Source: an uncultured bacterium
Lineage (GTDB): Bacteria > Bacillota > Clostridia > Lachnospirales > Lachnospiraceae
Direction: 5' to 3'
Assembly (NCBI GenBank): GCA_947383005.1
Contig: CANDBT010000016.1
Span: forward strand, 1-64,000
Length of the DNA: 64,000 bases
Shown here: positions 1 to 64,000 of the stretch, in pieces
Position numbering within the stretch: position 1 is the stretch's first letter
Layout: the number at the start of each line of letters is the position of its first letter
The notes under the pieces: model-generated
The model's database searches: none
What the model was told of the DNA's origin: nothing
What the model saw: only the letters and a program-made list of their open reading frames with translations
Program-made: the position numbers and the translations under genes

Positions 1-190
1 TAACTTATCAGAATTTGCGAAGCAAATTTTGATAAAAGGCGCGTTCTTAGCGCCGCAAATCCGATTACAGGAAGCCGTTTTTGCTTCCTGTAATATAACT
101 TATCAGAATTTGCGAAGCAAATTTTGATAAAAGGCGCGTTCTTAGCGCCGCAAATCCGATTACAGGAAGCCGTTTTTGCTTCCTGTAATA
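1..190. repeat. 95-bp three-hairpin repeat, two tandem units (locus 1)
   Basis: Two apparently identical 95-bp units follow each other directly; the array may continue left of the window. Each unit folds into three hairpins: a TTATCAGAATTTG stem closed by its complement, a short GGCGC/GCGCC stem, and ATTACAGGAAGC pairing with GCTTCCTGTAAT. The same architecture recurs at 12466-12652, 14998-15249 and 22880-22963. No protein is encoded; the open frame across it is a by-product of the repeat. Confidence 0.85.
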
Positions 191-208
191 TAAAGATAAA
201 AAGGAAAG

Positions 209-249
209 GAAACACCGTCGTCGGGGGAAAGGGCCTGGGGCGGTGTTTC
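209..249. terminator. Probable bidirectional terminator after the lipoprotein gene
   Basis: GAAACACCG (209-217) pairs with CGGTGTTTC (241-249). On the minus strand the stem is followed by a T-rich run, placing it just past the stop of the lipoprotein gene at 261-884; on the plus strand it is followed by a shorter T run. Confidence 0.6.
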
Positions 250-260
250 TTTAGGTTGTG

Positions 261-884
261 TCAGTACCCGCTGTTTATGACTTTCCAGTTATCGGATTTG
301 GATTTGCGGGCAATGCTGATGGAACGCATGGGGTTTCCGGCGCTTTTGTCTTTTCCGGTCAGTACCAGGTAGATGATGATATTGCCTGGCGGGTATTCGG
401 ATTCGATACCTGTATTCTTGTACATAGGGAAGTCGTCCTCTGCCGGCAGGATTTCTTCTACGCCGCCAAAACCAGGGGATTTTTCCGTAAAATAATATCG
501 GGCCAGTTCCTCTGTCGCCGCCAGTTCTTCGTCTGTCAGGGATGCGGCATAGGCGGGAGCGTCTTGGCTTTGATCGGTTTCAACGGTATAGTTAGAACCG
601 TAAACGATAAATTCAGAAGGGATAAAGCTGAGGGAATCACGTTCTTCATCAGCCAAAGTATAATACCAGTCCAGCCACTTTTGTGTATCTTCTGACAATT
701 CGCTCTTTTTTTTGGATATGCCGTTGAATTTGATTATTTCGTCCTCCGCGGAAGCTGATTCTTCCGACTGGCTGCATGGTGAAGAGGGGGACTCCTGGGA
801 GGGGGAGCCGTCGGGAGAACCGGCACAGCCGCAGAACAGCAAAGCTCCTGTGATCAGGAGAATGGATATTTTTTCCCAGTACAT
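261..884 (-). CDS. Hypothetical secreted lipoprotein
   Basis: A 207-residue protein of unknown function. The N-terminus is a type II signal peptide: a short charged start, a hydrophobic stretch and a lipobox ending at a cysteine (LLFCGC, around residue 20), so it should be a lipid-anchored extracytoplasmic protein. A Ser/Glu/Pro-rich linker follows (about residues 22-50), then a soluble domain with no motif I recognise. A good ribosome site (AAAGGAGG) precedes the ATG. It is transcribed away from the Crp/Fnr gene at 996, and the divergent region contains a 15-bp palindrome, TTGCTATTATAGCAA, which may be a regulatory site. Membership of any named family is not claimed. Confidence 0.75.
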   Translation of the reverse strand: MYWEKISILLITGALLFCGCAGSPDGSPSQESPSSPCSQSEESASAEDEIIKFNGISKKKSELSEDTQKWLDWYYTLADEERDSLSFIPSEFIVYGSNYTVETDQSQDAPAYAASLTDEELAATEELARYYFTEKSPGFGGVEEILPAEDDFPMYKNTGIESEYPPGNIIIYLVLTGKDKSAGNPMRSISIARKSKSDNWKVINSGY

Positions 885-995
885 AACAAATGCCTCCTTT
901 TTGCTATTATAGCAATAAAAGAGCGGAAAAAAATGAAGATATTTATAACATTATTTGAATTTTTATAACACTTACAGTTTGTCAAAGAACAGGGG

Positions 996-1664
996 ATGAA
1001 TATGAAAAATCGGATATTTACAGACAACGAAGAGAAATTGCTTAAGACTATCGGAACGGTAATTCAGGTTCAGCCGGGACATCCCGTCTATATGAAAGGC
1101 GATGTGGCGGAACGGGTTTATTATGTGATAAAAGGGCGTGTTCGGGTTTATGAAAATATTTCTTCCGGCCGGGAAATGACGCTGGACGTGGTGGAGGCAG
1201 GCCGGATTTTTGGTGAATCCGCTTTTGTGGGGGGAAATTTGCGGCCGACTTGCGTACAGGCGGTCAATGCAGTCACTCTGATTTCCATGCGGGTGAGTGA
1301 TCTGCTGCCATATTTCCGGCAGGAACCGGATCTGGCGCTGCATTTTCTCCAGCTCTGCTCGTACACAATGGATTATCTGACGGAGAGGATGGAGGATCAA
1401 TGCCTGCTTGACCGATATGGTAAGGTAGCGAATTATCTTTTGAACGAGACCAGGATGGATTCGGAGGAGAAAGGGACAGTGGGAGGCGTGCTTCCCTACA
1501 CACATGAAGATCTGGCGGTATCCCTGGGGCTTAACCGTTCTACGGTGACTATGGTACTGAAAAAATTTGAGAAGGAAGGATGGGTGTCCAGCGGATATCA
1601 GCAAGTAAAGGTTATCAATCGGAAAGCTCTGGAAGAAATGGTGGAGCAGCAAAAAAATCAGTAA
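996..1664 (+). CDS. Crp/Fnr-family transcriptional regulator
   Basis: A 222-residue regulator. Residues about 20-130 form the cyclic-nucleotide-type beta-roll sensor (GHPVYMKGDVAERVYYVIKG, later a GRIFGESAF segment). The C-terminus holds a winged helix-turn-helix with the typical order YTHEDLAVSLGLNRSTVTMV near residues 168-187. No cysteine cluster for an Fnr iron-sulfur centre is visible at the N-terminus, so it is more likely a Crp-like or CprK-like ligand sensor; the ligand is unknown. A possible binding site, TTGTT-N8-AACAA, sits about 40 bp before the predicted start of yitT transcription, so yitT is a plausible target (inference). An ATG two codons downstream is an equally good start. 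Confidence 0.88.
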   Translation: MNMKNRIFTDNEEKLLKTIGTVIQVQPGHPVYMKGDVAERVYYVIKGRVRVYENISSGREMTLDVVEAGRIFGESAFVGGNLRPTCVQAVNAVTLISMRVSDLLPYFRQEPDLALHFLQLCSYTMDYLTERMEDQCLLDRYGKVANYLLNETRMDSEEKGTVGGVLPYTHEDLAVSLGLNRSTVTMVLKKFEKEGWVSSGYQQVKVINRKALEEMVEQQKNQ

Positions 1665-1675
1665 AAATCTTAGAA

Positions 1676-1718
1676 TTGTTACATATACAACAATGTTTTT
1701 TCGGCCTTACGTTATAAT
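1676..1718 (+). promoter_or_regulatory. Candidate promoter of the YitT gene with Crp/Fnr-type half-sites
   Basis: A perfect -10 box TATAAT lies at 1713-1718 but no good -35 box can be found at the right spacing. In its place is an inverted repeat TTGTT-N8-AACAA (1676-1693) centred about 40 bp before the predicted start point, the usual position for an activator of the Crp/Fnr class that replaces -35 contacts. The gene for such a regulator ends just upstream. Confidence 0.35.
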
Positions 1719-1823
1719 GAAAATCAGAAAGAGAGTTTCTGAAAAATGTATAAGTGGCGATAGTTCAGACGGGCGAGAAGATGTTCCGCCTGGATTGCCA
1801 CGATAAACGAGGGAGGAAAGAAG

Positions 1824-2414
1824 ATGAAACAGGGAAAGACATTGATGTATATTGTGGCGGGGAATCTGTTGCTGGCTTTTGCTGTCTGTGCGTTTGTGGT
1901 TCCCAATCATTTTATGGCAGGAGGCTCTACAGGAGTAGCTTTGGCGCTGCATTCGTGGATACCCCTTCCCTTATCTGCGATTACTGCTGTGGTGAATACT
2001 TCTTTGTTTGTATTGGGGTTTGTCTGCCTGGGAAAGAAATTTGCTGCGGCTTCTCTGTGTTCGACGGTTATTTATCCGATGGTAATGGGTGTGATGGAAA
2101 AGCTGCCTTTGGGCCAGTGGTTCGGCGGGAATCTTATGTTGTCTGCGGTTTTGGCCGGGGTGTTTATGGGAGGCGGCATTGGCCTGGTGCTGCGGGCCGG
2201 CGGTTCCACAGGCGGTATGGATATCCCCCCTTGTATCCTGCAAAAGGTTAAACATATTCCTGTCGGGGTTTCGATGGTCTGTTTTGATTTGGTGATTTTG
2301 GCTGCGCAGATGTTGCGGGGGTCATGGGAAGGGATTTTCTACGGAATGACGATTATTGTTCTTACTTCGGCCATGGTAAGTTTATACTCAAGAACATGCT
2401 TATTGGCCCAATAA
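1824..2414 (+). CDS. YitT-family integral membrane protein, short form
   Basis: A 196-residue membrane protein with five to six hydrophobic segments. The N-terminal VVPNHFMAGGSTGVALAL stretch and the later LRAGGSTGGMDI motif are hallmarks of the YitT/DUF161 family, whose transport substrate is not established. Full-length YitT proteins run to about 280 residues and carry a soluble DUF2179 domain at the C-terminus; here the protein stops right after the last membrane helix, so that domain is absent. This could be a natural short form or an old truncation; no matching remnant was found downstream. The start has a clear GGAGG site. It follows a possible Crp/Fnr-controlled promoter. Confidence 0.8.
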   Translation: MKQGKTLMYIVAGNLLLAFAVCAFVVPNHFMAGGSTGVALALHSWIPLPLSAITAVVNTSLFVLGFVCLGKKFAAASLCSTVIYPMVMGVMEKLPLGQWFGGNLMLSAVLAGVFMGGGIGLVLRAGGSTGGMDIPPCILQKVKHIPVGVSMVCFDLVILAAQMLRGSWEGIFYGMTIIVLTSAMVSLYSRTCLLAQ

Positions 2415-2585
2415 TCGGGTGATTTTGTGGAAATTAAAAAGAACAATAAATTGAAAAAATCTATTGAACATTTCCCTTATTTCGTGATAAACTTGATATG
2501 TGACGTTTTTCTAAGCCACTTTAACGCTGACTTTAGTTTTCAGGTCTGCCTGGATGGCTTAAATGTGACTGTAGGAGGCGCGAAC

Positions 2586-3275
2586 ATGAGATTATCCGAA
2601 AAAAAAACTGACGAGAACGCCAGGATGTATGCCAGCCGTGTGATATTGGACAATATTATCAACTTGGAGCTGCCGCCGGGATCCGGGCTTAGTGAAAACG
2701 AATTGTCCGGTTTATTGAACCTGTCCCGTACTCCGGTGCGGGAAGCATTGATTGAGATGAGGCGGATGGGATTGGTTGAAATTATTCCCCAGAAGGGAAG
2801 TTTCGTGACAAAGATTGATTATGAGCTGATTGAGGAAGCAAAATTTATGCGCCTGGCTTTGGAAAATGCCGTTTTGCGTTTGGGGTGTGAACAAGGGGTT
2901 TCCGAGCATATTTTGAATCAGCTTAAAGAAAATCTGGAACAGCAGAGTATGTATACCTTATCGGAGGAAGCGTACAGCACGGTAATCGGATTAGACAACT
3001 CTTTTCATCGCCTGCTGTTTGAAGCGGTAGATAAGATACGGACTTATGAGCTGCTGCAGACACAGATGGTCCATTTTGACCGGCTGCGGACGTTGGCTTA
3101 TAAGGCGCTGAAGGGCGAAAAGAATAGTGTGACGCTGAAGGATCACGAAAATATTTTGTATGCATTGATAAGAAGGGATTATGAATTGGGCGAGATGGTG
3201 ATGGCGCGTCATCTGACGAGGCATCAAGTGGAAAAAAAGGAGCTGGACAGCCTTTATCCGGAGTACTTCTTGTAA
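2586..3275 (+). CDS. GntR-family regulator with FCD ligand domain
   Basis: A 229-residue regulator. The winged helix N-terminus shows the GntR signature (NELSGLLNLSRTPVREALIE, about residues 40-60, then GLVEIIPQKGSFV). The remainder is an all-helical FCD domain with the usual metal- or acid-binding histidines (FHRLLFEAV, then KDHENILYAL and ARHLTRH). The start is set at 2586 because GTAGGAGG lies just before that ATG; a longer frame exists upstream but lacks support. FCD regulators commonly control sugar-acid genes. It is next to the hexuronate block, and an 18-bp palindrome between the divergent dehydrogenase and TRAP genes (5722-5739) has the shape of a GntR operator, so it is the likely regulator of that block (inference). 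Confidence 0.88.
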   Translation: MRLSEKKTDENARMYASRVILDNIINLELPPGSGLSENELSGLLNLSRTPVREALIEMRRMGLVEIIPQKGSFVTKIDYELIEEAKFMRLALENAVLRLGCEQGVSEHILNQLKENLEQQSMYTLSEEAYSTVIGLDNSFHRLLFEAVDKIRTYELLQTQMVHFDRLRTLAYKALKGEKNSVTLKDHENILYALIRRDYELGEMVMARHLTRHQVEKKELDSLYPEYFL

Positions 3276-3394
3276 GAATCCAAAGTTTTGGCGCTGAACC
3301 GTGGGGAAACAGGCTGTGAAACGCAGGGCATGGAATTACGGTGAAGATATGAACAAAAAGAGAAATGCGGGCAGGCGGGCAAAACAAAAGAAAT

Positions 3395-3431
3395 GGGGCC
3401 GCTGCAAAATGGTATATTTTGCAGCGGCCCC
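3395..3431. terminator. Bidirectional terminator between convergent genes
   Basis: A perfect 16-bp stem: GGGGCCGCTGCAAAAT (3395-3410), a 5-nt loop, then its complement (3416-3431). It separates the GntR gene from the convergent zinc dehydrogenase, serving both strands. Confidence 0.8.
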
Positions 3432-3439
3432 ATAAATTA

Positions 3440-4459
3440 TTAGTACATGGTAACGACTACTTTCATATACTGGTTGGGATGTTTTTCAATATCGCGGATG
3501 ATTTCCGGCGCCTCGTCAATCGAGATGGTTTTTGTCAGGATTTTTGCCATGTCTACTTTTTTTGAGCAGATGATATCGATGGCTTCCTCAAATTCCCTGG
3601 CGCTGGTACGCGCCCCCCGGATGTCGATTTCCTTACGGGTGATGACATCGGTCGGCAGAGATGTTTCGGTTTTTGGCCAGCCGGTTAAAGTGATACGTCC
3701 TGCGTGGCTTACGTAGTCGAAGGTAGAGCGGATAGCCGAATTGGCGCCGCTGCATTCCATAACCTGCTGGGCCATCACTCCGTTGGTGATTTCCCGAATG
3801 CGTTCCACGGGATCTTCTTCTTTGGAGTTGATGATATATTCAATACCCAATTCTTTGGCAAAGTCGAGACGTTCCTGTACTAAATCAAGAAGAATTGCGT
3901 GCGCGCCGTAGGCTTCGGCTACCATACCAGCTACAAGGCCGATAGGGCCTGCGCCGATGATTACGCAGTACTCTCCGGCAGTAAGGCCGCCCCGGTGGAT
4001 GCCGTGGAGGGAGATGGTCAGCGGTTCGGCCATAGCGGCATCAGTCCAGCTCATATCTTCCGGCATTTTGATCAGCATGTCTGCCGGATGGCAGAAATAC
4101 TCAGCCATGCCGCCTTCGCTGTGGACACCCAACACCCGAAGGCTGGTACAGCAGTTGGTACGGCCGATACTGCAGGGGTAGCAGTCACCGCAGTAAAGAT
4201 AAGGGTCAACGATGACTTTATCTCCGGCTTTCAGGCCTTTGGGGTTATTCTCGGGGATCTCTTCGATGATGCCGGCGAGTTCATGGCCGATGGTCCGGGG
4301 ATAGGAAACCAGGGTGTTGGTACCACGGAAGGCGCCAATATCGCTGCCGCAGATACCGGCGCTCATAATGCGGATCAGGGCTTCTCCCGGCTGAGGAGTG
4401 GGTTTTTCTCTTTCCATAATGGAAACTTCCCAGGGTTTGGATAAATAAACAGCTTTCAT
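3440..4459 (-). CDS. Zinc-dependent medium-chain dehydrogenase (sugar-acid/polyol type)
   Basis: A 339-residue NAD(P)-dependent dehydrogenase of the medium-chain zinc family. It shows the catalytic zinc segment (GICGSDIGAFRG, then GHELAGIIEEI), the four-cysteine structural zinc lobe (YCGDCYPCSIGRTNCC), and the nucleotide-binding GAGPIGLVAG. The start has an AAGGAGG site. It is the second gene of a two-gene operon with the paralogous dehydrogenase upstream (4517-5542), divergent from TRAP-uxuA-uxuB. Related enzymes in such clusters oxidise L-gulonate, galactonate or similar acids at C5, which would feed fructuronate to UxuB; that substrate is an inference. Sorbitol- or threonine-dehydrogenase-like activity is the alternative. 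Confidence 0.85.
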   Translation of the reverse strand: MKAVYLSKPWEVSIMEREKPTPQPGEALIRIMSAGICGSDIGAFRGTNTLVSYPRTIGHELAGIIEEIPENNPKGLKAGDKVIVDPYLYCGDCYPCSIGRTNCCTSLRVLGVHSEGGMAEYFCHPADMLIKMPEDMSWTDAAMAEPLTISLHGIHRGGLTAGEYCVIIGAGPIGLVAGMVAEAYGAHAILLDLVQERLDFAKELGIEYIINSKEEDPVERIREITNGVMAQQVMECSGANSAIRSTFDYVSHAGRITLTGWPKTETSLPTDVITRKEIDIRGARTSAREFEEAIDIICSKKVDMAKILTKTISIDEAPEIIRDIEKHPNQYMKVVVTMY

Positions 4460-4516
4460 TTTTTTCCTCCTTTTTAGATATGATTAACAGCAAAAATTTA
4501 AGGTTTTCGCATGTTT

Positions 4517-5542
4517 TTATAAATTTTCAAAAGTCAAGACGATTTTGCGAATGGACGGATCATGGGTGTCTACAAAGTCAAAGGCTTCCTGTGCATGGGT
4601 CATAGGGAACCGATGGGAGATAGAGCCGTTAAGATCCAGTTTTCCGGCTTCAATCAGTTCGATTGCTTTTCCAAACATCTTGTTTTGGAGACGGGAACCA
4701 CGGACATCCAATTCTTTGGAGGTAATCAAAAACTGATTTACTTCGATAGGTGCGGTGGAGAAGCCCATAACCATGACTCTTCCGGCATTGCCCGTAGCTT
4801 TTAATAATGTCAACAAAGAGTCTTTTGTGCCCGAGGCATCGATGGATACGGTAGAGCCATGGCCGTCCGTATATTCTTTGACTTTTTCCTCCAGATTTTC
4901 GGTCAATACATTGATGGTATAAGATGCGCCGTTCGCTTTTGCCGCTTCAAGCTTGGCATCTACGATATCGGCTACGATGATGTGACCGCATATCTGCCGG
5001 GCGATTTTGAGGATAGAGCTTCCTAAGGCTCCGGCGCCTAAAATCAGCAACATGTCATCCTGGACGAGCTGGGCGCGGGAACAAGCCTGAATGGCGATGG
5101 TAGTGGGCTCGATCATTACGGCATCTTCATCGGAAAGGGAGTCGGGGAGCAAATAGCAATCTTCTTCCGGTACGGCCATGTATTCCCGGTAGCCGCCGTC
5201 AATGTGCACGCCCCGTACGGCTAAGTTGTCACAAACGTTTCCTCTTCCGATACGGCACGGATAACAGTGGCCGCAGCTTGTGACCTGATTGATGATTACC
5301 CGGTCGCCGGCTTTGAATTTTGTTGCGTTTTCCCCGACGGATTCTACGCGTCCTACCATCTCATGTCCGATGATTCTCGGATAGGTAGCAGCGGCATTCG
5401 TGCCGTGATAGATGCCGACATCGGAACCGCAGATACCAGCCGCGGTTAATTTAACCAGTACATTGTTCTTCTCATCAATAGATGGTTTCTCCAAATCAAT
5501 GATTTTTAACTGGTTGGGGGCAGCAATTTGTACAGCTTTCAT
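4517..5542 (-). CDS. Zinc-dependent medium-chain dehydrogenase, paralog
   Basis: A 341-residue paralog of the gene downstream. The same landmarks are present: GICGSDVGIYHG, GHEMVGRVESVG, structural zinc cysteines in SCGHCYPCRIGRGNVC, and the Rossmann GAGALGSSIL. The start is placed at the ATG at 5542 because AAAGGAG lies ten bases upstream; a GTG three codons earlier is too close to that site. It heads the two-gene dehydrogenase operon transcribed divergently from dctP. The two copies differ enough to suggest two substrates or two steps, for example oxidation of two epimeric hexonates (inference). Its upstream region holds a TTGTATGG half-site matching one arm of the 5722-5739 palindrome. Confidence 0.85.
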   Translation of the reverse strand: MKAVQIAAPNQLKIIDLEKPSIDEKNNVLVKLTAAGICGSDVGIYHGTNAAATYPRIIGHEMVGRVESVGENATKFKAGDRVIINQVTSCGHCYPCRIGRGNVCDNLAVRGVHIDGGYREYMAVPEEDCYLLPDSLSDEDAVMIEPTTIAIQACSRAQLVQDDMLLILGAGALGSSILKIARQICGHIIVADIVDAKLEAAKANGASYTINVLTENLEEKVKEYTDGHGSTVSIDASGTKDSLLTLLKATGNAGRVMVMGFSTAPIEVNQFLITSKELDVRGSRLQNKMFGKAIELIEAGKLDLNGSISHRFPMTHAQEAFDFVDTHDPSIRKIVLTFENL

Positions 5543-5666
5543 ACTTAACACGCTCCTTTTTAAGATAATTTGCAGAAAGATATTTTATCTGCCATACAAG
5601 ATAATCTCGCACTTTTCTTTAAAAATGTCAATAACACAGGTTAAAAAAAATCAACTTTGTGAAAGA

Positions 5667-5710
5667 TTGACAATTAATTTATTGAAATTTTGTAAACTAT
5701 TGCGTATTTA
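5667..5710 (+). promoter_or_regulatory. Candidate promoters of the TRAP-uxuAB operon
   Basis: Two overlapping candidates: TTGACA (5667-5672), 17-bp spacer, TTGTAA (5690-5695); and TTGAAA (5682-5687), 17-bp spacer, TATTTA (5705-5710). From the second, transcription would begin near 5717, just before the 5722-5739 palindrome, so a bound repressor would block it. Confidence 0.45.
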
Positions 5711-5721
5711 TTATTTTTGAC

Positions 5722-5739
5722 TTGTATGGTACCATACAA
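5722..5739. promoter_or_regulatory. Perfect 18-bp palindrome, likely GntR/FCD operator
   Basis: TTGTATGGTACCATACAA reads the same on both strands. It lies between the divergent dehydrogenase and TRAP operons, just downstream of the candidate plus-strand promoters. The TGGTACCA core is of the kind bound by FadR-like GntR dimers. A single TTGTATGG half-site is also present on the minus strand near 5592-5599. The GntR/FCD gene at 2586-3275 is the obvious candidate binder. Confidence 0.65.
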
Positions 5740-5817
5740 ATAGAGTTTTTATTATGACTGGCCATAAGAAACAGGCATGTGGCTGGTCAAACACAAAATC
5801 AAAAGGAGGATTACAAC

Positions 5818-6897
5818 ATGAAAAAAATGAAAAGGCTTGCAGCGCTCGGAACAGCGGTAGTACTTGCGGCAGGTATGATGGCCGGGTGCGGAGGCTCTTC
5901 CGGTTCTTCTACGGCTACCACGGCGGCAGGCGGCGGTGAGGCAGCAGGCGGCGGGGCAGCGGGCGGCTCAGAAGGCGGAGTGGAAAAGATTGATCTGGTT
6001 TTCAGCCATATTAATGCAGAAACCCATACCTGGCACAAAATGGCATTGAAGTTTAAGGAATTAATCGAAGAAAAATCTGGTGGCAATATTACCGTTACGA
6101 TTTATCCGAACAACCAGCTTGGTTCCGAAATTGAGACTGTTCAGTCTGCTATTGCGGGCATGGGAGATTGCGATATCGTCCTTACTGGTGAGTCCATGCA
6201 GACTTATGTGGAAGAGCTTGGTATTATCGGCATGCCTTATGCCATTACCAGCGATGAGCATATGGATGCGGTATTGAATGGCGAGGTAGGCGAGGAGCTG
6301 GATTCCCTGATGCTCTCCGCAGGACTTAGAAATCTGGGCGCAATTAAACGTGGGCCGCGTAATATTACTTCCAATAAAGAAATCCATTCTCCGGATGACC
6401 TGCAGGGCTTTATCATCCGTACACCAGAGTCCAGCATGACGATGGCGGCATTTGAAGCAATGGGCGCTAAGCCGACTCCAATGGCCTTTTCCGAGATTTT
6501 CACCTCTTTGCAGCAGGGCGTTATTCATGGGCAGGAGAACCCGCTGGCCAATATTTACGACGCTTCCTTATATGAAGTGCAGGATTACGTTATCGAGAGC
6601 GAGCATCTGCGGGCGTGGGTTTACATGGCTATTTCCGAGGCAAGATTCAGCTCCTTCTCTCCTGAAGCCCAGGCTATGATTGAAGAGTGCGCTTCCGAGG
6701 CTATTGCTTATGAGCATGAGCTGTTCCTTGAGGAAGAGGCAACCTTGAAAACCACGCTGGAAGAGAAAGGGATGACCTTTATCGAAGTTGACCAGGTGCC
6801 TTTCAAAGAAAAGGCAGTTTCCGGCGTCCTGAGCGTGCTTACCGACAGACAGAAAGCTATTTATGACAAGATCGTGGCAGCAGATCCGGCAGCGTAA
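5818..6897 (+). CDS. dctP: TRAP transporter substrate-binding lipoprotein DctP
   Basis: A 359-residue extracytoplasmic solute receptor of the DctP type. It begins with a lipoprotein signal (cysteine in MMAGCGG, about residue 22) and a Gly/Ala-rich tether, then the binding fold. Family features include the LGSEIETVQSAIAGMGDC segment, the IKRGPRNITSNKEIHSPDDL strand pair with the carboxylate-binding arginine, and FTSLQQGVIHGQENPLANIY. ATG 5818 is chosen because AAAAGGAGG precedes it by eight bases; a longer frame from 5779 has no ribosome site. It is the first gene of the sugar-acid operon, and the uxuA/uxuB partners point to a hexuronate or hexonate ligand. A terminator and a structured insertion separate it from dctQ. 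Confidence 0.92.
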   Translation: MKKMKRLAALGTAVVLAAGMMAGCGGSSGSSTATTAAGGGEAAGGGAAGGSEGGVEKIDLVFSHINAETHTWHKMALKFKELIEEKSGGNITVTIYPNNQLGSEIETVQSAIAGMGDCDIVLTGESMQTYVEELGIIGMPYAITSDEHMDAVLNGEVGEELDSLMLSAGLRNLGAIKRGPRNITSNKEIHSPDDLQGFIIRTPESSMTMAAFEAMGAKPTPMAFSEIFTSLQQGVIHGQENPLANIYDASLYEVQDYVIESEHLRAWVYMAISEARFSSFSPEAQAMIEECASEAIAYEHELFLEEEATLKTTLEEKGMTFIEVDQVPFKEKAVSGVLSVLTDRQKAIYDKIVAADPAA

Positions 6898-6913
6898 AAT
6901 GTCTGATGCAAAA

Positions 6914-6936
6914 GAAAACCGCCATTGGCGGTTTTC
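6914..6936 (+). terminator. Intra-operon terminator after dctP
   Basis: GAAAACCGCC pairs perfectly with GGCGGTTTTC around a 3-nt loop. Its place just after dctP suggests partial termination, so that more binding protein than membrane subunits is made (inference). The following T run is short. Confidence 0.65.
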
Positions 6937-6945
6937 CCATATAAG

Positions 6946-7163
6946 CTAGTACTGCCTTGCGGAAATTCCGGTGAATTCGGCACTCGCTATTTCCGCCCTC
7001 TGCACGCCTGCAAAGCTAGACGTAGGCACCACTACGTTGCTAAGCGCCAGTGGCGCTTGTTCAGCAAGGACCGAAACGGAGTGTAGAACGTCGCTTTGCA
7101 GACGCACAGATGACGAAAATATCAAGCACTGTATTCACCATTATTTCCGCAATGCAGTACTAG
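6946..7163. repeat. Palindromic element C1 inside the TRAP operon
   Basis: About 218 bp bounded by near-perfect inverted ends (CTAGTACTGCcTTGCGGAAAT and its complement, one mismatch in 21). Inner hairpins include CGTAGnnnnnnnCTACG and AAGCGCCAGTGGCGCTT. It encodes no supported protein. It sits between dctP and dctQ, shares a CTAG end with the next element, and looks like a small non-autonomous insertion or structured RNA segment. Confidence 0.7.
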
Positions 7164-7325
7164 TACTCCGTACTTGAAGTTCCTGTGTAAATTTTCGAGG
7201 ATATTTTTTCGAGTGTGCAAGTTCAGAAACGGAGGCGTAGCGGGCTACGCTGAGTATTCTGGACTTGTGCAATCGGGAAAATAGACCGAAATATTTACAC
7301 AAGGGTTTTCAGTACGAAGTACTAG
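7160..7325. repeat. Palindromic element C2 abutting C1
   Basis: About 166 bp with imperfect inverted ends (CTAGTACTCCGTACTTGAA against the complement of TTTTCAGTACGAAGTACTAG, then GTGTAAAT/ATTTACAC). A strong inner stem, GCGTAGC-GG-GCTACGC, is flanked by a second arm pair around GCAAGTTCAGAA/TTCTGGACTTG. It shares the CTAGTACT edge with C1. From 7326 to the dctQ ribosome site I see no further feature. Confidence 0.6.
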
Positions 7326-7537
7326 TGTTAAGAACTCGTAAAGAGAGCTTTTCAAGATGTGATCCCGAATTCTCCCTGTGCCTGGATTTGTGAGATGAAT
7401 TTTGCCAGATATGCGCAAAATTGCGGGGCGTTCAGGTATGTGTGTTACGTTTATTAATTTTGAGCGTATCCGGAAATCGGCCGCAAAGGCAGGGGCAAGA
7501 GGGGCTCCGGGAGGCATCAAGATATTTAGGAGGAAAA

Positions 7538-8026
7538 ATGGACAAGATCATCAAAATTTATAAAGAGGTCATGACCGGTATAGGCATTATCGGCCTGATT
7601 GGCTTTATTGCCAGCGTCCTGATTCAAGTCGTTTCCCGTACTTTCCTTCCGACGGCTCCCAACTGGACGGAAGAGGCAGCCAGATATCTGTTTATTTACA
7701 TGGTTGCTTTTGCCGGGAATGCCGCGGTATTGAATGATGAATATGTGGGCGTGGATATGTTGGTAGAAAAATTCCCCGAATTTTTGCGAAAGGGGATAAG
7801 CCTGGTTATTATGGTTGTTTTGTGTATCTTTTCAGGATTTATATTTATTAATTGCGTTGTTGGTCCCAAGGGATTGCTTGCGGTGACTCCGCCGGCGATG
7901 GTATCTACCGCCTTGACCATTCCCATGAAGTATATCTATGCTTCAGAAATCTTTTTGTTTGGATGCTATGTGATCAGCTTTATCATGCGGATATACATGA
8001 TACTGTCTAAGAAGAAAGAGGGGTAG
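7538..8026 (+). CDS. dctQ: TRAP transporter small membrane subunit DctQ
   Basis: A 162-residue protein with four hydrophobic helices, the size and pattern of DctQ. The diagnostic segment is WTEEAARYLFIYMVAFAGNA (about residues 46-65), followed by an EYVGVDMLVEKFP loop. ATG 7538 is chosen for its TTAGGAGG site; the longer frame from 7421 runs through unsupported sequence. It ends three bases before dctM, so the two are certainly co-transcribed. DctQ and DctM form the membrane part of a sodium- or proton-driven importer served by DctP. Confidence 0.92.
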   Translation: MDKIIKIYKEVMTGIGIIGLIGFIASVLIQVVSRTFLPTAPNWTEEAARYLFIYMVAFAGNAAVLNDEYVGVDMLVEKFPEFLRKGISLVIMVVLCIFSGFIFINCVVGPKGLLAVTPPAMVSTALTIPMKYIYASEIFLFGCYVISFIMRIYMILSKKKEG

Positions 8027-8029
8027 AAT

Positions 8030-9313
8030 ATGGTAGCATTGTTATTTATCACTTTCGCAGTATGTTTGGCGGCCGGTGTTCCCGTTGCTTTCAGCCTGGG
8101 TATTTCCTCTCTGGTTTATTTTGTCGGGGAAGGCATGTCCCTGTATATGTTTGCACAGAGGTTTTTTGCGGGCTTGAATTCGTTTACCCTGCTGTGTATC
8201 CCCGGATTCGTGTTCGCCGGCTCCCTGATGAACCAGGGCGGCATTACTGAACGTCTGATTGGCTTTTGTAACAAGATTGTAGGCCATATTACCGGTGGCC
8301 TTTCCATTGCTAATGTAGTGGCTTCCATGCTGTTTGCCGGTATTTCCGGGACAGCCCTGGCAGATACGGTCAGCGTGGGCGGCGTGCTGATTCCGGCGAT
8401 GAAAAAAGACGGATACGATGCGGATTTCTCCTGTGCCGTAACAGCGGCTTCTTCCTGTATCGGCCCCATCATCCCGCCATCCGTCCCCATGATTATGGCG
8501 GCTACCATGACCGGGCTTTCCGTAGCGAAGATGTTTGTGGCCGGTCTTGTCCCCGGCATCCTGATGGGCCTGGGCATGATTTTCGTGTCCTGGTATATCT
8601 CCAAGAAGCGGAACTATCCGAAAGCGGAGAGGCGTGCCACATTGAAAGAAATTTTGTCGTCCGCCAAAGAATCGTTCTTCGCTATTTTGATGACTTTGAT
8701 TATCCTGTCCAGCATCATGGGCGGTATCGTAACTCCTACTGAGGCTTCCATCCTGGCCGTGGTTTACGGGATTTTTGTTGGATTTTTCATATACAAGGAA
8801 CTGACCTTCAAACGCCTGCTTGAGTGCATGAAATCTACCGTTACTTCCAGCGCGGCTATCATGGTCCTGGTAGGTATGGCTAATGTATTTGCTTATATCC
8901 TGACCAAGGAACAGATCCCGCAGATGGTTGCCGACGCGATGCTGGCTCTGACGACGAATAAATATATCATTCTCCTTCTGATCAACATTTTGCTGATTTT
9001 CGTGGGAATGTTTATGGAAACCATCGCTGCTATTCTGATTTTGTTCCCGGTGCTTTTAGGTTTGGTTGTCCAGGTAGGGGTAAGCCCGATTCAGTTTGGC
9101 GTTATGTGCGTGCTGAACCTGGTGCTTGGCCTGTGTACTCCTCCTGTGGGCGTCTGTCTTTTCGCTGCTACCAATATCGGCGAAACCAAGCTGACCGGCG
9201 TGGTGAAAGAGCTGGTGCCTTACCTGATTTCTAATTTTGCCGTATTGTTCCTGGTGACGTATGTCCCGTTCCTCACATCAGGTATTGCCGACCTGATTTT
9301 AGGCGCGTCATAA
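8030..9313 (+). CDS. dctM: TRAP transporter large permease subunit DctM
   Basis: A 427-residue, about 12-helix permease of the ion transporter superfamily. Landmarks include the N-terminal PVAFSLGISS, the GGLSIANVVASMLFAGISGT segment, CIGPIIPPSVPMI, and in the second half FMETIAAILILFPVLLG and GLCTPPVGVCLF. It carries the substrate and the coupling ion across the membrane. It follows dctQ by three bases and precedes uxuA by 50 bp, with a GGAGG site for uxuA in that gap. Confidence 0.95.
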   Translation: MVALLFITFAVCLAAGVPVAFSLGISSLVYFVGEGMSLYMFAQRFFAGLNSFTLLCIPGFVFAGSLMNQGGITERLIGFCNKIVGHITGGLSIANVVASMLFAGISGTALADTVSVGGVLIPAMKKDGYDADFSCAVTAASSCIGPIIPPSVPMIMAATMTGLSVAKMFVAGLVPGILMGLGMIFVSWYISKKRNYPKAERRATLKEILSSAKESFFAILMTLIILSSIMGGIVTPTEASILAVVYGIFVGFFIYKELTFKRLLECMKSTVTSSAAIMVLVGMANVFAYILTKEQIPQMVADAMLALTTNKYIILLLINILLIFVGMFMETIAAILILFPVLLGLVVQVGVSPIQFGVMCVLNLVLGLCTPPVGVCLFAATNIGETKLTGVVKELVPYLISNFAVLFLVTYVPFLTSGIADLILGAS

Positions 9314-9363
9314 ATCTGGTTACCCGATAATTGCTTTTATCTTTATATATGGAGGAAATTATA

Positions 9364-10443
9364 ATGAAAATGACATTCCGTTGGTTTGGTGAAAACAGCG
9401 ATTCCGTGAAGTTAAGCCAGATCAAGCAAATTCCCGGTATGACTGGCCTGATGGGCTTTTTGGATTACAAAGCCGCAGGAGAAGTGTGGACGGAAGAGGA
9501 AATCAAAAGCTATATTGACCAGGTGCATGCGGCTGGGCTTGAGTGTGAAGTTATTGAGAGCGTAAACGTACACGAAGACATTAAAATGGGTCTTCCTACC
9601 CGTGACCAGTATATTGAAAATTACAATATTACGATCCGCAACTTGGCGAAATATGGGGTAAAGGTGATCATTTACAATTTTATGCCGGTATTTGACTGGC
9701 TTCGTACGGATCTGGCTCATCCCATTCCCGAGGACGGTTCCAACAGCCTTTACTTTGACGAGAAGGATTTAGGGACGATGGGACCTTTGGAGATTGTGAG
9801 GAAGACCGCGGCTGACAGCAATGGCTTCAGCCTTCCGGGCTGGGAACCGGAGCGTCTGGCAGAGCTTGAAAATACGTTAAAGCAGTATGAGGGGATGACC
9901 CCGGATAAGCTTCGGGAGAATTACAAATATTTCCTGGATGCGGTTATTCCGGTATGCGAAGAGGTTGGTATCCGCATGGCCTGCCATCCGGACGATCCGG
10001 CATGGCCGATTTTCGGGCTTCCGCGGATTGCCCACAGCAAAGAGCAGTTTGACCTGATTTGCGGCCTCCATGATTCGCCTGCCAACGCCCTTTGCCTCTG
10101 CACGGGTTCCCTTGGTTCCAATGAAAACAACAATGTCCCGGAGATTATCCGTCATTTTGGAGAAAAGGACCGTATTGCTGCCCTTCATGTGCGCAATGTG
10201 AAATTCCTTGAAGGCTATCATCATTTCCGTGAGGCCAGCCATCTTTCCAAGGATGGCGATTTGGATATGTTTGCGATTATGCAGGCAATCTATGAAACCT
10301 GTCCGGATGCTTATGTCCGTCCTGACCATGGAAGAATGATTTGGGACGAGGTTGGACGTCCTGGCTATGGCCTTTATGACCGGGCTCTTGGTGCAACGTA
10401 TTTGAACGGCTTATGGGAAGCTATTGACCGGCTATCGAAATAA
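9364..10443 (+). CDS. uxuA: Mannonate dehydratase UxuA
   Basis: A 359-residue enzyme that removes water from D-mannonate to give 2-keto-3-deoxy-D-gluconate. It has the N-terminal [15 protein letters not shown] and [16 protein letters not shown] typical of UxuA, the metal and substrate residues in [33 protein letters not shown] and the terminal [13 protein letters not shown]. Length matches the family. ATG 9364 follows GGAGGAAATTATA; the frame open from 9331 is not preferred. With uxuB downstream it gives the two enzymes that turn D-fructuronate into KDG; the kinase and aldolase that would finish the route are not in this window. Confidence 0.95.
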
Positions 10444-10465
10444 TGGTAACTGTTGCAAATAATGG

Positions 10466-10846
10466 ATAACTGTTCAGATGGCGGGGAATTCGGCATGGAT
10501 TTTGGCATGGATTTTGGGCGTCAAGTCGGACTCTTTTCATGCACAGGCCCGCACAGAGGAATATGCCGTTAAAGCGGCGTGCGGGCCGCGCGGCGAGCAG
10601 GGGAGATGGCTTTTCCTTACTCAATTGCACACGGGCGCCCAAAGGAAGATGCCAGCTATAGCTGGGGAGGGCGCCTGGCGCGGCGGGGTAGGGAGGGAAG
10701 CTTCCCCTACTCAATTGCGCAGCCCTATGCAGAGGAAGTATGTTGCAGAAGCGGCGCATGGAGCGTGCGGCGAATAGGGGAAGATGGTTCTTCCCTGCCC
10801 GATTTCGGCTCAGACGGGCAAGGAGACTCCCCGTCTGAATGGTTAT
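10466..10846. repeat. GTAACAG-type palindromic element between uxuA and uxuB (A-family)
   Basis: The ends form an imperfect inverted repeat: ATAACTGTTCAGATGGCGGG on the left, CCCCGTCTGAATGGTTAT on the right. Between them are two diverged direct copies of an about 88-bp segment (roughly 10541-10627 and 10717-10806), each beginning near a GCAGAGGAA-like motif and ending near a CTTCCCT-like motif. Open frames here are artefacts of the GC-rich repeat. Related ends occur at 51813-51963 and 63305-63360. Confidence 0.6.
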
Positions 10847-10865
10847 AAGAATTTGGAGGGAAAAA

Positions 10866-12488
10866 ATGAAACTGACATTAAAGGGAATACAAGATGCGGC
10901 TGCCTGGAAGGCGGCAGATATTACTCTTCCTTCTTATGATGTGGAAAAAATTGCGGCTGATACAAAAGAGGCTCCTGTGTGGGTGCATTTCGGTGCTGGA
11001 AATATTTTCCGTATATTTATCGGCGGACTGGCGGACCGGCTTATCAGCCAGGGTGAAATGGACAAGGGTATTACCTGTGTAGAAACTTTTGATTTTGACG
11101 TAATTGACAAGATTTATAAGCCTTATGACAATCTGGTGTTAGCTGTTACATTAAAAGCTGATGCTTCCACGGAAAAACAGGTTATCGGTTCCCTGACCGA
11201 AGCGATCAAGGCTATTTCTGCCGATGATGCGGAGTGGGGGCGTTTGAAAGAAATATTCACTTATCCTGGTCTCCAGATGATTTCTTTTACGATTACGGAA
11301 AAGGGATATGCGCTTAGGGGCGCTGACGGGGCATTCTTCCCCTTCATCCAGGCGGATATTGACAATGGCCCGGGTAAGGCTGTGTCGGCTATGGCGGTTG
11401 TCTGCTCCCTGCTTTGGGAACGCTATCGTGCCGGCAAGCTTCCGCTGGCGGTGGTTTCTATGGACAATTGTTCCCATAACGGAGAAAAGCTTCAAAGCTC
11501 TATCCTTACCATGGCGGAGGAATGGGAAAAGAAAGGTTTTGTGGAAGCAGGCTTTATCGATTATCTGAAAGACGAGGAGCAGGTATCCTTCCCCTGGTCC
11601 ATGATTGATAAGATTACACCAAGACCTGCAGATTCTGTCTGCGCGGAGCTGAAAAAGCTGGGCGTGGAGGATATGGATCCGGTGATTACATCCAAAAGAA
11701 CCTATATTGCTCCTTTCGTCAACGCAGAAGGTCCTCAGTATCTGGTGATTGAAAATAAATTCCCCAATGGGCGTCCGGCTCTCGAAAAAGCCGGGGTCTA
11801 TATGACCGACCGAGATACCGTCAATAAGGTGGAACGGATGAAAGTGACGACTTGCTTGAATCCGCTGCATACGGCTCTTGCTGTATACGGATGTGTGCTG
11901 GGTTATACTTTAATCGCTGATGAGATGAAAGATCCTGAGCTGAACAGGTTGGTTCACGAGATCGGGCCTGTGGAAGGAATGCCGGTAGTAACCGACCCAG
12001 GTATTCTTTCACCTCAGGCGTTTGTAGATGAAGTGATTCAGGTGAGGATTCCCAATCCCTTTATGCCGGATGCGCCTCAGCGTATCGCAACCGATACTTC
12101 CCAGAAGGTAGGTATCCGCTATGGGGAGACGATCAAAGCTTATGTGGCAAAATACGGTGACGCGAAAAAACTGAAAGCGATTCCGCTGGCTATTGCCGGA
12201 TGGTGCAGGTATCTTCTGGCTGTAGATGATAAGGGAGAAGCGTTTGAGCTTTCCGCAGATCCGATGATTCCGGAATTGACCAAAAAGCTGGAAGGGATTG
12301 AAGTCGGAAAACCGGAAACGTATAAAGGCCAATTAAAAGAGATTCTTTCCAATGCCAATATTTTTGGGATTGATTTGTATGAAGCCGGTATTGGGGAGAA
12401 GATTGAGGAAATGTTTGTGGAAGAAATTGCCGGCCCCGGAGCGGTGAGGGCAGTTTTGAAGAAATATATTACAGGAACCACTGCGTGA
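10866..12488 (+). CDS. uxuB: Fructuronate reductase / mannitol dehydrogenase family (UxuB)
   Basis: A 540-residue long-chain polyol dehydrogenase that should interconvert D-fructuronate and D-mannonate with NAD(H). The N-terminal Rossmann region has VWVHFGAGNIFRIFIGGL (about residues 39-56). Later segments typical of the family are VVSMDNCSHNGEKL, TYIAPFVNAEG and CLNPLHTALAVYGC. Start ATG 10866 has TTTGGAGGG before it. The extreme C-terminus is odd: the last six residues (ITGTTA) and the TGA stop are read from the first unit of a 95-bp repeat that begins at 12466. It is the last gene of the TRAP-uxuA operon. A mannitol or other polyol substrate is possible, but its neighbour uxuA favours fructuronate. 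Confidence 0.9.
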   Translation: MKLTLKGIQDAAAWKAADITLPSYDVEKIAADTKEAPVWVHFGAGNIFRIFIGGLADRLISQGEMDKGITCVETFDFDVIDKIYKPYDNLVLAVTLKADASTEKQVIGSLTEAIKAISADDAEWGRLKEIFTYPGLQMISFTITEKGYALRGADGAFFPFIQADIDNGPGKAVSAMAVVCSLLWERYRAGKLPLAVVSMDNCSHNGEKLQSSILTMAEEWEKKGFVEAGFIDYLKDEEQVSFPWSMIDKITPRPADSVCAELKKLGVEDMDPVITSKRTYIAPFVNAEGPQYLVIENKFPNGRPALEKAGVYMTDRDTVNKVERMKVTTCLNPLHTALAVYGCVLGYTLIADEMKDPELNRLVHEIGPVEGMPVVTDPGILSPQAFVDEVIQVRIPNPFMPDAPQRIATDTSQKVGIRYGETIKAYVAKYGDAKKLKAIPLAIAGWCRYLLAVDDKGEAFELSADPMIPELTKKLEGIEVGKPETYKGQLKEILSNANIFGIDLYEAGIGEKIEEMFVEEIAGPGAVRAVLKKYITGTTA

Positions 12489-12652
12489 ACCCTGTAATCG
12501 GATTTACGGCGCAAAGGACGCGCCTTTTATCGGAAATCGCTGTGCAATTTCCGATAAGTTATATTACAGGAACCACTGCGTGAACCCTGTAATCGATTTG
12601 CGGCGCAAAGGACGCGCCTTTTATCAAAATTTGCTTCGCAAATTTTGATAAG
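12466..12652. repeat. 95-bp three-hairpin repeat, two units, reverse orientation (locus 2)
   Basis: Two 95-bp units in the opposite orientation to locus 1, starting at 12466 and 12561. The first overlaps the 3' end of uxuB. The units differ from each other mainly in the second hairpin: one has a GGAAAT-type stem, the other TTATCAAAATTTGC with its exact complement, so changes on one arm are matched on the other. The ATTACAGG hairpin could also act as a terminator for uxuB. Confidence 0.85.
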
Positions 12653-12679
12653 CTACATTACCGCCTAACTAATAAACAA

Positions 12680-12725
12680 AGCCATGTTCTGCTGGAAATA
12701 CAGAAGAGCATGGCTCTGTTCTTTT
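12680..12725 (+). terminator. Terminator downstream of uxuB and its repeat
   Basis: AGCCATGTTCTGCTG (12680-12694) pairs with CAGAAGAGCATGGCT (12701-12715) with one or two mismatches, followed by CTGTTCTTTT. The rest of the gap to 12811 shows no feature. Confidence 0.75.
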
Positions 12726-12811
12726 GGGGGCCAAAGGGTACGTTCCGGAAAAAGTTTCCCTGGATTGGTAACCGCCCGGACGGCAGTTTTAGCTTGCGCC
12801 AGGAGGCACCC

Positions 12812-13831
12812 TTACTTCACGGAATATGTATAGCGGTTGCCATCTATTTTAAAAGAAACCGTCACCTGTTCACCGTTCGTTTCCAGTTCCTCGGGAACCT
12901 GGAAGATGTAGTGGATATATTCCGTACACAGCGGGAGGACAACTGCCACATTGGAATAATCCTCAAACATACTTCTGTTGCTCAGTTCTGTCACACTGAC
13001 TGCTGCTTCTGCCTGATCCAGATCGGCAGAGACAGCTTTGCCGGCATCTATCTTCTGTGATGCTCTGTTCGTATAGGCAACGCAGAAATCCAGGAAGGTC
13101 TTTCCGTCCTCAGCTTCATAAAAGTTATAGGCGGTGCCTGGTGACAGTGGCGCTACCTTTTTCGTGAATACCGCATGTTCCACATAGAATTCCGCATTGT
13201 CCGTGACCACCACATCTTCGGGTCCGACCTCCCCGGATGTCTCGTCAGAAACACTGGCGCTCCCGCTGGCAGGGACAACCCCCTTCTCGCCTTCCCTTAC
13301 AATAACGCGGTATTCGTTTTCACGTATGTTCATATTCAGTTCCACCATACGGCTGCTATCCTGCACCTCTCTCGGCACAAGGAAAAAGTAATGGATCTGC
13401 ATGCTGTCCGAAGGTTCCATGTCAAACCAGTGTGCCGGAGATGAAAACAGGCCATCCTCGTCTGTCACCGTGTCATTGCCGCCATATTCATACATCCCGG
13501 AATAAATCAGCTTTCCCCCCATGACATTACTTGCATTGACGGTATAATCGGTAAGGTTCTGGAAGGTGATACAAAACTCCGCGTATGTCTTGCCCGCATC
13601 GGCTTCATAATAAAGTTCCGGGTGATCGGATATGGTCACATAGTCCACATGGAACTGGCATTCACCGTCAATCGTTACTGTCTCCCCTTCTGCCAGTAGC
13701 GGCGCATCGCTTTCCGGGAGAAGGGCCTGGGTCTGGGATGGGGACTCTTTCGTCGGGGCGCTGCTTCCTGAACATCCCGTAAGGGAAAAAGCGAGCAGGA
13801 TTATGGCGGCAAGTGGTAAGTGTTTTTTCAT
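12812..13831 (-). CDS. Hypothetical lipoprotein with two related halves
   Basis: A 339-residue lipoprotein of unknown function. The signal peptide ends at the lipobox cysteine in FSLTGCSGSS (about residue 20). The mature part seems to hold two similar beta-rich modules: each begins with a 'cxF/xVDYV or FYVEHAVF' strand, then the phrase YYEADAGKTYAEFCITFQN or FYEAEDGKTFLDFCVAYTN, and ends with a hydrophobic strand before QIHYFFLVPRE or YIHYIFQVPEE. This internal duplication resembles DUF4352/TEF-type ligand folds, though I do not assign one. The start at 13831 is set by AAAAAGGAG; the longer frame upstream lacks a ribosome site. It appears monocistronic. Confidence 0.75.
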   Translation of the reverse strand: MKKHLPLAAIILLAFSLTGCSGSSAPTKESPSQTQALLPESDAPLLAEGETVTIDGECQFHVDYVTISDHPELYYEADAGKTYAEFCITFQNLTDYTVNASNVMGGKLIYSGMYEYGGNDTVTDEDGLFSSPAHWFDMEPSDSMQIHYFFLVPREVQDSSRMVELNMNIRENEYRVIVREGEKGVVPASGSASVSDETSGEVGPEDVVVTDNAEFYVEHAVFTKKVAPLSPGTAYNFYEAEDGKTFLDFCVAYTNRASQKIDAGKAVSADLDQAEAAVSVTELSNRSMFEDYSNVAVVLPLCTEYIHYIFQVPEELETNGEQVTVSFKIDGNRYTYSVK

Positions 13832-14110
13832 TGTTCGGTTCTCCTTTTTGTAATTCATTTTCACATTCTTAAAAAACACATGGCATGTCATATATTGTAA
13901 ATTTGCAAACATATCCCCTTTGGGTTTGCATGGGCATGGACGAAGCTGATATTGACGTAGCCGCAAATGTAGAACAACGTTCATTGTTTCCACATTGGGA
14001 AACAGCCTGTTGTTTTTCTGCTGTGACGAACAGTAAGAAAGTTTGGAAATAAAAATTAAGCTAAGTTATCCATCAGTAGTTGAACAGAAAGAAATTGCAA
14101 ATACCAATCC

Positions 14111-14677
14111 TCACCCAACTTTTTCAGATTGTGTAGAATTTTCTATTTTCCCCCGATTGTTCAAAGATATATTAATCAGTCCTTGAATTACTTTAAGCGC
14201 CCTTTTTGACGCTAAGATATTGGTCACCGTATCTTCCAATTCGTTTTTAGTTTGTATTTCAAAAACGTACTCCGCATTTTCTTTCTTAAATATCTCATCT
14301 GCAAGCCCTTGTTCAAGAACAATTTTTACAGGATAGCCCCCTAATCCATATTCAAAAAACATTATCCTAAATTTATAGTTAGGAAGCTTAGACGATGTTA
14401 AGTAGAATTCAAATTTAAATAGTTGATAACCGATTTCTCTAAGGTCATTTTGAATATCATACTTTTGTGATGTTCCAAGAGCTGCAACTAAAGATGCCAT
14501 TCCGTTTAAAGTATTATAAGATTCTATTGGACTATCATATTCGTTTACAATCCCTTTCACAAGGCCATTTGTAACGGATTCGAGTTGAGTTCCTATTTCG
14601 GCGATAGTAATATCCGGGTTCGTTAAAGCTGAAACATCAAATTTAAGTTTGCTTTTTATATCCAATCTTTCGCTCAT
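14111..14677 (-). CDS. Hypothetical protein, coupled to a small upstream ORF
   Basis: A 188-residue, lower-GC protein that I do not recognise. It is soluble, mixed alpha/beta, with a conserved-looking centre (YKFRIMFFEYGLGGYPVKIV, then ADEIFKKENAEYVFEIQTKN) and a charged C-terminal tail. Its ATG overlaps the stop of a 55-codon ORF at 14674-14841 (ATGA junction), and an AGAGGG site lies before it, so translation is probably coupled. Its AT-rich composition differs from the flanking lipoprotein and DegV genes, which suggests later arrival. Function cannot be inferred. Confidence 0.6.
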   Translation of the reverse strand: MSERLDIKSKLKFDVSALTNPDITIAEIGTQLESVTNGLVKGIVNEYDSPIESYNTLNGMASLVAALGTSQKYDIQNDLREIGYQLFKFEFYLTSSKLPNYKFRIMFFEYGLGGYPVKIVLEQGLADEIFKKENAEYVFEIQTKNELEDTVTNILASKRALKVIQGLINISLNNRGKIENSTQSEKVG

Positions 14678-14841
14678 GATTGACCCTCTTGTTTGATGGG
14701 ATTGTTCAAATTCTTGCTCAGCTCCTTCTGCTCAATGAGAACCCTCGTGGTCGGTATTGTCCCGTCGATGAAGCTGATGTGGTTCAAATGCACCTGCATC
14801 TTTCCAGTTGGTTGCAAAACTTTTGGCGGTCTATTTCTCAT
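14674..14841 (-). CDS. Small ORF (55 aa) overlapping the next gene
   Basis: Reads MRNRPPKVLQPTGKMQVHLN at its start and ends NNPIKQEGQS. The stop codon overlaps the ATG of the 188-residue gene by the classic ATGA arrangement, and the two probably form one operon. It contains a VHLNHISFIDGTIPTTRVLI segment that looks protein-like rather than random. No strong ribosome site precedes its ATG, so the true start could differ or the ORF could be the remnant of a longer gene; the frame is open upstream for about 14 codons. Function unknown. Confidence 0.45.
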   Translation of the reverse strand: MRNRPPKVLQPTGKMQVHLNHISFIDGTIPTTRVLIEQKELSKNLNNPIKQEGQS

Positions 14842-14997
14842 TTTAACATATAGGACAGAGGATTTCCATAGTGGCTCCAGAATTTTTTAAGAAAGCCGTT
14901 ACTATTCATAGGGTAGATGTGAACCGTAACAGAATGCTTCTTAACAAAAACTTAACATTTTCTTGAATATTTTTTACTGTTGTTCTATAATAGGATA

Positions 14998-15249
14998 AAA
15001 GGCACAGCTTTTCGTGCCGTAAATCCGATTACAGGATTCGCGAAGCGGTTCCTGTAATATAACTTATCGGAAATTGCGAAGTAATTTCCGATAAAAGGCG
15101 CGTCTTTTGCGCCGTAAATCCGATTACAGGATTCGCGAAGCGGTTCCTGTAATATAACTTATCGGAAATTGCGAAGTAATTTCCGATAAAAGGCGCGTCT
15201 TTTGCGCCGTAAATCCGATTACAGGATTCGCGAAGCGGTTCCTGTAATA
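14998..15249. repeat. 95-bp three-hairpin repeat, about 2.6 units (locus 3)
   Basis: One partial unit (14998-15059) and two full units (15060-15154, 15155-15249), same orientation as locus 1. Stems: TTATCGGAAATT with AATTTCCGATAA, ATTACAGGA with TCCTGTAAT, and GGCGC with GCGCC. In the partial unit the last stem is GGCAC with GTGCC, so both arms changed together. It fills the gap before degV; the rest of 14842-14997 holds nothing else I can name. Confidence 0.88.
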
Positions 15250-15300
15250 TAAGCGTAACCGTCCGGACGGTATAAAATTATATTGAGGATGTGGATGTGT

Positions 15301-16191
15301 ATGAAGCGGATAGGAGTGATTACTGACAGCCATAGCAGTATTGGCCGGGAACAGGCAAAGGAGTTGGGAATATTTGTGCTTCCTATGCCTTTTTATATTG
15401 GGGAACAGTGTTATTATGAGGATGTTTCTCTGTCACGGGAGGATTTTTTTGAAAAACTGGATTCCGGGCTGAAAATCGCTACGTCCCAGCCGGTTCCTGC
15501 GCAGGTGACGGCGTTGTGGGATGAGGCGCTCAGCGAGTGCGAACAAGTGCTCTATATTCCGATAAGCAGCGGGCTAAGCGGTTCTTATGCCACGGCTTCG
15601 GCTATGGCGCTTGAGGAGCCTTATAAAGGGCGGGTGTTTGTGGTGGACAGCGGACGGGTCTCTACGCCTCTGCACCGGATGGTTTTGGATGCACTGGAGC
15701 TGATTGAGGAAGGGTATTTGGCCGGGGAAATCCGGGATATCCTGGAAGAGTCCAGAGACAAGATGGTGATTTATGTGGGCGTGCAGACATTAAAGCACTT
15801 AAAGGATGGCGGGCGGATCAGCCCTGCCGTGGCAGTCTTGGGCACCTTGCTTAATATTAAGCCCATTCTTCAGTTTGATGTGGGAACCCTGGATCTTTTC
15901 CGTAAGTGCCGGGGATTGGCAAAAATGAAAAAGATTATGCTGGAAGCAATGCGTTATGATTTGGAAACCCGCTTTAAGAAATGGTATGAGAAAGGGGAAG
16001 TGTATTTGCTGGCAGCATCCAGCGCCCTTGTGGAGGATACGGTGGAATGGGTGAAAGAGATCAGGGATGCGTTTCCCAATATGGATGTGATGTGCGATGA
16101 TTTGTCCCTGGGGGTATCCTGCCACATCGGATTTGGCGGCCTGGGGATAGGATGTTCCTGCCGTCCGTGCCGACCGGGCACTAAAGCGTAA
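15301..16191 (+). CDS. DegV-family fatty-acid-binding protein
   Basis: A 296-residue member of the DegV family, cytosolic proteins that bind a single fatty acid and in Firmicutes can present it to fatty acid kinase. The family's N-terminal KRIGVITDSHSSIGREQAKE and the binding-site segments TSQPVPAQVTALW and PISSGLSGSYATA are clear, as is the later KDGGRISPAVAVLG. The start is chosen at ATG 15301, where the family consensus begins; a frame open six codons upstream includes other start codons. It ends inside a terminator hairpin and converges with the AraC gene. Confidence 0.9.
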   Translation: MKRIGVITDSHSSIGREQAKELGIFVLPMPFYIGEQCYYEDVSLSREDFFEKLDSGLKIATSQPVPAQVTALWDEALSECEQVLYIPISSGLSGSYATASAMALEEPYKGRVFVVDSGRVSTPLHRMVLDALELIEEGYLAGEIRDILEESRDKMVIYVGVQTLKHLKDGGRISPAVAVLGTLLNIKPILQFDVGTLDLFRKCRGLAKMKKIMLEAMRYDLETRFKKWYEKGEVYLLAASSALVEDTVEWVKEIRDAFPNMDVMCDDLSLGVSCHIGFGGLGIGCSCRPCRPGTKA

Positions 16192-16220
16192 CCGTCCAGG
16201 AAATATTTGGACAGTTACGC
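16186..16220. terminator. Terminator hairpin between degV and the AraC gene
   Basis: GCGTAACCGTCCA pairs with TGGACAGTTACGC with one mismatch around a short AT loop. The degV stop codon lies within the left arm. The GTAAC ends resemble the A-family repeats. Confidence 0.6.
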
Positions 16221-16231
16221 ACCCAAGGCAT

Positions 16232-17104
16232 CTATCCGTCCGTTTCTTCCCGGCTCTGTACCTGTTTGCGGAACGCAGAAGGGGATATGCCGCTTTGTTT
16301 TTTAAACAGGCGGCTGAAGTAAAGCGGATTTTCATATCCGACTATGCTGCTGATTTCCGTGATGTTATATTCGGTGGTTTCCAGCAGGTTTTGGGCGATG
16401 GTAATGCGGATGGAGAGTACGTACTGCATGGGAGTAACCCCGATGTATTCCTTGAAGCTCCGGATAAACCAACTGGTGCTCATGCCCCGGGAGGCAGCGT
16501 AATCTTCAATATTCATCATAGTGTTGTAATGTTCATGGAAGTAGCTTATGGCTGCTTCTATTTCTTTTTCCAGAAAACTGTTTTTTATTTGAGGGCGGCT
16601 GTCGATCCGCCGTTGGATCAGGATAAAAATCTGGCGTAGCAAAAGCACCAAAAATTCTTCGTAATTTTCTTTTTGCATCTGTAATTCTTGAATCATTTGA
16701 GTAAATATCCGCTTGTATTCCAGGGAAGTACCAGTATAAATGACTTGAAAAGAATCGGCTATATGGTACTGCCGCATAATATTTTTTACATTATTTCCCG
16801 TAAAATGAACCCAAAACACTTCCGGTTGGTCAATGCCGTAATACCGGTATTTTTGCTCTTCTTTCGGACGGTAAATGACCATGTGACCAGCGGTAACGAT
16901 TTTTTCCACACCGTTGAAGAAAAAATGGGTTTTTCCCGAGGCCACATATAAAAGCTGAAAATCCAGCCGTCCGCGGGGCCGGTGAGTAGGAAGCAAATGC
17001 CTGGTGAGCAGGCGGTAAGTGCCGCAGCTTCCTACAAAGAGAGGGACTTTTTTGTTTTTGAAATCCTGGCGGGTATTGTTCCAGTAAGCGCAATTAATAT
17101 ACAT
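16232..17104 (-). CDS. AraC-family regulator, likely of the lactose/galactoside operon
   Basis: A 290-residue activator. The N-terminal half (about residues 25-140) is a cupin-like sugar-sensing domain (RPRGRLDFQLLYVASGKTHF, then VIYRPKEEQKYRYYG). The C-terminal hundred residues carry the two helix-turn-helix motifs of AraC (IEDYAASRGMSTSWFIRSFK, then NITEISSIVGYENPLYFSRL FKKQSGISPSAFRK). A GGAG site precedes the ATG. It is transcribed divergently from beta-galactosidase and the GPH symporter, the standard arrangement of an activator with its target operon. Confidence 0.9.
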   Translation of the reverse strand: MYINCAYWNNTRQDFKNKKVPLFVGSCGTYRLLTRHLLPTHRPRGRLDFQLLYVASGKTHFFFNGVEKIVTAGHMVIYRPKEEQKYRYYGIDQPEVFWVHFTGNNVKNIMRQYHIADSFQVIYTGTSLEYKRIFTQMIQELQMQKENYEEFLVLLLRQIFILIQRRIDSRPQIKNSFLEKEIEAAISYFHEHYNTMMNIEDYAASRGMSTSWFIRSFKEYIGVTPMQYVLSIRITIAQNLLETTEYNITEISSIVGYENPLYFSRLFKKQSGISPSAFRKQVQSREETDG

Positions 17105-17244
17105 AAGCTTCTCCGTTCGTTTTTGGTGGCCTGTAAATGCCGGATAAAGAACACATGGGTATCATTATAAGAAATACATAAAACATGAGTGATCAACACA
17201 AGGTTATTGTATCATTTTGTGTATGTTTTGTCCAATGAAAGCAA

Positions 17245-17273
17245 TGGAAATCTGTTATTTTGCTATATATAAT
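17245..17273 (+). promoter_or_regulatory. Candidate lacZ promoter
   Basis: TGGAAA (17245-17250), a 17-bp spacer, then TATAAT (17268-17273). It lies in the divergent AraC-lacZ region and gives a leader of about 155 nt that includes the short tandem repeats at 17320-17394. Confidence 0.5.
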
Positions 17274-17319
17274 GGTAACAGCAATTAGGTATTTGTGAAC
17301 AGTAATATGAGCTTCCCTT

Positions 17320-20591
<3,272 letters not shown>

Positions 20592-20658
20592 ATGCTGGCA
20601 ATCAATTGCCGGGCAGGTTTGACCGGAAACGGAATAGCTGAAGATAAGGAGAAAATTT

Positions 20659-22023
20659 ATGGAAGAAAAAAGATATTTAAGATGGTATAACAAAATCGGG
20701 TACGGTTCCGGGGATATTGCCGGAAATGTAGTGTACGCGCTGCTGTCCTCCTTTGTGATGATTTATCTGACGGATACCGTAGGTCTTAACGCAGGTATTG
20801 TCGGGACATTGATGATGTTTTCCAAGCTCTTTGACGGAGTAACCGATATTTTTTTCGGTTCTATGATAGACAAAACGAAAAGCAGGATGGGAAAGGCCCG
20901 TCCCTGGATGTTTTGGGGATATTTTGGCTGTGCAGTAACCCTGGCTTCTATTTTTATGATTCCTTCGAGTTTGGGCGAGGGGGCTAAATATGCCTGGTTT
21001 TTCATTGCTTACAGTTTGCTGAATGCAGTATTTTATACGGCTAATAACATTGCTTATTCTGCATTGACCGCGCTCATTACCAAAAACGGCAGCGAACGTG
21101 TGCAGATGGGCTCCATCCGGTTTATGTTTGCTTTTGCCACGAGTCTTTTTATCCAGGCCGTAACCGTAAATTTTGTCCGTGCCATGGGCGGCGGCGCTGC
21201 CGGCTGGCGTGCGGTGGCCATCATTTATGCACTTGTTGGGCTGGCAGTCAATTCCATTTCGGTATGGTCCGTAAAAGAGCTCACTCCGGAAGAATTGGAG
21301 GAAACAACCAATAAAAAAGAGGTGGAGAAACGGGAAAAGTATGGTCTGGGAGATGCGGCTCAGTTGCTGGCTGCCAATAAGTTTTATATTATCATCTGCT
21401 GTGTTTATATTCTGACTCAGATTTATACGGCCACCTTGAACATGGGTATCTATTTTATGACTTATATTTTGGGGGATGCGTCTTTACTGGGAGTGTTTTC
21501 TGTGGCAATCAATGTCCCTCTGATTATCGGGCTGATCATGACACCTATGCTCGTTAAAAAGATGAAGGGTATGTACAAAATCAATCTTGCTGGTTATGCC
21601 CTGGCTACCGTGGCCCGTTTGATCGTGATTGCAGGTGCCTATATGGGCAATATACCCATAATGCTTGTTTTTTCCGGAATAGCTGCCGTCGGCATGAGTC
21701 CGCTTCAGGGCGATTTGAATGCGCTGATAGCTGCCTGTTCGGAGTATACGTTTCTTACGAAGAAGAAAAGGATTGACGGGACGATGTATTCTTGTACTTC
21801 ACTGGGGGTGAAAATCGGCGGAGGTATCGGCACGGCTCTGGCAGGATGGCTGCTGGCAGCGAGCGGTTATGTCGCTAATCAGCCCATGCAGGCAGATTCT
21901 TGTATACAAATGCTGTATTTTATGTACCTTTGGGTTCCGATGATTATTAATCTGGTAATTACTTTGCTGTTGTCAAAACTGAAAGTGGAGCAGGCAAATG
22001 CCAGGTTGGAAGGTGCAGGGTAA
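20659..22023 (+). CDS. GPH-family sugar:cation symporter (MelB/LacS-like)
   Basis: A 454-residue, 12-helix transporter of the glycoside-pentoside-hexuronide family. Family marks are the N-terminal KIGYGSGDIAGNVVY, the first-loop acidic residues in KLFDGVTDIFFGSMIDKTKS, and the KARPWMFWG segment. It has no PTS IIA tail as found in LacS of lactic acid bacteria. Its position just after beta-galactosidase and its shared AraC regulator make a galactoside, perhaps lactose, the expected substrate (inference). A strong terminator follows. Confidence 0.9.
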   Translation: MEEKRYLRWYNKIGYGSGDIAGNVVYALLSSFVMIYLTDTVGLNAGIVGTLMMFSKLFDGVTDIFFGSMIDKTKSRMGKARPWMFWGYFGCAVTLASIFMIPSSLGEGAKYAWFFIAYSLLNAVFYTANNIAYSALTALITKNGSERVQMGSIRFMFAFATSLFIQAVTVNFVRAMGGGAAGWRAVAIIYALVGLAVNSISVWSVKELTPEELEETTNKKEVEKREKYGLGDAAQLLAANKFYIIICCVYILTQIYTATLNMGIYFMTYILGDASLLGVFSVAINVPLIIGLIMTPMLVKKMKGMYKINLAGYALATVARLIVIAGAYMGNIPIMLVFSGIAAVGMSPLQGDLNALIAACSEYTFLTKKKRIDGTMYSCTSLGVKIGGGIGTALAGWLLAASGYVANQPMQADSCIQMLYFMYLWVPMIINLVITLLLSKLKVEQANARLEGAG

Positions 22024-22050
22024 GCGGGAGCTCAAAAGTACCCAAAAAGA

Positions 22051-22086
22051 GTCGCTTAACAGGCAGTTAAGCGACACTTTTATTTT
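22051..22086 (+). terminator. Terminator after the symporter gene
   Basis: GTCGCTTAAC (22051-22060), loop AGGCA, GTTAAGCGAC (22066-22075), then ACTTTTATTTT. A good intrinsic terminator closing the lacZ operon. Confidence 0.88.
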
Positions 22087-22270
22087 ACACAAATACTAAA
22101 AACTCTGTATTTCTTTAACGTTCTCGATTATAACATCATTTCTATGGGATGTCAACTGCGTTGAATTTCCATTTCAGATGGTTTTCTCCACATTTTCCTG
22201 TTCATATAGATATGATTTTCATATAAACATTTCCCTAATGTACATAGGAAGCATGAAAGGCTGTTGAAAA

Positions 22271-22300
22271 GAGTCGCTTAACTGCCTGTTAAGCGTCATA
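22271..22300. repeat. Second copy of the same hairpin with inverted loop
   Basis: CGCTTAAC, loop TGCCT, GTTAAGCG (22275-22295), preceded by AAAAGAGT exactly as in the 22051 hairpin. The loop is the reverse complement of the first. On the minus strand it is followed by CTCTTTTC, so it may end leftward transcription. The 185 bp between the two hairpins holds no gene I can support. Confidence 0.65.
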
Positions 22301-22324
22301 TTTCATTCAACAAAGTCATTTGTC

Positions 22325-22834
22325 ATGAATACTGCTGGGGTTTCTTGCGGCAGAACGGTAAAGGGGATGAAGAAAATCTGGTATTTGCTGAAATGTCCTG
22401 AAGGAAATGAAGCGGGTTGTGCAGAATTTTATCAGAGCCGCGCCGAAGAAAACGGCATTAAGGAGGCAGTGTGCTTCGAGTATCAGCGAATGCTGCGCTA
22501 CGGAGGGAAGTGGCATCTGGAGAGGCGGCCTCTTATGCCAGGCTGGATTTTCTTATCAGGGGTAAAAGCGGTGAGACCCAAGAAAAAGGATGTCATGCTG
22601 ATTCCCTGCGAGGCGCCTGGCATGAGAGCATTATGTCAGGAGGGCAACCTCATCAGCATGTCCAGAGGAGTCATTCGGGGGGGCAAGGTTGTGGTCACAA
22701 GCGGTCCCCTAAAAGGCCGGGAAGATCTGATCAAAAGGATCGACCGTCATAAACGGACTGCACAGATCGAGATCCCTTTTGCGGATCAGAAGATGCAGGT
22801 CATAGTGGGCTTGGAGATCTATGAGAAAACATAA
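22325..22834 (+). CDS. NusG/LoaP-like transcription elongation factor, divergent
   Basis: A protein of up to 169 residues with the layout of NusG. The N-terminal region has a NGN-like start (KKIWYLLKCPEGNE) and a PLMPGWIFLSGVKAV strand matching the 'PGYvFv' core of NGN domains. The C-terminal KOW motif is plain: GKVVVTSGPLKGREDLIKRI. Neither ATG at 22325 nor the one at 22367, which fits family alignment better, has a well-spaced ribosome site. It is more divergent than the LoaP homolog 390 bp downstream. Specialised NusG paralogs bind RNA polymerase and prevent early termination in long surface-polysaccharide operons; two in a row at one locus is unusual. It might act on the same operon or compete with LoaP. 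Confidence 0.7.
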   Translation: MNTAGVSCGRTVKGMKKIWYLLKCPEGNEAGCAEFYQSRAEENGIKEAVCFEYQRMLRYGGKWHLERRPLMPGWIFLSGVKAVRPKKKDVMLIPCEAPGMRALCQEGNLISMSRGVIRGGKVVVTSGPLKGREDLIKRIDRHKRTAQIEIPFADQKMQVIVGLEIYEKT

Positions 22835-22879
22835 CGGTTATCAATAGTTAAAGTATAAGAATAATTGCGGAGAGTTATA

Positions 22880-22963
22880 CGCTTCGCGAACCCTGTAATC
22901 GGATTTACGGCGCAAAGAACGCGCCTTTTATCGGAAATTACTTCACAATTTCCGATAAGTTAA
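22880..22963. repeat. 95-bp three-hairpin repeat, one truncated unit (locus 4)
   Basis: Reverse orientation. Contains the GGCGC/GCGCC stem and TTATCGGAAATT with AATTTCCGATAA, but the ATTACAGG arm of the remaining hairpin is missing at its left edge, so the unit is cut. It lies between the two NusG-like genes, just before the left inverted repeat of the glycan locus. Confidence 0.8.
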
Positions 22964-22978
22964 TTTATGAGCATACTT

Positions 22979-23012
22979 ATTTGCCAAATGATTGGGCGAT
23001 TTTACGGAAATA
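22979..23012. repeat. Left inverted repeat flanking the polysaccharide locus
   Basis: A 34-bp sequence starting ATTTGCCAAATGATTG and ending GGAAATA. Its reverse complement, with 29 of 34 bases matching by eye, is at 43816-43849. The two copies bracket LoaP and the entire glycan gene set. A nearby TTGGCAAAT at 23024-23032 can also pair with its first bases. Confidence 0.65.
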
Positions 23013-23126
23013 GGAGAACTATATTGGCAAATCGTTAGCTCACGGGTATATAAACAGGATTGAGGACAGAATCACTGAAGCATTGGCACAGTGGTTCGTT
23101 TCTTATGGTCATATGGGCAGGCGGAG

Positions 23127-23152
23127 ACCGCAGTATGTATTGAGACTGCGGT
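23127..23152 (+). promoter_or_regulatory. Leader hairpin upstream of LoaP, candidate antiterminator RNA site
   Basis: ACCGCAGT (23127-23134), a 10-nt loop, then ACTGCGGT (23145-23152). LoaP proteins recognise a hairpin in the nascent leader of their operon. The region between LoaP and the first glycan gene is only 41 bp, so the leader before LoaP is where such a signal should be. The assignment is an inference. Confidence 0.35.
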
Positions 23153-23224
23153 ATGGCGAAGCATGCTCAAAATGCACTTTGAATTTGACAGGCTGTAAGG
23201 CTGCCGGAGATGGGAGAGACAGGC

Positions 23225-23740
23225 ATGTGGTATGTGATACAGACCTTTGGCGGGGAGGAAGAGCGGACGGCGGATATGATTCGGCGCCAGATCCCTTCTT
23301 TTTATATTGGAGAATGTTTTATTCCTAAGAGGGAGAGAATGAAGAAATTCCATGGCATTTGGAATAAGGTGGAGGAAATCTTGTTTCATGGTTATGTGTT
23401 TGTGGATTCTGAACGGCCGGGGGAACTGTATCGGGAGCTGACGAAGATCCCCAGATTAACAAAAGTATTGGGGAGAGAGGGTGCGAATTTCTTTCCGCTG
23501 AATAAGGCGGAGGAACGGCTGGTTCGGGGGATTGGAGATGTAAACCATAAAACCGGGATGTCTAAAATAGAGATTGATGAGGGAAAGAAGATCCGGGTTA
23601 TAGAAGGTCCTTTGAAAGATTATGTGGGGGATGTGGTGAAGGTGAATCTGCATAAGAGGGAAGTGGTGGTGCGGGTGGAATTTATGGGGAGGCCGGTAGA
23701 GTTATTTATGGGGGTGGAGGTAGTGGAAAAAGAGATTTGA
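23225..23740 (+). CDS. loaP: LoaP-type NusG paralog (antiterminator of the glycan operon)
   Basis: A 171-residue specialised NusG. The NGN domain begins MWYVIQTFGGEEERTADMIR and includes the ILFHGYVFVDSERPGELYRE strand-helix; the C-terminal KOW domain reads KKIRVIEGPLKDYVGDVVKV followed by a beta-rich end. LoaP proteins load onto RNA polymerase at a leader hairpin and let it pass terminators within long secondary-metabolite or exopolysaccharide operons. The gene sits 41 bp before the first of about 20 kb of co-directional glycan genes, exactly where LoaP is normally found. ATG 23225 is supported by GGGAG about nine bases upstream. Confidence 0.88.
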   Translation: MWYVIQTFGGEEERTADMIRRQIPSFYIGECFIPKRERMKKFHGIWNKVEEILFHGYVFVDSERPGELYRELTKIPRLTKVLGREGANFFPLNKAEERLVRGIGDVNHKTGMSKIEIDEGKKIRVIEGPLKDYVGDVVKVNLHKREVVVRVEFMGRPVELFMGVEVVEKEI

Positions 23741-23781
23741 AGAGATAAAAATTCTGTAAATGCGGCGAGGAAAATGTATAG

Positions 23782-25095
23782 ATGAACAATTTTTTAACTG
23801 ATACAAGATTTGCAGGTATCGAACCGTTTGAATCAAAAATCTGGTTATCTTCTCCAACCATGCATGGTGATGAACAGAAATGGGTGGATCATGCTATAGA
23901 AACCAATTGGGTGTCTACCATAGGAGAAAATATAAATAAAGTAGAAGAACAGATCGCTGAATATATTGGCGTTAAATATGCCGTAGCCCTTTCATCAGGT
24001 ACTGCTGCTCTTCATCTTGCTACAAAGCTTGCGGGAGAAAAGCTGTATGGGAGGGCACATCCGAATCAAGGAACACTACAGGGGCATAAAGTGTTTTGCA
24101 GCGATACTACATTCGCTGCATCAATCAATCCTATTTCTTATGAGAATGGGGAAGCTGTGTTTATTGATACAGAGTATGAGACTTGGAATATGTGCCCTAA
24201 AGCATTGGAGAAAGCTTTTGAATTATATCCAGATGTACGGCTTATTGTTATTGCTCACCTGTATGGAACCCCAGGAAAGATGGAGGAGATTAAAGCTATT
24301 GCTGATAGACATGGTGCTTTTATCGTAGAAGATGCTGCAGAGTCTCTTGGGACAAAATATAAATTAAATGGCCGATGGGTCGAAACAGGGACACTAGGAT
24401 CATATAATTGCATATCGTTTAACGGTAATAAGATTATAACGGGGTCTAGTGGCGGGATGTTTCTAAGTAATTCAAAAGAAGATGCAGAAAAAGTACGGAA
24501 GTGGTCTACGCAATCCCGGGAAGCAGCTCCTTGGTATCAGCATGAAGAACTGGGCTACAATTATCGCATGAGTAATATTATTGCTGGTGTTGTCAGAGGG
24601 CAGATTCCGCATCTTAAAGATCACATAGCTCAGAAGAAGGAGATTTATGAGCGGTATAAAGAAGGAATGGCAGATCTCCCTATAAAGATGAATTCATTCA
24701 ATCCGGAAAAAAGCAAACCTAATTTCTGGATAAGCTGCATGATTATAGATGAAGAGGCTATGTGCGAGACTGTTCAAGGACAGCGTGATGCCTTATATGT
24801 GAGTGAAAGCGGAAAAAGCTGTCCAATGGAGATTCTTGAAGCAATTACAGCATTTCATGCCGAAGGCCGTCCGATCTGGAAGCCTATGCATATGCAGCCT
24901 GTTTATTGGATGAATCCATTTATTACCAAGAATGGAAACGGCAGAGCGCAAAGCAATGCGTACATAAAAGCGGTAGGAGAAATCGATGTCAGTGCAGATA
25001 TTTTCAGGCGTGGTTTGTGTTTGCCCAGCGATAACAAGATGACTCGGGAGCAACAGAATGTGATCATCGACATTATACACAGGTGTTTTAAATAG
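23782..25095 (+). CDS. DegT/DnrJ/EryC1/StrS-family PLP sugar aminotransferase
   Basis: A 437-residue PLP enzyme that should transfer an amino group from glutamate to a nucleotide-linked keto-sugar. Marks: ETNWVSTIGENINKVEEQIA near the start, ALSSGTAALHLATKLAG, VEDAAESLGTKY, and the Schiff-base lysine Lys217 in NGNKIITGSSGG. It is longer than the usual 370 residues because of an inserted segment around residues 78-100 and 330-380. Enzymes with this WLSSPTMHG opening often lead Firmicute capsule operons, next to a PglC-like transferase, as here, and may help make the amino sugar that starts the repeat unit. The keto-sugar dehydratase partner is not in the window. Confidence 0.88.
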   Translation: MNNFLTDTRFAGIEPFESKIWLSSPTMHGDEQKWVDHAIETNWVSTIGENINKVEEQIAEYIGVKYAVALSSGTAALHLATKLAGEKLYGRAHPNQGTLQGHKVFCSDTTFAASINPISYENGEAVFIDTEYETWNMCPKALEKAFELYPDVRLIVIAHLYGTPGKMEEIKAIADRHGAFIVEDAAESLGTKYKLNGRWVETGTLGSYNCISFNGNKIITGSSGGMFLSNSKEDAEKVRKWSTQSREAAPWYQHEELGYNYRMSNIIAGVVRGQIPHLKDHIAQKKEIYERYKEGMADLPIKMNSFNPEKSKPNFWISCMIIDEEAMCETVQGQRDALYVSESGKSCPMEILEAITAFHAEGRPIWKPMHMQPVYWMNPFITKNGNGRAQSNAYIKAVGEIDVSADIFRRGLCLPSDNKMTREQQNVIIDIIHRCFK

Positions 25096-25127
25096 AAGAG
25101 TTGACCTAAGCTAGAGGAGTAGCCAAT

Positions 25128-25784
25128 ATGCATCATAAACCTTATGGGCCGTATGAACATTTTATTAAACGCCCACTAGACTGTTTCCTTGCAATGTGTG
25201 CGTTATTCGTCCTTTCTCCGATTATAGGTATAACAGCTTTACTGGTGAGAATCAAATTGGGCTCACCAGTCTTTTTTTTACAGGAGCGGACAGGAAAGAA
25301 TGAAAAAATTTTTAAAATATATAAGTTTAGGACAATGACAGATGAAAAAGATGAAAGTGGAGAGTTGCTTTCAGATGAGGTTAGATTAACAAACTTTGGA
25401 AAAATTTTACGCTCTACTTCACTTGATGAACTGCCTGAGTTAATCAATATTATAAAAGGCGATATGTCAGTAGTGGGACCAAGGCCGTTGCTTAAAAAAT
25501 ATCTGCCTTGGTATTCGGAAGAAGAACATAAACGTCATAACATTCGTCCTGGCCTGACCGGTTATGCTCAGATCCATGGGCGGAATACAGTCAATTGGGA
25601 TGAAAAATTTGAAATGGATTTAAAATATATGTCCCATATCACATTTGTAGGTGATGTAAAAATTATATTGGAAACAATGGGAAAAGTATTCAGGCGGGAA
25701 GGAATTAGTTCTGAAACCTCATCAACAATGGGGGATTTTCGAGACTACTGTATAAGCAATGGAAGAGTTCCAGAGAGAAAATAA
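25128..25784 (+). CDS. Polyprenyl-phosphate sugar-1-phosphate transferase (PglC-like initiator)
   Basis: A 218-residue monotopic phosphoglycosyl transferase. It transfers a sugar-1-phosphate from a UDP-sugar to undecaprenyl phosphate, the first step of repeat-unit assembly. Seen: one N-terminal re-entrant hydrophobic helix (LAMCALFVLSPIIGITALLV), FKIYKFRTM, the catalytic Asp-Glu pair in SLDELPELINIIKGDMSVVG, and RPGLTGYAQIHGRN. The C-terminus is about 20 residues longer than PglC. A GAGGAG site precedes the ATG. Its end lies about 20 bases before the preferred start of the next gene. Confidence 0.92.
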   Translation: MHHKPYGPYEHFIKRPLDCFLAMCALFVLSPIIGITALLVRIKLGSPVFFLQERTGKNEKIFKIYKFRTMTDEKDESGELLSDEVRLTNFGKILRSTSLDELPELINIIKGDMSVVGPRPLLKKYLPWYSEEEHKRHNIRPGLTGYAQIHGRNTVNWDEKFEMDLKYMSHITFVGDVKIILETMGKVFRREGISSETSSTMGDFRDYCISNGRVPERK

Positions 25785-25803
25785 ATTGGGAGAAAAGATA
25801 GAA

Positions 25804-27054
25804 ATGGAAAACCCACTTATCAGTGTAATCGTTCCCATTTATATGATAGACAGATATGTTGGCATCTGCATCGAAAGCATTATCAATCAGACATACAAGA
25901 ATCTTGAAATTATCCTTGTGGATGACGGAGGAAAAGATAGATGTCCGGAGATATGTGATTTGTATGCGAAAAAGGATAGCCGCATTAAAGTTATTCATAA
26001 AACAAATGGCGGGCTTGTATCAGCCAGAAAAGCGGGACTCCAGCAGTCAGAAGGAGCTTATATCAGCTATATTGATGGAGATGATTGGGTAGGGCCAGGA
26101 TTTATTGAATCTTTGTATACTGCTGCGGGTACATCGGGCGCTGATATGGTTTGCGCAGGCCAAACCAGAGATTTGTTTTCCCAATCCGTACATTTTGTCA
26201 ATCCGATTTCTTCTGGTGTATATGAAGATGAAAAGCTTAAAGAAGTATGGAAGAATATGATTTCTTTTGGCCCCTTTTACCGGCCGGGAATCACTACATA
26301 TGTCTGGAATAAGCTGTTTAAGAGAGAGATACTTTTGTGTCCGCAGTCAATGGTAGACAGCAGAATATCTATTGGTGAGGACGGTGCGGTGACATATCCG
26401 GCTCTTTTGAATTGTAAAAAGGTTATTGTCGTTGATAATGTTGCGTACCACTATCGGCAGCGTGAGGACAGCATGCTTAAACAGAGCGCCAGTTTTTCTG
26501 ATGAGGCTCAAAAGTTAAAGTATCTTTATGATTATATGATCCATTGGGCTGAAACAACATCAGATGCGTATGAGATGAAAAAACAAATAACGGATTATAT
26601 TTTGTCTATCTGTATTATGCGCTCTGGCGGCTGTATTCCAAAAGATACTTTTCCCATATTCGGCACAGCTTATTACGGCAAGGATGTAGTCATCTATAGC
26701 GCGGGAACTTTTGGCCAGCAGATGAACAAACGGTTCAGGGAGACCAAGCGTTGTAATATAATTTCCTGGATTGATGATGATTATTGGGAATACAGACGAT
26801 GTTGTATGGATGTTGATCCGGTGGAAACGATCACAAAGCTTCAATATGATTTTGTTTTGATAGCCACTGTCAATGCACTCATAGCGGAACATGTAAAAGA
26901 ACGGCTTCTAAATCTTGGGGTTAGCGAGGGAAAGATACTCTTAGTGAAAGTTCCAAAGAATCGGGCGACGCTTATCAACGATTTTTTGAATATTGATATT
27001 ATTAGAGCAGAGGAAGAGAAAAGAAGAAAACAAGGAGTGTCATCACATGCTTGA
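25804..27054 (+). CDS. Family 2 glycosyltransferase fused to a C-terminal Rossmann-like domain
   Basis: A 416-residue protein. The first about 230 residues are a GT-A family 2 transferase (PLISVIVPIYMIDRYVGICI, ILVDDGGKDRCPEICD, the DXD-like ISYIDGDDWVGPGFIE). After a helical linker comes a separate domain of about 110 residues that begins GKDVVIYSAGTFGQQMNKRF and continues IISWIDDDYWEYR, resembling the nucleotide- or NDP-sugar-binding Rossmann folds found in PglD-like and capsule modifying proteins. What it adds is unknown. ATG 25804 is preferred (GGGAG upstream); a frame from 25759 would overlap the previous gene. The stop overlaps the next start by eight bases, so translation is coupled. 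Confidence 0.85.
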   Translation: MENPLISVIVPIYMIDRYVGICIESIINQTYKNLEIILVDDGGKDRCPEICDLYAKKDSRIKVIHKTNGGLVSARKAGLQQSEGAYISYIDGDDWVGPGFIESLYTAAGTSGADMVCAGQTRDLFSQSVHFVNPISSGVYEDEKLKEVWKNMISFGPFYRPGITTYVWNKLFKREILLCPQSMVDSRISIGEDGAVTYPALLNCKKVIVVDNVAYHYRQREDSMLKQSASFSDEAQKLKYLYDYMIHWAETTSDAYEMKKQITDYILSICIMRSGGCIPKDTFPIFGTAYYGKDVVIYSAGTFGQQMNKRFRETKRCNIISWIDDDYWEYRRCCMDVDPVETITKLQYDFVLIATVNALIAEHVKERLLNLGVSEGKILLVKVPKNRATLINDFLNIDIIRAEEEKRRKQGVSSHA

Positions 27055-27811
27055 TTTTGCAACGAAAGTTTTGTCGGCAAGGCTGGGGAAGACGCATTTA
27101 TTTGCGGTAGGACAGGCAGGTTACATTATCAAATCGGCTAATGGACAACTTTTGGCGATAGATCTCTATCTGTCAAATTGTGTGGAGAGGCTGGAGGGGA
27201 ACGCCGGTTTTAAACGCCTTCTTCCGCAGCTTCTTTCTCCTCTTGCATTGGAATATGATGCGGTTATTTGTACGCATCCCCATCTGGATCATTTTGATAT
27301 AAATGCAGTTCCGGAAATCATCAGCAACGGAAAGACAAGGCTATTCTGTTCGGTTAATTGCAAGGAATTGGTAATGAAGTTTCAAATGGAATATCATAAT
27401 CCGCAAATCAATTATGTAAAACCGCTGGAAAGTTATGAAATGGGAGATTTCCATATTGATTTTGTAAATTGTGATCATGGTATGGGAGCGCCGGATGCCG
27501 TTGGAGTGGTAATTACCGTTGATGGGAAACGAATTTATGAGACTGGAGATACATGTTTGCGGCTTGACCGAATTGGAGAGGTTTCCCAGCCGCTTGATAT
27601 TCTTATCGCTCCCATCAATGGAACATATGGGAACTTGAATGAATCAGAGTGCGCAGCTTTATCAGAGGCATTGAACCCAAAGCTTACTATTCCCTGCCAT
27701 TATGGGATGTTTGCTCTACATCACGGTGATATAGGAAAGTTTTATGATGTTATGAATGAAAAGGCGTTACCATTCCTGATTATGCAGCAAGGTGAACAAT
27801 ATACGCTCTAA
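27047..27811 (+). CDS. MBL-fold metallo-hydrolase (UlaG-like) in glycan locus
   Basis: A 254-residue metallo-beta-lactamase-fold protein. The metal motif H-x-H-x-D-H is present at residues 77-82 (THPHLDHFD). Further ligands are likely the His in CDHGMGAPDA, the Asp in YETGDTCL and the His in PCHYGMFALHHGD. The overall order (VGQAGYIIKSANGQLLAIDL) is that of UlaG-type lactonases and related enzymes, so it should hydrolyse a small phosphorylated or nucleotide-linked sugar lactone or ester; the actual substrate is unknown. The start overlaps the end of the glycosyltransferase gene, and an AAGGAG site lies upstream. It forms a compact set with the ATP-grasp and SDR genes that follow. Confidence 0.85.
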   Translation: MLDFATKVLSARLGKTHLFAVGQAGYIIKSANGQLLAIDLYLSNCVERLEGNAGFKRLLPQLLSPLALEYDAVICTHPHLDHFDINAVPEIISNGKTRLFCSVNCKELVMKFQMEYHNPQINYVKPLESYEMGDFHIDFVNCDHGMGAPDAVGVVITVDGKRIYETGDTCLRLDRIGEVSQPLDILIAPINGTYGNLNESECAALSEALNPKLTIPCHYGMFALHHGDIGKFYDVMNEKALPFLIMQQGEQYTL

Positions 27812-27832
27812 AGGAGCAGGAGGAGAAGTGGA

Positions 27833-29125
27833 ATGAGTAAAGAGTTTGAAGGTAAGAAACTTTTGATTCTTGGTGGTAACCCGGAAACGACTCCCTTGGT
27901 AGAGATAGCAAATAATATGGGCATGAAGACCATTGTGTCGTCCGCCCGCCATGAAGATCCGGCAAAGAAAGCCGCATGGAAGGCTTATGATGTAGATGGA
28001 ATGGATGTTCCGGGGCTCGTTGCTCTTGCACATAAGGAACAGGTAGATGGCGTTCTTGTGGGTGTTGCCGATATCCTTGTTCCAGCCTATTGCAAAGTCT
28101 GTGAAGCATTGGGATTACCCTGTTATGCTACACAGCAAATAGTAGACGTGTTCGCCTTCAAGGATGTGTTTAAGGCGACATGTGAAAGATATGGTATCCA
28201 TGGGATTCCGGAGTTTTATTTAGATGCTGAATTGAGACAGGAGGATCTGGATAAAATCGTGTACCCGGTCATGGTGAAACCCGTTGACAATGGAGGGGGT
28301 GTAGGTATGACTGTAGCCTATAATGAAGAAGAGCTTAAGGCCGGTGTAGCTCTCGCCCTGGAAAATAGTTGCAAGAAACGTTTCATTGTTGAAAAGTACA
28401 TGCAATGTGACGATATGGGAATGTACTACACTTTTAAGGATGGCTATTGTTCTGCCTCCTGTATCTACGACCGTTATACAACTGACGAACAGCCTGGATT
28501 TTCACGAGTCTGTCTTGGCGGTACATATCCTTCTAAATATTGTGACGAATACTTTGAACGGATGCATCTTAATGTTCTGCGGCTTTTTAAAGAGATTGGC
28601 ATTGAAAATGGCGTACTGATGCTCTCCGGATTCTATAAGGACGGTGAGTTCTATGTCTATGACACTGGATTCCGCCTTCAAGGTGAAGCCCCCCATATTC
28701 TCATGAAGGCCATTCATAATTTTGACCAGCGTGAAATGTTGATTCGTTTCGCTCTGACAGGGTCAGAAGGTGATGTGGATTTAAGAGTCGAGGATGACGC
28801 AAGGCTCCGTGGCAAGTGGGCAGCTACACTTTGGTTCCTGCTCAAGGAAGGCAAAATTGCAAAGATTGAAGGGCTTGACGAGATTCACAAGGATAGCCGG
28901 GTTGTTGCCAATATTCAACGCCTGCATGAAGGTGATACGGTGCTTCCTGAATGGATTGGAAATGAAAAACAGGTCTTAACCAGAATGTATCTTGTCTGTA
29001 ACAGTAAGATAGCATTGGCGGATGCCCTCAAATATTATATGAACACAGTTAAAGTCCTGGATGAAGAAGGCCATAGTCTTCTTCTGGAAGGTTTTGATGT
29101 GAATAAGGCTCTTCAACTGGAGTAG
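27833..29125 (+). CDS. ATP-grasp ligase in glycan locus
   Basis: A 430-residue ATP-grasp protein. The N-terminal pre-grasp Rossmann region begins KKLLILGGNPETTPLVEIAN; the grasp domain shows KDVFKATCERYGI, YPVMVKPVDNGGGVGMTVAY (the lysine and glycine-rich loop), a FIVEKYMQCDDMGMYYTFKD strand, and the acidic metal-binding segment near YDTGFRLQGEAPH. Such enzymes join a carboxylate to an amine using ATP, via an acyl phosphate. In this setting it may amidate a uronic acid or attach an amino acid to a sugar (inference from the nearby UDP-sugar dehydrogenase). A strong AGGAGGAG site precedes the ATG. The base composition is higher in GC than most of the locus. Confidence 0.85.
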   Translation: MSKEFEGKKLLILGGNPETTPLVEIANNMGMKTIVSSARHEDPAKKAAWKAYDVDGMDVPGLVALAHKEQVDGVLVGVADILVPAYCKVCEALGLPCYATQQIVDVFAFKDVFKATCERYGIHGIPEFYLDAELRQEDLDKIVYPVMVKPVDNGGGVGMTVAYNEEELKAGVALALENSCKKRFIVEKYMQCDDMGMYYTFKDGYCSASCIYDRYTTDEQPGFSRVCLGGTYPSKYCDEYFERMHLNVLRLFKEIGIENGVLMLSGFYKDGEFYVYDTGFRLQGEAPHILMKAIHNFDQREMLIRFALTGSEGDVDLRVEDDARLRGKWAATLWFLLKEGKIAKIEGLDEIHKDSRVVANIQRLHEGDTVLPEWIGNEKQVLTRMYLVCNSKIALADALKYYMNTVKVLDEEGHSLLLEGFDVNKALQLE

Positions 29126-29174
29126 TTTCTGTTCTGGAATTGAAGCTGCAGCTTGAAGAAAAAGGGGAGAGAAT

Positions 29175-29945
29175 ATGGAACCCAGACGTTTGAAAGATAA
29201 AGTTATTGTTATATCAGGCGGAACCAAAGGTGTAGGCCGTGCTTTTGCCGAGGTAGCTGGCAAAGAGGGCGCAAAGGTTGTTATTGGAGGGCGCGATGAG
29301 AGGGCGGGTAAAGAAACTGTCAGGAATATCCGGATCCTTGGCTCTGACGGCCTGTTTGTTCATTGCGACCTTCTCAAGGTTGACGACTGTAAACATCTTT
29401 TTGATGCTGCCTATGAGAAATATGGTAAGATTGACAATTTTTTTAATTATGCCGGCGTGACGCCTGTGAGCCCGTTAGACACTTGTGATGAAGAAACATT
29501 CGACTGGGTAATGGATGTCAACTTTAAAGCGGCATTTTTTTGTTGCCAACAGGCGGTGAAATATATGCGTATGAATGGTAAAGGGAGTATTGTCCTGACA
29601 GGCTCTGCGCATGCCTGGGGAGGGCAGAAGGATAGGGCGGCTTATGCCTGCTCAAAAGGAGTACTCCGAATTCTTATGGAACATATTGCTCATCAGTATG
29701 CTGCAGAGCAGATTCGCTGCAATTATCTGACTTTGGGGTGGACGCCTACAGAGGGGGAAGTTGCCTTAAGAAACAGCCAAGGCGAAAGCGAAGCGGAACT
29801 AAGAAAGCGTGCAGCAGATATTCTTCCAATGGGACGTATGTGCGAACGCAATGATTATATGGAAGGATTGATTTATCTGATGTCTGATGCCAGCTCAATG
29901 ATGACAGGATCTACATTCAGACTGACGGCTGGAGAATATATATGA
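29175..29945 (+). CDS. Short-chain dehydrogenase/reductase in glycan locus
   Basis: A 256-residue classical SDR. Cofactor motif GGTKGVGRA lies at about residues 15-23, NYAGVTP stands in for the usual NNAG, and the catalytic Tyr157 and Lys161 are in YACSKG with the serine in LTGSAHAWGG. It would oxidise or reduce a sugar or sugar-derived ketone with NAD(P)H. The exact step is unknown; its tight placement after the MBL and ATP-grasp genes suggests the three work on one intermediate. Its stop overlaps the start of the acyltransferase (ATGA). Confidence 0.88.
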   Translation: MEPRRLKDKVIVISGGTKGVGRAFAEVAGKEGAKVVIGGRDERAGKETVRNIRILGSDGLFVHCDLLKVDDCKHLFDAAYEKYGKIDNFFNYAGVTPVSPLDTCDEETFDWVMDVNFKAAFFCCQQAVKYMRMNGKGSIVLTGSAHAWGGQKDRAAYACSKGVLRILMEHIAHQYAAEQIRCNYLTLGWTPTEGEVALRNSQGESEAELRKRAADILPMGRMCERNDYMEGLIYLMSDASSMMTGSTFRLTAGEYI

Positions 29946-30532
29946 GGTGTATGGTGAGAGGAAGAGACTTATTTAGAAAATATAAACCAGTCATTAATCT
30001 CCTTACAAAATTTACGGCTATGCTTCCCCAAAGGGTTAGAAGGAGCCTGTTAGCACATTATCGGAAAAGCGGCGGCAGGAAAGGGATGGTCATACGATAT
30101 ATTCTTTTAAAAACATTATGTAAAAGTATAGGTGACAATGTATCCATACACCCGGATGTCTATATTTTAAATGAAAGTAAATTATCTATTGGAAACAATG
30201 TAAGTGTGCATCCGATGTGCTATATCGATGCTGTGGGGGGGGTAATAATAGAAAATGATGTTTCTATTGCGCATCGTTGTTCTATTATCTCTTTTAATCA
30301 TAGGTATGACGATCTCAATACAAACATTAAGGAGCAGCCTATAGAGGCAGATCCGATCTTCATCGGAAGTAATGTGTGGATAGGAGCGAACTGCTGTATT
30401 TTGTCAGGGGTCAGAATAGAAAGTGGATGTGTTGTCGGTGCAGGAACAGTTATGACTAAGTCTACGGAATATGATTCCGTTTATGTGGGTATACCTGGTA
30501 AAAAAATCGCATCAAGGAACAGCAATAGGTGA
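29942..30532 (+). CDS. Left-handed beta-helix acyltransferase (serine acetyltransferase/WbbJ type)
   Basis: A 196-residue O-acetyltransferase. From about residue 65 it shows the hexapeptide repeats of the left-handed beta-helix (SIGDNVSIHPDVYI, LSIGNNVSVHPMCYI, VIIENDVSIAHRCSI), the loop with FNHRYDDL, and the terminal IFIGSNVWIGANCCILSGV and GCVVGAGTVMTKS. It would acetylate a sugar of the repeat unit using acetyl-CoA. The start overlaps the SDR stop; an ATG three codons on is an alternative. Confidence 0.87.
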   Translation: MRCMVRGRDLFRKYKPVINLLTKFTAMLPQRVRRSLLAHYRKSGGRKGMVIRYILLKTLCKSIGDNVSIHPDVYILNESKLSIGNNVSVHPMCYIDAVGGVIIENDVSIAHRCSIISFNHRYDDLNTNIKEQPIEADPIFIGSNVWIGANCCILSGVRIESGCVVGAGTVMTKSTEYDSVYVGIPGKKIASRNSNR

Positions 30533-30537
30533 GGTTG

Positions 30538-31620
30538 ATGAAAATATTAATTTTATCAAATAAAGCTCTTGGATTTTATAAGTTTAGGTGGGAACTTGTT
30601 AGAGAATTGGTTAAAAATCATAAACTTGTTCTGGTTTTCCCTGACGAAGAGATTAAAGATAAATTTTTAGAGATCGGGTGTGATTATATACCCATTGATA
30701 TTGATAGGCGAGGAACTAATCTTATTAAAGATTTAAAACTCTTATTAAATTATAAAAGGATAATTTCCAGAGAAACTCCCGATGTTGTACTCACATATAC
30801 AATAAAGCCTAATGTTTATGGAGGGCTGGTATGCAGGAATAAAGGAATAAAATATATTCCTAATGTAACAGGACTGGGAAGTTCAATAGAAAATGGCGGA
30901 ATTATTGGAAGGATAGCAAAGGGATTATACAAAATCGGAATTAAACATGCCTCATGTGTATTCTTCCAAAATAGCAGCAATGCCAATTTATTTAAATCCA
31001 ATAAAATTTATTCAGGCAGATCGCGAGTAATTCCAGGATCTGGTGTAAATCTTGACGATTTTTTTTATATCAACTATCCATGTGAGGATAGCATGATAAG
31101 ATTTCTCTTTGTAGGACGGATAATGAAAGAAAAGGGAATTGAAGAAACCATAAGTGCTATAGAAAATATTCATCGGGAAACACCCAATATTGTCTTGGAT
31201 ATTGTCGGGGATATGGATGACGATTATAAAGATTATTTGAGAGAAAAGCAAAAAAATGGTTTTATTCAATATCATGGAGAAAAAACAGATGTACACCCCT
31301 TTTATGAAAAAGCACATTGTGTAATCCTTGCATCTTACCATGAAGGCACTGCAAATGTTATGCTTGAAGCTTCAGCATCGGGCAGGCCGGTTATTACCAC
31401 TACTGTACCAGGGTGTAAAGAGACATTTGAAGAGGGAGTAACTGGTTTTGGATGTGAAGCAATGAATGTGGATAGCCTGGTTGCTGCTATAAAAAAATTC
31501 ATGGAGCTTTCTGATTGGCAGCGAGAAGAAATGGGAAGACGTGGCAGAGAAAAGATGATCAAAGAGTTTGACAGAAATATAGTAGTTAATGCCTATATCT
31601 CTGAAATCAATTCTTTGTAG
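30538..31620 (+). CDS. Family 4 glycosyltransferase (PglA/WbpY-like)
   Basis: A 360-residue GT-B retaining transferase. Seen: N-terminal ILILSNKALGFYKFRWELVR, the TYTIKPNVYGGLVCR segment, VTGLGSSIENGGIIG, GSGVNLDDFFY, and the C-terminal donor site FVGRIMKEKGIEETISAI and EGTANVMLEASASGRPVI with its E-x7-E. Proteins of this type in capsule loci often add the second sugar to the lipid-linked acceptor. ATG 30538 has GGTGAGG before it; a GTG at 30529 overlapping the previous stop is less likely. The gene is clearly AT-rich relative to those just before it. Confidence 0.88.
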   Translation: MKILILSNKALGFYKFRWELVRELVKNHKLVLVFPDEEIKDKFLEIGCDYIPIDIDRRGTNLIKDLKLLLNYKRIISRETPDVVLTYTIKPNVYGGLVCRNKGIKYIPNVTGLGSSIENGGIIGRIAKGLYKIGIKHASCVFFQNSSNANLFKSNKIYSGRSRVIPGSGVNLDDFFYINYPCEDSMIRFLFVGRIMKEKGIEETISAIENIHRETPNIVLDIVGDMDDDYKDYLREKQKNGFIQYHGEKTDVHPFYEKAHCVILASYHEGTANVMLEASASGRPVITTTVPGCKETFEEGVTGFGCEAMNVDSLVAAIKKFMELSDWQREEMGRRGREKMIKEFDRNIVVNAYISEINSL

Positions 31621-31632
31621 GAAGGTTTTACT

Positions 31633-32634
31633 ATGGCACAGAATAAGGTAAGGGATAGCAAATACGAGTTAATAAGGATTCTTGGAGCAATAACGATTAC
31701 TCTCAGCCATGTCCCGTGTTCTGAAAGCGCTCTTAAGATAAATAAACTCATACATAATTTTAATATTATTCTTGAGGGATTTGGAGTAAATATTTTCGTT
31801 ATTTTAGGGGCATGGTTCTTATCCAGAGACAGATTTAAACCTGAAAGGATAATAAGGATTATAGGGCAGATGGTCTTTTATGGTATTTTATTGGATGTAT
31901 TTTCGTTTTTATTAGGATCAAAATTTGAAATAAAAACTGCACTCAGCGGTTTTGTATATTGGTTCCCGTTTGGCTATGTGGCCATGCTGATTGCGACTCC
32001 GTTTATAGAAAGATTATCTTCAAAAACTAATCAGATAATAATACTAATTGGGGGAAGTATTGCCTCAATAGTCACTACTATGGGATTTGTATGGCCTGAT
32101 TTCGTATTGATCAAATTATTTTCTAAGGGACTGTTTATTGGGCCAGTTTGGTTTATCTTTATTATGATATGTATGATTGAACTTCATAATTTTATAGAAA
32201 AGCGAGAGATAAAGAATGTATCAATATATCTGATAATATTTTTTGCGCTTTTTATATCGATGTATGCAATTTTTTCCATCTCCCATATTTATACTATTAG
32301 AGAGATGTATTCCCCCTTATGTTTCTTAAGCGCTTTATGTTTGTTTATATATATGGCATTTTTACCCATCAAATATAATCAATTTATTAATTCTATTGCC
32401 GCTGCGGCTTTTGGAATTTATTTAATGCAAACACATAGAGTTTTCAGACAGTATGTATGGGGGATCATTGATTTTAGCGCCTTGTCCGAAACAAGTATTT
32501 ATTATCCTTTTATATGCATTATCGAATTATTGGGGATTGGTTTAGTAGGTTTTACTATAGATAAGTATTGGAATTATATTTGGATTAGAATATCTAATTC
32601 AAAAATTTATGTGAAATTAGTAAGTAAAATATAA
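31633..32634 (+). CDS. Membrane acyltransferase (acyltransferase family 3)
   Basis: A 333-residue integral membrane protein with about ten helices. The opening KYELIRILGAITITLSHVPC has the family's arginine and histidine pattern at the first helix, followed by NIFVILGAWFLSRDRFKPER. The family moves acetyl or other acyl groups across the membrane onto exported sugars. It is probably responsible for O-acylation of the polysaccharide. Strongly AT-rich. Confidence 0.8.
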   Translation: MAQNKVRDSKYELIRILGAITITLSHVPCSESALKINKLIHNFNIILEGFGVNIFVILGAWFLSRDRFKPERIIRIIGQMVFYGILLDVFSFLLGSKFEIKTALSGFVYWFPFGYVAMLIATPFIERLSSKTNQIIILIGGSIASIVTTMGFVWPDFVLIKLFSKGLFIGPVWFIFIMICMIELHNFIEKREIKNVSIYLIIFFALFISMYAIFSISHIYTIREMYSPLCFLSALCLFIYMAFLPIKYNQFINSIAAAAFGIYLMQTHRVFRQYVWGIIDFSALSETSIYYPFICIIELLGIGLVGFTIDKYWNYIWIRISNSKIYVKLVSKI

Positions 32635-32643
32635 GGAGAAAAA

Positions 32644-33954
32644 ATGAAGTTATATGATGCGCTTGTTGAGAAAACAGAAAAGCTTTCCATCATAGGCCTT
32701 GGCTATGTGGGAATGCCGATTGCCGTAGCATTTGCCAAGAAGCTCAAAGTTATCGGTTTCGATCTTAATGTTAAAAAGATAGAGATGTATAGGAGCGGTA
32801 TTGATCCGACTCATGAGGTTGGAAATGATGTTATTAGAAGAAGTACAGTGGAATTTACAACAGACGAAATCCGTTTGCGAGAGGCAAAGTTTCACATCGT
32901 TGCTGTCCCTACTCCTGTGAATGATGATCATACTCCTGATCTGACCCCCGTTGAAACGGCATCCCAAATTCTTGGTCGAAATCTGTCCAAAGGATCCGTA
33001 GTTGTGTTTGAGTCCACGGTTTACCCTGGCGTAACGGAGGATATCTGCGTGCCAATTCTTGAGCATGAATCTGGATTGAAATGTGGTGTGGATTTTAAAA
33101 TCGGATATAGCCCTGAGCGGATTAATCCTGGCGACAAGGTACACCGCCTGGCGACTGTTACAAAGATTGTTTCTGGTATGGATGAGGAGACCCTTGACTG
33201 TATAGCAAAGGTATATGAGTTAGTGGTTGAAGCCGGTGTGTACCGTGCAGAAAGTATTAAAGTTGCGGAAGCGGCAAAGGTTATTGAAAACAGTCAGCGG
33301 GATATTAATATTGCTTTTATGAATGAGCTTTCTATTATTTTTAATAAGCTGGGGATTGACACGAAATCTGTTTTGGAGGCAGCGGGAACGAAATGGAATT
33401 TTCTTAAATTTTATCCGGGACTTGTGGGCGGACACTGTATCGGCGTTGACCCCTACTATCTGACCTACAAGGCGGAAATGCTCGGTTATCACAGCCAAAT
33501 CATCTTATCGGGCCGGCGTATTAATGATGATATGGGCAAATATGTAGCAGAGAACTGCGTAAAAAATCTGATCGCATGTAACAAAGCGGTCAAAAGTGCG
33601 AAGGTCGCTATTCTGGGATTTACCTTTAAGGAAAACTGTCCGGACACGAGAAATACAAAGATTATCGATATTGTACGCGAACTTGAGGAGTACGGTATTA
33701 CTCCTATAATTGCTGATCCGGAAGCAGATGCAGATGAAGCAAAAAAACTTTATGATGTAGAGTTTGTGGATATGAACGCGATCAAAGAAATGGATGCAGT
33801 TATCCTTGCGGTTGCTCATGTGAAATTTAGGTATTTCGCAATCACGGACATGGATAAGTTATTTGGCGAAGGAAAGAAAGTTCTCCTTGATATTAAAGGG
33901 CTTTTCAATCGTAAAGAATACGAAGAAGCCGGATATAGCTATTGGAGATTATAA
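32644..33954 (+). CDS. UDP-N-acetylhexosamine 6-dehydrogenase (TviB/WbpO-like)
   Basis: A 436-residue nucleotide-sugar dehydrogenase that oxidises C6 of a UDP-HexNAc to the uronic acid with two NAD+. Motifs: SIIGLGYVGMPIAVAFAKK at the start, VAVPTPVNDDHTPDL, VFESTVYPGVTED, KVIENSQRDINIAFMNELS and the catalytic Cys265 in GGHCIGVDPYYL. The NSQRDINIAFMNEL form and the overall length fit the TviB/WbpO branch acting on UDP-GlcNAc or UDP-GalNAc rather than UDP-glucose. With the epimerase immediately downstream it would give UDP-GalNAcA. AAGGAG precedes the ATG. Confidence 0.92.
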   Translation: MKLYDALVEKTEKLSIIGLGYVGMPIAVAFAKKLKVIGFDLNVKKIEMYRSGIDPTHEVGNDVIRRSTVEFTTDEIRLREAKFHIVAVPTPVNDDHTPDLTPVETASQILGRNLSKGSVVVFESTVYPGVTEDICVPILEHESGLKCGVDFKIGYSPERINPGDKVHRLATVTKIVSGMDEETLDCIAKVYELVVEAGVYRAESIKVAEAAKVIENSQRDINIAFMNELSIIFNKLGIDTKSVLEAAGTKWNFLKFYPGLVGGHCIGVDPYYLTYKAEMLGYHSQIILSGRRINDDMGKYVAENCVKNLIACNKAVKSAKVAILGFTFKENCPDTRNTKIIDIVRELEEYGITPIIADPEADADEAKKLYDVEFVDMNAIKEMDAVILAVAHVKFRYFAITDMDKLFGEGKKVLLDIKGLFNRKEYEEAGYSYWRL

Positions 33955-33979
33955 ACAGGATAATTGGAGGATACATAAA

Positions 33980-34954
33980 TTGGGCTATCAAGATGTGAAA
34001 TTTCCTAAGGACAGTGTGTTCTTGGTTACTGGCGGAGCTGGGTTTATTGGTTCAAATCTTTGCGAAGCCATTCTAAAACTGGGCTATAAGGTACGATGTT
34101 TAGATGATCTTTCCACGGGAAAACAGGCCAATATTGATATGTTTATGGGAAATACAGACTATGAGTTTATTAAGGGAGATATTAAAGATCTGGATACATG
34201 TATGGGAGCCTGCGATGGTGTAGATTACGTTTTGAACCAGGCTGCATGGGGATCTGTGCCAAGATCTGTCGAAATGCCATTATTCTATTGCGCGAATAAT
34301 ATTATGGGGACGCTGAACATGATGGAAGCGGCACGCCGGAACGGGGTAAAAAAGTTTGTGTATGCGTCTAGCAGCAGCGTTTATGGTGACGAACCCAATC
34401 TTCCCAAAAAGGAGGGGAGGGAAGGTAACTTGTTGAGTCCTTATGCAGTTTCAAAAATGTGCGATGAGGAGTGGGGCAGGCAATATACGATTCATTATGG
34501 CCTTGATACCTATGGCCTTCGTTATTTTAATGTTTTCGGCCGCCGTCAGGATCCTGAAGGTGCATATGCGGCAGTTATTCCAAAGTTTATTCGTCAGTTC
34601 CTTAGGAATGAGATTCCGACTATCAATGGCGATGGCCTCCAAAGCCGGGATTTTACCTATATTGAGAATGTTATAGAAGCGAATTTTAAAGCTTGCCTGG
34701 CTGGAACAGAGGCAGCGGGGCAGGCATACAACATTGCCTATGGGGGGAGAGAATATCTTTTGGATATCTACTATGGACTTTCCCAAGCGCTTGGTGTAGA
34801 TGTGGAGCCGAACTTTGGCCCGGATCGTGCCGGTGATATTAAGCACAGTAATGCTGATATCAGCAGAGCAAAAAGAATGCTTGGTTATGATCCTGACTGG
34901 AACTTTGATCGTGGGATAAGGGAAGCAATAGAGTGGTATAAGGAAAACCTGTAA
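33980..34954 (+). CDS. NAD-dependent UDP-HexNAc(A) 4-epimerase (TviC/WbpP-like), TTG start
   Basis: A 324-residue extended SDR. It has the cofactor motif VTGGAGFIGSNL at about residues 14-25 and the catalytic pair Tyr155/Lys159 (SPYAVSKMCDEEW). GLRYFNVFGRRQDPEGAYAA and GDGLQSRDFTYIENV are typical of the WbpP/TviC group, which inverts C4 of UDP-GlcNAc or its acid. The reading frame is open far upstream into the dehydrogenase gene, but the only well-placed ribosome site (TTGGAGG) points to a TTG codon at 33980. Paired with the dehydrogenase it should make a GalNAcA-type precursor. Confidence 0.88.
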   Translation: MGYQDVKFPKDSVFLVTGGAGFIGSNLCEAILKLGYKVRCLDDLSTGKQANIDMFMGNTDYEFIKGDIKDLDTCMGACDGVDYVLNQAAWGSVPRSVEMPLFYCANNIMGTLNMMEAARRNGVKKFVYASSSSVYGDEPNLPKKEGREGNLLSPYAVSKMCDEEWGRQYTIHYGLDTYGLRYFNVFGRRQDPEGAYAAVIPKFIRQFLRNEIPTINGDGLQSRDFTYIENVIEANFKACLAGTEAAGQAYNIAYGGREYLLDIYYGLSQALGVDVEPNFGPDRAGDIKHSNADISRAKRMLGYDPDWNFDRGIREAIEWYKENL

Positions 34955-34992
34955 TAATTACCTCCTAAAAAACGGGCATACCGTGATGGTAA

Positions 34993-36177
34993 ATGAGAAT
35001 GAGAACTGATACGTTATTTTTAAAAGTTGCCAAATCATCGGAGGAATGGCTTTCATACATTGATTCATTTAGAGAGCCGTTAGGTGATTGGGAGAGATCA
35101 TGGAATCAATTTAAATGTACAAGATCTTTTGAGGACTCTTTGCATAGGCTAAAAAGGAATGTACAATCGGCTGTTTTAATACCGATATCTTTTGTATCGA
35201 CAATGGTATCTAAGTTATTTTTGAAAAAAGATGAAAGCGATAAAGTGGATTGTTTGATTTTGCCTGCAGGAGCCAAATATACGAATTATCCATCTCTGGA
35301 TTCGATTTTGCCAAAAGATATTACGAATAGATATAAAAATATAAAAGTTTTTGAAAGGGAGAAAAGAAGATCATTAATCTTTACAGGAGTAATATCCTAT
35401 GAAATAATTAAAATTTTGATAAAAATAATTATACGTTATCCTCTAAAATTTTTATTTATATATCGTATATTTATACAGCTTTGTACAGTAAACAGATATA
35501 TAGAAATATTCCATCCAGAAGCGATTGTGACTGTAGGCGGAGAGAATGATTTTACTTCTTCTGTCCTTACCGGTTTTTGTGAGAGTATGAATATTAAATA
35601 CATATGTATTATGCATGGGGAATATTTTCTTTCACCATATCACGCATTTGTCAGATTCTCTGAATTTTATGTGTGGGAAAAGATTTATATTGATCAATTT
35701 GTGAGAACCAGAAGCCCGCAGGATATGTTTAAATTATATACGCCGGATAGATATAATATGAAAATCGAAAGAGACCGCTTAACCTATTATGTGGGATATT
35801 ATCTTCAGGAATTTAACGGGAAACAATTGGAAGCAATAAGAGATAATCTGTTGAAAATAGTTGATATGGGGTATAAATGCAAAGTCAGGCCACATAAACG
35901 TGCTACAGATATGAAGACATTTCTGTCTGTATTTAAAGGCTTGAGAGGGATAGATATTGAGAGTACAGATATCCCTATTGAAAAATCATTGGGAAACTGT
36001 AAATATATCGTTTCCATATATTCAACGGTTATTTCTGAGGCGTATTATAATAATTTACCTGTACTAATAGACGATTTAAGTGATCCTGAATTGTATGAGA
36101 CGTTGAAAAATGTAATGTATGGTAATCTTTACAGAAATATTGGCAGATTAACGGATTTAGTAAATGGGCGGGATTAA
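34993..36177 (+). CDS. Putative glycosyltransferase, GT-B/polysialyltransferase-like
   Basis: A 394-residue protein I only recognise in outline. The central and C-terminal part resembles GT-B transferases of capsule loci: CIMHGEYFLSPYHAF, YYVGYYLQEF, the basic KVRPHKRATDM, and KYIVSIYSTVISEAYYNNLP near the end, which fits the donor-phosphate and base-binding region of sialyl- or glycerophosphate-type transferases. The N-terminus is helical and basic without a signal peptide. With nonulosonic acid genes in the locus, transfer of that sugar is an attractive role but not shown. AT-rich; ribosome site weak; three bases before the next gene. Confidence 0.55.
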   Translation: MRMRTDTLFLKVAKSSEEWLSYIDSFREPLGDWERSWNQFKCTRSFEDSLHRLKRNVQSAVLIPISFVSTMVSKLFLKKDESDKVDCLILPAGAKYTNYPSLDSILPKDITNRYKNIKVFEREKRRSLIFTGVISYEIIKILIKIIIRYPLKFLFIYRIFIQLCTVNRYIEIFHPEAIVTVGGENDFTSSVLTGFCESMNIKYICIMHGEYFLSPYHAFVRFSEFYVWEKIYIDQFVRTRSPQDMFKLYTPDRYNMKIERDRLTYYVGYYLQEFNGKQLEAIRDNLLKIVDMGYKCKVRPHKRATDMKTFLSVFKGLRGIDIESTDIPIEKSLGNCKYIVSIYSTVISEAYYNNLPVLIDDLSDPELYETLKNVMYGNLYRNIGRLTDLVNGRD

Positions 36178-36179
36178 AC

Positions 36180-37325
36180 ATGGAATATTTGATTACATTT
36201 TTAACGGTGATAGCATTGACATGGATTACCGAGCATAGTACAGATAAAGGCCCGGATAAATGGATAAAAAAATTTATTATCCTGGTTATATTATGTATTC
36301 CCTCTTTATTATTTGCACTTAGGGATATTCGTGTGGGAACGGATACGGCGGCTTATATGAACAGGTTTGCAGCCGCCTGCGGCAAGACTTTCGATGATTA
36401 TGTTTTTTCAGAAATCAATTATGCAATAAATGAGTCATTGGAAACTGGCTTTATGATATTTATATGGATTGTCTCAAAATTTACCAATAGCTTTGCAGTT
36501 TTTGAGTTTGTATTATGTTTTCTTACGTTTTGCTTCTTTTTTGAGGGAGCAAAATATTTTTCAAAAAAAGAAGAATATTCACTGACCTTGATGGTTGCCA
36601 TATATTTGTTTGTTTATTTTTGCCCTTTTATGAATTACCAGAGACAAGGGCTGGCGGTTTCGATTCTGTGGTATTCTCTTAGATATATAGACCAGCGTAA
36701 ATTTAAGAGTTTTCTGGTTTGTTTATTTTTTGCGGCCAGCATACATATCAGCTCCTTATTGTTTGCCGCTTTTTATTTTGTCATTAGTTTTAGTGAAAAG
36801 CTAAAATCCTGGCAGATTATTGTGATAATATCCATGTCGTTCCTTTTGATTTGTGCTGGTCCTCAAACAATATTCTTATTGTTATGTTTTCTCTCTAAAA
36901 TAGGCATACGTGCATCAACAATTTTAAAATATTCAAGACGATTTTATGATGCAACAGGTTATAATATCCATATTTCGGAATTAATTATGGCATTGCCGCA
37001 ATTTATATTGTTTACTGTTTTTTATAAAAAGATCTCTTTAAATGATAACCATACAAAAGGTTATTATTGTATTTGTGTTTTTCATGTCATTTTGACGGTC
37101 ATTGGGAGCGTCGACGCAAATTTTAACCGAATATCTATTTTAACAGGAATATGTGAACTTATACTTTTTGCCGCATTGTATAAATCATTAAGAAGTAGAG
37201 CAATGAAATTTTTATTTTGTACAGGAATGTCTATTTATTTAGTTTTATACTGGATTGTATTTACGGTAAATAATTTTTATCATTTTGAAAATCCATTATA
37301 TCCGTATTTGATTTCCGCAATATAG
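36180..37325 (+). CDS. EpsG/Wzy-like polysaccharide polymerase
   Basis: A 381-residue integral membrane protein with about ten helices. It has the EpsG-family signature after the first helices: SLLFALRDIRVGTDTAAYMN, followed by ETGFMIFIWIVSKFTNSFAV and later YQRQGLAVSILWYS. EpsG-type proteins join the lipid-linked repeat units outside the membrane, taking the place of Wzy. It is the only polymerase candidate in the locus. Very AT-rich. It starts three bases after the previous stop. Confidence 0.8.
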   Translation: MEYLITFLTVIALTWITEHSTDKGPDKWIKKFIILVILCIPSLLFALRDIRVGTDTAAYMNRFAAACGKTFDDYVFSEINYAINESLETGFMIFIWIVSKFTNSFAVFEFVLCFLTFCFFFEGAKYFSKKEEYSLTLMVAIYLFVYFCPFMNYQRQGLAVSILWYSLRYIDQRKFKSFLVCLFFAASIHISSLLFAAFYFVISFSEKLKSWQIIVIISMSFLLICAGPQTIFLLLCFLSKIGIRASTILKYSRRFYDATGYNIHISELIMALPQFILFTVFYKKISLNDNHTKGYYCICVFHVILTVIGSVDANFNRISILTGICELILFAALYKSLRSRAMKFLFCTGMSIYLVLYWIVFTVNNFYHFENPLYPYLISAI

Positions 37326-37381
37326 TATTAATTTATTTTAGAAAAAATTAAAAAATAGATGTTTGGGTGGAGGCAGTAAGA

Positions 37382-38404
37382 ATGAAGACTGTAGATAATG
37401 GAAATGTATTACGAAAAGTTATAATAGTAGGTAATGGCTATACGAATTCAGTTTCTGACGACATTTTCAGAGACGTAATTGAGAATAAGGTCACATGTGC
37501 CGAGTACTATTATTTGTGGAATATAGAAAACGTATTGATAAACTTCTTAAGAAGAGCATATTATAAACGTAAATGGGGGCTTTATAAGAAGTTCCCATTT
37601 TTTGCCAGATATTTTAAAAAATATAATGCATTTGAAAAAATCAAGAATACGGAAAAGGATTCTATAGTCATTGTGAATTTAGCCAGCCAGTATAGCAACT
37701 TAACTACCAAAGATGAGTTGCTTGAGTTGAAAAAGTCAGGAGTCGTATTGGTCTTATTTTGTGTCGACGCAATTGAATCCCCTCAGATGAATTATGGAGA
37801 AGTTGTATCATGGTTTCCCATATTTGATTTGGTAATCAGCGATACTCCGGAGGATGCTAAAAAATATAATCTTTATTATCATATGGATCCATTTCCATAC
37901 AATAATAAGGAATTGCCAGATTTGCAATGTGATAATGATCTCTATTTTCTGGGAAGAGGGAAAGACAGAATAAAATTTTGCAAGGATATAGCCTGTAGAT
38001 TGGATCGTGATGAGATAAAATATGATTTCACTATTATTCAGCAAGAAAAGGTTGAAAGTAGGGAAGGAATTAAATATCGGGCAGATAAAGTCCCTTATAG
38101 GGAAATAATCAATGGAATCAGCCGATCGAATTGTATATTAGAAATATTATCATATAACAATTCGGCATCTTTGAGATACTTTGAGGCAATAGTTTTTAAT
38201 AAGAAATTATTAACAAATAATCAGGAAGCCGCTTCCCTTCCATTTTTTAATCCGGACTATATGAAAATTATTAATAGCCCGGATGATATAGATGTTGAAT
38301 GGCTAAAAAGAAAAGAAAATATTAATTATCATTATAAAGGAGAATTTTCTCCTTCAAATTTTATTGAGGATGTCAGACGGGAAATTAGTCATAGAGGACT
38401 TTAG
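37382..38404 (+). CDS. Putative glycosyltransferase (CgeB-like)
   Basis: A 340-residue protein with the outline of a CgeB-like GT-B enzyme. There is an N-terminal Rossmann-type start (KVIIVGNGYTNSVSDDIFRD), a middle VVLVLFCVDAIESPQM segment, DLVISDTPEDAKKYNLYYH, and a C-terminal ISRSNCILEILSYNNSASLR followed by RYFEAIVFNKKLLTNN that corresponds to the donor-site helix. Acceptor and donor are unknown. ATG 37382 is preferred because GGTGGAGG precedes it. AT-rich. Confidence 0.65.
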   Translation: MKTVDNGNVLRKVIIVGNGYTNSVSDDIFRDVIENKVTCAEYYYLWNIENVLINFLRRAYYKRKWGLYKKFPFFARYFKKYNAFEKIKNTEKDSIVIVNLASQYSNLTTKDELLELKKSGVVLVLFCVDAIESPQMNYGEVVSWFPIFDLVISDTPEDAKKYNLYYHMDPFPYNNKELPDLQCDNDLYFLGRGKDRIKFCKDIACRLDRDEIKYDFTIIQQEKVESREGIKYRADKVPYREIINGISRSNCILEILSYNNSASLRYFEAIVFNKKLLTNNQEAASLPFFNPDYMKIINSPDDIDVEWLKRKENINYHYKGEFSPSNFIEDVRREISHRGL

Positions 38405-38432
38405 AGGGTAGAATGGAGCAGGTTGCATATAT

Positions 38433-39896
38433 ATGAGTAGTCAAAAAAAAATCGGAATAAATGTTGTTCTAAATATGTTAAGAAAAAGCTTGTCCGTTTT
38501 ATTTCCGATAATAACTCTTCCTTATACTATCCGGGCGCTTGGGGTAGAAAATATAGGTAAAATTAATTATAGCCATTCTATTATTTCCTATTTTGCATTA
38601 GTGGCAATGTTAGGAATATCAAAATATGCAATTAGAGAAGGTGCGAAAAAGAAAGAAAGTAAACAAGAATTTGCTAAATTCGTAAATGAAGTATTTTCAA
38701 TTAATTTAGTATTTACGACAATTGCTTACTTAGCTCTATTTATTTGTATCATTTTTATTCCGCAGTTTAAGAAGTGTTCTTATTTGCTTCTGCTCCAAAG
38801 CGTTTCTATTTTATTAACGACTCTAAGCATAGATTGGGTAAATACAGTTAATGAAGATTTCTTAATCATTACAGTTAGAAGTATATTTTCCCATATCCTC
38901 TTTTTGGCCCTTCTGTTTTTGTTTGTACATAAACCCGAGGATTACTATTTGTATGCGTTATTAACGGTAGTATCTGATGGCGTAGTATGTTTAACAAATT
39001 TAATATATTGCCGGCGATATATTCAGCTTAGACCTGTATTTCATATGAATTTTAATATACATATTAAGCCGATTCTGATATTTTTTGCAAATGAGATTGC
39101 AATTTCAATCTATGTCAATATTGATACTACAATGCTTGGCTGGATTAAGGGGGCTTATGATGTAGGCGTTTATTCATTAGCGGTTAAGATATATGTTGCC
39201 GTTAAAAGTCTGATAACGGCTATGTATAATGTCTCCATACCCAGGCTTTCTTATTATTGGGGTAATAAACAGTATGACAAATTTAAGGAATTGCTGACAG
39301 ATATGTTTGGATTTATTTCAGTCCTGCTCATTCCGGCAACAGTTGGATTGTTCATGATTTCGGATGCTGCCCTTGTTCTGCTGGGCGGAACAGAATATAT
39401 GCAGGCTGCCAAAGCTTTACAAATACTATCATTTGCCTTATTGTTTGCAATTTATGGCGGGCTGGTATGCGACTGCCTTAATATTTCGATAGGAAGAGAA
39501 AGGGATAATATGTTTGCCGCTATTCTGAGCGCGCTAATTAACTTTATTATAAATCTTTTCCTTATCCCTTTGTTTTCTTATAACGGAGCAGCTTTAACCA
39601 CATTAATTGCGGAAGCATTCGTTATGTTGTTTTGTTATGTTCGTATTCCTGACAAAAATAATTATTTGGAAAAGAAGAAGGTTATCAGAACTATGTGCAA
39701 TGCTCTTTTGGGCTCTATGTTGGTTGTGGGGGTTTCTTTAATAATTAAATTGATAGTTTCAGATATTTTAGTAAGGCTGATGGTAACGATTATTGCGGCT
39801 TCAATAATGTATTGCGTATTTATGATCATAATTGGGGATCGGTATTTCAAGGTAATCACGAATTTACTTATGAGAAAAATGAGAAGGATATTTTAA
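38433..39896 (+). CDS. Wzx-type repeat-unit flippase (MOP superfamily)
   Basis: A 487-residue polytopic protein with 12 to 14 predicted helices. The N-terminal NVVLNMLRKSLSVLFPIITL PYTIRALGVENIGKINYSHS stretch is typical of O-antigen and capsule flippases. It turns lipid-linked repeat units to the outer leaflet for the EpsG-like polymerase. Together with that gene and the PglC-like initiator it defines a Wzx/Wzy-dependent route; no Wzz or tyrosine-kinase length regulators are present in the window. Confidence 0.9.
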   Translation: MSSQKKIGINVVLNMLRKSLSVLFPIITLPYTIRALGVENIGKINYSHSIISYFALVAMLGISKYAIREGAKKKESKQEFAKFVNEVFSINLVFTTIAYLALFICIIFIPQFKKCSYLLLLQSVSILLTTLSIDWVNTVNEDFLIITVRSIFSHILFLALLFLFVHKPEDYYLYALLTVVSDGVVCLTNLIYCRRYIQLRPVFHMNFNIHIKPILIFFANEIAISIYVNIDTTMLGWIKGAYDVGVYSLAVKIYVAVKSLITAMYNVSIPRLSYYWGNKQYDKFKELLTDMFGFISVLLIPATVGLFMISDAALVLLGGTEYMQAAKALQILSFALLFAIYGGLVCDCLNISIGRERDNMFAAILSALINFIINLFLIPLFSYNGAALTTLIAEAFVMLFCYVRIPDKNNYLEKKKVIRTMCNALLGSMLVVGVSLIIKLIVSDILVRLMVTIIAASIMYCVFMIIIGDRYFKVITNLLMRKMRRIF

Positions 39897-39948
39897 TTAA
39901 AAGAAACATTTATCGAAGAGCACATTCAATACATTAGGAGGAAATATT

Positions 39949-41076
39949 ATGTCTATTCAGGTTTTGAAACCGAAATTCCATGTGGATGAATGTCTTGACG
40001 CTGTCCGGGAGTGTCTGGAAAAAGGATGGACGGGCATGGGATTTAAGACTGTTGAGTTTGAGGAAGCATGGAAGAACTATACAGGACACAAGTATGCTTA
40101 TTATCTCAACTCCAATACTGTAGGACTTCATCTTGCTGTAAAAATTTTGAAGATGGAAAAGGGATGGTCAGAGGGTGATGAAATTATTTCTTCTCCCATT
40201 ACTTTTATTTCTACAAATCTTGCAATTGAGTATGAGAATCTGCGTCCGGTTTTTGCTGATGTGGATGAGTATCTTTGTATTGATCCGATTGATGTTGAGA
40301 GGAAAATTACTGATAGAACCAGAGCAGTTTTATTCGTGGGCTATGGTGGGCGTGTTGGACAATTGGATGAGGTTATTAAAATCTGCAAGAAATATAATCT
40401 GAGGCTTATTCTTGATGCGGCTCATATGTCAGGGACGAAAGTCAATGGCGTTTGTCCGGGTACCTGGGATGGTATAGATGTTGCGGTATATTCTTTCCAA
40501 GCCGTAAAAAATTTGCCTACCGGTGATAGTGGCTGTATTTGCTGGGCGAATCAAAAGTCTGCTGAGCTGACTCGTATGCTTGCGTGGTGCGGTATCAATA
40601 AGGATACATATGCTCGTTCCAACAAGGGCGCCTACGCATGGAAATACGATGTGGACTATATTGGCTATAAATATAACGGAAATGCTATCATGGCGGCGAT
40701 CGCTTTAGTTCAACTTAAATATTTGGATGAAGAGAATATCCGTCGCCGTGAAATTGTTGAAATGTATAATGAAGGATTCAAAGATAATCCAAAAATCCGG
40801 ATTATTCCGGCGCCTTATGCTGATGAGTGTTCCTACCATCTTTATGAGCTTGCAGTTCCGGATCGCGAGAACTTGCTGGACAAACTGTCCGAGGCTGGCA
40901 TTAACTGTGGCGTTCATTACCGTGATAATACAGAATACCGTGTATTTTCCTATGGTGATGGACAGGCTCCGAGAGCCCGCGAAATCAGCCATCATCTTAT
41001 TACCATGCCTTTACATATGTGGCTGACTAATGAGGATGTTGGATTAATTATTGAACAGGTCAACAAGTATGTGTGA
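39949..41076 (+). CDS. DegT/DnrJ/EryC1/StrS-family aminotransferase, second copy
   Basis: A 375-residue PLP enzyme. Marks: YYLNSNTVGLHLAVKILKM, the SSPITFISTNLAIEYENLRP region, ILDAAHMSGTKV and Lys187 in FQAVKNLPTGDSG. It is closer to the FdtB/DesV style of sugar 3- or 4-aminotransferases than to the first copy. The gene starts a better-GC block (aminotransferase, GNAT, NeuB, NeuA-HAD) after the AT-rich flippase, so it likely belongs to nonulosonic acid synthesis as a PseC- or LegC-like step (inference). AGGAGG site present. Confidence 0.88.
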   Translation: MSIQVLKPKFHVDECLDAVRECLEKGWTGMGFKTVEFEEAWKNYTGHKYAYYLNSNTVGLHLAVKILKMEKGWSEGDEIISSPITFISTNLAIEYENLRPVFADVDEYLCIDPIDVERKITDRTRAVLFVGYGGRVGQLDEVIKICKKYNLRLILDAAHMSGTKVNGVCPGTWDGIDVAVYSFQAVKNLPTGDSGCICWANQKSAELTRMLAWCGINKDTYARSNKGAYAWKYDVDYIGYKYNGNAIMAAIALVQLKYLDEENIRRREIVEMYNEGFKDNPKIRIIPAPYADECSYHLYELAVPDRENLLDKLSEAGINCGVHYRDNTEYRVFSYGDGQAPRAREISHHLITMPLHMWLTNEDVGLIIEQVNKYV

Positions 41077-41113
41077 TAAAACATAGCATATGGTTTATTA
41101 ACGGAGGAATACG

Positions 41114-41650
41114 ATGAGAATCTATTTAAGACCAATTACATTAGAAGATGGGGGCAATATTGTCAAATGGCGTAATTCGCTGTCAGTAGCAAGTCATTGT
41201 TTTGATAAGACACCAATTACCCTTGAGTCTAATGAGCGATTTTACAAGTCATATATAGAAACAGGAAAGTACAAGCAGTTCATTGTTGAAAGAATCGATG
41301 AAGATTTTGGGGTTTCTTCCTATCCAATCGCAACAGTTTATCTGAAAGATATGGATCCGATCAACCGCAGATGTGAACTGTGTATCTTTACAAGCGATGA
41401 CCAGGAGTGGAACACGGAAAGTCAAAGTATTGCCATTAGTCTTCTTTTGAATAAGGCATTTACTGAGTATGGCATGCACAAAATTTATACATATGTTTTC
41501 GCTTCCAATCAGGATGAAATTGCTCTTATGAAAAGGTCTGGCCTAAATGAAGAGGCGGTGTTAAAGCAAGAAGCATTGGATCTGGGCAATCATTATGTGG
41601 ACGTATTGCGCATGAGCATTATTGATGACAAAAAGCACTTAACTGAATAA
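41114..41650 (+). CDS. GNAT-family N-acetyltransferase (PseH/LegH-like)
   Basis: A 178-residue GNAT protein of the RimJ/RimL shape: YLRPITLEDGGNIVKWRNSL at the start, a central beta strand with CELCIFTSDDQEWN, then HKIYTYVFASNQDEIALMKRSGL at the acetyl-CoA site. Placed between a sugar aminotransferase and a NeuB-like synthase, it is best read as acetylating the newly formed sugar amine, as PseH does. The gene has a GGAGG site. Confidence 0.82.
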   Translation: MRIYLRPITLEDGGNIVKWRNSLSVASHCFDKTPITLESNERFYKSYIETGKYKQFIVERIDEDFGVSSYPIATVYLKDMDPINRRCELCIFTSDDQEWNTESQSIAISLLLNKAFTEYGMHKIYTYVFASNQDEIALMKRSGLNEEAVLKQEALDLGNHYVDVLRMSIIDDKKHLTE

Positions 41651-41664
41651 GGAGAATATCACTA

Positions 41665-42534
41665 ATGTATAAAAAACCGTTTATCATTGCCGAGGCTGGA
41701 TGCAATGCCATGGGGCAAATGGAGATTGCAAAAGATTTGATTGAAACTGCTGCACATTTCTGTAAGGCTGATGCAATCAAGTTTCAAAAGCGCTGCCCCA
41801 AAGAACTTCTTACCCCTGAACAATATAATGCCCCGCATCCTAATCCTGTTAATTCTTACGGCGATACTTATGGGGCACATCGTGAGTTTTTGGAGTTTGA
41901 TGTTTATCAGCATGCTCAATTGAAAAAATGGTGTGAAGAAGCCGGTATTATTTATTCTACATCTGTTTGGGATCTGACAAGTGCCAAAGAGATTGCTTCT
42001 CTTCATCCGCGGTTTATAAAGATTCCATCAGCGTGCAATACACATTTTGAAATGCTCCAGTGGCTGTGTGACAATTATGATGGAGAAATTCAGCTTTCTT
42101 TTGGTATGACAACAAAGAGCGAAGAGGAGCAGGTAGTACAACTGTTTGAGAAGAATGGAAGGGCTAAAGATTTGATCCTATATAATTGTACTTCTGGTTA
42201 TCCTGTACCATTTAAGGATGCTTGTCTTCTGGAAATTACCCGTATGAAGGAACAATATAAGAACCGCGTCAAAGCTATCGGCTTTTCTGGCCATCATCTT
42301 GGCATTGCGATTGATGTTGCGGCTTATACACTTGGAGCTGAGTATATCGAACGCCATTATACGTTAGATCGGACATGGAAGGGAACCGACCACGCGGCTT
42401 CTTTGGAACCAGATGGTATCAGAAAGCTTGTGCGTAATTTGAATGCGGTACATCAGGCATTGACATACAAGACGGAGGATATTTTGCCAATTGAGCGGGT
42501 TCAACGTGATAAATTGAAGTACCGGAAACATTAA
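41665..42534 (+). CDS. neuB: NeuB/PseI-family nonulosonic acid synthase, short form without SAF domain
   Basis: A 289-residue TIM-barrel synthase that condenses phosphoenolpyruvate with a six-carbon amino sugar (or its 6-phosphate) to make a nine-carbon acid. Seen: IIAEAGCNAMGQMEIAKDLI, AIKFQKRCPKELLTPEQYN, FIKIPSACNTHFEMLQWL, GFSGHHLGIAIDVAAYTLGA and ERHYTLDRTWKGTDHAASLE. Usual bacterial NeuB, PseI and LegI have about 340 residues with a C-terminal antifreeze-like SAF lid; this one ends right after the barrel. The missing lid and the phosphatase fused to the next gene both fit a synthase acting on a phosphorylated substrate (inference). Confidence 0.85.
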   Translation: MYKKPFIIAEAGCNAMGQMEIAKDLIETAAHFCKADAIKFQKRCPKELLTPEQYNAPHPNPVNSYGDTYGAHREFLEFDVYQHAQLKKWCEEAGIIYSTSVWDLTSAKEIASLHPRFIKIPSACNTHFEMLQWLCDNYDGEIQLSFGMTTKSEEEQVVQLFEKNGRAKDLILYNCTSGYPVPFKDACLLEITRMKEQYKNRVKAIGFSGHHLGIAIDVAAYTLGAEYIERHYTLDRTWKGTDHAASLEPDGIRKLVRNLNAVHQALTYKTEDILPIERVQRDKLKYRKH

Positions 42535-42661
42535 TCTGCCAAATGTATTCCCGGAAGGATTGAAGTACTTAGAGATATTAAAAAAAGCAAACAATATGCA
42601 CGATGTCTTATTTGTGTTTGGAAAGGAAGATAAGTATGAATGTTGCGTTTATTCCCGTTAG
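42533..42661 (+). pseudogene. Possible gene remnant between neuB and neuA
   Basis: A 42-codon open stretch without a good start, reading NLPNVFPEGLKYLEILKKAN and then MHDVLFVFGKEDKYECCVYSR to a TAG. It overlaps the stop of neuB and the start of neuA in another frame. The composition looks like real protein, so it may be the tail of a gene lost by deletion, but chance is not excluded. Confidence 0.25.
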
Positions 42662-43799
42662 AGGTGGGAGTAAATCCATACCTCTGAAAAATATCAAAAT
42701 GATTAACGGAAAGCCGCTGGTTTACTGGACTGTAAAAGCCGCGTGCAGATGCAGGTACATAGATAAGGTGTATATAGCTACCGATAGTAATGAGATTAGG
42801 AAGGTTGCCGAAGGGTTTAAGACAGGTACAGAGGCAGAACAGTTTACTAAGGCTATGGTTATTGATCGTTCTGCAGAATCAGCATCGGACAATGCCTCTA
42901 CGGAATTTGCGATGTTGGAATTTGCAAACAAATATAAGTTTGATAATATAGCGCTTATCCAAGCAACATCACCATTACTGCAAGCTTCTGACCTTAATCG
43001 TGGATTTGAAGCATTTGGCAGGGAGGGAGTGGACAGCGTTCTTTCGGTTGTCAGACAAAAACGCTTCCGGTGGGAGAATGATGAAAACGGCTTTGCTCAT
43101 CCAGCAAATTATGATGTCTTTCATCGCTTGCGCCGTCAGGAATTCGAGGGTTATTTGGTAGAGAATGGAGCTTTCTATATCACCTCAAAAGCAGATCTTA
43201 TTAGGTGCCAAAATCGCGTTTCTGGAAATATAATAGCTGTAGAGATGAATGAAGATACATTTTTTGAAATTGATGAACCAAATGATTGGGTGATTGTTGA
43301 AAGTCTTATGAAGAAAAATAATCATATTGCGGATTCAAATATTGCTGATATTAAGTTATTTCTTACGGATTGTGATGGCTGCCTTACTGATGGAGGCATG
43401 TATTATTCAGAATATGGCGATGAAATGAAAAAATTCAATACGCGGGACGGCATGGGATTCGCATTATTAAAAGAAAAAGGAATTTTAACAGGAATCATCA
43501 CAAGTGAAAACAATAATTTAAACCAACGGCGTGCAGATAAGTTAAGGCTGGATATTTTGGAAGCGGGATGCAAAGATAAGTTGGCAGCAATCAGGTGTAT
43601 CTGTGCGGACAGAGGGATTTCTCTTGAAAATGTATGCTATATCGGCGATGATATCAATGATATTGAAGCGCTCAAGGCTGTCGGTTTTGGGTGCTGCCCA
43701 TCAGATGCAATGCCGGAGATAAAGAATGTGGTTAATTATATAACAAAAGCAAAAGGGGGTGAAGGAGTTATCCGAGAGGTGGTTGATAGGTTGATATAA
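42636..43799 (+). CDS. CMP-nonulosonate cytidylyltransferase fused to HAD phosphatase
   Basis: A 387-residue two-domain protein. Residues 1-230 are a CMP-sialic acid synthetase: FIPVRGGSKSIPLKNIKMIN, YIATDSNEIRKVAE, LIQATSPLLQASDL and VENGAFYITSKADLI. Residues about 235-387 are a HAD phosphatase of the KdsC / Kdn-9-phosphatase type: the nucleophile and acid Asp245/Asp247 in LTDCDGCLTDGG, TSENNNL, and CYIGDDINDIEAL. The same fusion order is known in animal CMAS and some bacteria. It would dephosphorylate the nine-carbon acid or be a tetramerisation module, and activate it with CTP for transfer. ATG 42636 has a GGAAAGGAAG site. It is the last gene of the glycan locus. Confidence 0.9.
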   Translation: MNVAFIPVRGGSKSIPLKNIKMINGKPLVYWTVKAACRCRYIDKVYIATDSNEIRKVAEGFKTGTEAEQFTKAMVIDRSAESASDNASTEFAMLEFANKYKFDNIALIQATSPLLQASDLNRGFEAFGREGVDSVLSVVRQKRFRWENDENGFAHPANYDVFHRLRRQEFEGYLVENGAFYITSKADLIRCQNRVSGNIIAVEMNEDTFFEIDEPNDWVIVESLMKKNNHIADSNIADIKLFLTDCDGCLTDGGMYYSEYGDEMKKFNTRDGMGFALLKEKGILTGIITSENNNLNQRRADKLRLDILEAGCKDKLAAIRCICADRGISLENVCYIGDDINDIEALKAVGFGCCPSDAMPEIKNVVNYITKAKGGEGVIREVVDRLI

Positions 43800-43815
43800 G
43801 CAAATATGCTTCTCA

Positions 43816-43849
43816 TATTTCCAAAGAATCACACAATCATTTGGCAAAT
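43816..43849. repeat. Right inverted repeat flanking the polysaccharide locus
   Basis: Reverse complement partner of 22979-23012, matching at about 29 of 34 positions with an unbroken first 16 bases. It begins 17 bp after the stop of the last glycan gene. Confidence 0.65.
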
Positions 43850-43874
43850 CATATATTTCTTTTTTGCGTTTTTC

Positions 43875-44000
43875 TCATGGATCAGGTAGCCTTGGATCCG
43901 TCCCCCAGAAACTCAAACGGATGGCATCCTCTACGGCTCCTTCCATGTTTGCCATGGTTTTTGTTGGCAGTTTCAGGCCATATCTTGCAAATTCCCTTTT
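43875..44000 (-). pseudogene. Protein-coding remnant beside the right inverted repeat
   Basis: An open 41-codon stretch on the minus strand with protein-like composition (EFARYGLKLPTKTMANMEGA, ending LSFWGTDPRLPDP). It is closed by a stop upstream and has no ribosome site, so it appears to be the C-terminal piece of a broken gene. I do not recognise the family. Its position next to the repeat would suit a lost recombinase or transposase, but that is a guess. The rest of 43800-44080 shows no other gene. Confidence 0.3.
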
Positions 44001-44087
44001 CTATGTGCTAACGGCTATCTACTGTTTGTCATCTAACTGAATTGTCATCTATTTTCCCCTATTCGATTGCTTTTTTGTAAAAAAGTA

Positions 44088-44142
44088 TTGAAATACAGAC
44101 TAAGTTATGGTATTATAAACATATGAATAAATGCTCATATGT
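44088..44142 (+). promoter_or_regulatory. arsR promoter with overlapping metal-sensor operator
   Basis: TTGAAA (44088-44093), a 17-bp spacer, TATTAT (44111-44116). Over the expected start point lies ACATATGA-N8-TCATATGT (44119-44142), with perfect 8-bp arms. The form ATATGA...TCATAT is like SmtB/CadC/CzrA operators. The ArsR protein encoded downstream should bind here and lose affinity when loaded with metal. Confidence 0.75.
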
Positions 44143-44253
44143 TTATATGAATAGTTATTGAAAACTTGCGGACCGCGTGGGCGAGCAGGGAGTTTTCTTC
44201 TGACCGGCTGCCGGATTTCGCAAGTGCATGTACGTACGAAATGGAGGGAATTT

Positions 44254-44640
44254 ATGACTGAAGCCGAGAGGATAAAGATTGAACAAGAAGTGACGGAAGG
44301 CACCTGTGAATTTATCCATGTCCATGACGAGATTGTGGGGAAAGTGGAGAAAGCGATGCCCAATGAGCAGCAGCTTTTGGATTTGTCCGAGTTTTTTAAA
44401 ATATTTGGCGATTCAACCAGGATCAAGATATTGTATGTGCTGAGCCAGTCCGAAATGTGTGTATGTGATATTGCCAAATTGCTGCAGATGGGCCAGTCGG
44501 CGATATCCCATCAGCTTCGGCTGTTGAAACAGATGCGCCTGGTATCTTTCAGGCGGGAGGGCAAAACAGTATTTTATCAATTGGCTGACTCCCACATTCA
44601 AATGATACTGGCTCAAGGAATGGAACATATCAGCGAGTAA
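44254..44640 (+). CDS. ArsR/SmtB-family metal-responsive repressor
   Basis: A 128-residue winged-helix repressor. It has the DNA-reading segment MCVCDIAKLLQMGQSAISHQ and the wing RREGKTVFYQL. The last helix reads DSHIQMILAQGMEHISE, which places Asp, His, His and Glu at the spacing of the alpha-5 zinc site of SmtB and CzrA; the CVC pair also recalls the alpha-3 site of CadC/ArsR. So zinc or cadmium sensing is likely. ATG 44254 follows TGGAGGG; the longer frame upstream runs through a GC-rich repeat fragment. It precedes the metal carrier and ATPase and has its own operator-promoter. Confidence 0.9.
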   Translation: MTEAERIKIEQEVTEGTCEFIHVHDEIVGKVEKAMPNEQQLLDLSEFFKIFGDSTRIKILYVLSQSEMCVCDIAKLLQMGQSAISHQLRLLKQMRLVSFRREGKTVFYQLADSHIQMILAQGMEHISE

Positions 44641-44660
44641 CCCGTGTGGGACAACGGCAG

Positions 44661-44760
44661 CAGTTCAGATAGGCATGCGCGTTCACCGCACTGACCGTAT
44701 AACATCGTGCCCTTAGGGCAAAACGTAGCGGGCGCAGGCAGATAAAAGGATGGCCGTCGG
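44661..44760. repeat. A-family intergenic element, partial copy
   Basis: The stretch CAGATAGGCATGCGCG and the following CACCGCACTGACCGTA closely match, in the opposite orientation, the right part of the element at 47400-47525. It fills most of the gap between arsR and the HMA gene. The end TAACAG is lost. Confidence 0.5.
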
Positions 44761-44830
44761 GAACGCTGCCAAAACAGAGCAATAAAAAAGAAAAAAGGAA
44801 AAATAAAAAAGAGAAAAAGGGGAATAAACC

Positions 44831-45055
44831 ATGAAAAAGATTATCAAATTAGAAGGATTATGTTGTGCCAACTGTGCGGCGAAAATTGAAGAAGGCGTAA
44901 AAAAAATCCCGGGAGTGAAAGAAGCTTCCCTGAGCTTTATGACACAGAGGCTGACGATTCAGGCAGAAGATGGCAAGGAAGAAGCTGTCGTGGAGGCGGC
45001 CAGGAAAGTAGCGGATAAAATCGAACCGGAAGCGGTTTTTAAGGTATTGCGCTGA
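44831..45055 (+). CDS. Stand-alone heavy-metal-associated (HMA) domain protein
   Basis: A 74-residue ferredoxin-like metal carrier. The metal loop is GLCCANCAAKIEEG, with Cys12 and Cys15 as the expected C-x-x-C ligands and an extra Cys11. It resembles the N-terminal HMA domains of zinc/cadmium ATPases more than CopZ. The ATPase 40 bp downstream has no HMA domain of its own, so this protein likely takes over that role as a separate chain. Confidence 0.9.
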   Translation: MKKIIKLEGLCCANCAAKIEEGVKKIPGVKEASLSFMTQRLTIQAEDGKEEAVVEAARKVADKIEPEAVFKVLR

Positions 45056-45094
45056 CAGGGAAGGCTGTCCGGTTTGTGAAGGAGAGATGCTGAG

Positions 45095-46960
45095 ATGACA
45101 AAAAAACAAAAAAAAATGACTGCCCGTCTGGCTGTAAGTGCGGTTTTCTTCGTGGCGGCTATGGTTTCGGAGGAGAAAATTACTTATGCCTGGCTTCTTT
45201 TTGCCGTTGCTTATTTGTCTGCCGGGTATGATATTCCGCTGAAGGCATGCAGAAATATTATCAGGGGGCAGGTGTTTGACGAAAATTTTTTGATGACCGT
45301 AGCTACTTTCGGCGCCATTGCTATCGGCTCCCTGGAAGAAGCGGTAGCCGTCATGTTGTTTTATCAGGTAGGAGAGCTGTTTAATGATTACGCGGTGAAT
45401 AAATCCCGAAAATCCATTAAAGAGCTTTTGGATATCAATCCGGAGTATGCAAATGTGATCCGCGAGGACAAAGAAGAACAGGTGGATCCGTATGAAGTGG
45501 AGATGGGGGATACCATTATTATCCGTCCGGGAGAGCGGGTTCCCCTGGACGGAGTGATCATTGAGGGAGCTTCCAGCCTGGATACAAAAGCATTGACCGG
45601 AGAACCGATGCCGATGGAAGTTGAAGCTGGTCAAAATGTTGTCAGCGGTTCCATTAACCTTAACGGGGTGCTGAAAGTACAAACCACCAAACTGTTCGAC
45701 GATTCTACGGTAGCCAAAATTCTGGAGCTGGTAGAAAATGCCAGCTCCCGCAAGGCGAAAGCAGAAATGTTTATTACAAAATTTGCCCGCGTGTATACGC
45801 CGATTGTCGTAGGATTGGCGCTTATGCTGGCCATTGTGCCGCCCCTTGTCCTGGGAGGCGGTTGGGGAACGTGGGTTTACCGGGCATGCAGCTTTCTGGT
45901 GGTATCCTGTCCGTGTGCATTGGTAATTTCTGTGCCGCTGAGTTTCTTCGGAGGTTTAGGCGCGGCGTCAAGAAGAGGGATATTACTGAAAGGCAGCAAT
46001 TATCTGGAAGCCATGGCTTCCCTGGATACGGTGGTATTTGATAAAACCGGAACATTGACTACCGGAGAATTTCAGGTTAGCCAGGTAGAAGCCTGCAGAG
46101 GAACGAAAGAAGCGCTCTTGGAATTGGCGGTATTGGGCGAATATAATTCCAACCATCCGATTGCCCAGTCGGTGAAAGCGGCTTATCAAAAACCGGTGGA
46201 TACAGGACGGATAGGGCAGGTAAAAGAGATTTCCGGTTACGGGATACAGGCTCAGGTAGAGGTTGACGGAAAATGGCATGAACTCTATATTGGCAGTCAA
46301 AAATTGATGGACCGCCAGCAGATTGCCATACAAGATCCGGTTTCGGTAATGGGTACGACTTTATATTTAGCGGATGAGACTGGCTATCTGGGCGCGATTG
46401 TTATTTCGGATACGGTGCGCACGGATGTGCCGGAGGCGCTGGCAGGCTTAAGAAAAAAAGGCGTCAGAGACTTGGTTATGCTGACCGGAGATAAGGAAGA
46501 AGTAGGTAAGGCTGTAGCCCAAAAACTGGGGATAAATCTGGTTTATGGCAATCTGCTCCCTGCCGATAAGGTGCTTAAGGTGGAAGAGCTGCTCAAAAGA
46601 AGGGCGTCGGGAAAAACATTGGCTTTTGTCGGCGACGGAATTAACGACGCGCCGGTTTTAGCACGGGCGGATGTCGGCATTGCCATGGGCGGAATTGGTT
46701 CGGATGCGGCGGTGGAAGCGGCAGATGTAGTGATTATGGATGATGCGCCCTCGAAAATTGTAGATACCATACAGATTGCCCGCAAAACGATGGCAATTGT
46801 CAAGCAAAATATACTTTTTGCCATCGGAGTTAAAGTGCTGGTGCTGGTGCTGGTTGCCGCCGGTTATGCCACAATGTGGGCGGCGGTGTTCGGTGATGTG
46901 GGTGTGTCGGTGATTGCTATTTTGAATGCGATTCGGGCATTGTCTTATCGGAGGAAATAG
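45095..46960 (+). CDS. P1B-type metal-exporting ATPase (ZntA/CadA group), no HMA domain
   Basis: A 621-residue P-type ATPase. The membrane metal site is Cys-Pro-Cys at 272-274 (SCPCALVISVPLS), the phosphorylated residue is Asp316 in DKTGTLT, the SNHPIA motif with its histidine lies near residue 353, and GDGINDAPVLA begins near 513. A conserved Asp in the last helix (FGDVGVSVIAILNA) marks the zinc/cadmium/lead group rather than the copper group. The N-terminus begins directly with membrane helices. It should export zinc or cadmium at the cost of ATP under control of the ArsR protein. Confidence 0.93.
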   Translation: MTKKQKKMTARLAVSAVFFVAAMVSEEKITYAWLLFAVAYLSAGYDIPLKACRNIIRGQVFDENFLMTVATFGAIAIGSLEEAVAVMLFYQVGELFNDYAVNKSRKSIKELLDINPEYANVIREDKEEQVDPYEVEMGDTIIIRPGERVPLDGVIIEGASSLDTKALTGEPMPMEVEAGQNVVSGSINLNGVLKVQTTKLFDDSTVAKILELVENASSRKAKAEMFITKFARVYTPIVVGLALMLAIVPPLVLGGGWGTWVYRACSFLVVSCPCALVISVPLSFFGGLGAASRRGILLKGSNYLEAMASLDTVVFDKTGTLTTGEFQVSQVEACRGTKEALLELAVLGEYNSNHPIAQSVKAAYQKPVDTGRIGQVKEISGYGIQAQVEVDGKWHELYIGSQKLMDRQQIAIQDPVSVMGTTLYLADETGYLGAIVISDTVRTDVPEALAGLRKKGVRDLVMLTGDKEEVGKAVAQKLGINLVYGNLLPADKVLKVEELLKRRASGKTLAFVGDGINDAPVLARADVGIAMGGIGSDAAVEAADVVIMDDAPSKIVDTIQIARKTMAIVKQNILFAIGVKVLVLVLVAAGYATMWAAVFGDVGVSVIAILNAIRALSYRRK

Positions 46961-46995
46961 AAAAGACGATAAAAGCCGGATTTTGGAGACGATTG

Positions 46996-47397
46996 ATGAA
47001 ATGGTTAAAAAGATTAGGGATTGTGATTGTATTTCTGCCGATTGTGCTGATAGTAATTTGGATAGCATATGAAATCTTTGGCATGTTTATGAACCATATG
47101 GCAACCCGGAAACAAACCAATACACTGCGGATGAACTTGGAAAGTGAAATTTCTGATATTGAGATCATCGATGTTTATTCGGAAACGGGGAATACATCAG
47201 GAACGGGAAATCATGTTGATTGCCTGTCCTCTATCATATTTTCAACAGAAATGCAGGAAACGGAAATCGAAGGCCGCATGTCGAAATACTATGTGTTTGA
47301 TGGATGGAGCTGTTATATAGATAAAACAGACGAAGGATGTTACACCATTTATATCAATACGCCGGCCCCCTTTGCCGATAATATAGAAGGGCATTAA
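46996..47397 (+). CDS. Small membrane-anchored hypothetical protein
   Basis: A 133-residue protein with one N-terminal membrane helix (about residues 7-29) and an outside domain of about 100 residues with three cysteines (VDCLSSIIF, GWSCYIDKTDEGCYTIYINT). I do not recognise it. It is close behind the ATPase gene and may share its transcript, but the ribosome site is weak (GGAGACGATTG). Start set at the ATG one codon after a TTG. Confidence 0.55.
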   Translation: MKWLKRLGIVIVFLPIVLIVIWIAYEIFGMFMNHMATRKQTNTLRMNLESEISDIEIIDVYSETGNTSGTGNHVDCLSSIIFSTEMQETEIEGRMSKYYVFDGWSCYIDKTDEGCYTIYINTPAPFADNIEGH

Positions 47398-47399
47398 TT

Positions 47400-47525
47400 G
47401 TAACAGATAACCCTTGAACTGTTACGGCATACGGCCGTTTGAAATCGCTTCGCGATGGGCCGTATGCCCGCAGCCACCATGTTTTCGTACGGTCAGCGCG
47501 GTAAACGCGCAGACCTATCTGTTAC
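47400..47525. repeat. GTAACAG-bounded palindromic element (A-family, full copy)
   Basis: Starts GTAACAGAT and ends ATCTGTTAC. Inside are GGCATACGGCC with its complement GGCCGTATGCC around a TCGCTTCGCGA hairpin, and a GCGCGGTAAACGCGC hairpin. It lies between two convergent genes and may serve as their terminator. Confidence 0.7.
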
Positions 47526-47535
47526 CATTAATTTC

Positions 47536-49164
47536 TTATAACGCTTTTTTGTTGATTGCATCGAGAATTTCAACCCATTTATAGTATTCAATACCGCGGC
47601 TGTCTTTTTCCAGCCAAAAATCCGGCCGCGGTGTCACAAAAATAGTTCTGACTCTATAATTTTTTGCTTCATGGGAATCCAAACCGAGAAAGCGCAGAAC
47701 ATCTTCCCTGTTTTCATAAAGTATTTCCGCTCGGTGCAAGGGGGAGATAACGTTTTTGTCCCTTTCCTGTTCTTTCGCTTTTGCGTATATTTCTTTTACT
47801 TTTTCTAGTGGTTTATAGTATTTGATTTCGATATTGAAAATTTCTTTTTTCTCTTTATCTGCTGCCAGAACATCAATATCTCCCAGAGAATTTTTCTCGT
47901 CTTTTAAGATGTTTTTCTGTTGTTTGTTGCCTGTTGTTTTAATAATACTCTTAATTTCTGCTATAGGTTCGCCGTCACATTGGGGAACGGTATAATGGTT
48001 TATACAGAATGCGTCCAGCAAGACATATGCCAAAAAACTTGACATTTTTTCTACATGCTTGTCTAATTGTTTTTCTAATTCTTTTCTTGGAAGTTCTTCC
48101 AGATGTCCGGCAAAATATTCAAAAAAGTGCTTTTTTAAGACCATTTTTTCAAAACAATTAAAAGTATACATAAATCCCATAGGACAGATAAAAATGGAGT
48201 CGTTGATTTTCAGTATGCTTTTTAATTCTGATAACCGGATTTTGTTTAACTTTTTAGTATTATTTATTGTTTGGAAATTCAGGGAAAAATAATCAATGAT
48301 TTTTTCGGCCTCGGTGCCGATACCATATTCCTGTTCGATTTTGGCTACGGCATCACTTCTTTTCATAAAGAAGTAGACGGGGTTATGCTGATGTTCAAAC
48401 AAAAAGTTTGAAAACCACCTTAATTCTTCAAAGGAAAATCCTAAATATTTTTTGATGATGTTTCCTTGTTGATACCGGATATCCTCTATAGAAAGTTTTT
48501 CTCTTTCTATTCGATTTCTGATCGCTTCAGTTTTGATTTCGCTGTCTTCCGGGATCTCATATAATCCCATAAAGAGATAACTGTCCATAAAGAGGGAATA
48601 ATCAGGATTGGTAAAAAAACCTTCTCTAAAAATCAGCATCAGATCAGTTTCCAGCAGTGCATGGCAGTTCTCTTTCTGTATCAGATAGTGTTCGATATTA
48701 TCGATGAAAACACAATAATAGTAAGCCAGACGAAAGGCAATCATCATGGGTTTGCATTCATCCAGAATACTGTTTTTTCCGGTTGTGTCAATGCTGTTTT
48801 CTATCAGCAGCAAACATAAAAGTTCTTCCATGCGCATACTGTATTCAAAATCATTTTTTTCCTGAGTTGTGTCGCTGACCATTACTTTAAAAAAGGCATT
48901 TAGGCAAAAGAGCCCTGTATTGATTTCTTCTTTTTTGTACATGGCCAGGAATTTGATGATTTGTTTTTTTAATTCTGTTTTTATGGTTTGAATTTTTTCT
49001 TCCAGGGAACAAGGTTTATTGTCTGCTGATTCTACGATTCTGTTGATTATATTTTGGCAGTATGTGTGAACAGAATGTTTTTTGCTTATCCGTATGTCCT
49101 TATCCGCATTGATATAGATAATTTGAAAAAGACTGATTATTTTATCAATATATTCCGTATCCAA
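47536..49164 (-). CDS. Hypothetical protein with PD-(D/E)XK nuclease-like C-terminus
   Basis: A 542-residue protein I cannot name. Near the C-terminus it shows the pattern of a PD-(D/E)XK nuclease core: LGDIDVLAAD with Asp429 and Asp431, then FNIEIKYYK with Glu446-x-Lys448, followed by an alpha/beta stretch (YRVRTIFVTPRPDFWLE). The first 400 residues are mostly helical, rich in aromatic and charged residues. Defence or DNA-repair roles are possible, but no partner genes are next to it. The start is a TTG with AAGGAG eight bases upstream. Its AT-rich composition stands out against the citC/citXG genes beside it, suggesting transfer. Confidence 0.6.
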   Translation of the reverse strand: MDTEYIDKIISLFQIIYINADKDIRISKKHSVHTYCQNIINRIVESADNKPCSLEEKIQTIKTELKKQIIKFLAMYKKEEINTGLFCLNAFFKVMVSDTTQEKNDFEYSMRMEELLCLLLIENSIDTTGKNSILDECKPMMIAFRLAYYYCVFIDNIEHYLIQKENCHALLETDLMLIFREGFFTNPDYSLFMDSYLFMGLYEIPEDSEIKTEAIRNRIEREKLSIEDIRYQQGNIIKKYLGFSFEELRWFSNFLFEHQHNPVYFFMKRSDAVAKIEQEYGIGTEAEKIIDYFSLNFQTINNTKKLNKIRLSELKSILKINDSIFICPMGFMYTFNCFEKMVLKKHFFEYFAGHLEELPRKELEKQLDKHVEKMSSFLAYVLLDAFCINHYTVPQCDGEPIAEIKSIIKTTGNKQQKNILKDEKNSLGDIDVLAADKEKKEIFNIEIKYYKPLEKVKEIYAKAKEQERDKNVISPLHRAEILYENREDVLRFLGLDSHEAKNYRVRTIFVTPRPDFWLEKDSRGIEYYKWVEILDAINKKAL

Positions 49165-49241
49165 TTGGTTTTCTCCTTATATAAGGCGGGATCGCTGAGA
49201 TAAATCCGTATTGCGGGCTTTTGTGTTTGATCGGTTTTATT

Positions 49242-50285
49242 TTAATAATGCACGACATCGCCTGCCTGGCAAATCTTGGCAATAACAACGGCAGCTTCTT
49301 CGCTTTTGAAATAGTCAAGCGTAGTGGATGGCACAAGCTTTTCCAATGCAGGGAAATCTCTTTTTTGGAGAAGCTGGCGTACGGTGGAAGCGCTGATTGG
49401 CTTGTCCATTGCTTGTTTGCGGGGGACAATGATGCAGTCAATCCCGGATAGAGGAAGACGGGAAGACAACATTTGATTGTAGATGCCCGTTACCTGGCTG
49501 GCAGGTTCTTCGCCTACATATCGGCGTGTGACAGCCAATGCTTCTGCAATCTTGGTAAATATGATCAGATCCAATTTGGCATGTCCTTTGATTACTGACT
49601 CATCATCCTTTAAAAAATAACTGGGAAAGGTAGCATTACTGATGATATACGGCCCGCTGTCATGGCAGATTACATTGGGCAGGTGGGCGGTGCCGGCAAG
49701 AACGAGTTTTTTCCGGACGGAAAAAGGTACCAGGCTGGCATCTTCACTGACAATAAACAAATGAAGGGTATCACATTCGGAGGCAGCTTTTTCTGCCAGA
49801 TATTGATGTCCCAAGGTGAAGGGATTGGCATTCATAACCAATGCGGCAGATAATCCGTTGGTTTTTGTTTTGGCAAGGCTGGCGAGGTATTCCTGGAAAC
49901 CGTTTTTGCGGTTTTCCATAAAAACAAGAGTGCCGTCAACCCGCGCTATTTCGTAAAACCCCAAGTCCTGGAAGAATTTTGCCGAATTTATTTTTGTGTA
50001 GAGGAAAAGATGGATATTCCCTCTCTGATATTGGACATCTATCAAATGGGTAATAACCTGGTTTAAAAGCCCTTCTCCCTGATGTGCGCTGCTGACGGCG
50101 AAGCAGCGCAGAGTATTGGCAAAACAGCTTCCGGTAGCGATGATTTGATAATTTTCATCGTACATGGCACAGATATAATCCAGATGGGCGTCTCTTTGGA
50201 TGCCTTCTTGTTTTAAGAGGGCGTCAACTTGGGAGAGGCTGCGTTTGTCTGAAGGGCGGATCGGTGAAATCGTATATTCCGGCAT
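49242..50285 (-). CDS. citC: Citrate lyase ligase CitC
   Basis: A 347-residue [citrate (pro-3S)-lyase] ligase, which acetylates the prosthetic group of citrate lyase using acetate and ATP. The N-terminal third is a GNAT-like fold (ICAMYDENYQIIATGSCFAN, VSSAHQGEGLLNQVITHLID). The remainder is a nucleotidyltransferase with VMNANPFTLGHQYLAEKAAS, the HxGH-like motif, and ISASTVRQLL near the end. Length matches the family. It lies downstream of citXG in one operon. The lyase subunits citD, citE and citF are not in the window. Confidence 0.93.
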   Translation of the reverse strand: MPEYTISPIRPSDKRSLSQVDALLKQEGIQRDAHLDYICAMYDENYQIIATGSCFANTLRCFAVSSAHQGEGLLNQVITHLIDVQYQRGNIHLFLYTKINSAKFFQDLGFYEIARVDGTLVFMENRKNGFQEYLASLAKTKTNGLSAALVMNANPFTLGHQYLAEKAASECDTLHLFIVSEDASLVPFSVRKKLVLAGTAHLPNVICHDSGPYIISNATFPSYFLKDDESVIKGHAKLDLIIFTKIAEALAVTRRYVGEEPASQVTGIYNQMLSSRLPLSGIDCIIVPRKQAMDKPISASTVRQLLQKRDFPALEKLVPSTTLDYFKSEEAAVVIAKICQAGDVVHY

Positions 50286-50325
50286 ATTACCTTTCCTTTC
50301 TTTTCAGTCTTCGTTTTCAATCTTT

Positions 50326-51681
50326 TTAGTCTTCATTTTCTAAAAAATACAACAGGTAGCAGGCGGCCAGCAAGTCGGCGCTTCCGCCGGGAGAAAGATT
50401 TTTTTTGATAAATTCAGTATCCAGGTGCCGTAAAACCTGCCTGTCCGGGAAGGGGTGCCGGGCCAGCAGCATTTTTATTTTGGCGGCTGTTTCCTGCTGG
50501 GTGGCAAGGCTGCTCCGGGCGATGAGATTGGTGTCGGTTGCGGCGGCCATTAGCGCGAGGAGGGCGCCGCAGCCGGCGTCATTGATGTCAAGCCCCCGGG
50601 CAATTCCGGCTTTTAACGCGGGGAGCCCTGCGTCGCGGACTGCGGGAAGCCCTTCTTCCATTTGCCCGCGGATTCCAGAAATATGATAGCGGAGATATAA
50701 TTTCTGGCCTGTGGTAACGGCGTTTTTTTCCGTAAGGCTGGCAAAATCGGCGGCAACCAGCCCTTTGGCCATGGCGGAGCATTCTTTTAAGATAATATCG
50801 GGATATTTCCATTGTTCCCTGCTCAGCCGGCCGATGGCGGCGCAGAGGACTCCCATGGAAAAGACAGCGCCTTTATGGGTATTGATTCCTTTCGTTGCCG
50901 AAAACATATCGGCTTCCGCTTTTCTGCCGGCGGAGCGGATTTGCAGGAAAGTCTGCCTGGCCGGTTGGCTGGCGGTCTGCCTTCCGATTTGCGTACATCG
51001 TTCAAAATAAGGCCATAGGGCGCTGGCGCTGTCCATAAAAGTAAAGATATCCATATCCTTATGGCTGCCGTTGTTTTCCCGGTCTACCAGTCCCGGTTTT
51101 GGCGTGGTACAGACTTCATACAGAAGGGCGCGGCATGCCAGACTGGCAATATGGGAGGCGTCTTCCTTTTCTATGGCTTGGTTTAATATTTCCGTGGTTT
51201 TTTCCTGGAGCTGTTCTACTGTGTGAGTCCTGCTGCGGGCACATTCCTTTGCCGGTTTACCGCATATCAGGCACGTGCGGGGCATAAGGCCGATTTCGGA
51301 ACGGTCTGTTTTCTCTCCGGATGGTTTCAGGACGTCCATGTCGAACAGCCTGCCAAGCTCGGAACCATCCTCAACGGAACAGGCAATTTCTTTGATAAGA
51401 AGCAGATCTCCGTCAATAAGATAGTAGGCTTCATTCCCCGTAGGCTCGTTGATTTCGGTAAAGCAGGCTGGCCGGATTTTTAAAGAATCCAACTGTTCTT
51501 TTAAATAGCGTTTTCCCAGGTTAAAACCATCCCGGATTAGCGGGCTGTTTTTTATCGGTCCGGCAATATTCATCGTGAAGCATATCATGGGGATCTGATA
51601 GCGGGCAAGCAGTTCTTGCTGACGGAAAGCCCTCCGTTCCCGCGCATCGAGCATTTCCGGTAATGTTACATGGTGTTCCAT
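50326..51681 (-). CDS. citXG: Bifunctional CitX-CitG citrate lyase cofactor protein
   Basis: A 451-residue fusion. Residues 1 to about 165 are CitX, the holo-ACP transferase that attaches the cofactor to citrate lyase (LPEMLDARERRAFRQQELLA, FTMNIAGPIKNSPLI, CLICGKPAKECARSRTH). From about 175 on is CitG, which builds the triphosphoribosyl-dephospho-CoA precursor (ALLYEVCTTPKPGLVDRENN, SHKDMDIFTFMDSA, GINTHKGAVFSMGVLCAAIG). The same fusion is known from Haemophilus and other bacteria. A GAAAGGAAA site precedes the ATG. It forms a short operon with citC but without the lyase genes themselves. Confidence 0.92.
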   Translation of the reverse strand: MEHHVTLPEMLDARERRAFRQQELLARYQIPMICFTMNIAGPIKNSPLIRDGFNLGKRYLKEQLDSLKIRPACFTEINEPTGNEAYYLIDGDLLLIKEIACSVEDGSELGRLFDMDVLKPSGEKTDRSEIGLMPRTCLICGKPAKECARSRTHTVEQLQEKTTEILNQAIEKEDASHIASLACRALLYEVCTTPKPGLVDRENNGSHKDMDIFTFMDSASALWPYFERCTQIGRQTASQPARQTFLQIRSAGRKAEADMFSATKGINTHKGAVFSMGVLCAAIGRLSREQWKYPDIILKECSAMAKGLVAADFASLTEKNAVTTGQKLYLRYHISGIRGQMEEGLPAVRDAGLPALKAGIARGLDINDAGCGALLALMAAATDTNLIARSSLATQQETAAKIKMLLARHPFPDRQVLRHLDTEFIKKNLSPGGSADLLAACYLLYFLENED

Positions 51682-51812
51682 TTGATTTCCTTTCTGGGTG
51701 TCCAGGATTTCCGGTATTTTAAAGTGGGTAGTAACCTGTTATTATCATACAATAAATTTAAAAAGGTGAAAAGCTTTTTTGGTTGAAAACATTATTTGGA
51801 TTGATTATAATA

Positions 51813-51963
51813 GTAACAGTTCAGACGGGTATCTTCTTGCCCGTCTACGCCGGGCAAGAAGCATCGGATGTCCATCCGATGTGGAATTTGGCATGAATTT
51901 TGGCTTACAAGCAAGCTTGACACCGAAAATTCGTGCCAAATTCCCCGCCGTCTGAACTGTTAC
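51813..51963. repeat. GTAACAG-bounded palindromic element (A-family, 151 bp)
   Basis: Outer stem GTAACAGTTCAGACGG with CCGTCTGAACTGTTAC, fully complementary. Inside: CTTCTTGCCCG with CGGGCAAGAAG, CATCGGATG with CATCCGATG, and GGAATTTGGCA-GAATTTT with its complement. Every part of the element is paired, giving a multi-branched fold. The rest of the 51682-52059 gap shows no gene. Confidence 0.8.
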
Positions 51964-52059
51964 CTATAATAAAGATTATCCGGAAATAAGATGTTGGGGC
52001 TAAAAGATATTTTGATCCGGGTATCATAACAAAAAACATAGGACAAAGGGAGTTTGAGT

Positions 52060-55000
52060 ATGAAAGTATGCAGGCATTGCCAAAACCAGTTGCCGGATGA
52101 GGCTGTTTTTTGCCGGTATTGCGGCCAAAAGTGCGAGGATTTGCCGGTTCAGGCGCAGGGGGCAAAAAGAGAGGATGCGTCGGTCCAGATCCAGGGGCCG
52201 GAAAGCGGGGATTCGCTGGTTCAGGCCCAGGAGCCGGAAAATAGGGATCCGCTGATTCAGGCGCAGGAACTGAAAAATAAGAAAGGAAGGAAAAAACTTC
52301 TGATAGGCGGCGGTATTGCTGTCGGTATTGTCCTGATTCTTTCCCTTAGCATGGGATTAATTTTTATCCTGAAGAAATACGCGGGGGGAAAGAAGGAGTT
52401 TGATTTGGCAGAAGCGGAGCTTGTGGAGAATTATATCCATCCTTCCGGCAGCGGTTCGGTCAATCTTACGGCTATGGATATCCAGCCATCCCCGCGGGAT
52501 ACTTCTGCCCGCTGGGACAGCCAGCTTTTTTACTGGCTGGAAGACGTGGGTGAAGGAGATGACAATCATATTGCGGACTGCCTTTTGACGCGCATGGGAT
52601 TAACCCGTGAGGATAACGGGAAAATGCTGGAATATGAAGTATACCGGGAGCCTTCTTCAGAAGAGATCGTTAAGATTGTTTCGATAGAAACTTTGGATGA
52701 TGGGACTTTGGAGCTTACCGATTACTACTACCAGGACGGGCAGCCGAATTTTGTGTTCCGGCGCAATGACAGTGTTTATACGCCGTCTTACGCTTCCATT
52801 GACAAGGTAGGGGAACGGTATTATTTCTCCGGCAGGCAGATGACCAAATGGCGTTGGATTTATGAGCCGTCAGTAGTCAAACAATGGATTTTGGAACTGG
52901 AGGATACCTGGTATACCCAGTGGGCTTATGGGGCGATTACCGACAGCGAGAGGGCTTTGTACGACGAAAAGGAACGGCAGATCCTCAATGAAGCCTGCAA
53001 CACCTATCGGGCAATCCAGGAGAACCCCCAGGTGATGCTGATTGAAGGGCGGGTGACGGATGAAGGGGGAAATCCCTTGGAAGGGGTAGAAATAGGAATC
53101 GGAAAAATCGGGGATGGCGTCCTGGAGAATCCGGCGGTTAAACTGCTTACAGACAAAGATGGCTCCTATGCCTGGGCGGCAGAGGAGCCGGGTGCGCGGT
53201 ATTTTCTCGTTTTCCAAAAAGAGGGATGGATACAGACAGTGATGGAACCGTCCTTGGCTGAGGAAGCTTTTGTCCAGGCACCCCAGGAAGATGTGGTTTT
53301 AATGGCTGAGCGAAAAGAAAAAACTTATCCGGTAATCATTAAGGCTTGCCAGTTCGAACCGCAAATTGAGGGGGGAACAAGTGAGGGCTGGCTCCCTGCG
53401 CGGGGTGACGGCGGCCCAATGCCTTTGGCAGATGCGGATATTGCCGTTTATGGCGGCATCAACTATCAGTTTGGGGAGCCTGTAGCGGAAGGAAAAACCG
53501 ACGGCGACGGCCGCCTCAAACTAGATTTGCGTCCCGGCGTATATACAGCGGAAATCAGGAAGGAAGGCTTTAGCAGTACCCAACAGATATTTTTTGCCGA
53601 CGGTACGGACAGCGAACAGGCCATTTATGCTTTCGATCAAAACGCCGCTATCCAAAGGGATCCATTATATGGCCGTCCCCAATTGCCTTCGTGGTTTATC
53701 CTGCTGACATGGGAGTGTGGGGAAGACGAAGCCTTTGACCTGGACAGTTCTCTTTTTACCCCGGATAAAGCAGCTTTGGGCGACCGCAATTGTATCAATA
53801 CCTTAAACCGCAGCGACGGGGCCGGAGCCAGTTACCTTTATGACGGCCAGGGGAGCAAAGTTTGCGAATACATCATACTTTCCACGCCTCAAAAGGGCAG
53901 CTATAAATATTATGTGACCAATTACAGCGACATCCAGCAAGACAACCTTTTTTCTTCCCGTATGGCTTCTTCGCGTGCGAAAGTATCTTTGTACAAAGAC
54001 GGCGTGTTGGTGAAAACTTTCGCTGTGCCGGACAAAAAAGGGACGGTATGGGAGGTATTTGAGCTGAGGGATCAGCAGGCTATCCCGATTCAGGAAGTGT
54101 ATGGGAATGTTGAAGGGAAAAACTGGTGGACAGAAGATAAACAGATGGCTTATATCACTGAAGACCAGAGCAGGGCCAGTTGGATCCAGTCAGATGGGGA
54201 ATGGCTGTATTTCGTGAATACTGCTGATGAGAATAAATTGTATTATTGCCGGAAGGATGGGAGTGAGCTGACAAAATTCTGCGATGACCGGGCTTTGAAT
54301 ACACGGATTGTGTTGGCGGATGACCAGATTTATTATACGGCATATGGCAGCCAGGATTTTGTAGCCAGGGTGAATACCGACGGTTCAAACCGCGAGATAC
54401 TGGCCACCGTCCCCCAGATTTCGGAAGAAGCCTATGGTGATGGAGGGAGTATGGGCCTTCGGGTTGAGGGATATAAAGACGGGACGCTTTACTATTACTG
54501 GGCGCCGGAAGTTAAAGGCAGTATTGCTGCGCTGCCTGTTTCTGGGCAAGGCCAGGATTTTTCCGGAAGAAATCCCCAGCGCATCGTCTCAGCCGGCGGG
54601 TATCTGTATTATGTAGATTATGATTATTCCACGGATGGTTATTCTTTCTGGCGGCAGAAACCGGATGGCAGCGAAGCCGGGTGCCTGCAGGAGGATGCTG
54701 GATGGTGGACGGAAAGCAACAAATTCCGTATTTACAAAGGATGGATTTATTATATCGCTTATCGGCAAAGCGGTTTTGAACTCCACCGGATGAAACTGGA
54801 TGGCACAGAGGATACTGTCCTGGCTACCGGCATCGGAGACGGAGGGCAAAATTTCATTGTGCAGGACGGCTATTGTTATTATACAGGGAATGACCAGCAG
54901 GTGTACCGAATGGGCATAACCGGAGGAGAGCCAGCCGTGGTCGGCCCGTCCTCTGGTTATCTGGAGATCCTTGACGGGGAGGTTTATACCAAGGATTATT

Positions 55001-55593
55001 CCGACTGGCCGCTGATTACAGCCAGCGGCCTGGACGGAAGCAACCGCCGGGAAATTTTTAACTCTGCCTCCCTGCGCCGGGATGCGGCAATGCAGGCATA
55101 CGCGTCGTTCTTGGAAACCTATGTGCCGACGGGACTCAATGACAACCGGGAACGCCTTCAGTATATGCAGTTTGCCTGCCAGGATATCGATGGGGATGGG
55201 GTTAATGAATTGTTTGTTCAATACATCAGTCCAGTGGGATCTCATTGCGAGACAGATTATTTCCGGTATGAAAATTCAGTAAAAAAGATTTGGGATGGCA
55301 TTGAAGCAGATACAGTAGCAGTTAATTTGCAGAGCAAAGAGTTGGGTATTTGTGATTATGGGAATAGATATTGTGGTATTAGCCGTTATAATTTTGAGGG
55401 AAAAGATTTAGAATATATTGATTTTTATTTTGATGGTGGCGAATCTGAACGTTATAACGAAGAAGCAGCCTTTGAGCAGGCATACAATACTTACATTAAA
55501 CCATATCCCCAACTGCATTTTGTCGATAATACCGCTGCCAACCGCCAGCAATACATTATCAGTGGCTCCGGGACAGGCTGGGATTATGAATAA
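52060..55593 (+). CDS. Very large zinc-ribbon membrane protein with carboxypeptidase-regulatory-like and DUF5050 modules
   Basis: A 1177-residue single-pass membrane protein. Residues 1-27 form a zinc ribbon (Cys4-x2-Cys7 and Cys18-x2-Cys21). A linker of 12-residue repeats (VQAQGAKREDAS and variants, four copies, about 30-75) leads to one membrane helix (about 80-104). Outside are a mostly unassigned domain, two carboxypeptidase-regulatory-like beta sandwiches (LIEGRVTDEGGNPLEGVEIG; then DADIAVYGGINYQ to LRPGVYTAEIRKEGF), a DUF5050-type beta propeller of repeated 'WLYFVN..KLYYCRKDGSEL' blades (about 710-1000), and a C-terminal FACQDIDGDGVNELFVQYI element like FG-GAP/EF-hand calcium loops. A sensor or surface-display role is possible; no function is established. 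ATG 52060 follows AAAGGGAG. Confidence 0.8.
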   Translation: MKVCRHCQNQLPDEAVFCRYCGQKCEDLPVQAQGAKREDASVQIQGPESGDSLVQAQEPENRDPLIQAQELKNKKGRKKLLIGGGIAVGIVLILSLSMGLIFILKKYAGGKKEFDLAEAELVENYIHPSGSGSVNLTAMDIQPSPRDTSARWDSQLFYWLEDVGEGDDNHIADCLLTRMGLTREDNGKMLEYEVYREPSSEEIVKIVSIETLDDGTLELTDYYYQDGQPNFVFRRNDSVYTPSYASIDKVGERYYFSGRQMTKWRWIYEPSVVKQWILELEDTWYTQWAYGAITDSERALYDEKERQILNEACNTYRAIQENPQVMLIEGRVTDEGGNPLEGVEIGIGKIGDGVLENPAVKLLTDKDGSYAWAAEEPGARYFLVFQKEGWIQTVMEPSLAEEAFVQAPQEDVVLMAERKEKTYPVIIKACQFEPQIEGGTSEGWLPARGDGGPMPLADADIAVYGGINYQFGEPVAEGKTDGDGRLKLDLRPGVYTAEIRKEGFSSTQQIFFADGTDSEQAIYAFDQNAAIQRDPLYGRPQLPSWFILLTWECGEDEAFDLDSSLFTPDKAALGDRNCINTLNRSDGAGASYLYDGQGSKVCEYIILSTPQKGSYKYYVTNYSDIQQDNLFSSRMASSRAKVSLYKDGVLVKTFAVPDKKGTVWEVFELRDQQAIPIQEVYGNVEGKNWWTEDKQMAYITEDQSRASWIQSDGEWLYFVNTADENKLYYCRKDGSELTKFCDDRALNTRIVLADDQIYYTAYGSQDFVARVNTDGSNREILATVPQISEEAYGDGGSMGLRVEGYKDGTLYYYWAPEVKGSIAALPVSGQGQDFSGRNPQRIVSAGGYLYYVDYDYSTDGYSFWRQKPDGSEAGCLQEDAGWWTESNKFRIYKGWIYYIAYRQSGFELHRMKLDGTEDTVLATGIGDGGQNFIVQDGYCYYTGNDQQVYRMGITGGEPAVVGPSSGYLEILDGEVYTKDYSDWPLITASGLDGSNRREIFNSASLRRDAAMQAYASFLETYVPTGLNDNRERLQYMQFACQDIDGDGVNELFVQYISPVGSHCETDYFRYENSVKKIWDGIEADTVAVNLQSKELGICDYGNRYCGISRYNFEGKDLEYIDFYFDGGESERYNEEAAFEQAYNTYIKPYPQLHFVDNTAANRQQYIISGSGTGWDYE

Positions 55594-55699
55594 ACCGTAA
55601 CCGTCCAGACAACTGCAATAAGAATGCCTAATAAATCCATGTAGATGCAAACGAGATTACAGGAATACATCATATAAAAAACGGAGGGATTCAGCCACA

Positions 55700-56050
55700 A
55701 TGGGAATACCGTATTTTTACACGAAATACCAGGGAGCGCCAATCACGTCTTTCTGGGACAAACACTTACATAAGCCAACCAGCAGCGCGCTTATCCATAT
55801 GCCGCTTGGGACGGTTGTCAGTCTCGTCGGATGTGTTTTTTACAATGCATCTCATAGGGAATTCGGTTTTTTATATGTATTCGGTTCGGTTATTGTTTTT
55901 GCGGGGCTGTTTTGGGTTTTTACCGGCGGGCTGATTTTCAAATGGATGTGGGATTGTTTTCACTGGGGGGAAAAACTGGCTGCATATGAAAGAAAAAAAC
56001 GCGGTGAAAAAGGCAGTTTGCCATCGAAAAGAGACATAGGAGAGGATTAA
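55700..56050 (+). CDS. Small membrane protein of unknown function
   Basis: A 116-residue protein with two hydrophobic helices in the middle (MPLGTVVSLVGCVFYNA and FLYVFGSVIVFAGLFWVFTG) and charged ends. No recognised domain. A clear CGGAGGG site precedes the ATG. It lies behind the large zinc-ribbon gene but with a 106-bp gap containing a GTAACCGTCC motif like other terminators here, so it may be a separate unit. Confidence 0.6.
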   Translation: MGIPYFYTKYQGAPITSFWDKHLHKPTSSALIHMPLGTVVSLVGCVFYNASHREFGFLYVFGSVIVFAGLFWVFTGGLIFKWMWDCFHWGEKLAAYERKKRGEKGSLPSKRDIGED

Positions 56051-56141
56051 AAAGCAGCCGGATCGGGCGGCCTTGAATGCTTTTGAGGGAGCAAACGATA
56101 TAGAACAAAGTTTTCAGGGCACTTATAAACGCTTTAAATAA

Positions 56142-56181
56142 AACGTGTAAAGCCGTTGGCAATCAATAGGCTTTACACGTT
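56142..56181. terminator. Bidirectional terminator before the ABC operon's 3' end
   Basis: AACGTGTAAAGCC (56142-56154) pairs perfectly with GGCTTTACACGTT (56169-56181). It lies between convergent genes and can serve both; the sequence to 56257 holds nothing else. Confidence 0.75.
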
Positions 56182-56257
56182 AATTTGTGGGTAATTTATG
56201 AATTTTTTGTTATTATTAAAGGGTCAGATCCTCAATGCACCGTCTTTAGATTGCTCT

Positions 56258-57739
56258 TTACGCCGCCTTCGGTTTTTCTTCCCTGGGAGCAGCCGTTTCC
56301 GCTTTGGGTTTTTCCGGCTTTTTCCATGCATGCATAGCCAGAGCCAGGGCGATAACGCCGTAAGACACAAATACGCGGAAATATTCGCCGATTACCGGAT
56401 CGCCGAACAGTTCTTTGCCGGCTAACGGCGAAACGATAAACAAGGTATGGAACAGCACAATCCCCAGAAGCGCTTGTTTGTTGGTAGCCTTCTGTACGGA
56501 TGCGCCGCCGACCAAAAGGGCAGCAATAGCGAATTGCCCGACCTGGGTATGGGCGCCATAGGTTGAGATGGTCCCTACATTCTGCAGGAAAATCAATTGT
56601 CCCCAGCTTGCCAGTACCGTGGAGAAAATCATAGCGATAATACGTGTTTTATCAACATCAATACCGGCGGCGTTTGCGACTGTACGGCTTTGGCCTACCG
56701 TCCGCATATTTTGTCCCAGACGAGTTTTCATCAGGATATTATTAAAGATGCAGAGTGCGCCGATGCAGAGATAAGTCATCACAGGCAGGCGGACGACAAT
56801 CAGTATATTATAGATTGCCGGTACGTAAGTCAGCCCGTAAATCATTGCCGCCAATGCAAGGTTGACGAGGGCCTTCATGGGAACAAAGGAATTTGGCCCG
56901 GAATCCTCGCCATCTTTTTGGGCACGCAGTTTCCATTTGATAAAACCGAAAGCCTGCCAGAGGGCAGTACCCAGGCAGCCCAGTTCTACAGCCCACAATA
57001 GCAGCAGCCGGTCGGCGGATAAGAATTGTTCTACCGGTTTAATAAAGGTCAGTCCATAGATGGTCACCGCGGCTATAGCCTTGATTGCGGAAGATTTCCA
57101 GTCTACCGGCTGTTTTTTTGCCAATTTAAAAATGACTGAGCAGGCCAGGATAATCAGCGTCAAATAAAAGCCCAGTTCTACAATGGTCAGCATTGGCACT
57201 GTGTCTAACGCGTATTTTACCGTATCCTTTAAGTCTATGGTGTTTTTGACGCCTATGCCGGTGGGTATCATCAAGGTTGAATTGTTCATTTTGATTACAC
57301 CGCCGAAGATGAACAAAAATACTAACTGATAGATACCATCAGCGAAATATCCCAAAACCAGTCCGCCGATCATTTCGTTACCCTTCATGTAGTTAAACAG
57401 TTTGCCGACCAAAAAACCAAAAAATACGGCGAAGGGAGTGGCCAGTGCGACGGTAAATAAAAATCCGGAGATACCGGTAAAGCCCCAGTAGGTAGTCAGA
57501 AAGATCGCCAACTGTGCCGCCATAGCGCCGATGACAATGCCAAAATTCAGTCCCATACCAGCGATAACCGGGATAATCAGAGACAGTACGATGAAGGAGT
57601 TCCGGGCGATACGGGTGAATAATTCTGAAACGACAAAGGTCAGCGGTTGCTTGGAAAAATAGGTTGCCAGCACACAGAGAATGATGAACAGGAACACCAC
57701 CATATTTTGAAACAGAAAATTGGATATTTTTTTATTCAC
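56258..57739 (-). CDS. ABC importer permease (second), GTG start
   Basis: A 493-residue permease of the ribose/nucleoside-type branch (BPD_transp_2) with about ten helices. Marks include GMGLNFGIVIGAMAAQLAIF near residue 65, GNEMIGGLVLGYFADG, and the cytosolic coupling motif TVGQSRTVANAAGIDVDKTR. It is longer than usual because of a middle loop (about 215-300) and a Pro/Lys-rich tail. The GTG start follows AAGGAGG and overlaps the previous stop by eight bases (GTGAATAA). Last gene of the four-gene DUF3798 importer operon. Confidence 0.9.
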   Translation of the reverse strand: MNKKISNFLFQNMVVFLFIILCVLATYFSKQPLTFVVSELFTRIARNSFIVLSLIIPVIAGMGLNFGIVIGAMAAQLAIFLTTYWGFTGISGFLFTVALATPFAVFFGFLVGKLFNYMKGNEMIGGLVLGYFADGIYQLVFLFIFGGVIKMNNSTLMIPTGIGVKNTIDLKDTVKYALDTVPMLTIVELGFYLTLIILACSVIFKLAKKQPVDWKSSAIKAIAAVTIYGLTFIKPVEQFLSADRLLLLWAVELGCLGTALWQAFGFIKWKLRAQKDGEDSGPNSFVPMKALVNLALAAMIYGLTYVPAIYNILIVVRLPVMTYLCIGALCIFNNILMKTRLGQNMRTVGQSRTVANAAGIDVDKTRIIAMIFSTVLASWGQLIFLQNVGTISTYGAHTQVGQFAIAALLVGGASVQKATNKQALLGIVLFHTLFIVSPLAGKELFGDPVIGEYFRVFVSYGVIALALAMHAWKKPEKPKAETAAPREEKPKAA

Positions 57740-58823
57740 GTCCGTTTCCTCCTTTCACCTGGCTCAGCGCGTAAATGATAATTCCGTTGGAGATAATCAG
57801 ACGCGCGACCTCCGACAGGTTGCTCTCCGGGATAAACTGGTTAGCCACCGGAAGGCCCAGGGCCAGGATTCCCTGGAATAAGAAAGTACCAATCAGCACA
57901 TGGGGGATCCGTGCCCGTTTGGGGCTGGCCCCGCCGATTAATACGGCTGCCACAGAGGTGAAGCCCATCATCATCGGGCCGTTGTATAACTGCATGAATC
58001 CAAAACCCTGGGCATAGACCAAAATACCGACGGCAGCCAGCACGGTGGAGAGGGTGGTCCCGATCAGGCGCATTTTATTCACATTGATTCCCGCCGCTTT
58101 GGCAAACATCGGGTTTGCCCCTGCCGCGCTCATGGCTATTCCCGTCTTGGAACGCATAAACAGCCATACCAAAAAGCACATGAAGAAGAAGAAGAGCAAA
58201 AGACCCGTGGGAATAGTCAGGTTTCCGATATTGAAAGCCAACGTCTTGTTCATGACATTGCTGTAGGAGGAGGCTAGGGAAATGGTGTTTCTGAGGCCCT
58301 TTCCGGCATTTGGCCAGATGAGTTCGCCGTCGCTGAAGGGCAACAGCATCCACCACATATTCATAAAAGCAATGATGGAAAAGCCTACATAGGTGGTAAC
58401 AGTCATCTCGGAGCCTTTTACCCGGTTGAGAAGTTGGCCATACAGATAGCCGATTACCGTGGCTAAGGCCACACCGATGAGGATAGCGACCAGTATGGCC
58501 ACCCACATGGCAAATAAAGGATGGATAGCTACCAAAGCAGGTTTTTGTGCGATTTGAAGCTGAATGACGATTAACCCGCCCAAAAGCCCGCCGACGATCC
58601 CCATAGAGATACCGAAATTCAATCCAATTCCACATTGTACGGCCGGTACCATGGCCAGGGCCAGGATGCCAAACATTCCCCACCGCCGGAGGCAGTCGCT
58701 TAAAAGCTGCATCAGATTCATGTGGAACCCGCCTGCCGCGGCTACCAGAAAAAGAAAGAATGATACAATAATTACACGGGGCAGCCCGAATTTGGCTATC
58801 AAAGGTTTAAATGGATTACGCAT
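57732..58823 (-). CDS. ABC importer permease (first)
   Basis: A 363-residue permease, paralogous to the one downstream. It shares QCGIGLNFGISMGIVGGLLG, KGSEMTVTTYVGFSI and the coupling motif AAGANPMFAKAAGINVNKMR. The two would form a heterodimeric channel. Start 58823 is chosen for its GGGAGGAC site; the longer frame lies within the ATPase gene. It overlaps that gene's end by eight bases. Confidence 0.9.
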   Translation of the reverse strand: MRNPFKPLIAKFGLPRVIIVSFFLFLVAAAGGFHMNLMQLLSDCLRRWGMFGILALAMVPAVQCGIGLNFGISMGIVGGLLGGLIVIQLQIAQKPALVAIHPLFAMWVAILVAILIGVALATVIGYLYGQLLNRVKGSEMTVTTYVGFSIIAFMNMWWMLLPFSDGELIWPNAGKGLRNTISLASSYSNVMNKTLAFNIGNLTIPTGLLLFFFFMCFLVWLFMRSKTGIAMSAAGANPMFAKAAGINVNKMRLIGTTLSTVLAAVGILVYAQGFGFMQLYNGPMMMGFTSVAAVLIGGASPKRARIPHVLIGTFLFQGILALGLPVANQFIPESNLSEVARLIISNGIIIYALSQVKGGNGRE

Positions 58824-60429
58824 TTTCTTGTCCTCCCTTCCAGGCGCCGGACATGGCAAGACCGAAGGCGGCGTCTGAATCATCCGGCTTCAAAATACAT
58901 GCCAGCTTGCCGTCGGAAATAATCGCGATGCGGTCGGAAACGGAACGGAGTTCCATCAGCTCCGAGGACACAATGACTACGGTCATTCCCTGCTCGCGGT
59001 TGAGCTTTGCCAGATATTCCAATACCAGTTTTTTGGCGCCGATATCAATACCTCGCGTCGGTTCCGAGACGAAAAGGACATCCGGTTCCAAAGTCAGCGC
59101 CCGGGCCAGGCATACCTTCTGCTGGTTGCCGCCGGAGAGGGCGCCTGCCGGTTGGCGGATTCCCGTGCAGCGGATATCGAGGGTCTTTACCATTTCCTCC
59201 GCGTGTTTTTGGGCTGCCGCCGCATCATAGAGGTTTATCCAGGCAAATTTTTTCAAGAATTTACCGTTGGTCTGCATGGCGGAAAAAATGATATTTTGTT
59301 CTATGCTTTCGTCCAGCAAAAGGCCCACGCCGCGTCGGTCCTCGGATACGAAAGCCACTTTGTGATCGAGCGCATCCCCCAATTTATCTAAATTTAGTGT
59401 CTGGCCGTTGATTTTAACTTGGCCTTCGGCTTTATAAAGTCCCATGATTCCGTTGGGAATGCCTAATTTGCCCTGTCCGGCCAGGCCGCCGATTCCAAAA
59501 ATTTCGCCTTTTCGGATATCCAGGTCAATTCCTGTGACCTTTTCCCCAGGCATATCGACTTTATAGTTTCTAAGGCTGATGGCAATATCATCATCTTTGA
59601 TCGTGCGGGTATCGGGGATACCATCATCAACCAGTTTTTCCATTTTCCGGCCGATCATCAGCTCGGCGATTTCTACCACGTTGGTATCCTTGATTTCCTT
59701 TCTGGCGACGAATTCCCCGTCCCGCAGGATGGTCATGGAATCCGCTACAGCCATTACCTCGTCCAGACGATGGGTAATGAAGATAATCGCGATTCCCTGC
59801 GAAGAAATTACACGCATGGCTTCCAAAAGCCGTTCGGCTTCCGATTCGGTAAGTACCGCTGTCGGTTCGTCAAAGACCAGGATTCGAATACCGGTTTTAT
59901 CCAGTTCTCTGGCAATTTCGATAAACTGCATATAACCTACTGGCAGCCCGGCTATCTTGACATACTCTTCAATCTGCAGTCCGATTGTCTTTAATGCTTT
60001 TCTTGCATCACGCCGCATTTGCTTGAAATCCAATGATTCCATCGAACGTCCAAACAGACGGCTGGCCAGATTGGGCGTACTGATTTCACGGCCGACTTTG
60101 ATGTTTTCCGTCACGGTAAATCCCGGAATTAACATAAATTCCTGATGTACCATACCAATTCCCATTTCCATAGCTTTTAGCGGGGTGTCAATCTGTACAG
60201 GTTCCCCATTTACCTCTACTGTCCCCTCAAAGCCGCCAGTACTATGGATAACTGGCATTCCGAAAAGAATATTCATCAGCGTAGATTTGCCTGCGCCGTT
60301 TTCGCCCATCAGCGCATGGATCTCGCCGGGGCGGATGTGGAGCTTTACTCCTTTCAACACCCGGTTGCCATAATACTCTTTGGCAATGTTGTCCATTTTC
60401 AGGACATAGGTTTCCTTTGTCTTATCCAA
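58816..60429 (-). CDS. ABC importer ATPase with two nucleotide-binding domains (RbsA/MglA type)
   Basis: A 537-residue tandem ATPase. The first domain has Walker A GENGAGKSTLMNILFG, a Walker B ILVFDEPTAVLTESEAERLL and a degenerate signature (VGYMQFIEIAREL). In the second domain Walker A is degraded (GIGGLAGQGKLGI) but the signature LSGGNQQKVCLARALTLEP and FVSEPTRGIDIGAKK are intact, the usual asymmetry in this family. The start is probably the TTG at 60429 with GAGG eight bases upstream. It powers uptake through the two permeases that follow. Confidence 0.92.
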   Translation of the reverse strand: MDKTKETYVLKMDNIAKEYYGNRVLKGVKLHIRPGEIHALMGENGAGKSTLMNILFGMPVIHSTGGFEGTVEVNGEPVQIDTPLKAMEMGIGMVHQEFMLIPGFTVTENIKVGREISTPNLASRLFGRSMESLDFKQMRRDARKALKTIGLQIEEYVKIAGLPVGYMQFIEIARELDKTGIRILVFDEPTAVLTESEAERLLEAMRVISSQGIAIIFITHRLDEVMAVADSMTILRDGEFVARKEIKDTNVVEIAELMIGRKMEKLVDDGIPDTRTIKDDDIAISLRNYKVDMPGEKVTGIDLDIRKGEIFGIGGLAGQGKLGIPNGIMGLYKAEGQVKINGQTLNLDKLGDALDHKVAFVSEDRRGVGLLLDESIEQNIIFSAMQTNGKFLKKFAWINLYDAAAAQKHAEEMVKTLDIRCTGIRQPAGALSGGNQQKVCLARALTLEPDVLFVSEPTRGIDIGAKKLVLEYLAKLNREQGMTVVIVSSELMELRSVSDRIAIISDGKLACILKPDDSDAAFGLAMSGAWKGGQENA

Positions 60430-60574
60430 GTCACCAACCTCTTTCTACACATATTTTTCGCAACTCAGCCATGTCCCATACCTTGTCGGAACATAAATCC
60501 ACGCAAAAGCTGTTGAGACTTTTGAGTGAAAATTTAAAATTCTTGCTTATGGATCAGATGATGAACATGCAGAA

Positions 60575-60617
60575 AGTTCTGCCAACTGATGTCCCAAAGA
60601 CCCCTGTTGGCAGAACT
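60575..60617 (-). terminator. Intra-operon hairpin between binding protein and ATPase genes
   Basis: AGTTCTGCCAAC (60575-60586) is fully complementary to GTTGGCAGAACT (60606-60617). It lies in the 240-bp gap after the binding-protein gene and probably lowers read-through or protects its mRNA, giving excess binding protein. No typical T run was seen. Confidence 0.55.
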
Positions 60618-60669
60618 CCAGATACCATCACATTATTTCGTTTTCAGATGTTTGTTTGTGAATTTCGGA

Positions 60670-61911
60670 TTACTCAAAAGTAACGAAGTCAGACATTACC
60701 AGGAAATGATTTTCTTTGGCATTGCCGTCATCATCTACATAGTAGTCAAGTGTCATCTTCGCGCCAGGAGTAAATTCTTCCGCACAAGCCTGGACGGTGT
60801 CGCGCAGAACCTGTTCGTCAAGGACAACGCCGTCGGTCTCGCCCTCCAGGACTTTCTTGGCATATTCAACGCCGGCGCTGATAAACAGCATGTTGCAGGG
60901 TACGCCCCAGGTAGATACACGGCCGCCCATGCCGGCTTCGGTGACTTTGGCCTGCAGTTGTTCCATCATGTAATCCACATCCGCCTCATGGCCAGCCATG
61001 TCGATATTCAAGGCAGCCGGGAATGCGTGGAACGGAGACGGGCAGCACTGTAAGGTATAGATAGCGCCGTTTTCAAATACGGAACGGATCAGCGGCTCCT
61101 GCATACCACAGTTGGTGGTGAAAAATACGGTATCTTTGCCATATTTTTCAATCTGGCGCGGCACATCCTCTAAGATAAACTGCTGTGCGCCGGTGATACC
61201 GGAATCGCCGGTCGGGTCGGGAGCGGTAACGTCTACCAATTCAATACCTTCCTCGGCACAGTATTTCTTCAGATTCTCGTGACGGGCTACAATCAGGGCA
61301 TAACTCATATGGCGCGGGAAGGAATAGTGGATCATGGTCTTAGCGCCCTGCTTTTTCGCCTGGGGCGGGATCACGATGCCGCATCCTGGCTCGTCTACCT
61401 GCAGCACGATATCTGCTTTCGGGTTGATAACGCCTGGGTCTTCGCCGGGAGTACCTACGATAAAGATCATGTCCGGGCGGGTTTCCCGTACTTTGTCGAT
61501 AGCGGCTGCCGTGCCCGGAATAGCCTGGCACCAGATGATGGCTTTCACATCGGGGTCAGAGGCCATAGCGACGGTATTGGAAATAACCGTCTCCGTCTCG
61601 GTAGTAAAATTGTCCGGATACGTAGAAGTCACGATCATGTCGCCGTATTTTTCTTTCATCTTGTTGGCCTGCGTAATTTCCTCGTCACCCTGGGAAGCCG
61701 TACCGGTGATAATACCGATCTTGAAATTCCCTGCTGCTGCGGCAGGAGCTTCGGTTTCGGCAGAATCGCTCTCTGGGGTATCGGTATCCGCCGCCGCGGT
61801 GGTGGTAGATTCCGGTGCTGCGGTAGTTGCCGCCGGTTCAGCCCCACGGCAACCAGCCAGGGAAAACATCATTGCTGTTGCCAGCGTCAAGCTAAGTAAT
61901 CTTTTTTTCAT
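60670..61911 (-). CDS. DUF3798-type substrate-binding lipoprotein of an ABC importer
   Basis: A 413-residue lipoprotein. The signal peptide ends at the cysteine in MFSLAGCRGAE (about residue 21), followed by a Thr/Ala/Glu-rich tether to residue 60. The mature domain opens KIGIITGTASQGDEEITQAN and alternates beta and alpha elements like a periplasmic binding protein (VKAIIWCQAIPGTAAAIDKV, DMIFIVGTPGEDPGVINPKA, TVFFTTNCGMQEPLI). This matches DUF3798, whose ligand is not known. It is the first gene of an operon with a dual ATPase and two permeases of the sugar/nucleoside class, so it should be their receptor. AAAGGAGGAG precedes the ATG. Confidence 0.85.
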   Translation of the reverse strand: MKKRLLSLTLATAMMFSLAGCRGAEPAATTAAPESTTTAAADTDTPESDSAETEAPAAAAGNFKIGIITGTASQGDEEITQANKMKEKYGDMIVTSTYPDNFTTETETVISNTVAMASDPDVKAIIWCQAIPGTAAAIDKVRETRPDMIFIVGTPGEDPGVINPKADIVLQVDEPGCGIVIPPQAKKQGAKTMIHYSFPRHMSYALIVARHENLKKYCAEEGIELVDVTAPDPTGDSGITGAQQFILEDVPRQIEKYGKDTVFFTTNCGMQEPLIRSVFENGAIYTLQCCPSPFHAFPAALNIDMAGHEADVDYMMEQLQAKVTEAGMGGRVSTWGVPCNMLFISAGVEYAKKVLEGETDGVVLDEQVLRDTVQACAEEFTPGAKMTLDYYVDDDGNAKENHFLVMSDFVTFE

Positions 61912-61970
61912 TACTTGTCTCCTCCTTTTTTAAATGCTTTATCAGTGTTTTAGCAAGATAAAGTGTTTCG

Positions 61971-62000
61971 ATTATACCACAAGTTTCTATGATTTGTCCA
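61971..62000 (-). promoter_or_regulatory. Candidate promoter of the DUF3798 importer operon
   Basis: On the minus strand, TGGACA (61995-62000), an 18-bp spacer, and a perfect TATAAT (61971-61976). Just downstream, CTTTATC and GATAAAG (61937-61963) form a spaced inverted repeat that could be an operator. Confidence 0.55.
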
Positions 62001-62065
62001 GCAACATTTTCATGATTAGATGGTGAAAAGTGACAATCTTGAAAAGAATTTGAAAAAAAATCTTA

Positions 62066-62617
62066 CTAAAGTGATGAAAATATTGTCCGGGCTAATGGGG
62101 CAAACAGACCAATCAAGGGATAGGTTATGCCTATGGCGCGCAAAAGCACGCTCCAGCGTTTGTCGTGTTTCTGCATAACCGGCACATAAAAGACAGTCGG
62201 ATTTGCCGGCGAATAATACAGTTCCACCCTTTCTCCCTCTTTCACATAAGAGCGGCTAAACCCACTTGGGGATTTGACGTGATAAATGATTCCATCCACC
62301 TGGAATTCGTATTCGGGAAAGTAAGTTCGTTTATTCCCTTCTCCTATATGCAGGGTACGTCTGACAGAAACGACGGTAGCAATGGTCAAAACGGTCGCAT
62401 CCCTCCGCTCTTGAAGCAGCCGATGTTGCATAGTCATGCCGATAGCAAAAAATATCAGGGGGAACAAGGTAAATCCCACATCGGCTATACGCTCTTCTCC
62501 GCCTCTGCCAGGCTGGCAGATGATGATTCCTGCAAATATCAAACACGACAAAGGCCAGCAAACAGCCATAAACAGCCATCGTTTTAATGCGCGGTCATGA
62601 TCAATATCATTTTTCAT
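62066..62617 (-). CDS. DUF3592-domain membrane protein
   Basis: A 183-residue protein with two N-terminal membrane helices and one C-terminal. Between them is a DUF3592-type beta domain (VATVVSVRRTLHIGEGNKRT, then YFPEYEFQVDGIIYHVKSP, ERVELYYSPANPTVFYV). The domain is widespread and of unknown function. It lies 29 bp after the gene at 62647-63204 and is likely co-transcribed with it. Confidence 0.78.
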   Translation of the reverse strand: MKNDIDHDRALKRWLFMAVCWPLSCLIFAGIIICQPGRGGEERIADVGFTLFPLIFFAIGMTMQHRLLQERRDATVLTIATVVSVRRTLHIGEGNKRTYFPEYEFQVDGIIYHVKSPSGFSRSYVKEGERVELYYSPANPTVFYVPVMQKHDKRWSVLLRAIGITYPLIGLFAPLARTIFSSL

Positions 62618-62646
62618 ATCAGAGCCCCCCTGTGTTGTATGTATTA

Positions 62647-63204
62647 TTATGAGCTGATTGCGCTCAGCCGTGCGAAGATAGCTTCACGGTATTCGGCATG
62701 GTGCGGCATACCGCCTCCCAGCCCGCCGCGTTTTGGCAGCATGAGCTTTAGGGAACTGCCGTTTTTCATGGTAATGACACAGTTCACAGAGCCCATCCAT
62801 CCTTTTTTGATTTCGCATTTTTGAATCTGCGCTAAAGGGAAGCGAGTACCGATATCGCTTATGGGAATGCAGGTGTGGATTTCTTCAATATCTGTTCCGT
62901 CTAATTCCGGAGATTCATTGAATTCGTAGAGATGTTTGTATACTTCGCATTCCGCGAGAATTAAGTAGTGTTGGGTGATGCTGATGTATACATCATATCT
63001 TGCGAATTTGCTCTTATTGATTTCCAGGGCAGCGCCGCTTGGGTTAGGGATAAGATTGTCTCCCTTGAGGGTACAGTTTCCGAAAACCTGCCGGATATGT
63101 GTTTCAATTCCGACGCCATGTATACCTGCTGTCAGCGATTCGCCGTCGGGAAGATATTTTTCCAAAGCCTGCGTCATAGTTTTTTCGTTAAAAATGCCGG
63201 ACAT
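62647..63204 (-). CDS. Hypothetical protein, possibly PH-like fold
   Basis: A 185-residue soluble protein of unknown function. The alternating beta strands (YDVYISITQHYLILAECEVY, IQKCEIKKGWMGSVNCVITM, SSLKLMLPKRGG) followed by one final helix suggest a PH-like module, but I cannot assign a family. The start at 63204 is supported by TAAGGAGG; the frame extends seven codons further without support. It forms an operon with the DUF3592 gene. Confidence 0.6.
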   Translation of the reverse strand: MSGIFNEKTMTQALEKYLPDGESLTAGIHGVGIETHIRQVFGNCTLKGDNLIPNPSGAALEINKSKFARYDVYISITQHYLILAECEVYKHLYEFNESPELDGTDIEEIHTCIPISDIGTRFPLAQIQKCEIKKGWMGSVNCVITMKNGSSLKLMLPKRGGLGGGMPHHAEYREAIFARLSAISS

Positions 63205-63304
63205 AATGAAATCCTCCTTAGTCAATTTCCGATAAGTTAATAAGTTGTATTATACAATAATTGCTATTCAAAGTGAATAAAAATTTGCTGGTACCTGCGA
63301 ACGC

Positions 63305-63360
63305 ACGATGCTTCTTGTCCGGCGTAGACGGGCAAGAAGATGCCCCGTCTGAACTGTTGC
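63305..63360. repeat. A-family element, truncated copy
   Basis: Matches, in reverse, the left third of the element at 51813-51963: CTTCTTGTCCGGCGTAGACG, then GGGCAAGAAGATGCCCCG and TCTGAACTGTTGC. One outer arm has been lost. Confidence 0.65.
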
Positions 63361-63407
63361 GAAAATTGGAAAAATTTAGAAAAAATACATCAAAATACAG
63401 GCAAATA

Positions 63408-63416
63408 TGATATAAT
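63408..63416 (+). promoter_or_regulatory. Candidate extended -10 promoter upstream of cas6
   Basis: TGATATAAT matches an extended -10 (TGnTATAAT); no clear -35 is seen. It would start a leader of about 275 nt that contains both 112-bp hairpin units before the cas6 ATG. Confidence 0.4.
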
Positions 63417-63432
63417 ATCTGAAACATTGTAC

Positions 63433-63656
63433 CATGTGCTCCGCACATGTTCCCTCCGGGGGATGCGCACGGTTCGGTTTGGAATATTGTCCCGCTTTGC
63501 GAGACACCGAACCGGCGCAGGTATAATCTCTGTCGAGATTATATCATGTGCTCCGCACATGTTCCCTCCGGGGGATGCGCACGGTTCGGTTTGGTTTTTG
63601 TCCCGCTTCGCGAGACACCGAACCGGCGCAGGTATAATCTCTGTTGAGCTTATACC
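63433..63656. repeat. Two tandem 112-bp multi-hairpin units before cas6
   Basis: Two units with a period of 112 bp and only a few differences, mostly in one loop and at the 3' end. Each folds into CATGTGC-TCC-GCACATG, a GTCCCGC/GCGAGAC hairpin inside CGGTTCGGT...ACCGAACCG, and ATAATCTC/GAGATTAT (weaker in the second unit). Not a CRISPR array: there is no short repeat with varied spacers. Confidence 0.8.
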
Positions 63657-63698
63657 ATATTTCTACTAAAATCACCCAGGAAAAAGAGAGGATGCCGT

Positions 63699-64000
63699 AT
63701 GCTTGCGGAATTGAGGATGGAATTGGAGGCGGACAGCCCGGCATTGGGCTGTTATCAGTCTTCCAATATGCAGGGGGTATTGATGGAGACCATAGACAGC
63801 GCTTATGCGGAAGACTTGCACAGACAGGGGCTTAACCCATATAGCCAATATATGATAGGTGGGCGGACGAAAGAATGGGTAGTGAAAACTCTTACCAAGG
63901 AAGCATACCAATACATGATAAAGCCGCTGATGGAAGAGGATTTTTCCGGATTTACCATTGCAAAAAAGAATATCCAGGTAAAGATAAGCAAAAAGGAATT
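63699..64000 (+). CDS. cas6: Probable CRISPR-associated endoribonuclease Cas6, 5' part
   Basis: The first 100 residues of a gene that runs off the window. The N-terminus reads MLAELRMELEADSPALGCYQ, then a helix with SNMQGVLMETIDSAYAEDLH and NPYSQYMIGG, followed by a strand and TLTKEAYQYMIKPL. This order (first beta strand, a hydrophobic helix, LH...NPYSQY) is that of Cas6 enzymes of type I-B and type III systems, which cut the CRISPR transcript. The catalytic histidine region and glycine-rich loop would be beyond the edge. AGAGAGG precedes the ATG. If correct, a cas operon begins here. Confidence 0.6.
   Translation, partial: MLAELRMELEADSPALGCYQSSNMQGVLMETIDSAYAEDLHRQGLNPYSQYMIGGRTKEWVVKTLTKEAYQYMIKPLMEEDFSGFTIAKKNIQVKISKKE

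Follow-up and report, generated by a model that had tools for sequence, protein, structure and literature searches.

Lachnospiraceae and their relatives are common in the gut, and the repeats described here are conserved in structure across members of this group. Several copies lie in a 64,000-nt stretch of an uncultured Lachnospiraceae genome (the window), where the first-pass annotation had reported a 95-bp unit with three hairpins whose stems change in a matched manner. The locus raises the question of whether the fold is retained for what the units do where they lie or for the way in which they move, and, in the latter case, what moves them.

Units in the window and their distribution

The window carries eight units at four loci, 2-191 (+), 12466-12654 (-), 14991-15250 (+) and 22880-22961 (-), in agreement with the annotation, and six of them are complete (Table 1). 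The proposed period of 95 bp and the three-hairpin organisation also hold, and the 54 full units measured are 94-104 bp long. Of the two truncated units, the first of array 3 misses most of hairpin A and that of array 4 the 3' arm of hairpin C. Copies occur in tandem and in both orientations as annotated, with two (+) arrays of two to three units and (-) arrays at 12466 and 22880. The R2 repeat, the end of which adjoins array 4, resembles by eye a TA-flanked inverted-repeat MITE.

Table 1. Repeat units, hairpins and adjoining features in the window
Feature	Position	Strand	Remarks
Array 1, unit 1 (complete)	2..96	+	Identical to unit 2; array starts at contig end
Array 1, unit 2 (complete)	97..191	+	Identical to unit 1
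Hairpin A of array 1 unit 2	100..130	+	14 pairs, loop GAA; foot TTATC/GATAA nearly invariant
Hairpin B of array 1 unit 2	133..149	+	5 pairs, GGCGC/GCGCC
Hairpin C of array 1 unit 2	159..189	+	12 pairs, foot ATTA/TAAT
Terminal AATAT of array 1 unit 2	187..191	+	Right end of the element; putative target of the next insertion
Mannitol dehydrogenase-family gene	10839..12488	+	Stop codon inside array 2; KKYITGTTA* versus KKYITG* in a relative
Array 2, complete unit, hairpin A type CGG	12466..12560	-	
Array 2, complete unit, hairpin A type CAA	12561..12654	-	86% identity to neighbouring unit
Array 3, first unit, 5'-truncated, hairpin B type GGCAC/GTGCC	14991..15060	+	
Array 3, complete unit	15061..15155	+	
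Array 3, complete unit	15156..15250	+	Identical to preceding unit
Array 4, single 3'-truncated unit	22880..22961	-	Adjoins end of repeat family R2
R2 repeat copy	22962..23051	-	Degenerate at its end; no unit at two further R2 copies seen

The covariance-model search suggested by the annotation returned 124 matches in the genome at E ≤ 0.001, among the best 150 candidates scored, and the family was recovered from related genomes as well; BLAST gave 71 matches to the unit. From 62 fetched stretches, window included, we assembled 125 units in 80 arrays of one to five, with many truncated copies. The hairpin-C pattern matched the genome 86 times, versus 0 for the reversed control. Such recurrence lies well above chance. 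The distribution is patchy: 7 of the 24 genomes of the genus carry the family, as do named Lachnospiraceae, among them two Anaerocolumna with finished genomes, and order-wide 3 of 392 genomes (own included) are carriers when filtering is strict and 10 candidates are scored in each. A match in Ruminiclostridium (L195) was discarded as a probable chance hit, being 42 bases in coding-like sequence. Carriage by phages or plasmids is weakened as an explanation, since viral contigs contained no exact pattern match and phage and plasmid records gave no blastn match when queried with the window's own unit rather than with diverged variants.

Fold and covariation of the unit

Compared with dinucleotide shuffles, the 95-nt unit folds better by 7.7 sd, and none of 200 shuffles is as good. 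Covarying pairs amount to 10 of 31 within the genome and 20 of 31 across named genomes, counted as sequences and not as events, and the covariation score was reached by 0 of 500 shuffles. In three sets covariation exceeds both the shuffles and the slid-partner controls, except that further pair types, one of five measures applied to the own-genome set, are not above shuffles (reached by 212 of 500). Since alignments A2 and A3 follow the covariance model, an unconstrained, structure-free alignment was also examined, which recovered the three hairpins de novo, with the foot pairs of hairpin C absent from the predicted consensus. A structure-free mutual-information ranking recovers the covariation too.

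These data bear out the proposal that the fold is kept by selection, either as RNA or as the substrate of an enzyme. Neither a lack of covariation nor a collection of identical copies alone, the outcomes which the first-pass annotation had associated with simple duplication, was observed. The stem variants it quoted are real, although the ATTACAGGATTC/GGTTCCTGTAAT pair does not compensate cleanly, its inner stem containing a T.T mismatch and wobbles.

Among 128 distinct units, the feet and linkers are nearly invariant, the feet being preceded by AAC, AA and ATCYG, while the outer stems vary with pairing maintained. On the unit strand G.U pairs exceed A.C pairs by 81:5, 91:14 and 71:4 cells. 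This excess favours one folded single strand, either RNA or ssDNA, over double-stranded palindromes. No match to Rfam 15 at the gathering score was found in the window; within positions 1-300 at E ≤ 10 there were eight matches, each well short of its gathering score, with a lowest E of 0.14.

Ends, insertion site and tandem arrays

The unit ends are sharp. Among the 80 arrays, 54 left and 55 right ends were countable; at least two of the right-end readings (C1 279 and C63 7869) are false and were too short to enter the base counts. The left flank reads RTAATAT|A, then CTTATC, and holds at most 0.19 bits beyond 9 nt outside. At the right end, A and T are fixed after the terminal AAT (54/55 and 52/55), and an A/G preference then fades within two bases. 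A single clean empty site was found, in which contig C22 of genome G000 reads ACAATAT|GGTGAC and G021 reads ACAATAT, a unit ending in AATAT, and GGTGGC; G022 holds a truncated unit there. This site places the insertion directly behind AATAT. In a second candidate, Anaerocolumna sedimenticola L275 versus MB42-C2 L265, changes in the flanks obscure the comparison.

Six arrays have AGTAT at their left, and in the five with a readable right end this is AATAT four times and AGTAT once. Because the AGTAT-left arrays mostly end in AATAT, the left motif appears to be the target and not a copy of the right end. One array in A. sedimenticola departs from this pattern and ends in AATCT; a guide-like co-change of target and element was considered for it and dropped, as its left flank is AATAT. 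No target duplication is seen beyond the AATAT that ends the element, and AATAT on both sides is compatible with a duplication of up to 5 bp.

All 45 pairs of neighbouring units within 120 bp share the same orientation, and at all 25 junctions where near-full units meet, the sequence is A[AG]TATA[AG]C and the register is exact. When 24 such neighbour pairs were compared, 10 were identical and 12 were below 90% identity, the mean between loci being 79%. Tandem arrays of 2-6 occur in the finished A. sedimenticola genome. Within one species, tandem units resemble each other in hairpins A and B; between two species these hairpins differ. An orthologous two-unit array common to two Anaerocolumna species has undergone a compensatory change in place, from AAC/GTT to AAT/ATT.

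On balance, we lean towards a view of the unit as a non-autonomous mobile element, ~95 bp long, which is moved when folded, inserts 3' of a TAATAT-like site and builds its arrays serially. The unit strand (AACTTATC...TAATAT) would have to fold single-stranded into three hairpins in order to be moved; an enzyme would act in trans on this folded strand, which would itself be the moving intermediate, and insertion would take place directly 3' of the site. Because the element itself ends in AATAT, no separate target duplication would be visible, and the end of every copy would offer a fresh target, so that serial insertion would yield head-to-tail, in-register arrays of unlike units in the same orientation. 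Tandem duplication or unequal recombination would presumably add identical units and shuffle hairpins between units. Unlike neighbours in register could alternatively originate from recombination between arrays. As a whole, the family is best read as a new group of structure-dependent, non-autonomous mobile elements.

The units might instead be retained in place as functional structured RNAs or cis-regulatory hairpins, acting for example in mRNA stability or attenuation, with their mobility old or incidental. The covariation and the G.U excess fit RNA, one insertion is common to G021 and G022, and the compensation within the orthologous Anaerocolumna array could stem from gene conversion or a role in situ instead of from mobility. 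We nevertheless consider this explanation unlikely, since the 66 arrays with two called neighbours have no fixed relation to genes (28 opposite, 16 same, 11 convergent and 11 divergent, against a background of 235 co-directional, 42 convergent and 40 divergent neighbouring ORFs in the same stretches, gene calls being longest-ORF guesses). There is also no conserved promoter upstream, the flanks are low in information, and the many truncated copies and the patchy occurrence across the order argue in the same direction. A shared neighbouring gene was likewise rejected or weakened: among the 132 nearest flanking ORFs, called at ≥ 120 aa and excluding any above 700 aa or with internal stops, the commonest Pfam matches are choline-binding (5) and response-regulator (4) families.

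Candidate mobilising enzymes and related repeats

A transposase gene associated with the units, which the first-pass annotation had proposed to look for, did not emerge from the flanking ORFs, the Y1 loci or the end-pattern searches. The 25 families shown, of 227 matched by the 132 flanking ORFs, include no transposase or recombinase. The ORF at 12812-13993, between arrays 2 and 3, was considered as a mobiliser and gave no domain match over the cut-off; it sits in a stretch 92% identical to G022. No larger element with unit ends was found by the hairpin-C pattern, which is limited to some stem types: judged by eye, all matches listed for the genome fall within known arrays except C33:22-54 and C46:34581-34613, both at contig ends. 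Nine loose left-end matches, viewed among the first listed of 128, comprise several truncated units and a remainder without a second end. These two sets of matches reject, or at least weaken, the idea of a larger autonomous element sharing the unit ends.

The units could be ends-only relatives of IS200/IS605 or REP/REPIN-like repeats, moved as ssDNA by an HUH Y1 transposase (TnpA or RAYT) that has since been lost from many carriers. The geometry is the same when set beside the insertion and hairpin rules in the available part of PMC6006769: the hairpins lie subterminally on a single strand, insertion occurs 3' of a short target without a clear duplication of it, and the terminal motif resembles a cleavage site. 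Matches to PF01797 (HUH/Y1) occur in 4 of 10 carrier genomes, but several are broken or fragmentary (stops interrupt two of the four in G019 and the single match in G321, and the G006 match is a fragment), and none was found in the other six, which include both finished Anaerocolumna genomes and G417-G419, MAGs of no stated completeness. Moreover, the loci of the Y1 ORFs in the window's genome are without unit-like ends, and the unit hairpins have no GTAG-type or GT[AG]G foot. With local GC skew as a proxy for the replication strand, the counts in four genomes are 37:40, 10:9, 3:7 and 8:15 (58 vs 71 in total), giving no clear strand bias of the kind expected from insertion into the lagging-strand template; the latter two sets are small, though both tilt to the same side. 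The distribution of Y1, the comparison of ends and the balance between strands thus reject or at least weaken IS200/IS605 or RAYT mobilisation, which we judge to be rather improbable, and the moving enzyme is probably not of the HUH/Y1 type.

A speculative and similarly doubtful alternative is a folded nucleic-acid ring, with three hairpins around a well conserved single-stranded core, which would be joined behind TAATAT by a non-HUH enzyme or by the strand itself. With the ends joined, the core ATAAC, AA and GTMMATCYG, as RNA or ssDNA, would be the recognised part. If true, this would be mobile DNA of a class that has no protein of its own, does without HUH/Y1 and shows no strand bias.

We give still less credence to an ordinary MITE moved by a DDE transposase, for instance with TA duplication, in which the palindromes would be incidental. 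The sequence is compatible with a TA or AT duplication at the unit ends, and R2 in the same genome is MITE-like by eye. However, the ends have no clear terminal inverted repeat, the weak 7-bp likeness of ATATAAC to ATATTAC being the only one seen by eye, and neither the strand asymmetry of the wobbles nor the conserved inner hairpin feet would be expected. Template-switch correction of quasi-palindromes generates paired changes without selection, and together with recombination spreading the copies it could account for the within-species likeness of hairpins A and B, but under it neither strand should be richer in G.U than in A.C, nor should linkers and feet stay invariant; we consider it very improbable.

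If the unit is a structure-dependent mobile element, as we prefer, it has several partial counterparts. The BOX elements of Streptococcus pneumoniae are short, modular, dispersed hairpin repeats in which the central module is repeated, whereas the present family repeats whole three-hairpin units head to tail. PATEs, the short, IS605-related palindrome-associated transposable elements of Haloquadratum, are likewise too short for a transposase and have near-terminal palindromes without terminal inverted repeats, according to the accessible portion of PMC3119063. The same portion describes PATEs as lacking target duplication, where our unit has none beyond AATAT with ≤ 5 bp possible, and as having palindromes that match IS605-type transposons, a partner that was not found for the unit. 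The three hairpins, the ordered tandem arrays and the six carriers in which Y1 genes were not found further separate the unit from PATEs as portrayed there. REPINs and REPs, as far as the available parts of PMC3116915 and PMC6006769 describe them, likewise occur as numerous structured copies scattered between genes, of which some form ordered tandem clusters of near-identical units and some arose by insertion beside existing ones. A REPIN, in these texts, consists of two REPs in inverted orientation with a linked RAYT gene, and GT[AG]G marks the foot of canonical REPs; the unit has neither a linked Y1 gene nor such a foot. RU/ERIC-type enterobacterial repeats, the subject of PMC2759123 and PMC2229807, are also small, mobile, intergenic, non-autonomous and roughly 100-170 bp. 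They differ in host group and in tandem arrangement.

Among the papers listed by our searches of an open-access library, none appeared to describe the family. It makes testable the question of what moves small bacterial repeats when no HUH transposase is found. Assembly breaks, too, are found at the arrays: 12 of the 80 lie ≤ 60 bp from a contig end.

Structure and covariation of the repeat unit

The first-pass annotation described a 95-bp repeat at four loci of the window, and this description holds: eight units, six complete and two truncated, lie at those loci. On its own strand, the unit reads AAC-hairpin A-AA-hairpin B-GTMMATCYG-hairpin C-AT, with 14, 5 and 12 pairs in hairpins A, B and C, respectively. 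Folded alone as RNA, it reaches -41.5 kcal/mol (z = -7.7), and the opposite strand folds more weakly (-37, z = -6.4). In the whole genome, BLAST finds 71 matches, and a covariance model (R1) trained on 46 distinct units finds 124 at E up to 0.001 among 150 candidates scored. Across the window and 61 fetched stretches, together covering 446 kb of distinct bases, 125 units form 80 arrays: 45 of one unit, 27 of two, 7 of three and one of five. A contig end falls within 60 bp of 12 of the 80, including that at window base 1, so the true arrays are probably longer than counted.

The covariation of the stems, also proposed from the window alone, is borne out. For the 46 units of the genome studied, standard pairs fill 97.0% of pair cells, and the covariation score is 0.216 versus 0.117 after shuffling (reached by 0 of 500 shuffles) and 0.011-0.085 with slid partners. 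Two-sided changes occur in 10 of 31 pairs, matched by 1 of 500 shuffles; further pair types are not above shuffles (212 of 500 reach the value). The scores are 0.238 versus 0.119 for 38 units of other species, taken from matches in 28 fetched stretches, and 0.324 versus 0.138 for 44 units of named genomes, with 16 and 20 of 31 pairs changed on both sides. Because the latter two alignments were fitted to the covariance model, 41 units were realigned without structure; RNAalifold places three hairpins at the same positions, with two-sided changes in 18 of 25 pairs, but does not pair the foot of hairpin C. When column pairs from 119 units (effective number about 25) are ranked by mutual information with no structure supplied, 10 of the top 12 fall along the stem diagonals of A and C and the other two in inner hairpin C; hairpin B first appears at rank 20.

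In a double-stranded DNA palindrome, a G.T mispair on one strand is an A.C mispair on the other, so both should be tolerated equally. The unit strand shows G.U:A.C ratios in the three sets of 81:5, 91:14 and 71:4 by cells, and 12:5, 16:11 and 15:3 by columns, which is the fairer figure since many cells are inherited together, and by which the second set has no wide gap. The excess speaks for a single folded strand with a definite polarity, either RNA or single-stranded DNA. Near-invariant positions among 128 distinct units are pairs 1-4 in hairpin A, pairs 1 and 2 in B, pairs 1, 3 and 4 in C and, between the hairpins, the AA linker and five of the nine B-C linker positions. The outer parts of A and C differ between units but stay paired. 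Such a pattern would follow from recognition at the hairpin feet or from a compact core. In three different records (L167, L169, L186), two foot pairs of hairpin C are replaced by non-standard pairs, a sheared-G.A-like change.

Insertion, array growth and distribution

On the left, the flank is RTAATAT|A before CTTATC, and positions farther out carry little information (54 of 80 arrays counted); the right ends are TAAT-AT, followed by an A/G preference that is gone within two bases (55 of 80 counted). In genome G021, a unit lies between ACAATAT and GGTGGC, and contig C22 of the genome studied reads ACAATAT GGTGAC at that site; thus, insertion occurred 3' of a pre-existing AATAT and the right-hand AATAT came from the element, although the latter is indistinguishable from a duplication of up to five bases. 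Genome G022 carries a truncated unit at the same site. The metagenome-assembled genome JAAVYA has AATAG both at left flanks and at right ends or junctions (L188, L197, L199), which is what a required match between target and element end would produce; against this, one Anaerocolumna sedimenticola array has AATAT on the left and AATCT on the right. In a three-unit array of that species (L275:2113-2401), TTATC/GATAA has become TTCTC/GAGAA together with the end AATCT.

Neighbouring units within 120 bp of each other share orientation in 45 of 45 pairs, and where near-full units adjoin, the register is exact (25 of 25 junctions). Of 24 near-full neighbour pairs, 10 are identical, two are at 96% and 12 under 90%, the mean identity between loci being 78.8%. 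Identical neighbours mean tandem duplication, and the best explanation for unlike in-register neighbours is that a copy inserted next to an older one, at its AATAT end. Types of hairpins A and C occur in many combinations, so units have recombined as well.

In the finished A. sedimenticola genome, 34 matches have E of 1e-5 or better, and its arrays run to as many as six units; therefore, tandem arrays are not an assembly artefact. Anaerocolumna sp. MB42-C2 has 12. Within the genus of the window, 7 of 24 genomes have matches (124 in its own, then 35, 5, 2, 1, 1 and 1), and an even draw with strict filters found 3 of 392 genomes of the order, own included. Scanning named genomes with a sequence pattern yielded 47 stretches; most carry the title Lachnospiraceae or Clostridiales, and some belong to the window's own genus. 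Viral contigs had no match to the exact unit pattern, phage and plasmid records none to the window's own unit, and Rfam nothing at threshold; full-text searches of an open paper library listed no paper evidently on this family.

Possible mode of mobility

The likeliest reading is that the units form a new family of small mobile elements that depend on their structure and are moved by a putative enzyme. Palindrome-associated transposable elements (PATEs; PMC3119063) and IS200/IS605 transposition share the geometry of the unit; in the latter, an HUH Y1 enzyme recognises subterminal hairpins and directs insertion 3' of a short target (PMC6006769). Y1 itself (Pfam PF01797) is present in four of 10 carrier genomes and gave no match in six, including both finished Anaerocolumna genomes, and no unit-like ends were seen at the Y1 loci of the genome studied. 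With local GC skew as the guide to replication direction, unit orientations are about evenly split in two sets (37:40 and 10:9) and lean to one side in two small ones (3:7 and 8:15). These three tests weigh against Y1 as the mover, so the claim we keep is that the unit would work like a PATE, not that it is IS200/IS605-derived.

ALTERNATIVES. The units may instead act where they lie, as transcribed RNA. Two Anaerocolumna species share a two-unit array at one site; its hairpins A and B match within each species but not between the two, and hairpin C of the first unit has one compensated pair, a change in place that fits such a role. Against it speak an orientation to genes that follows no rule (of 66, 28 opposite, 16 same, 11 convergent and 11 divergent), the lack of conserved upstream sequence in the flanks, and the patchy distribution. 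Template-switch repair of palindromes would explain the paired changes, but leaves the wobble asymmetry and invariant linkers unexplained.

Neighbouring genes and repeats

Array 2 lies within the final codons of a mannitol dehydrogenase-family gene, whose stop it replaces at 12466-12488, the protein gaining a few residues. One of six relatives (G010, L148) has TAATAT on the matching strand at this site. The ORF stretch beside this gene possibly reflects recent transfer, judging from its identity to G022; the dehydrogenase gene has 73-78% identity to relatives. The MITE-like repeat R2, with ends TATACC/GGGTATA, is abutted at its end by the unit at 22880 and by one on contig C2, that is, in two of the four copies seen; the other two lack a unit. 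The first antiterminator-like gene has a LoaP match below cut-off.

Features near the arrays (window positions, or L-numbered fetched stretches)
Feature	Location	Strand	Remark
R2, second dispersed repeat	22962-23051; L091:2881-3100; L018; L019		about 90 bp
Further repeated stretches	6930-7290, 7351-7527, 10520-10804, 51806-51982, 63297-63363, 63411-63663		copies near other arrays of the genome
Two NusG/LoaP-like antiterminator genes	22325-22834 and 23210-23740		either side of array 4
ORF without known domain	12812-13993	-	stretch 92% identical to G022

By eye, another repeat, GTCCTCTGCGGATAT...GCAGAGACTA or a relative of that sequence, lies near several arrays of genome G019 (L114, L116, L117, L119, L122, L123, L125).
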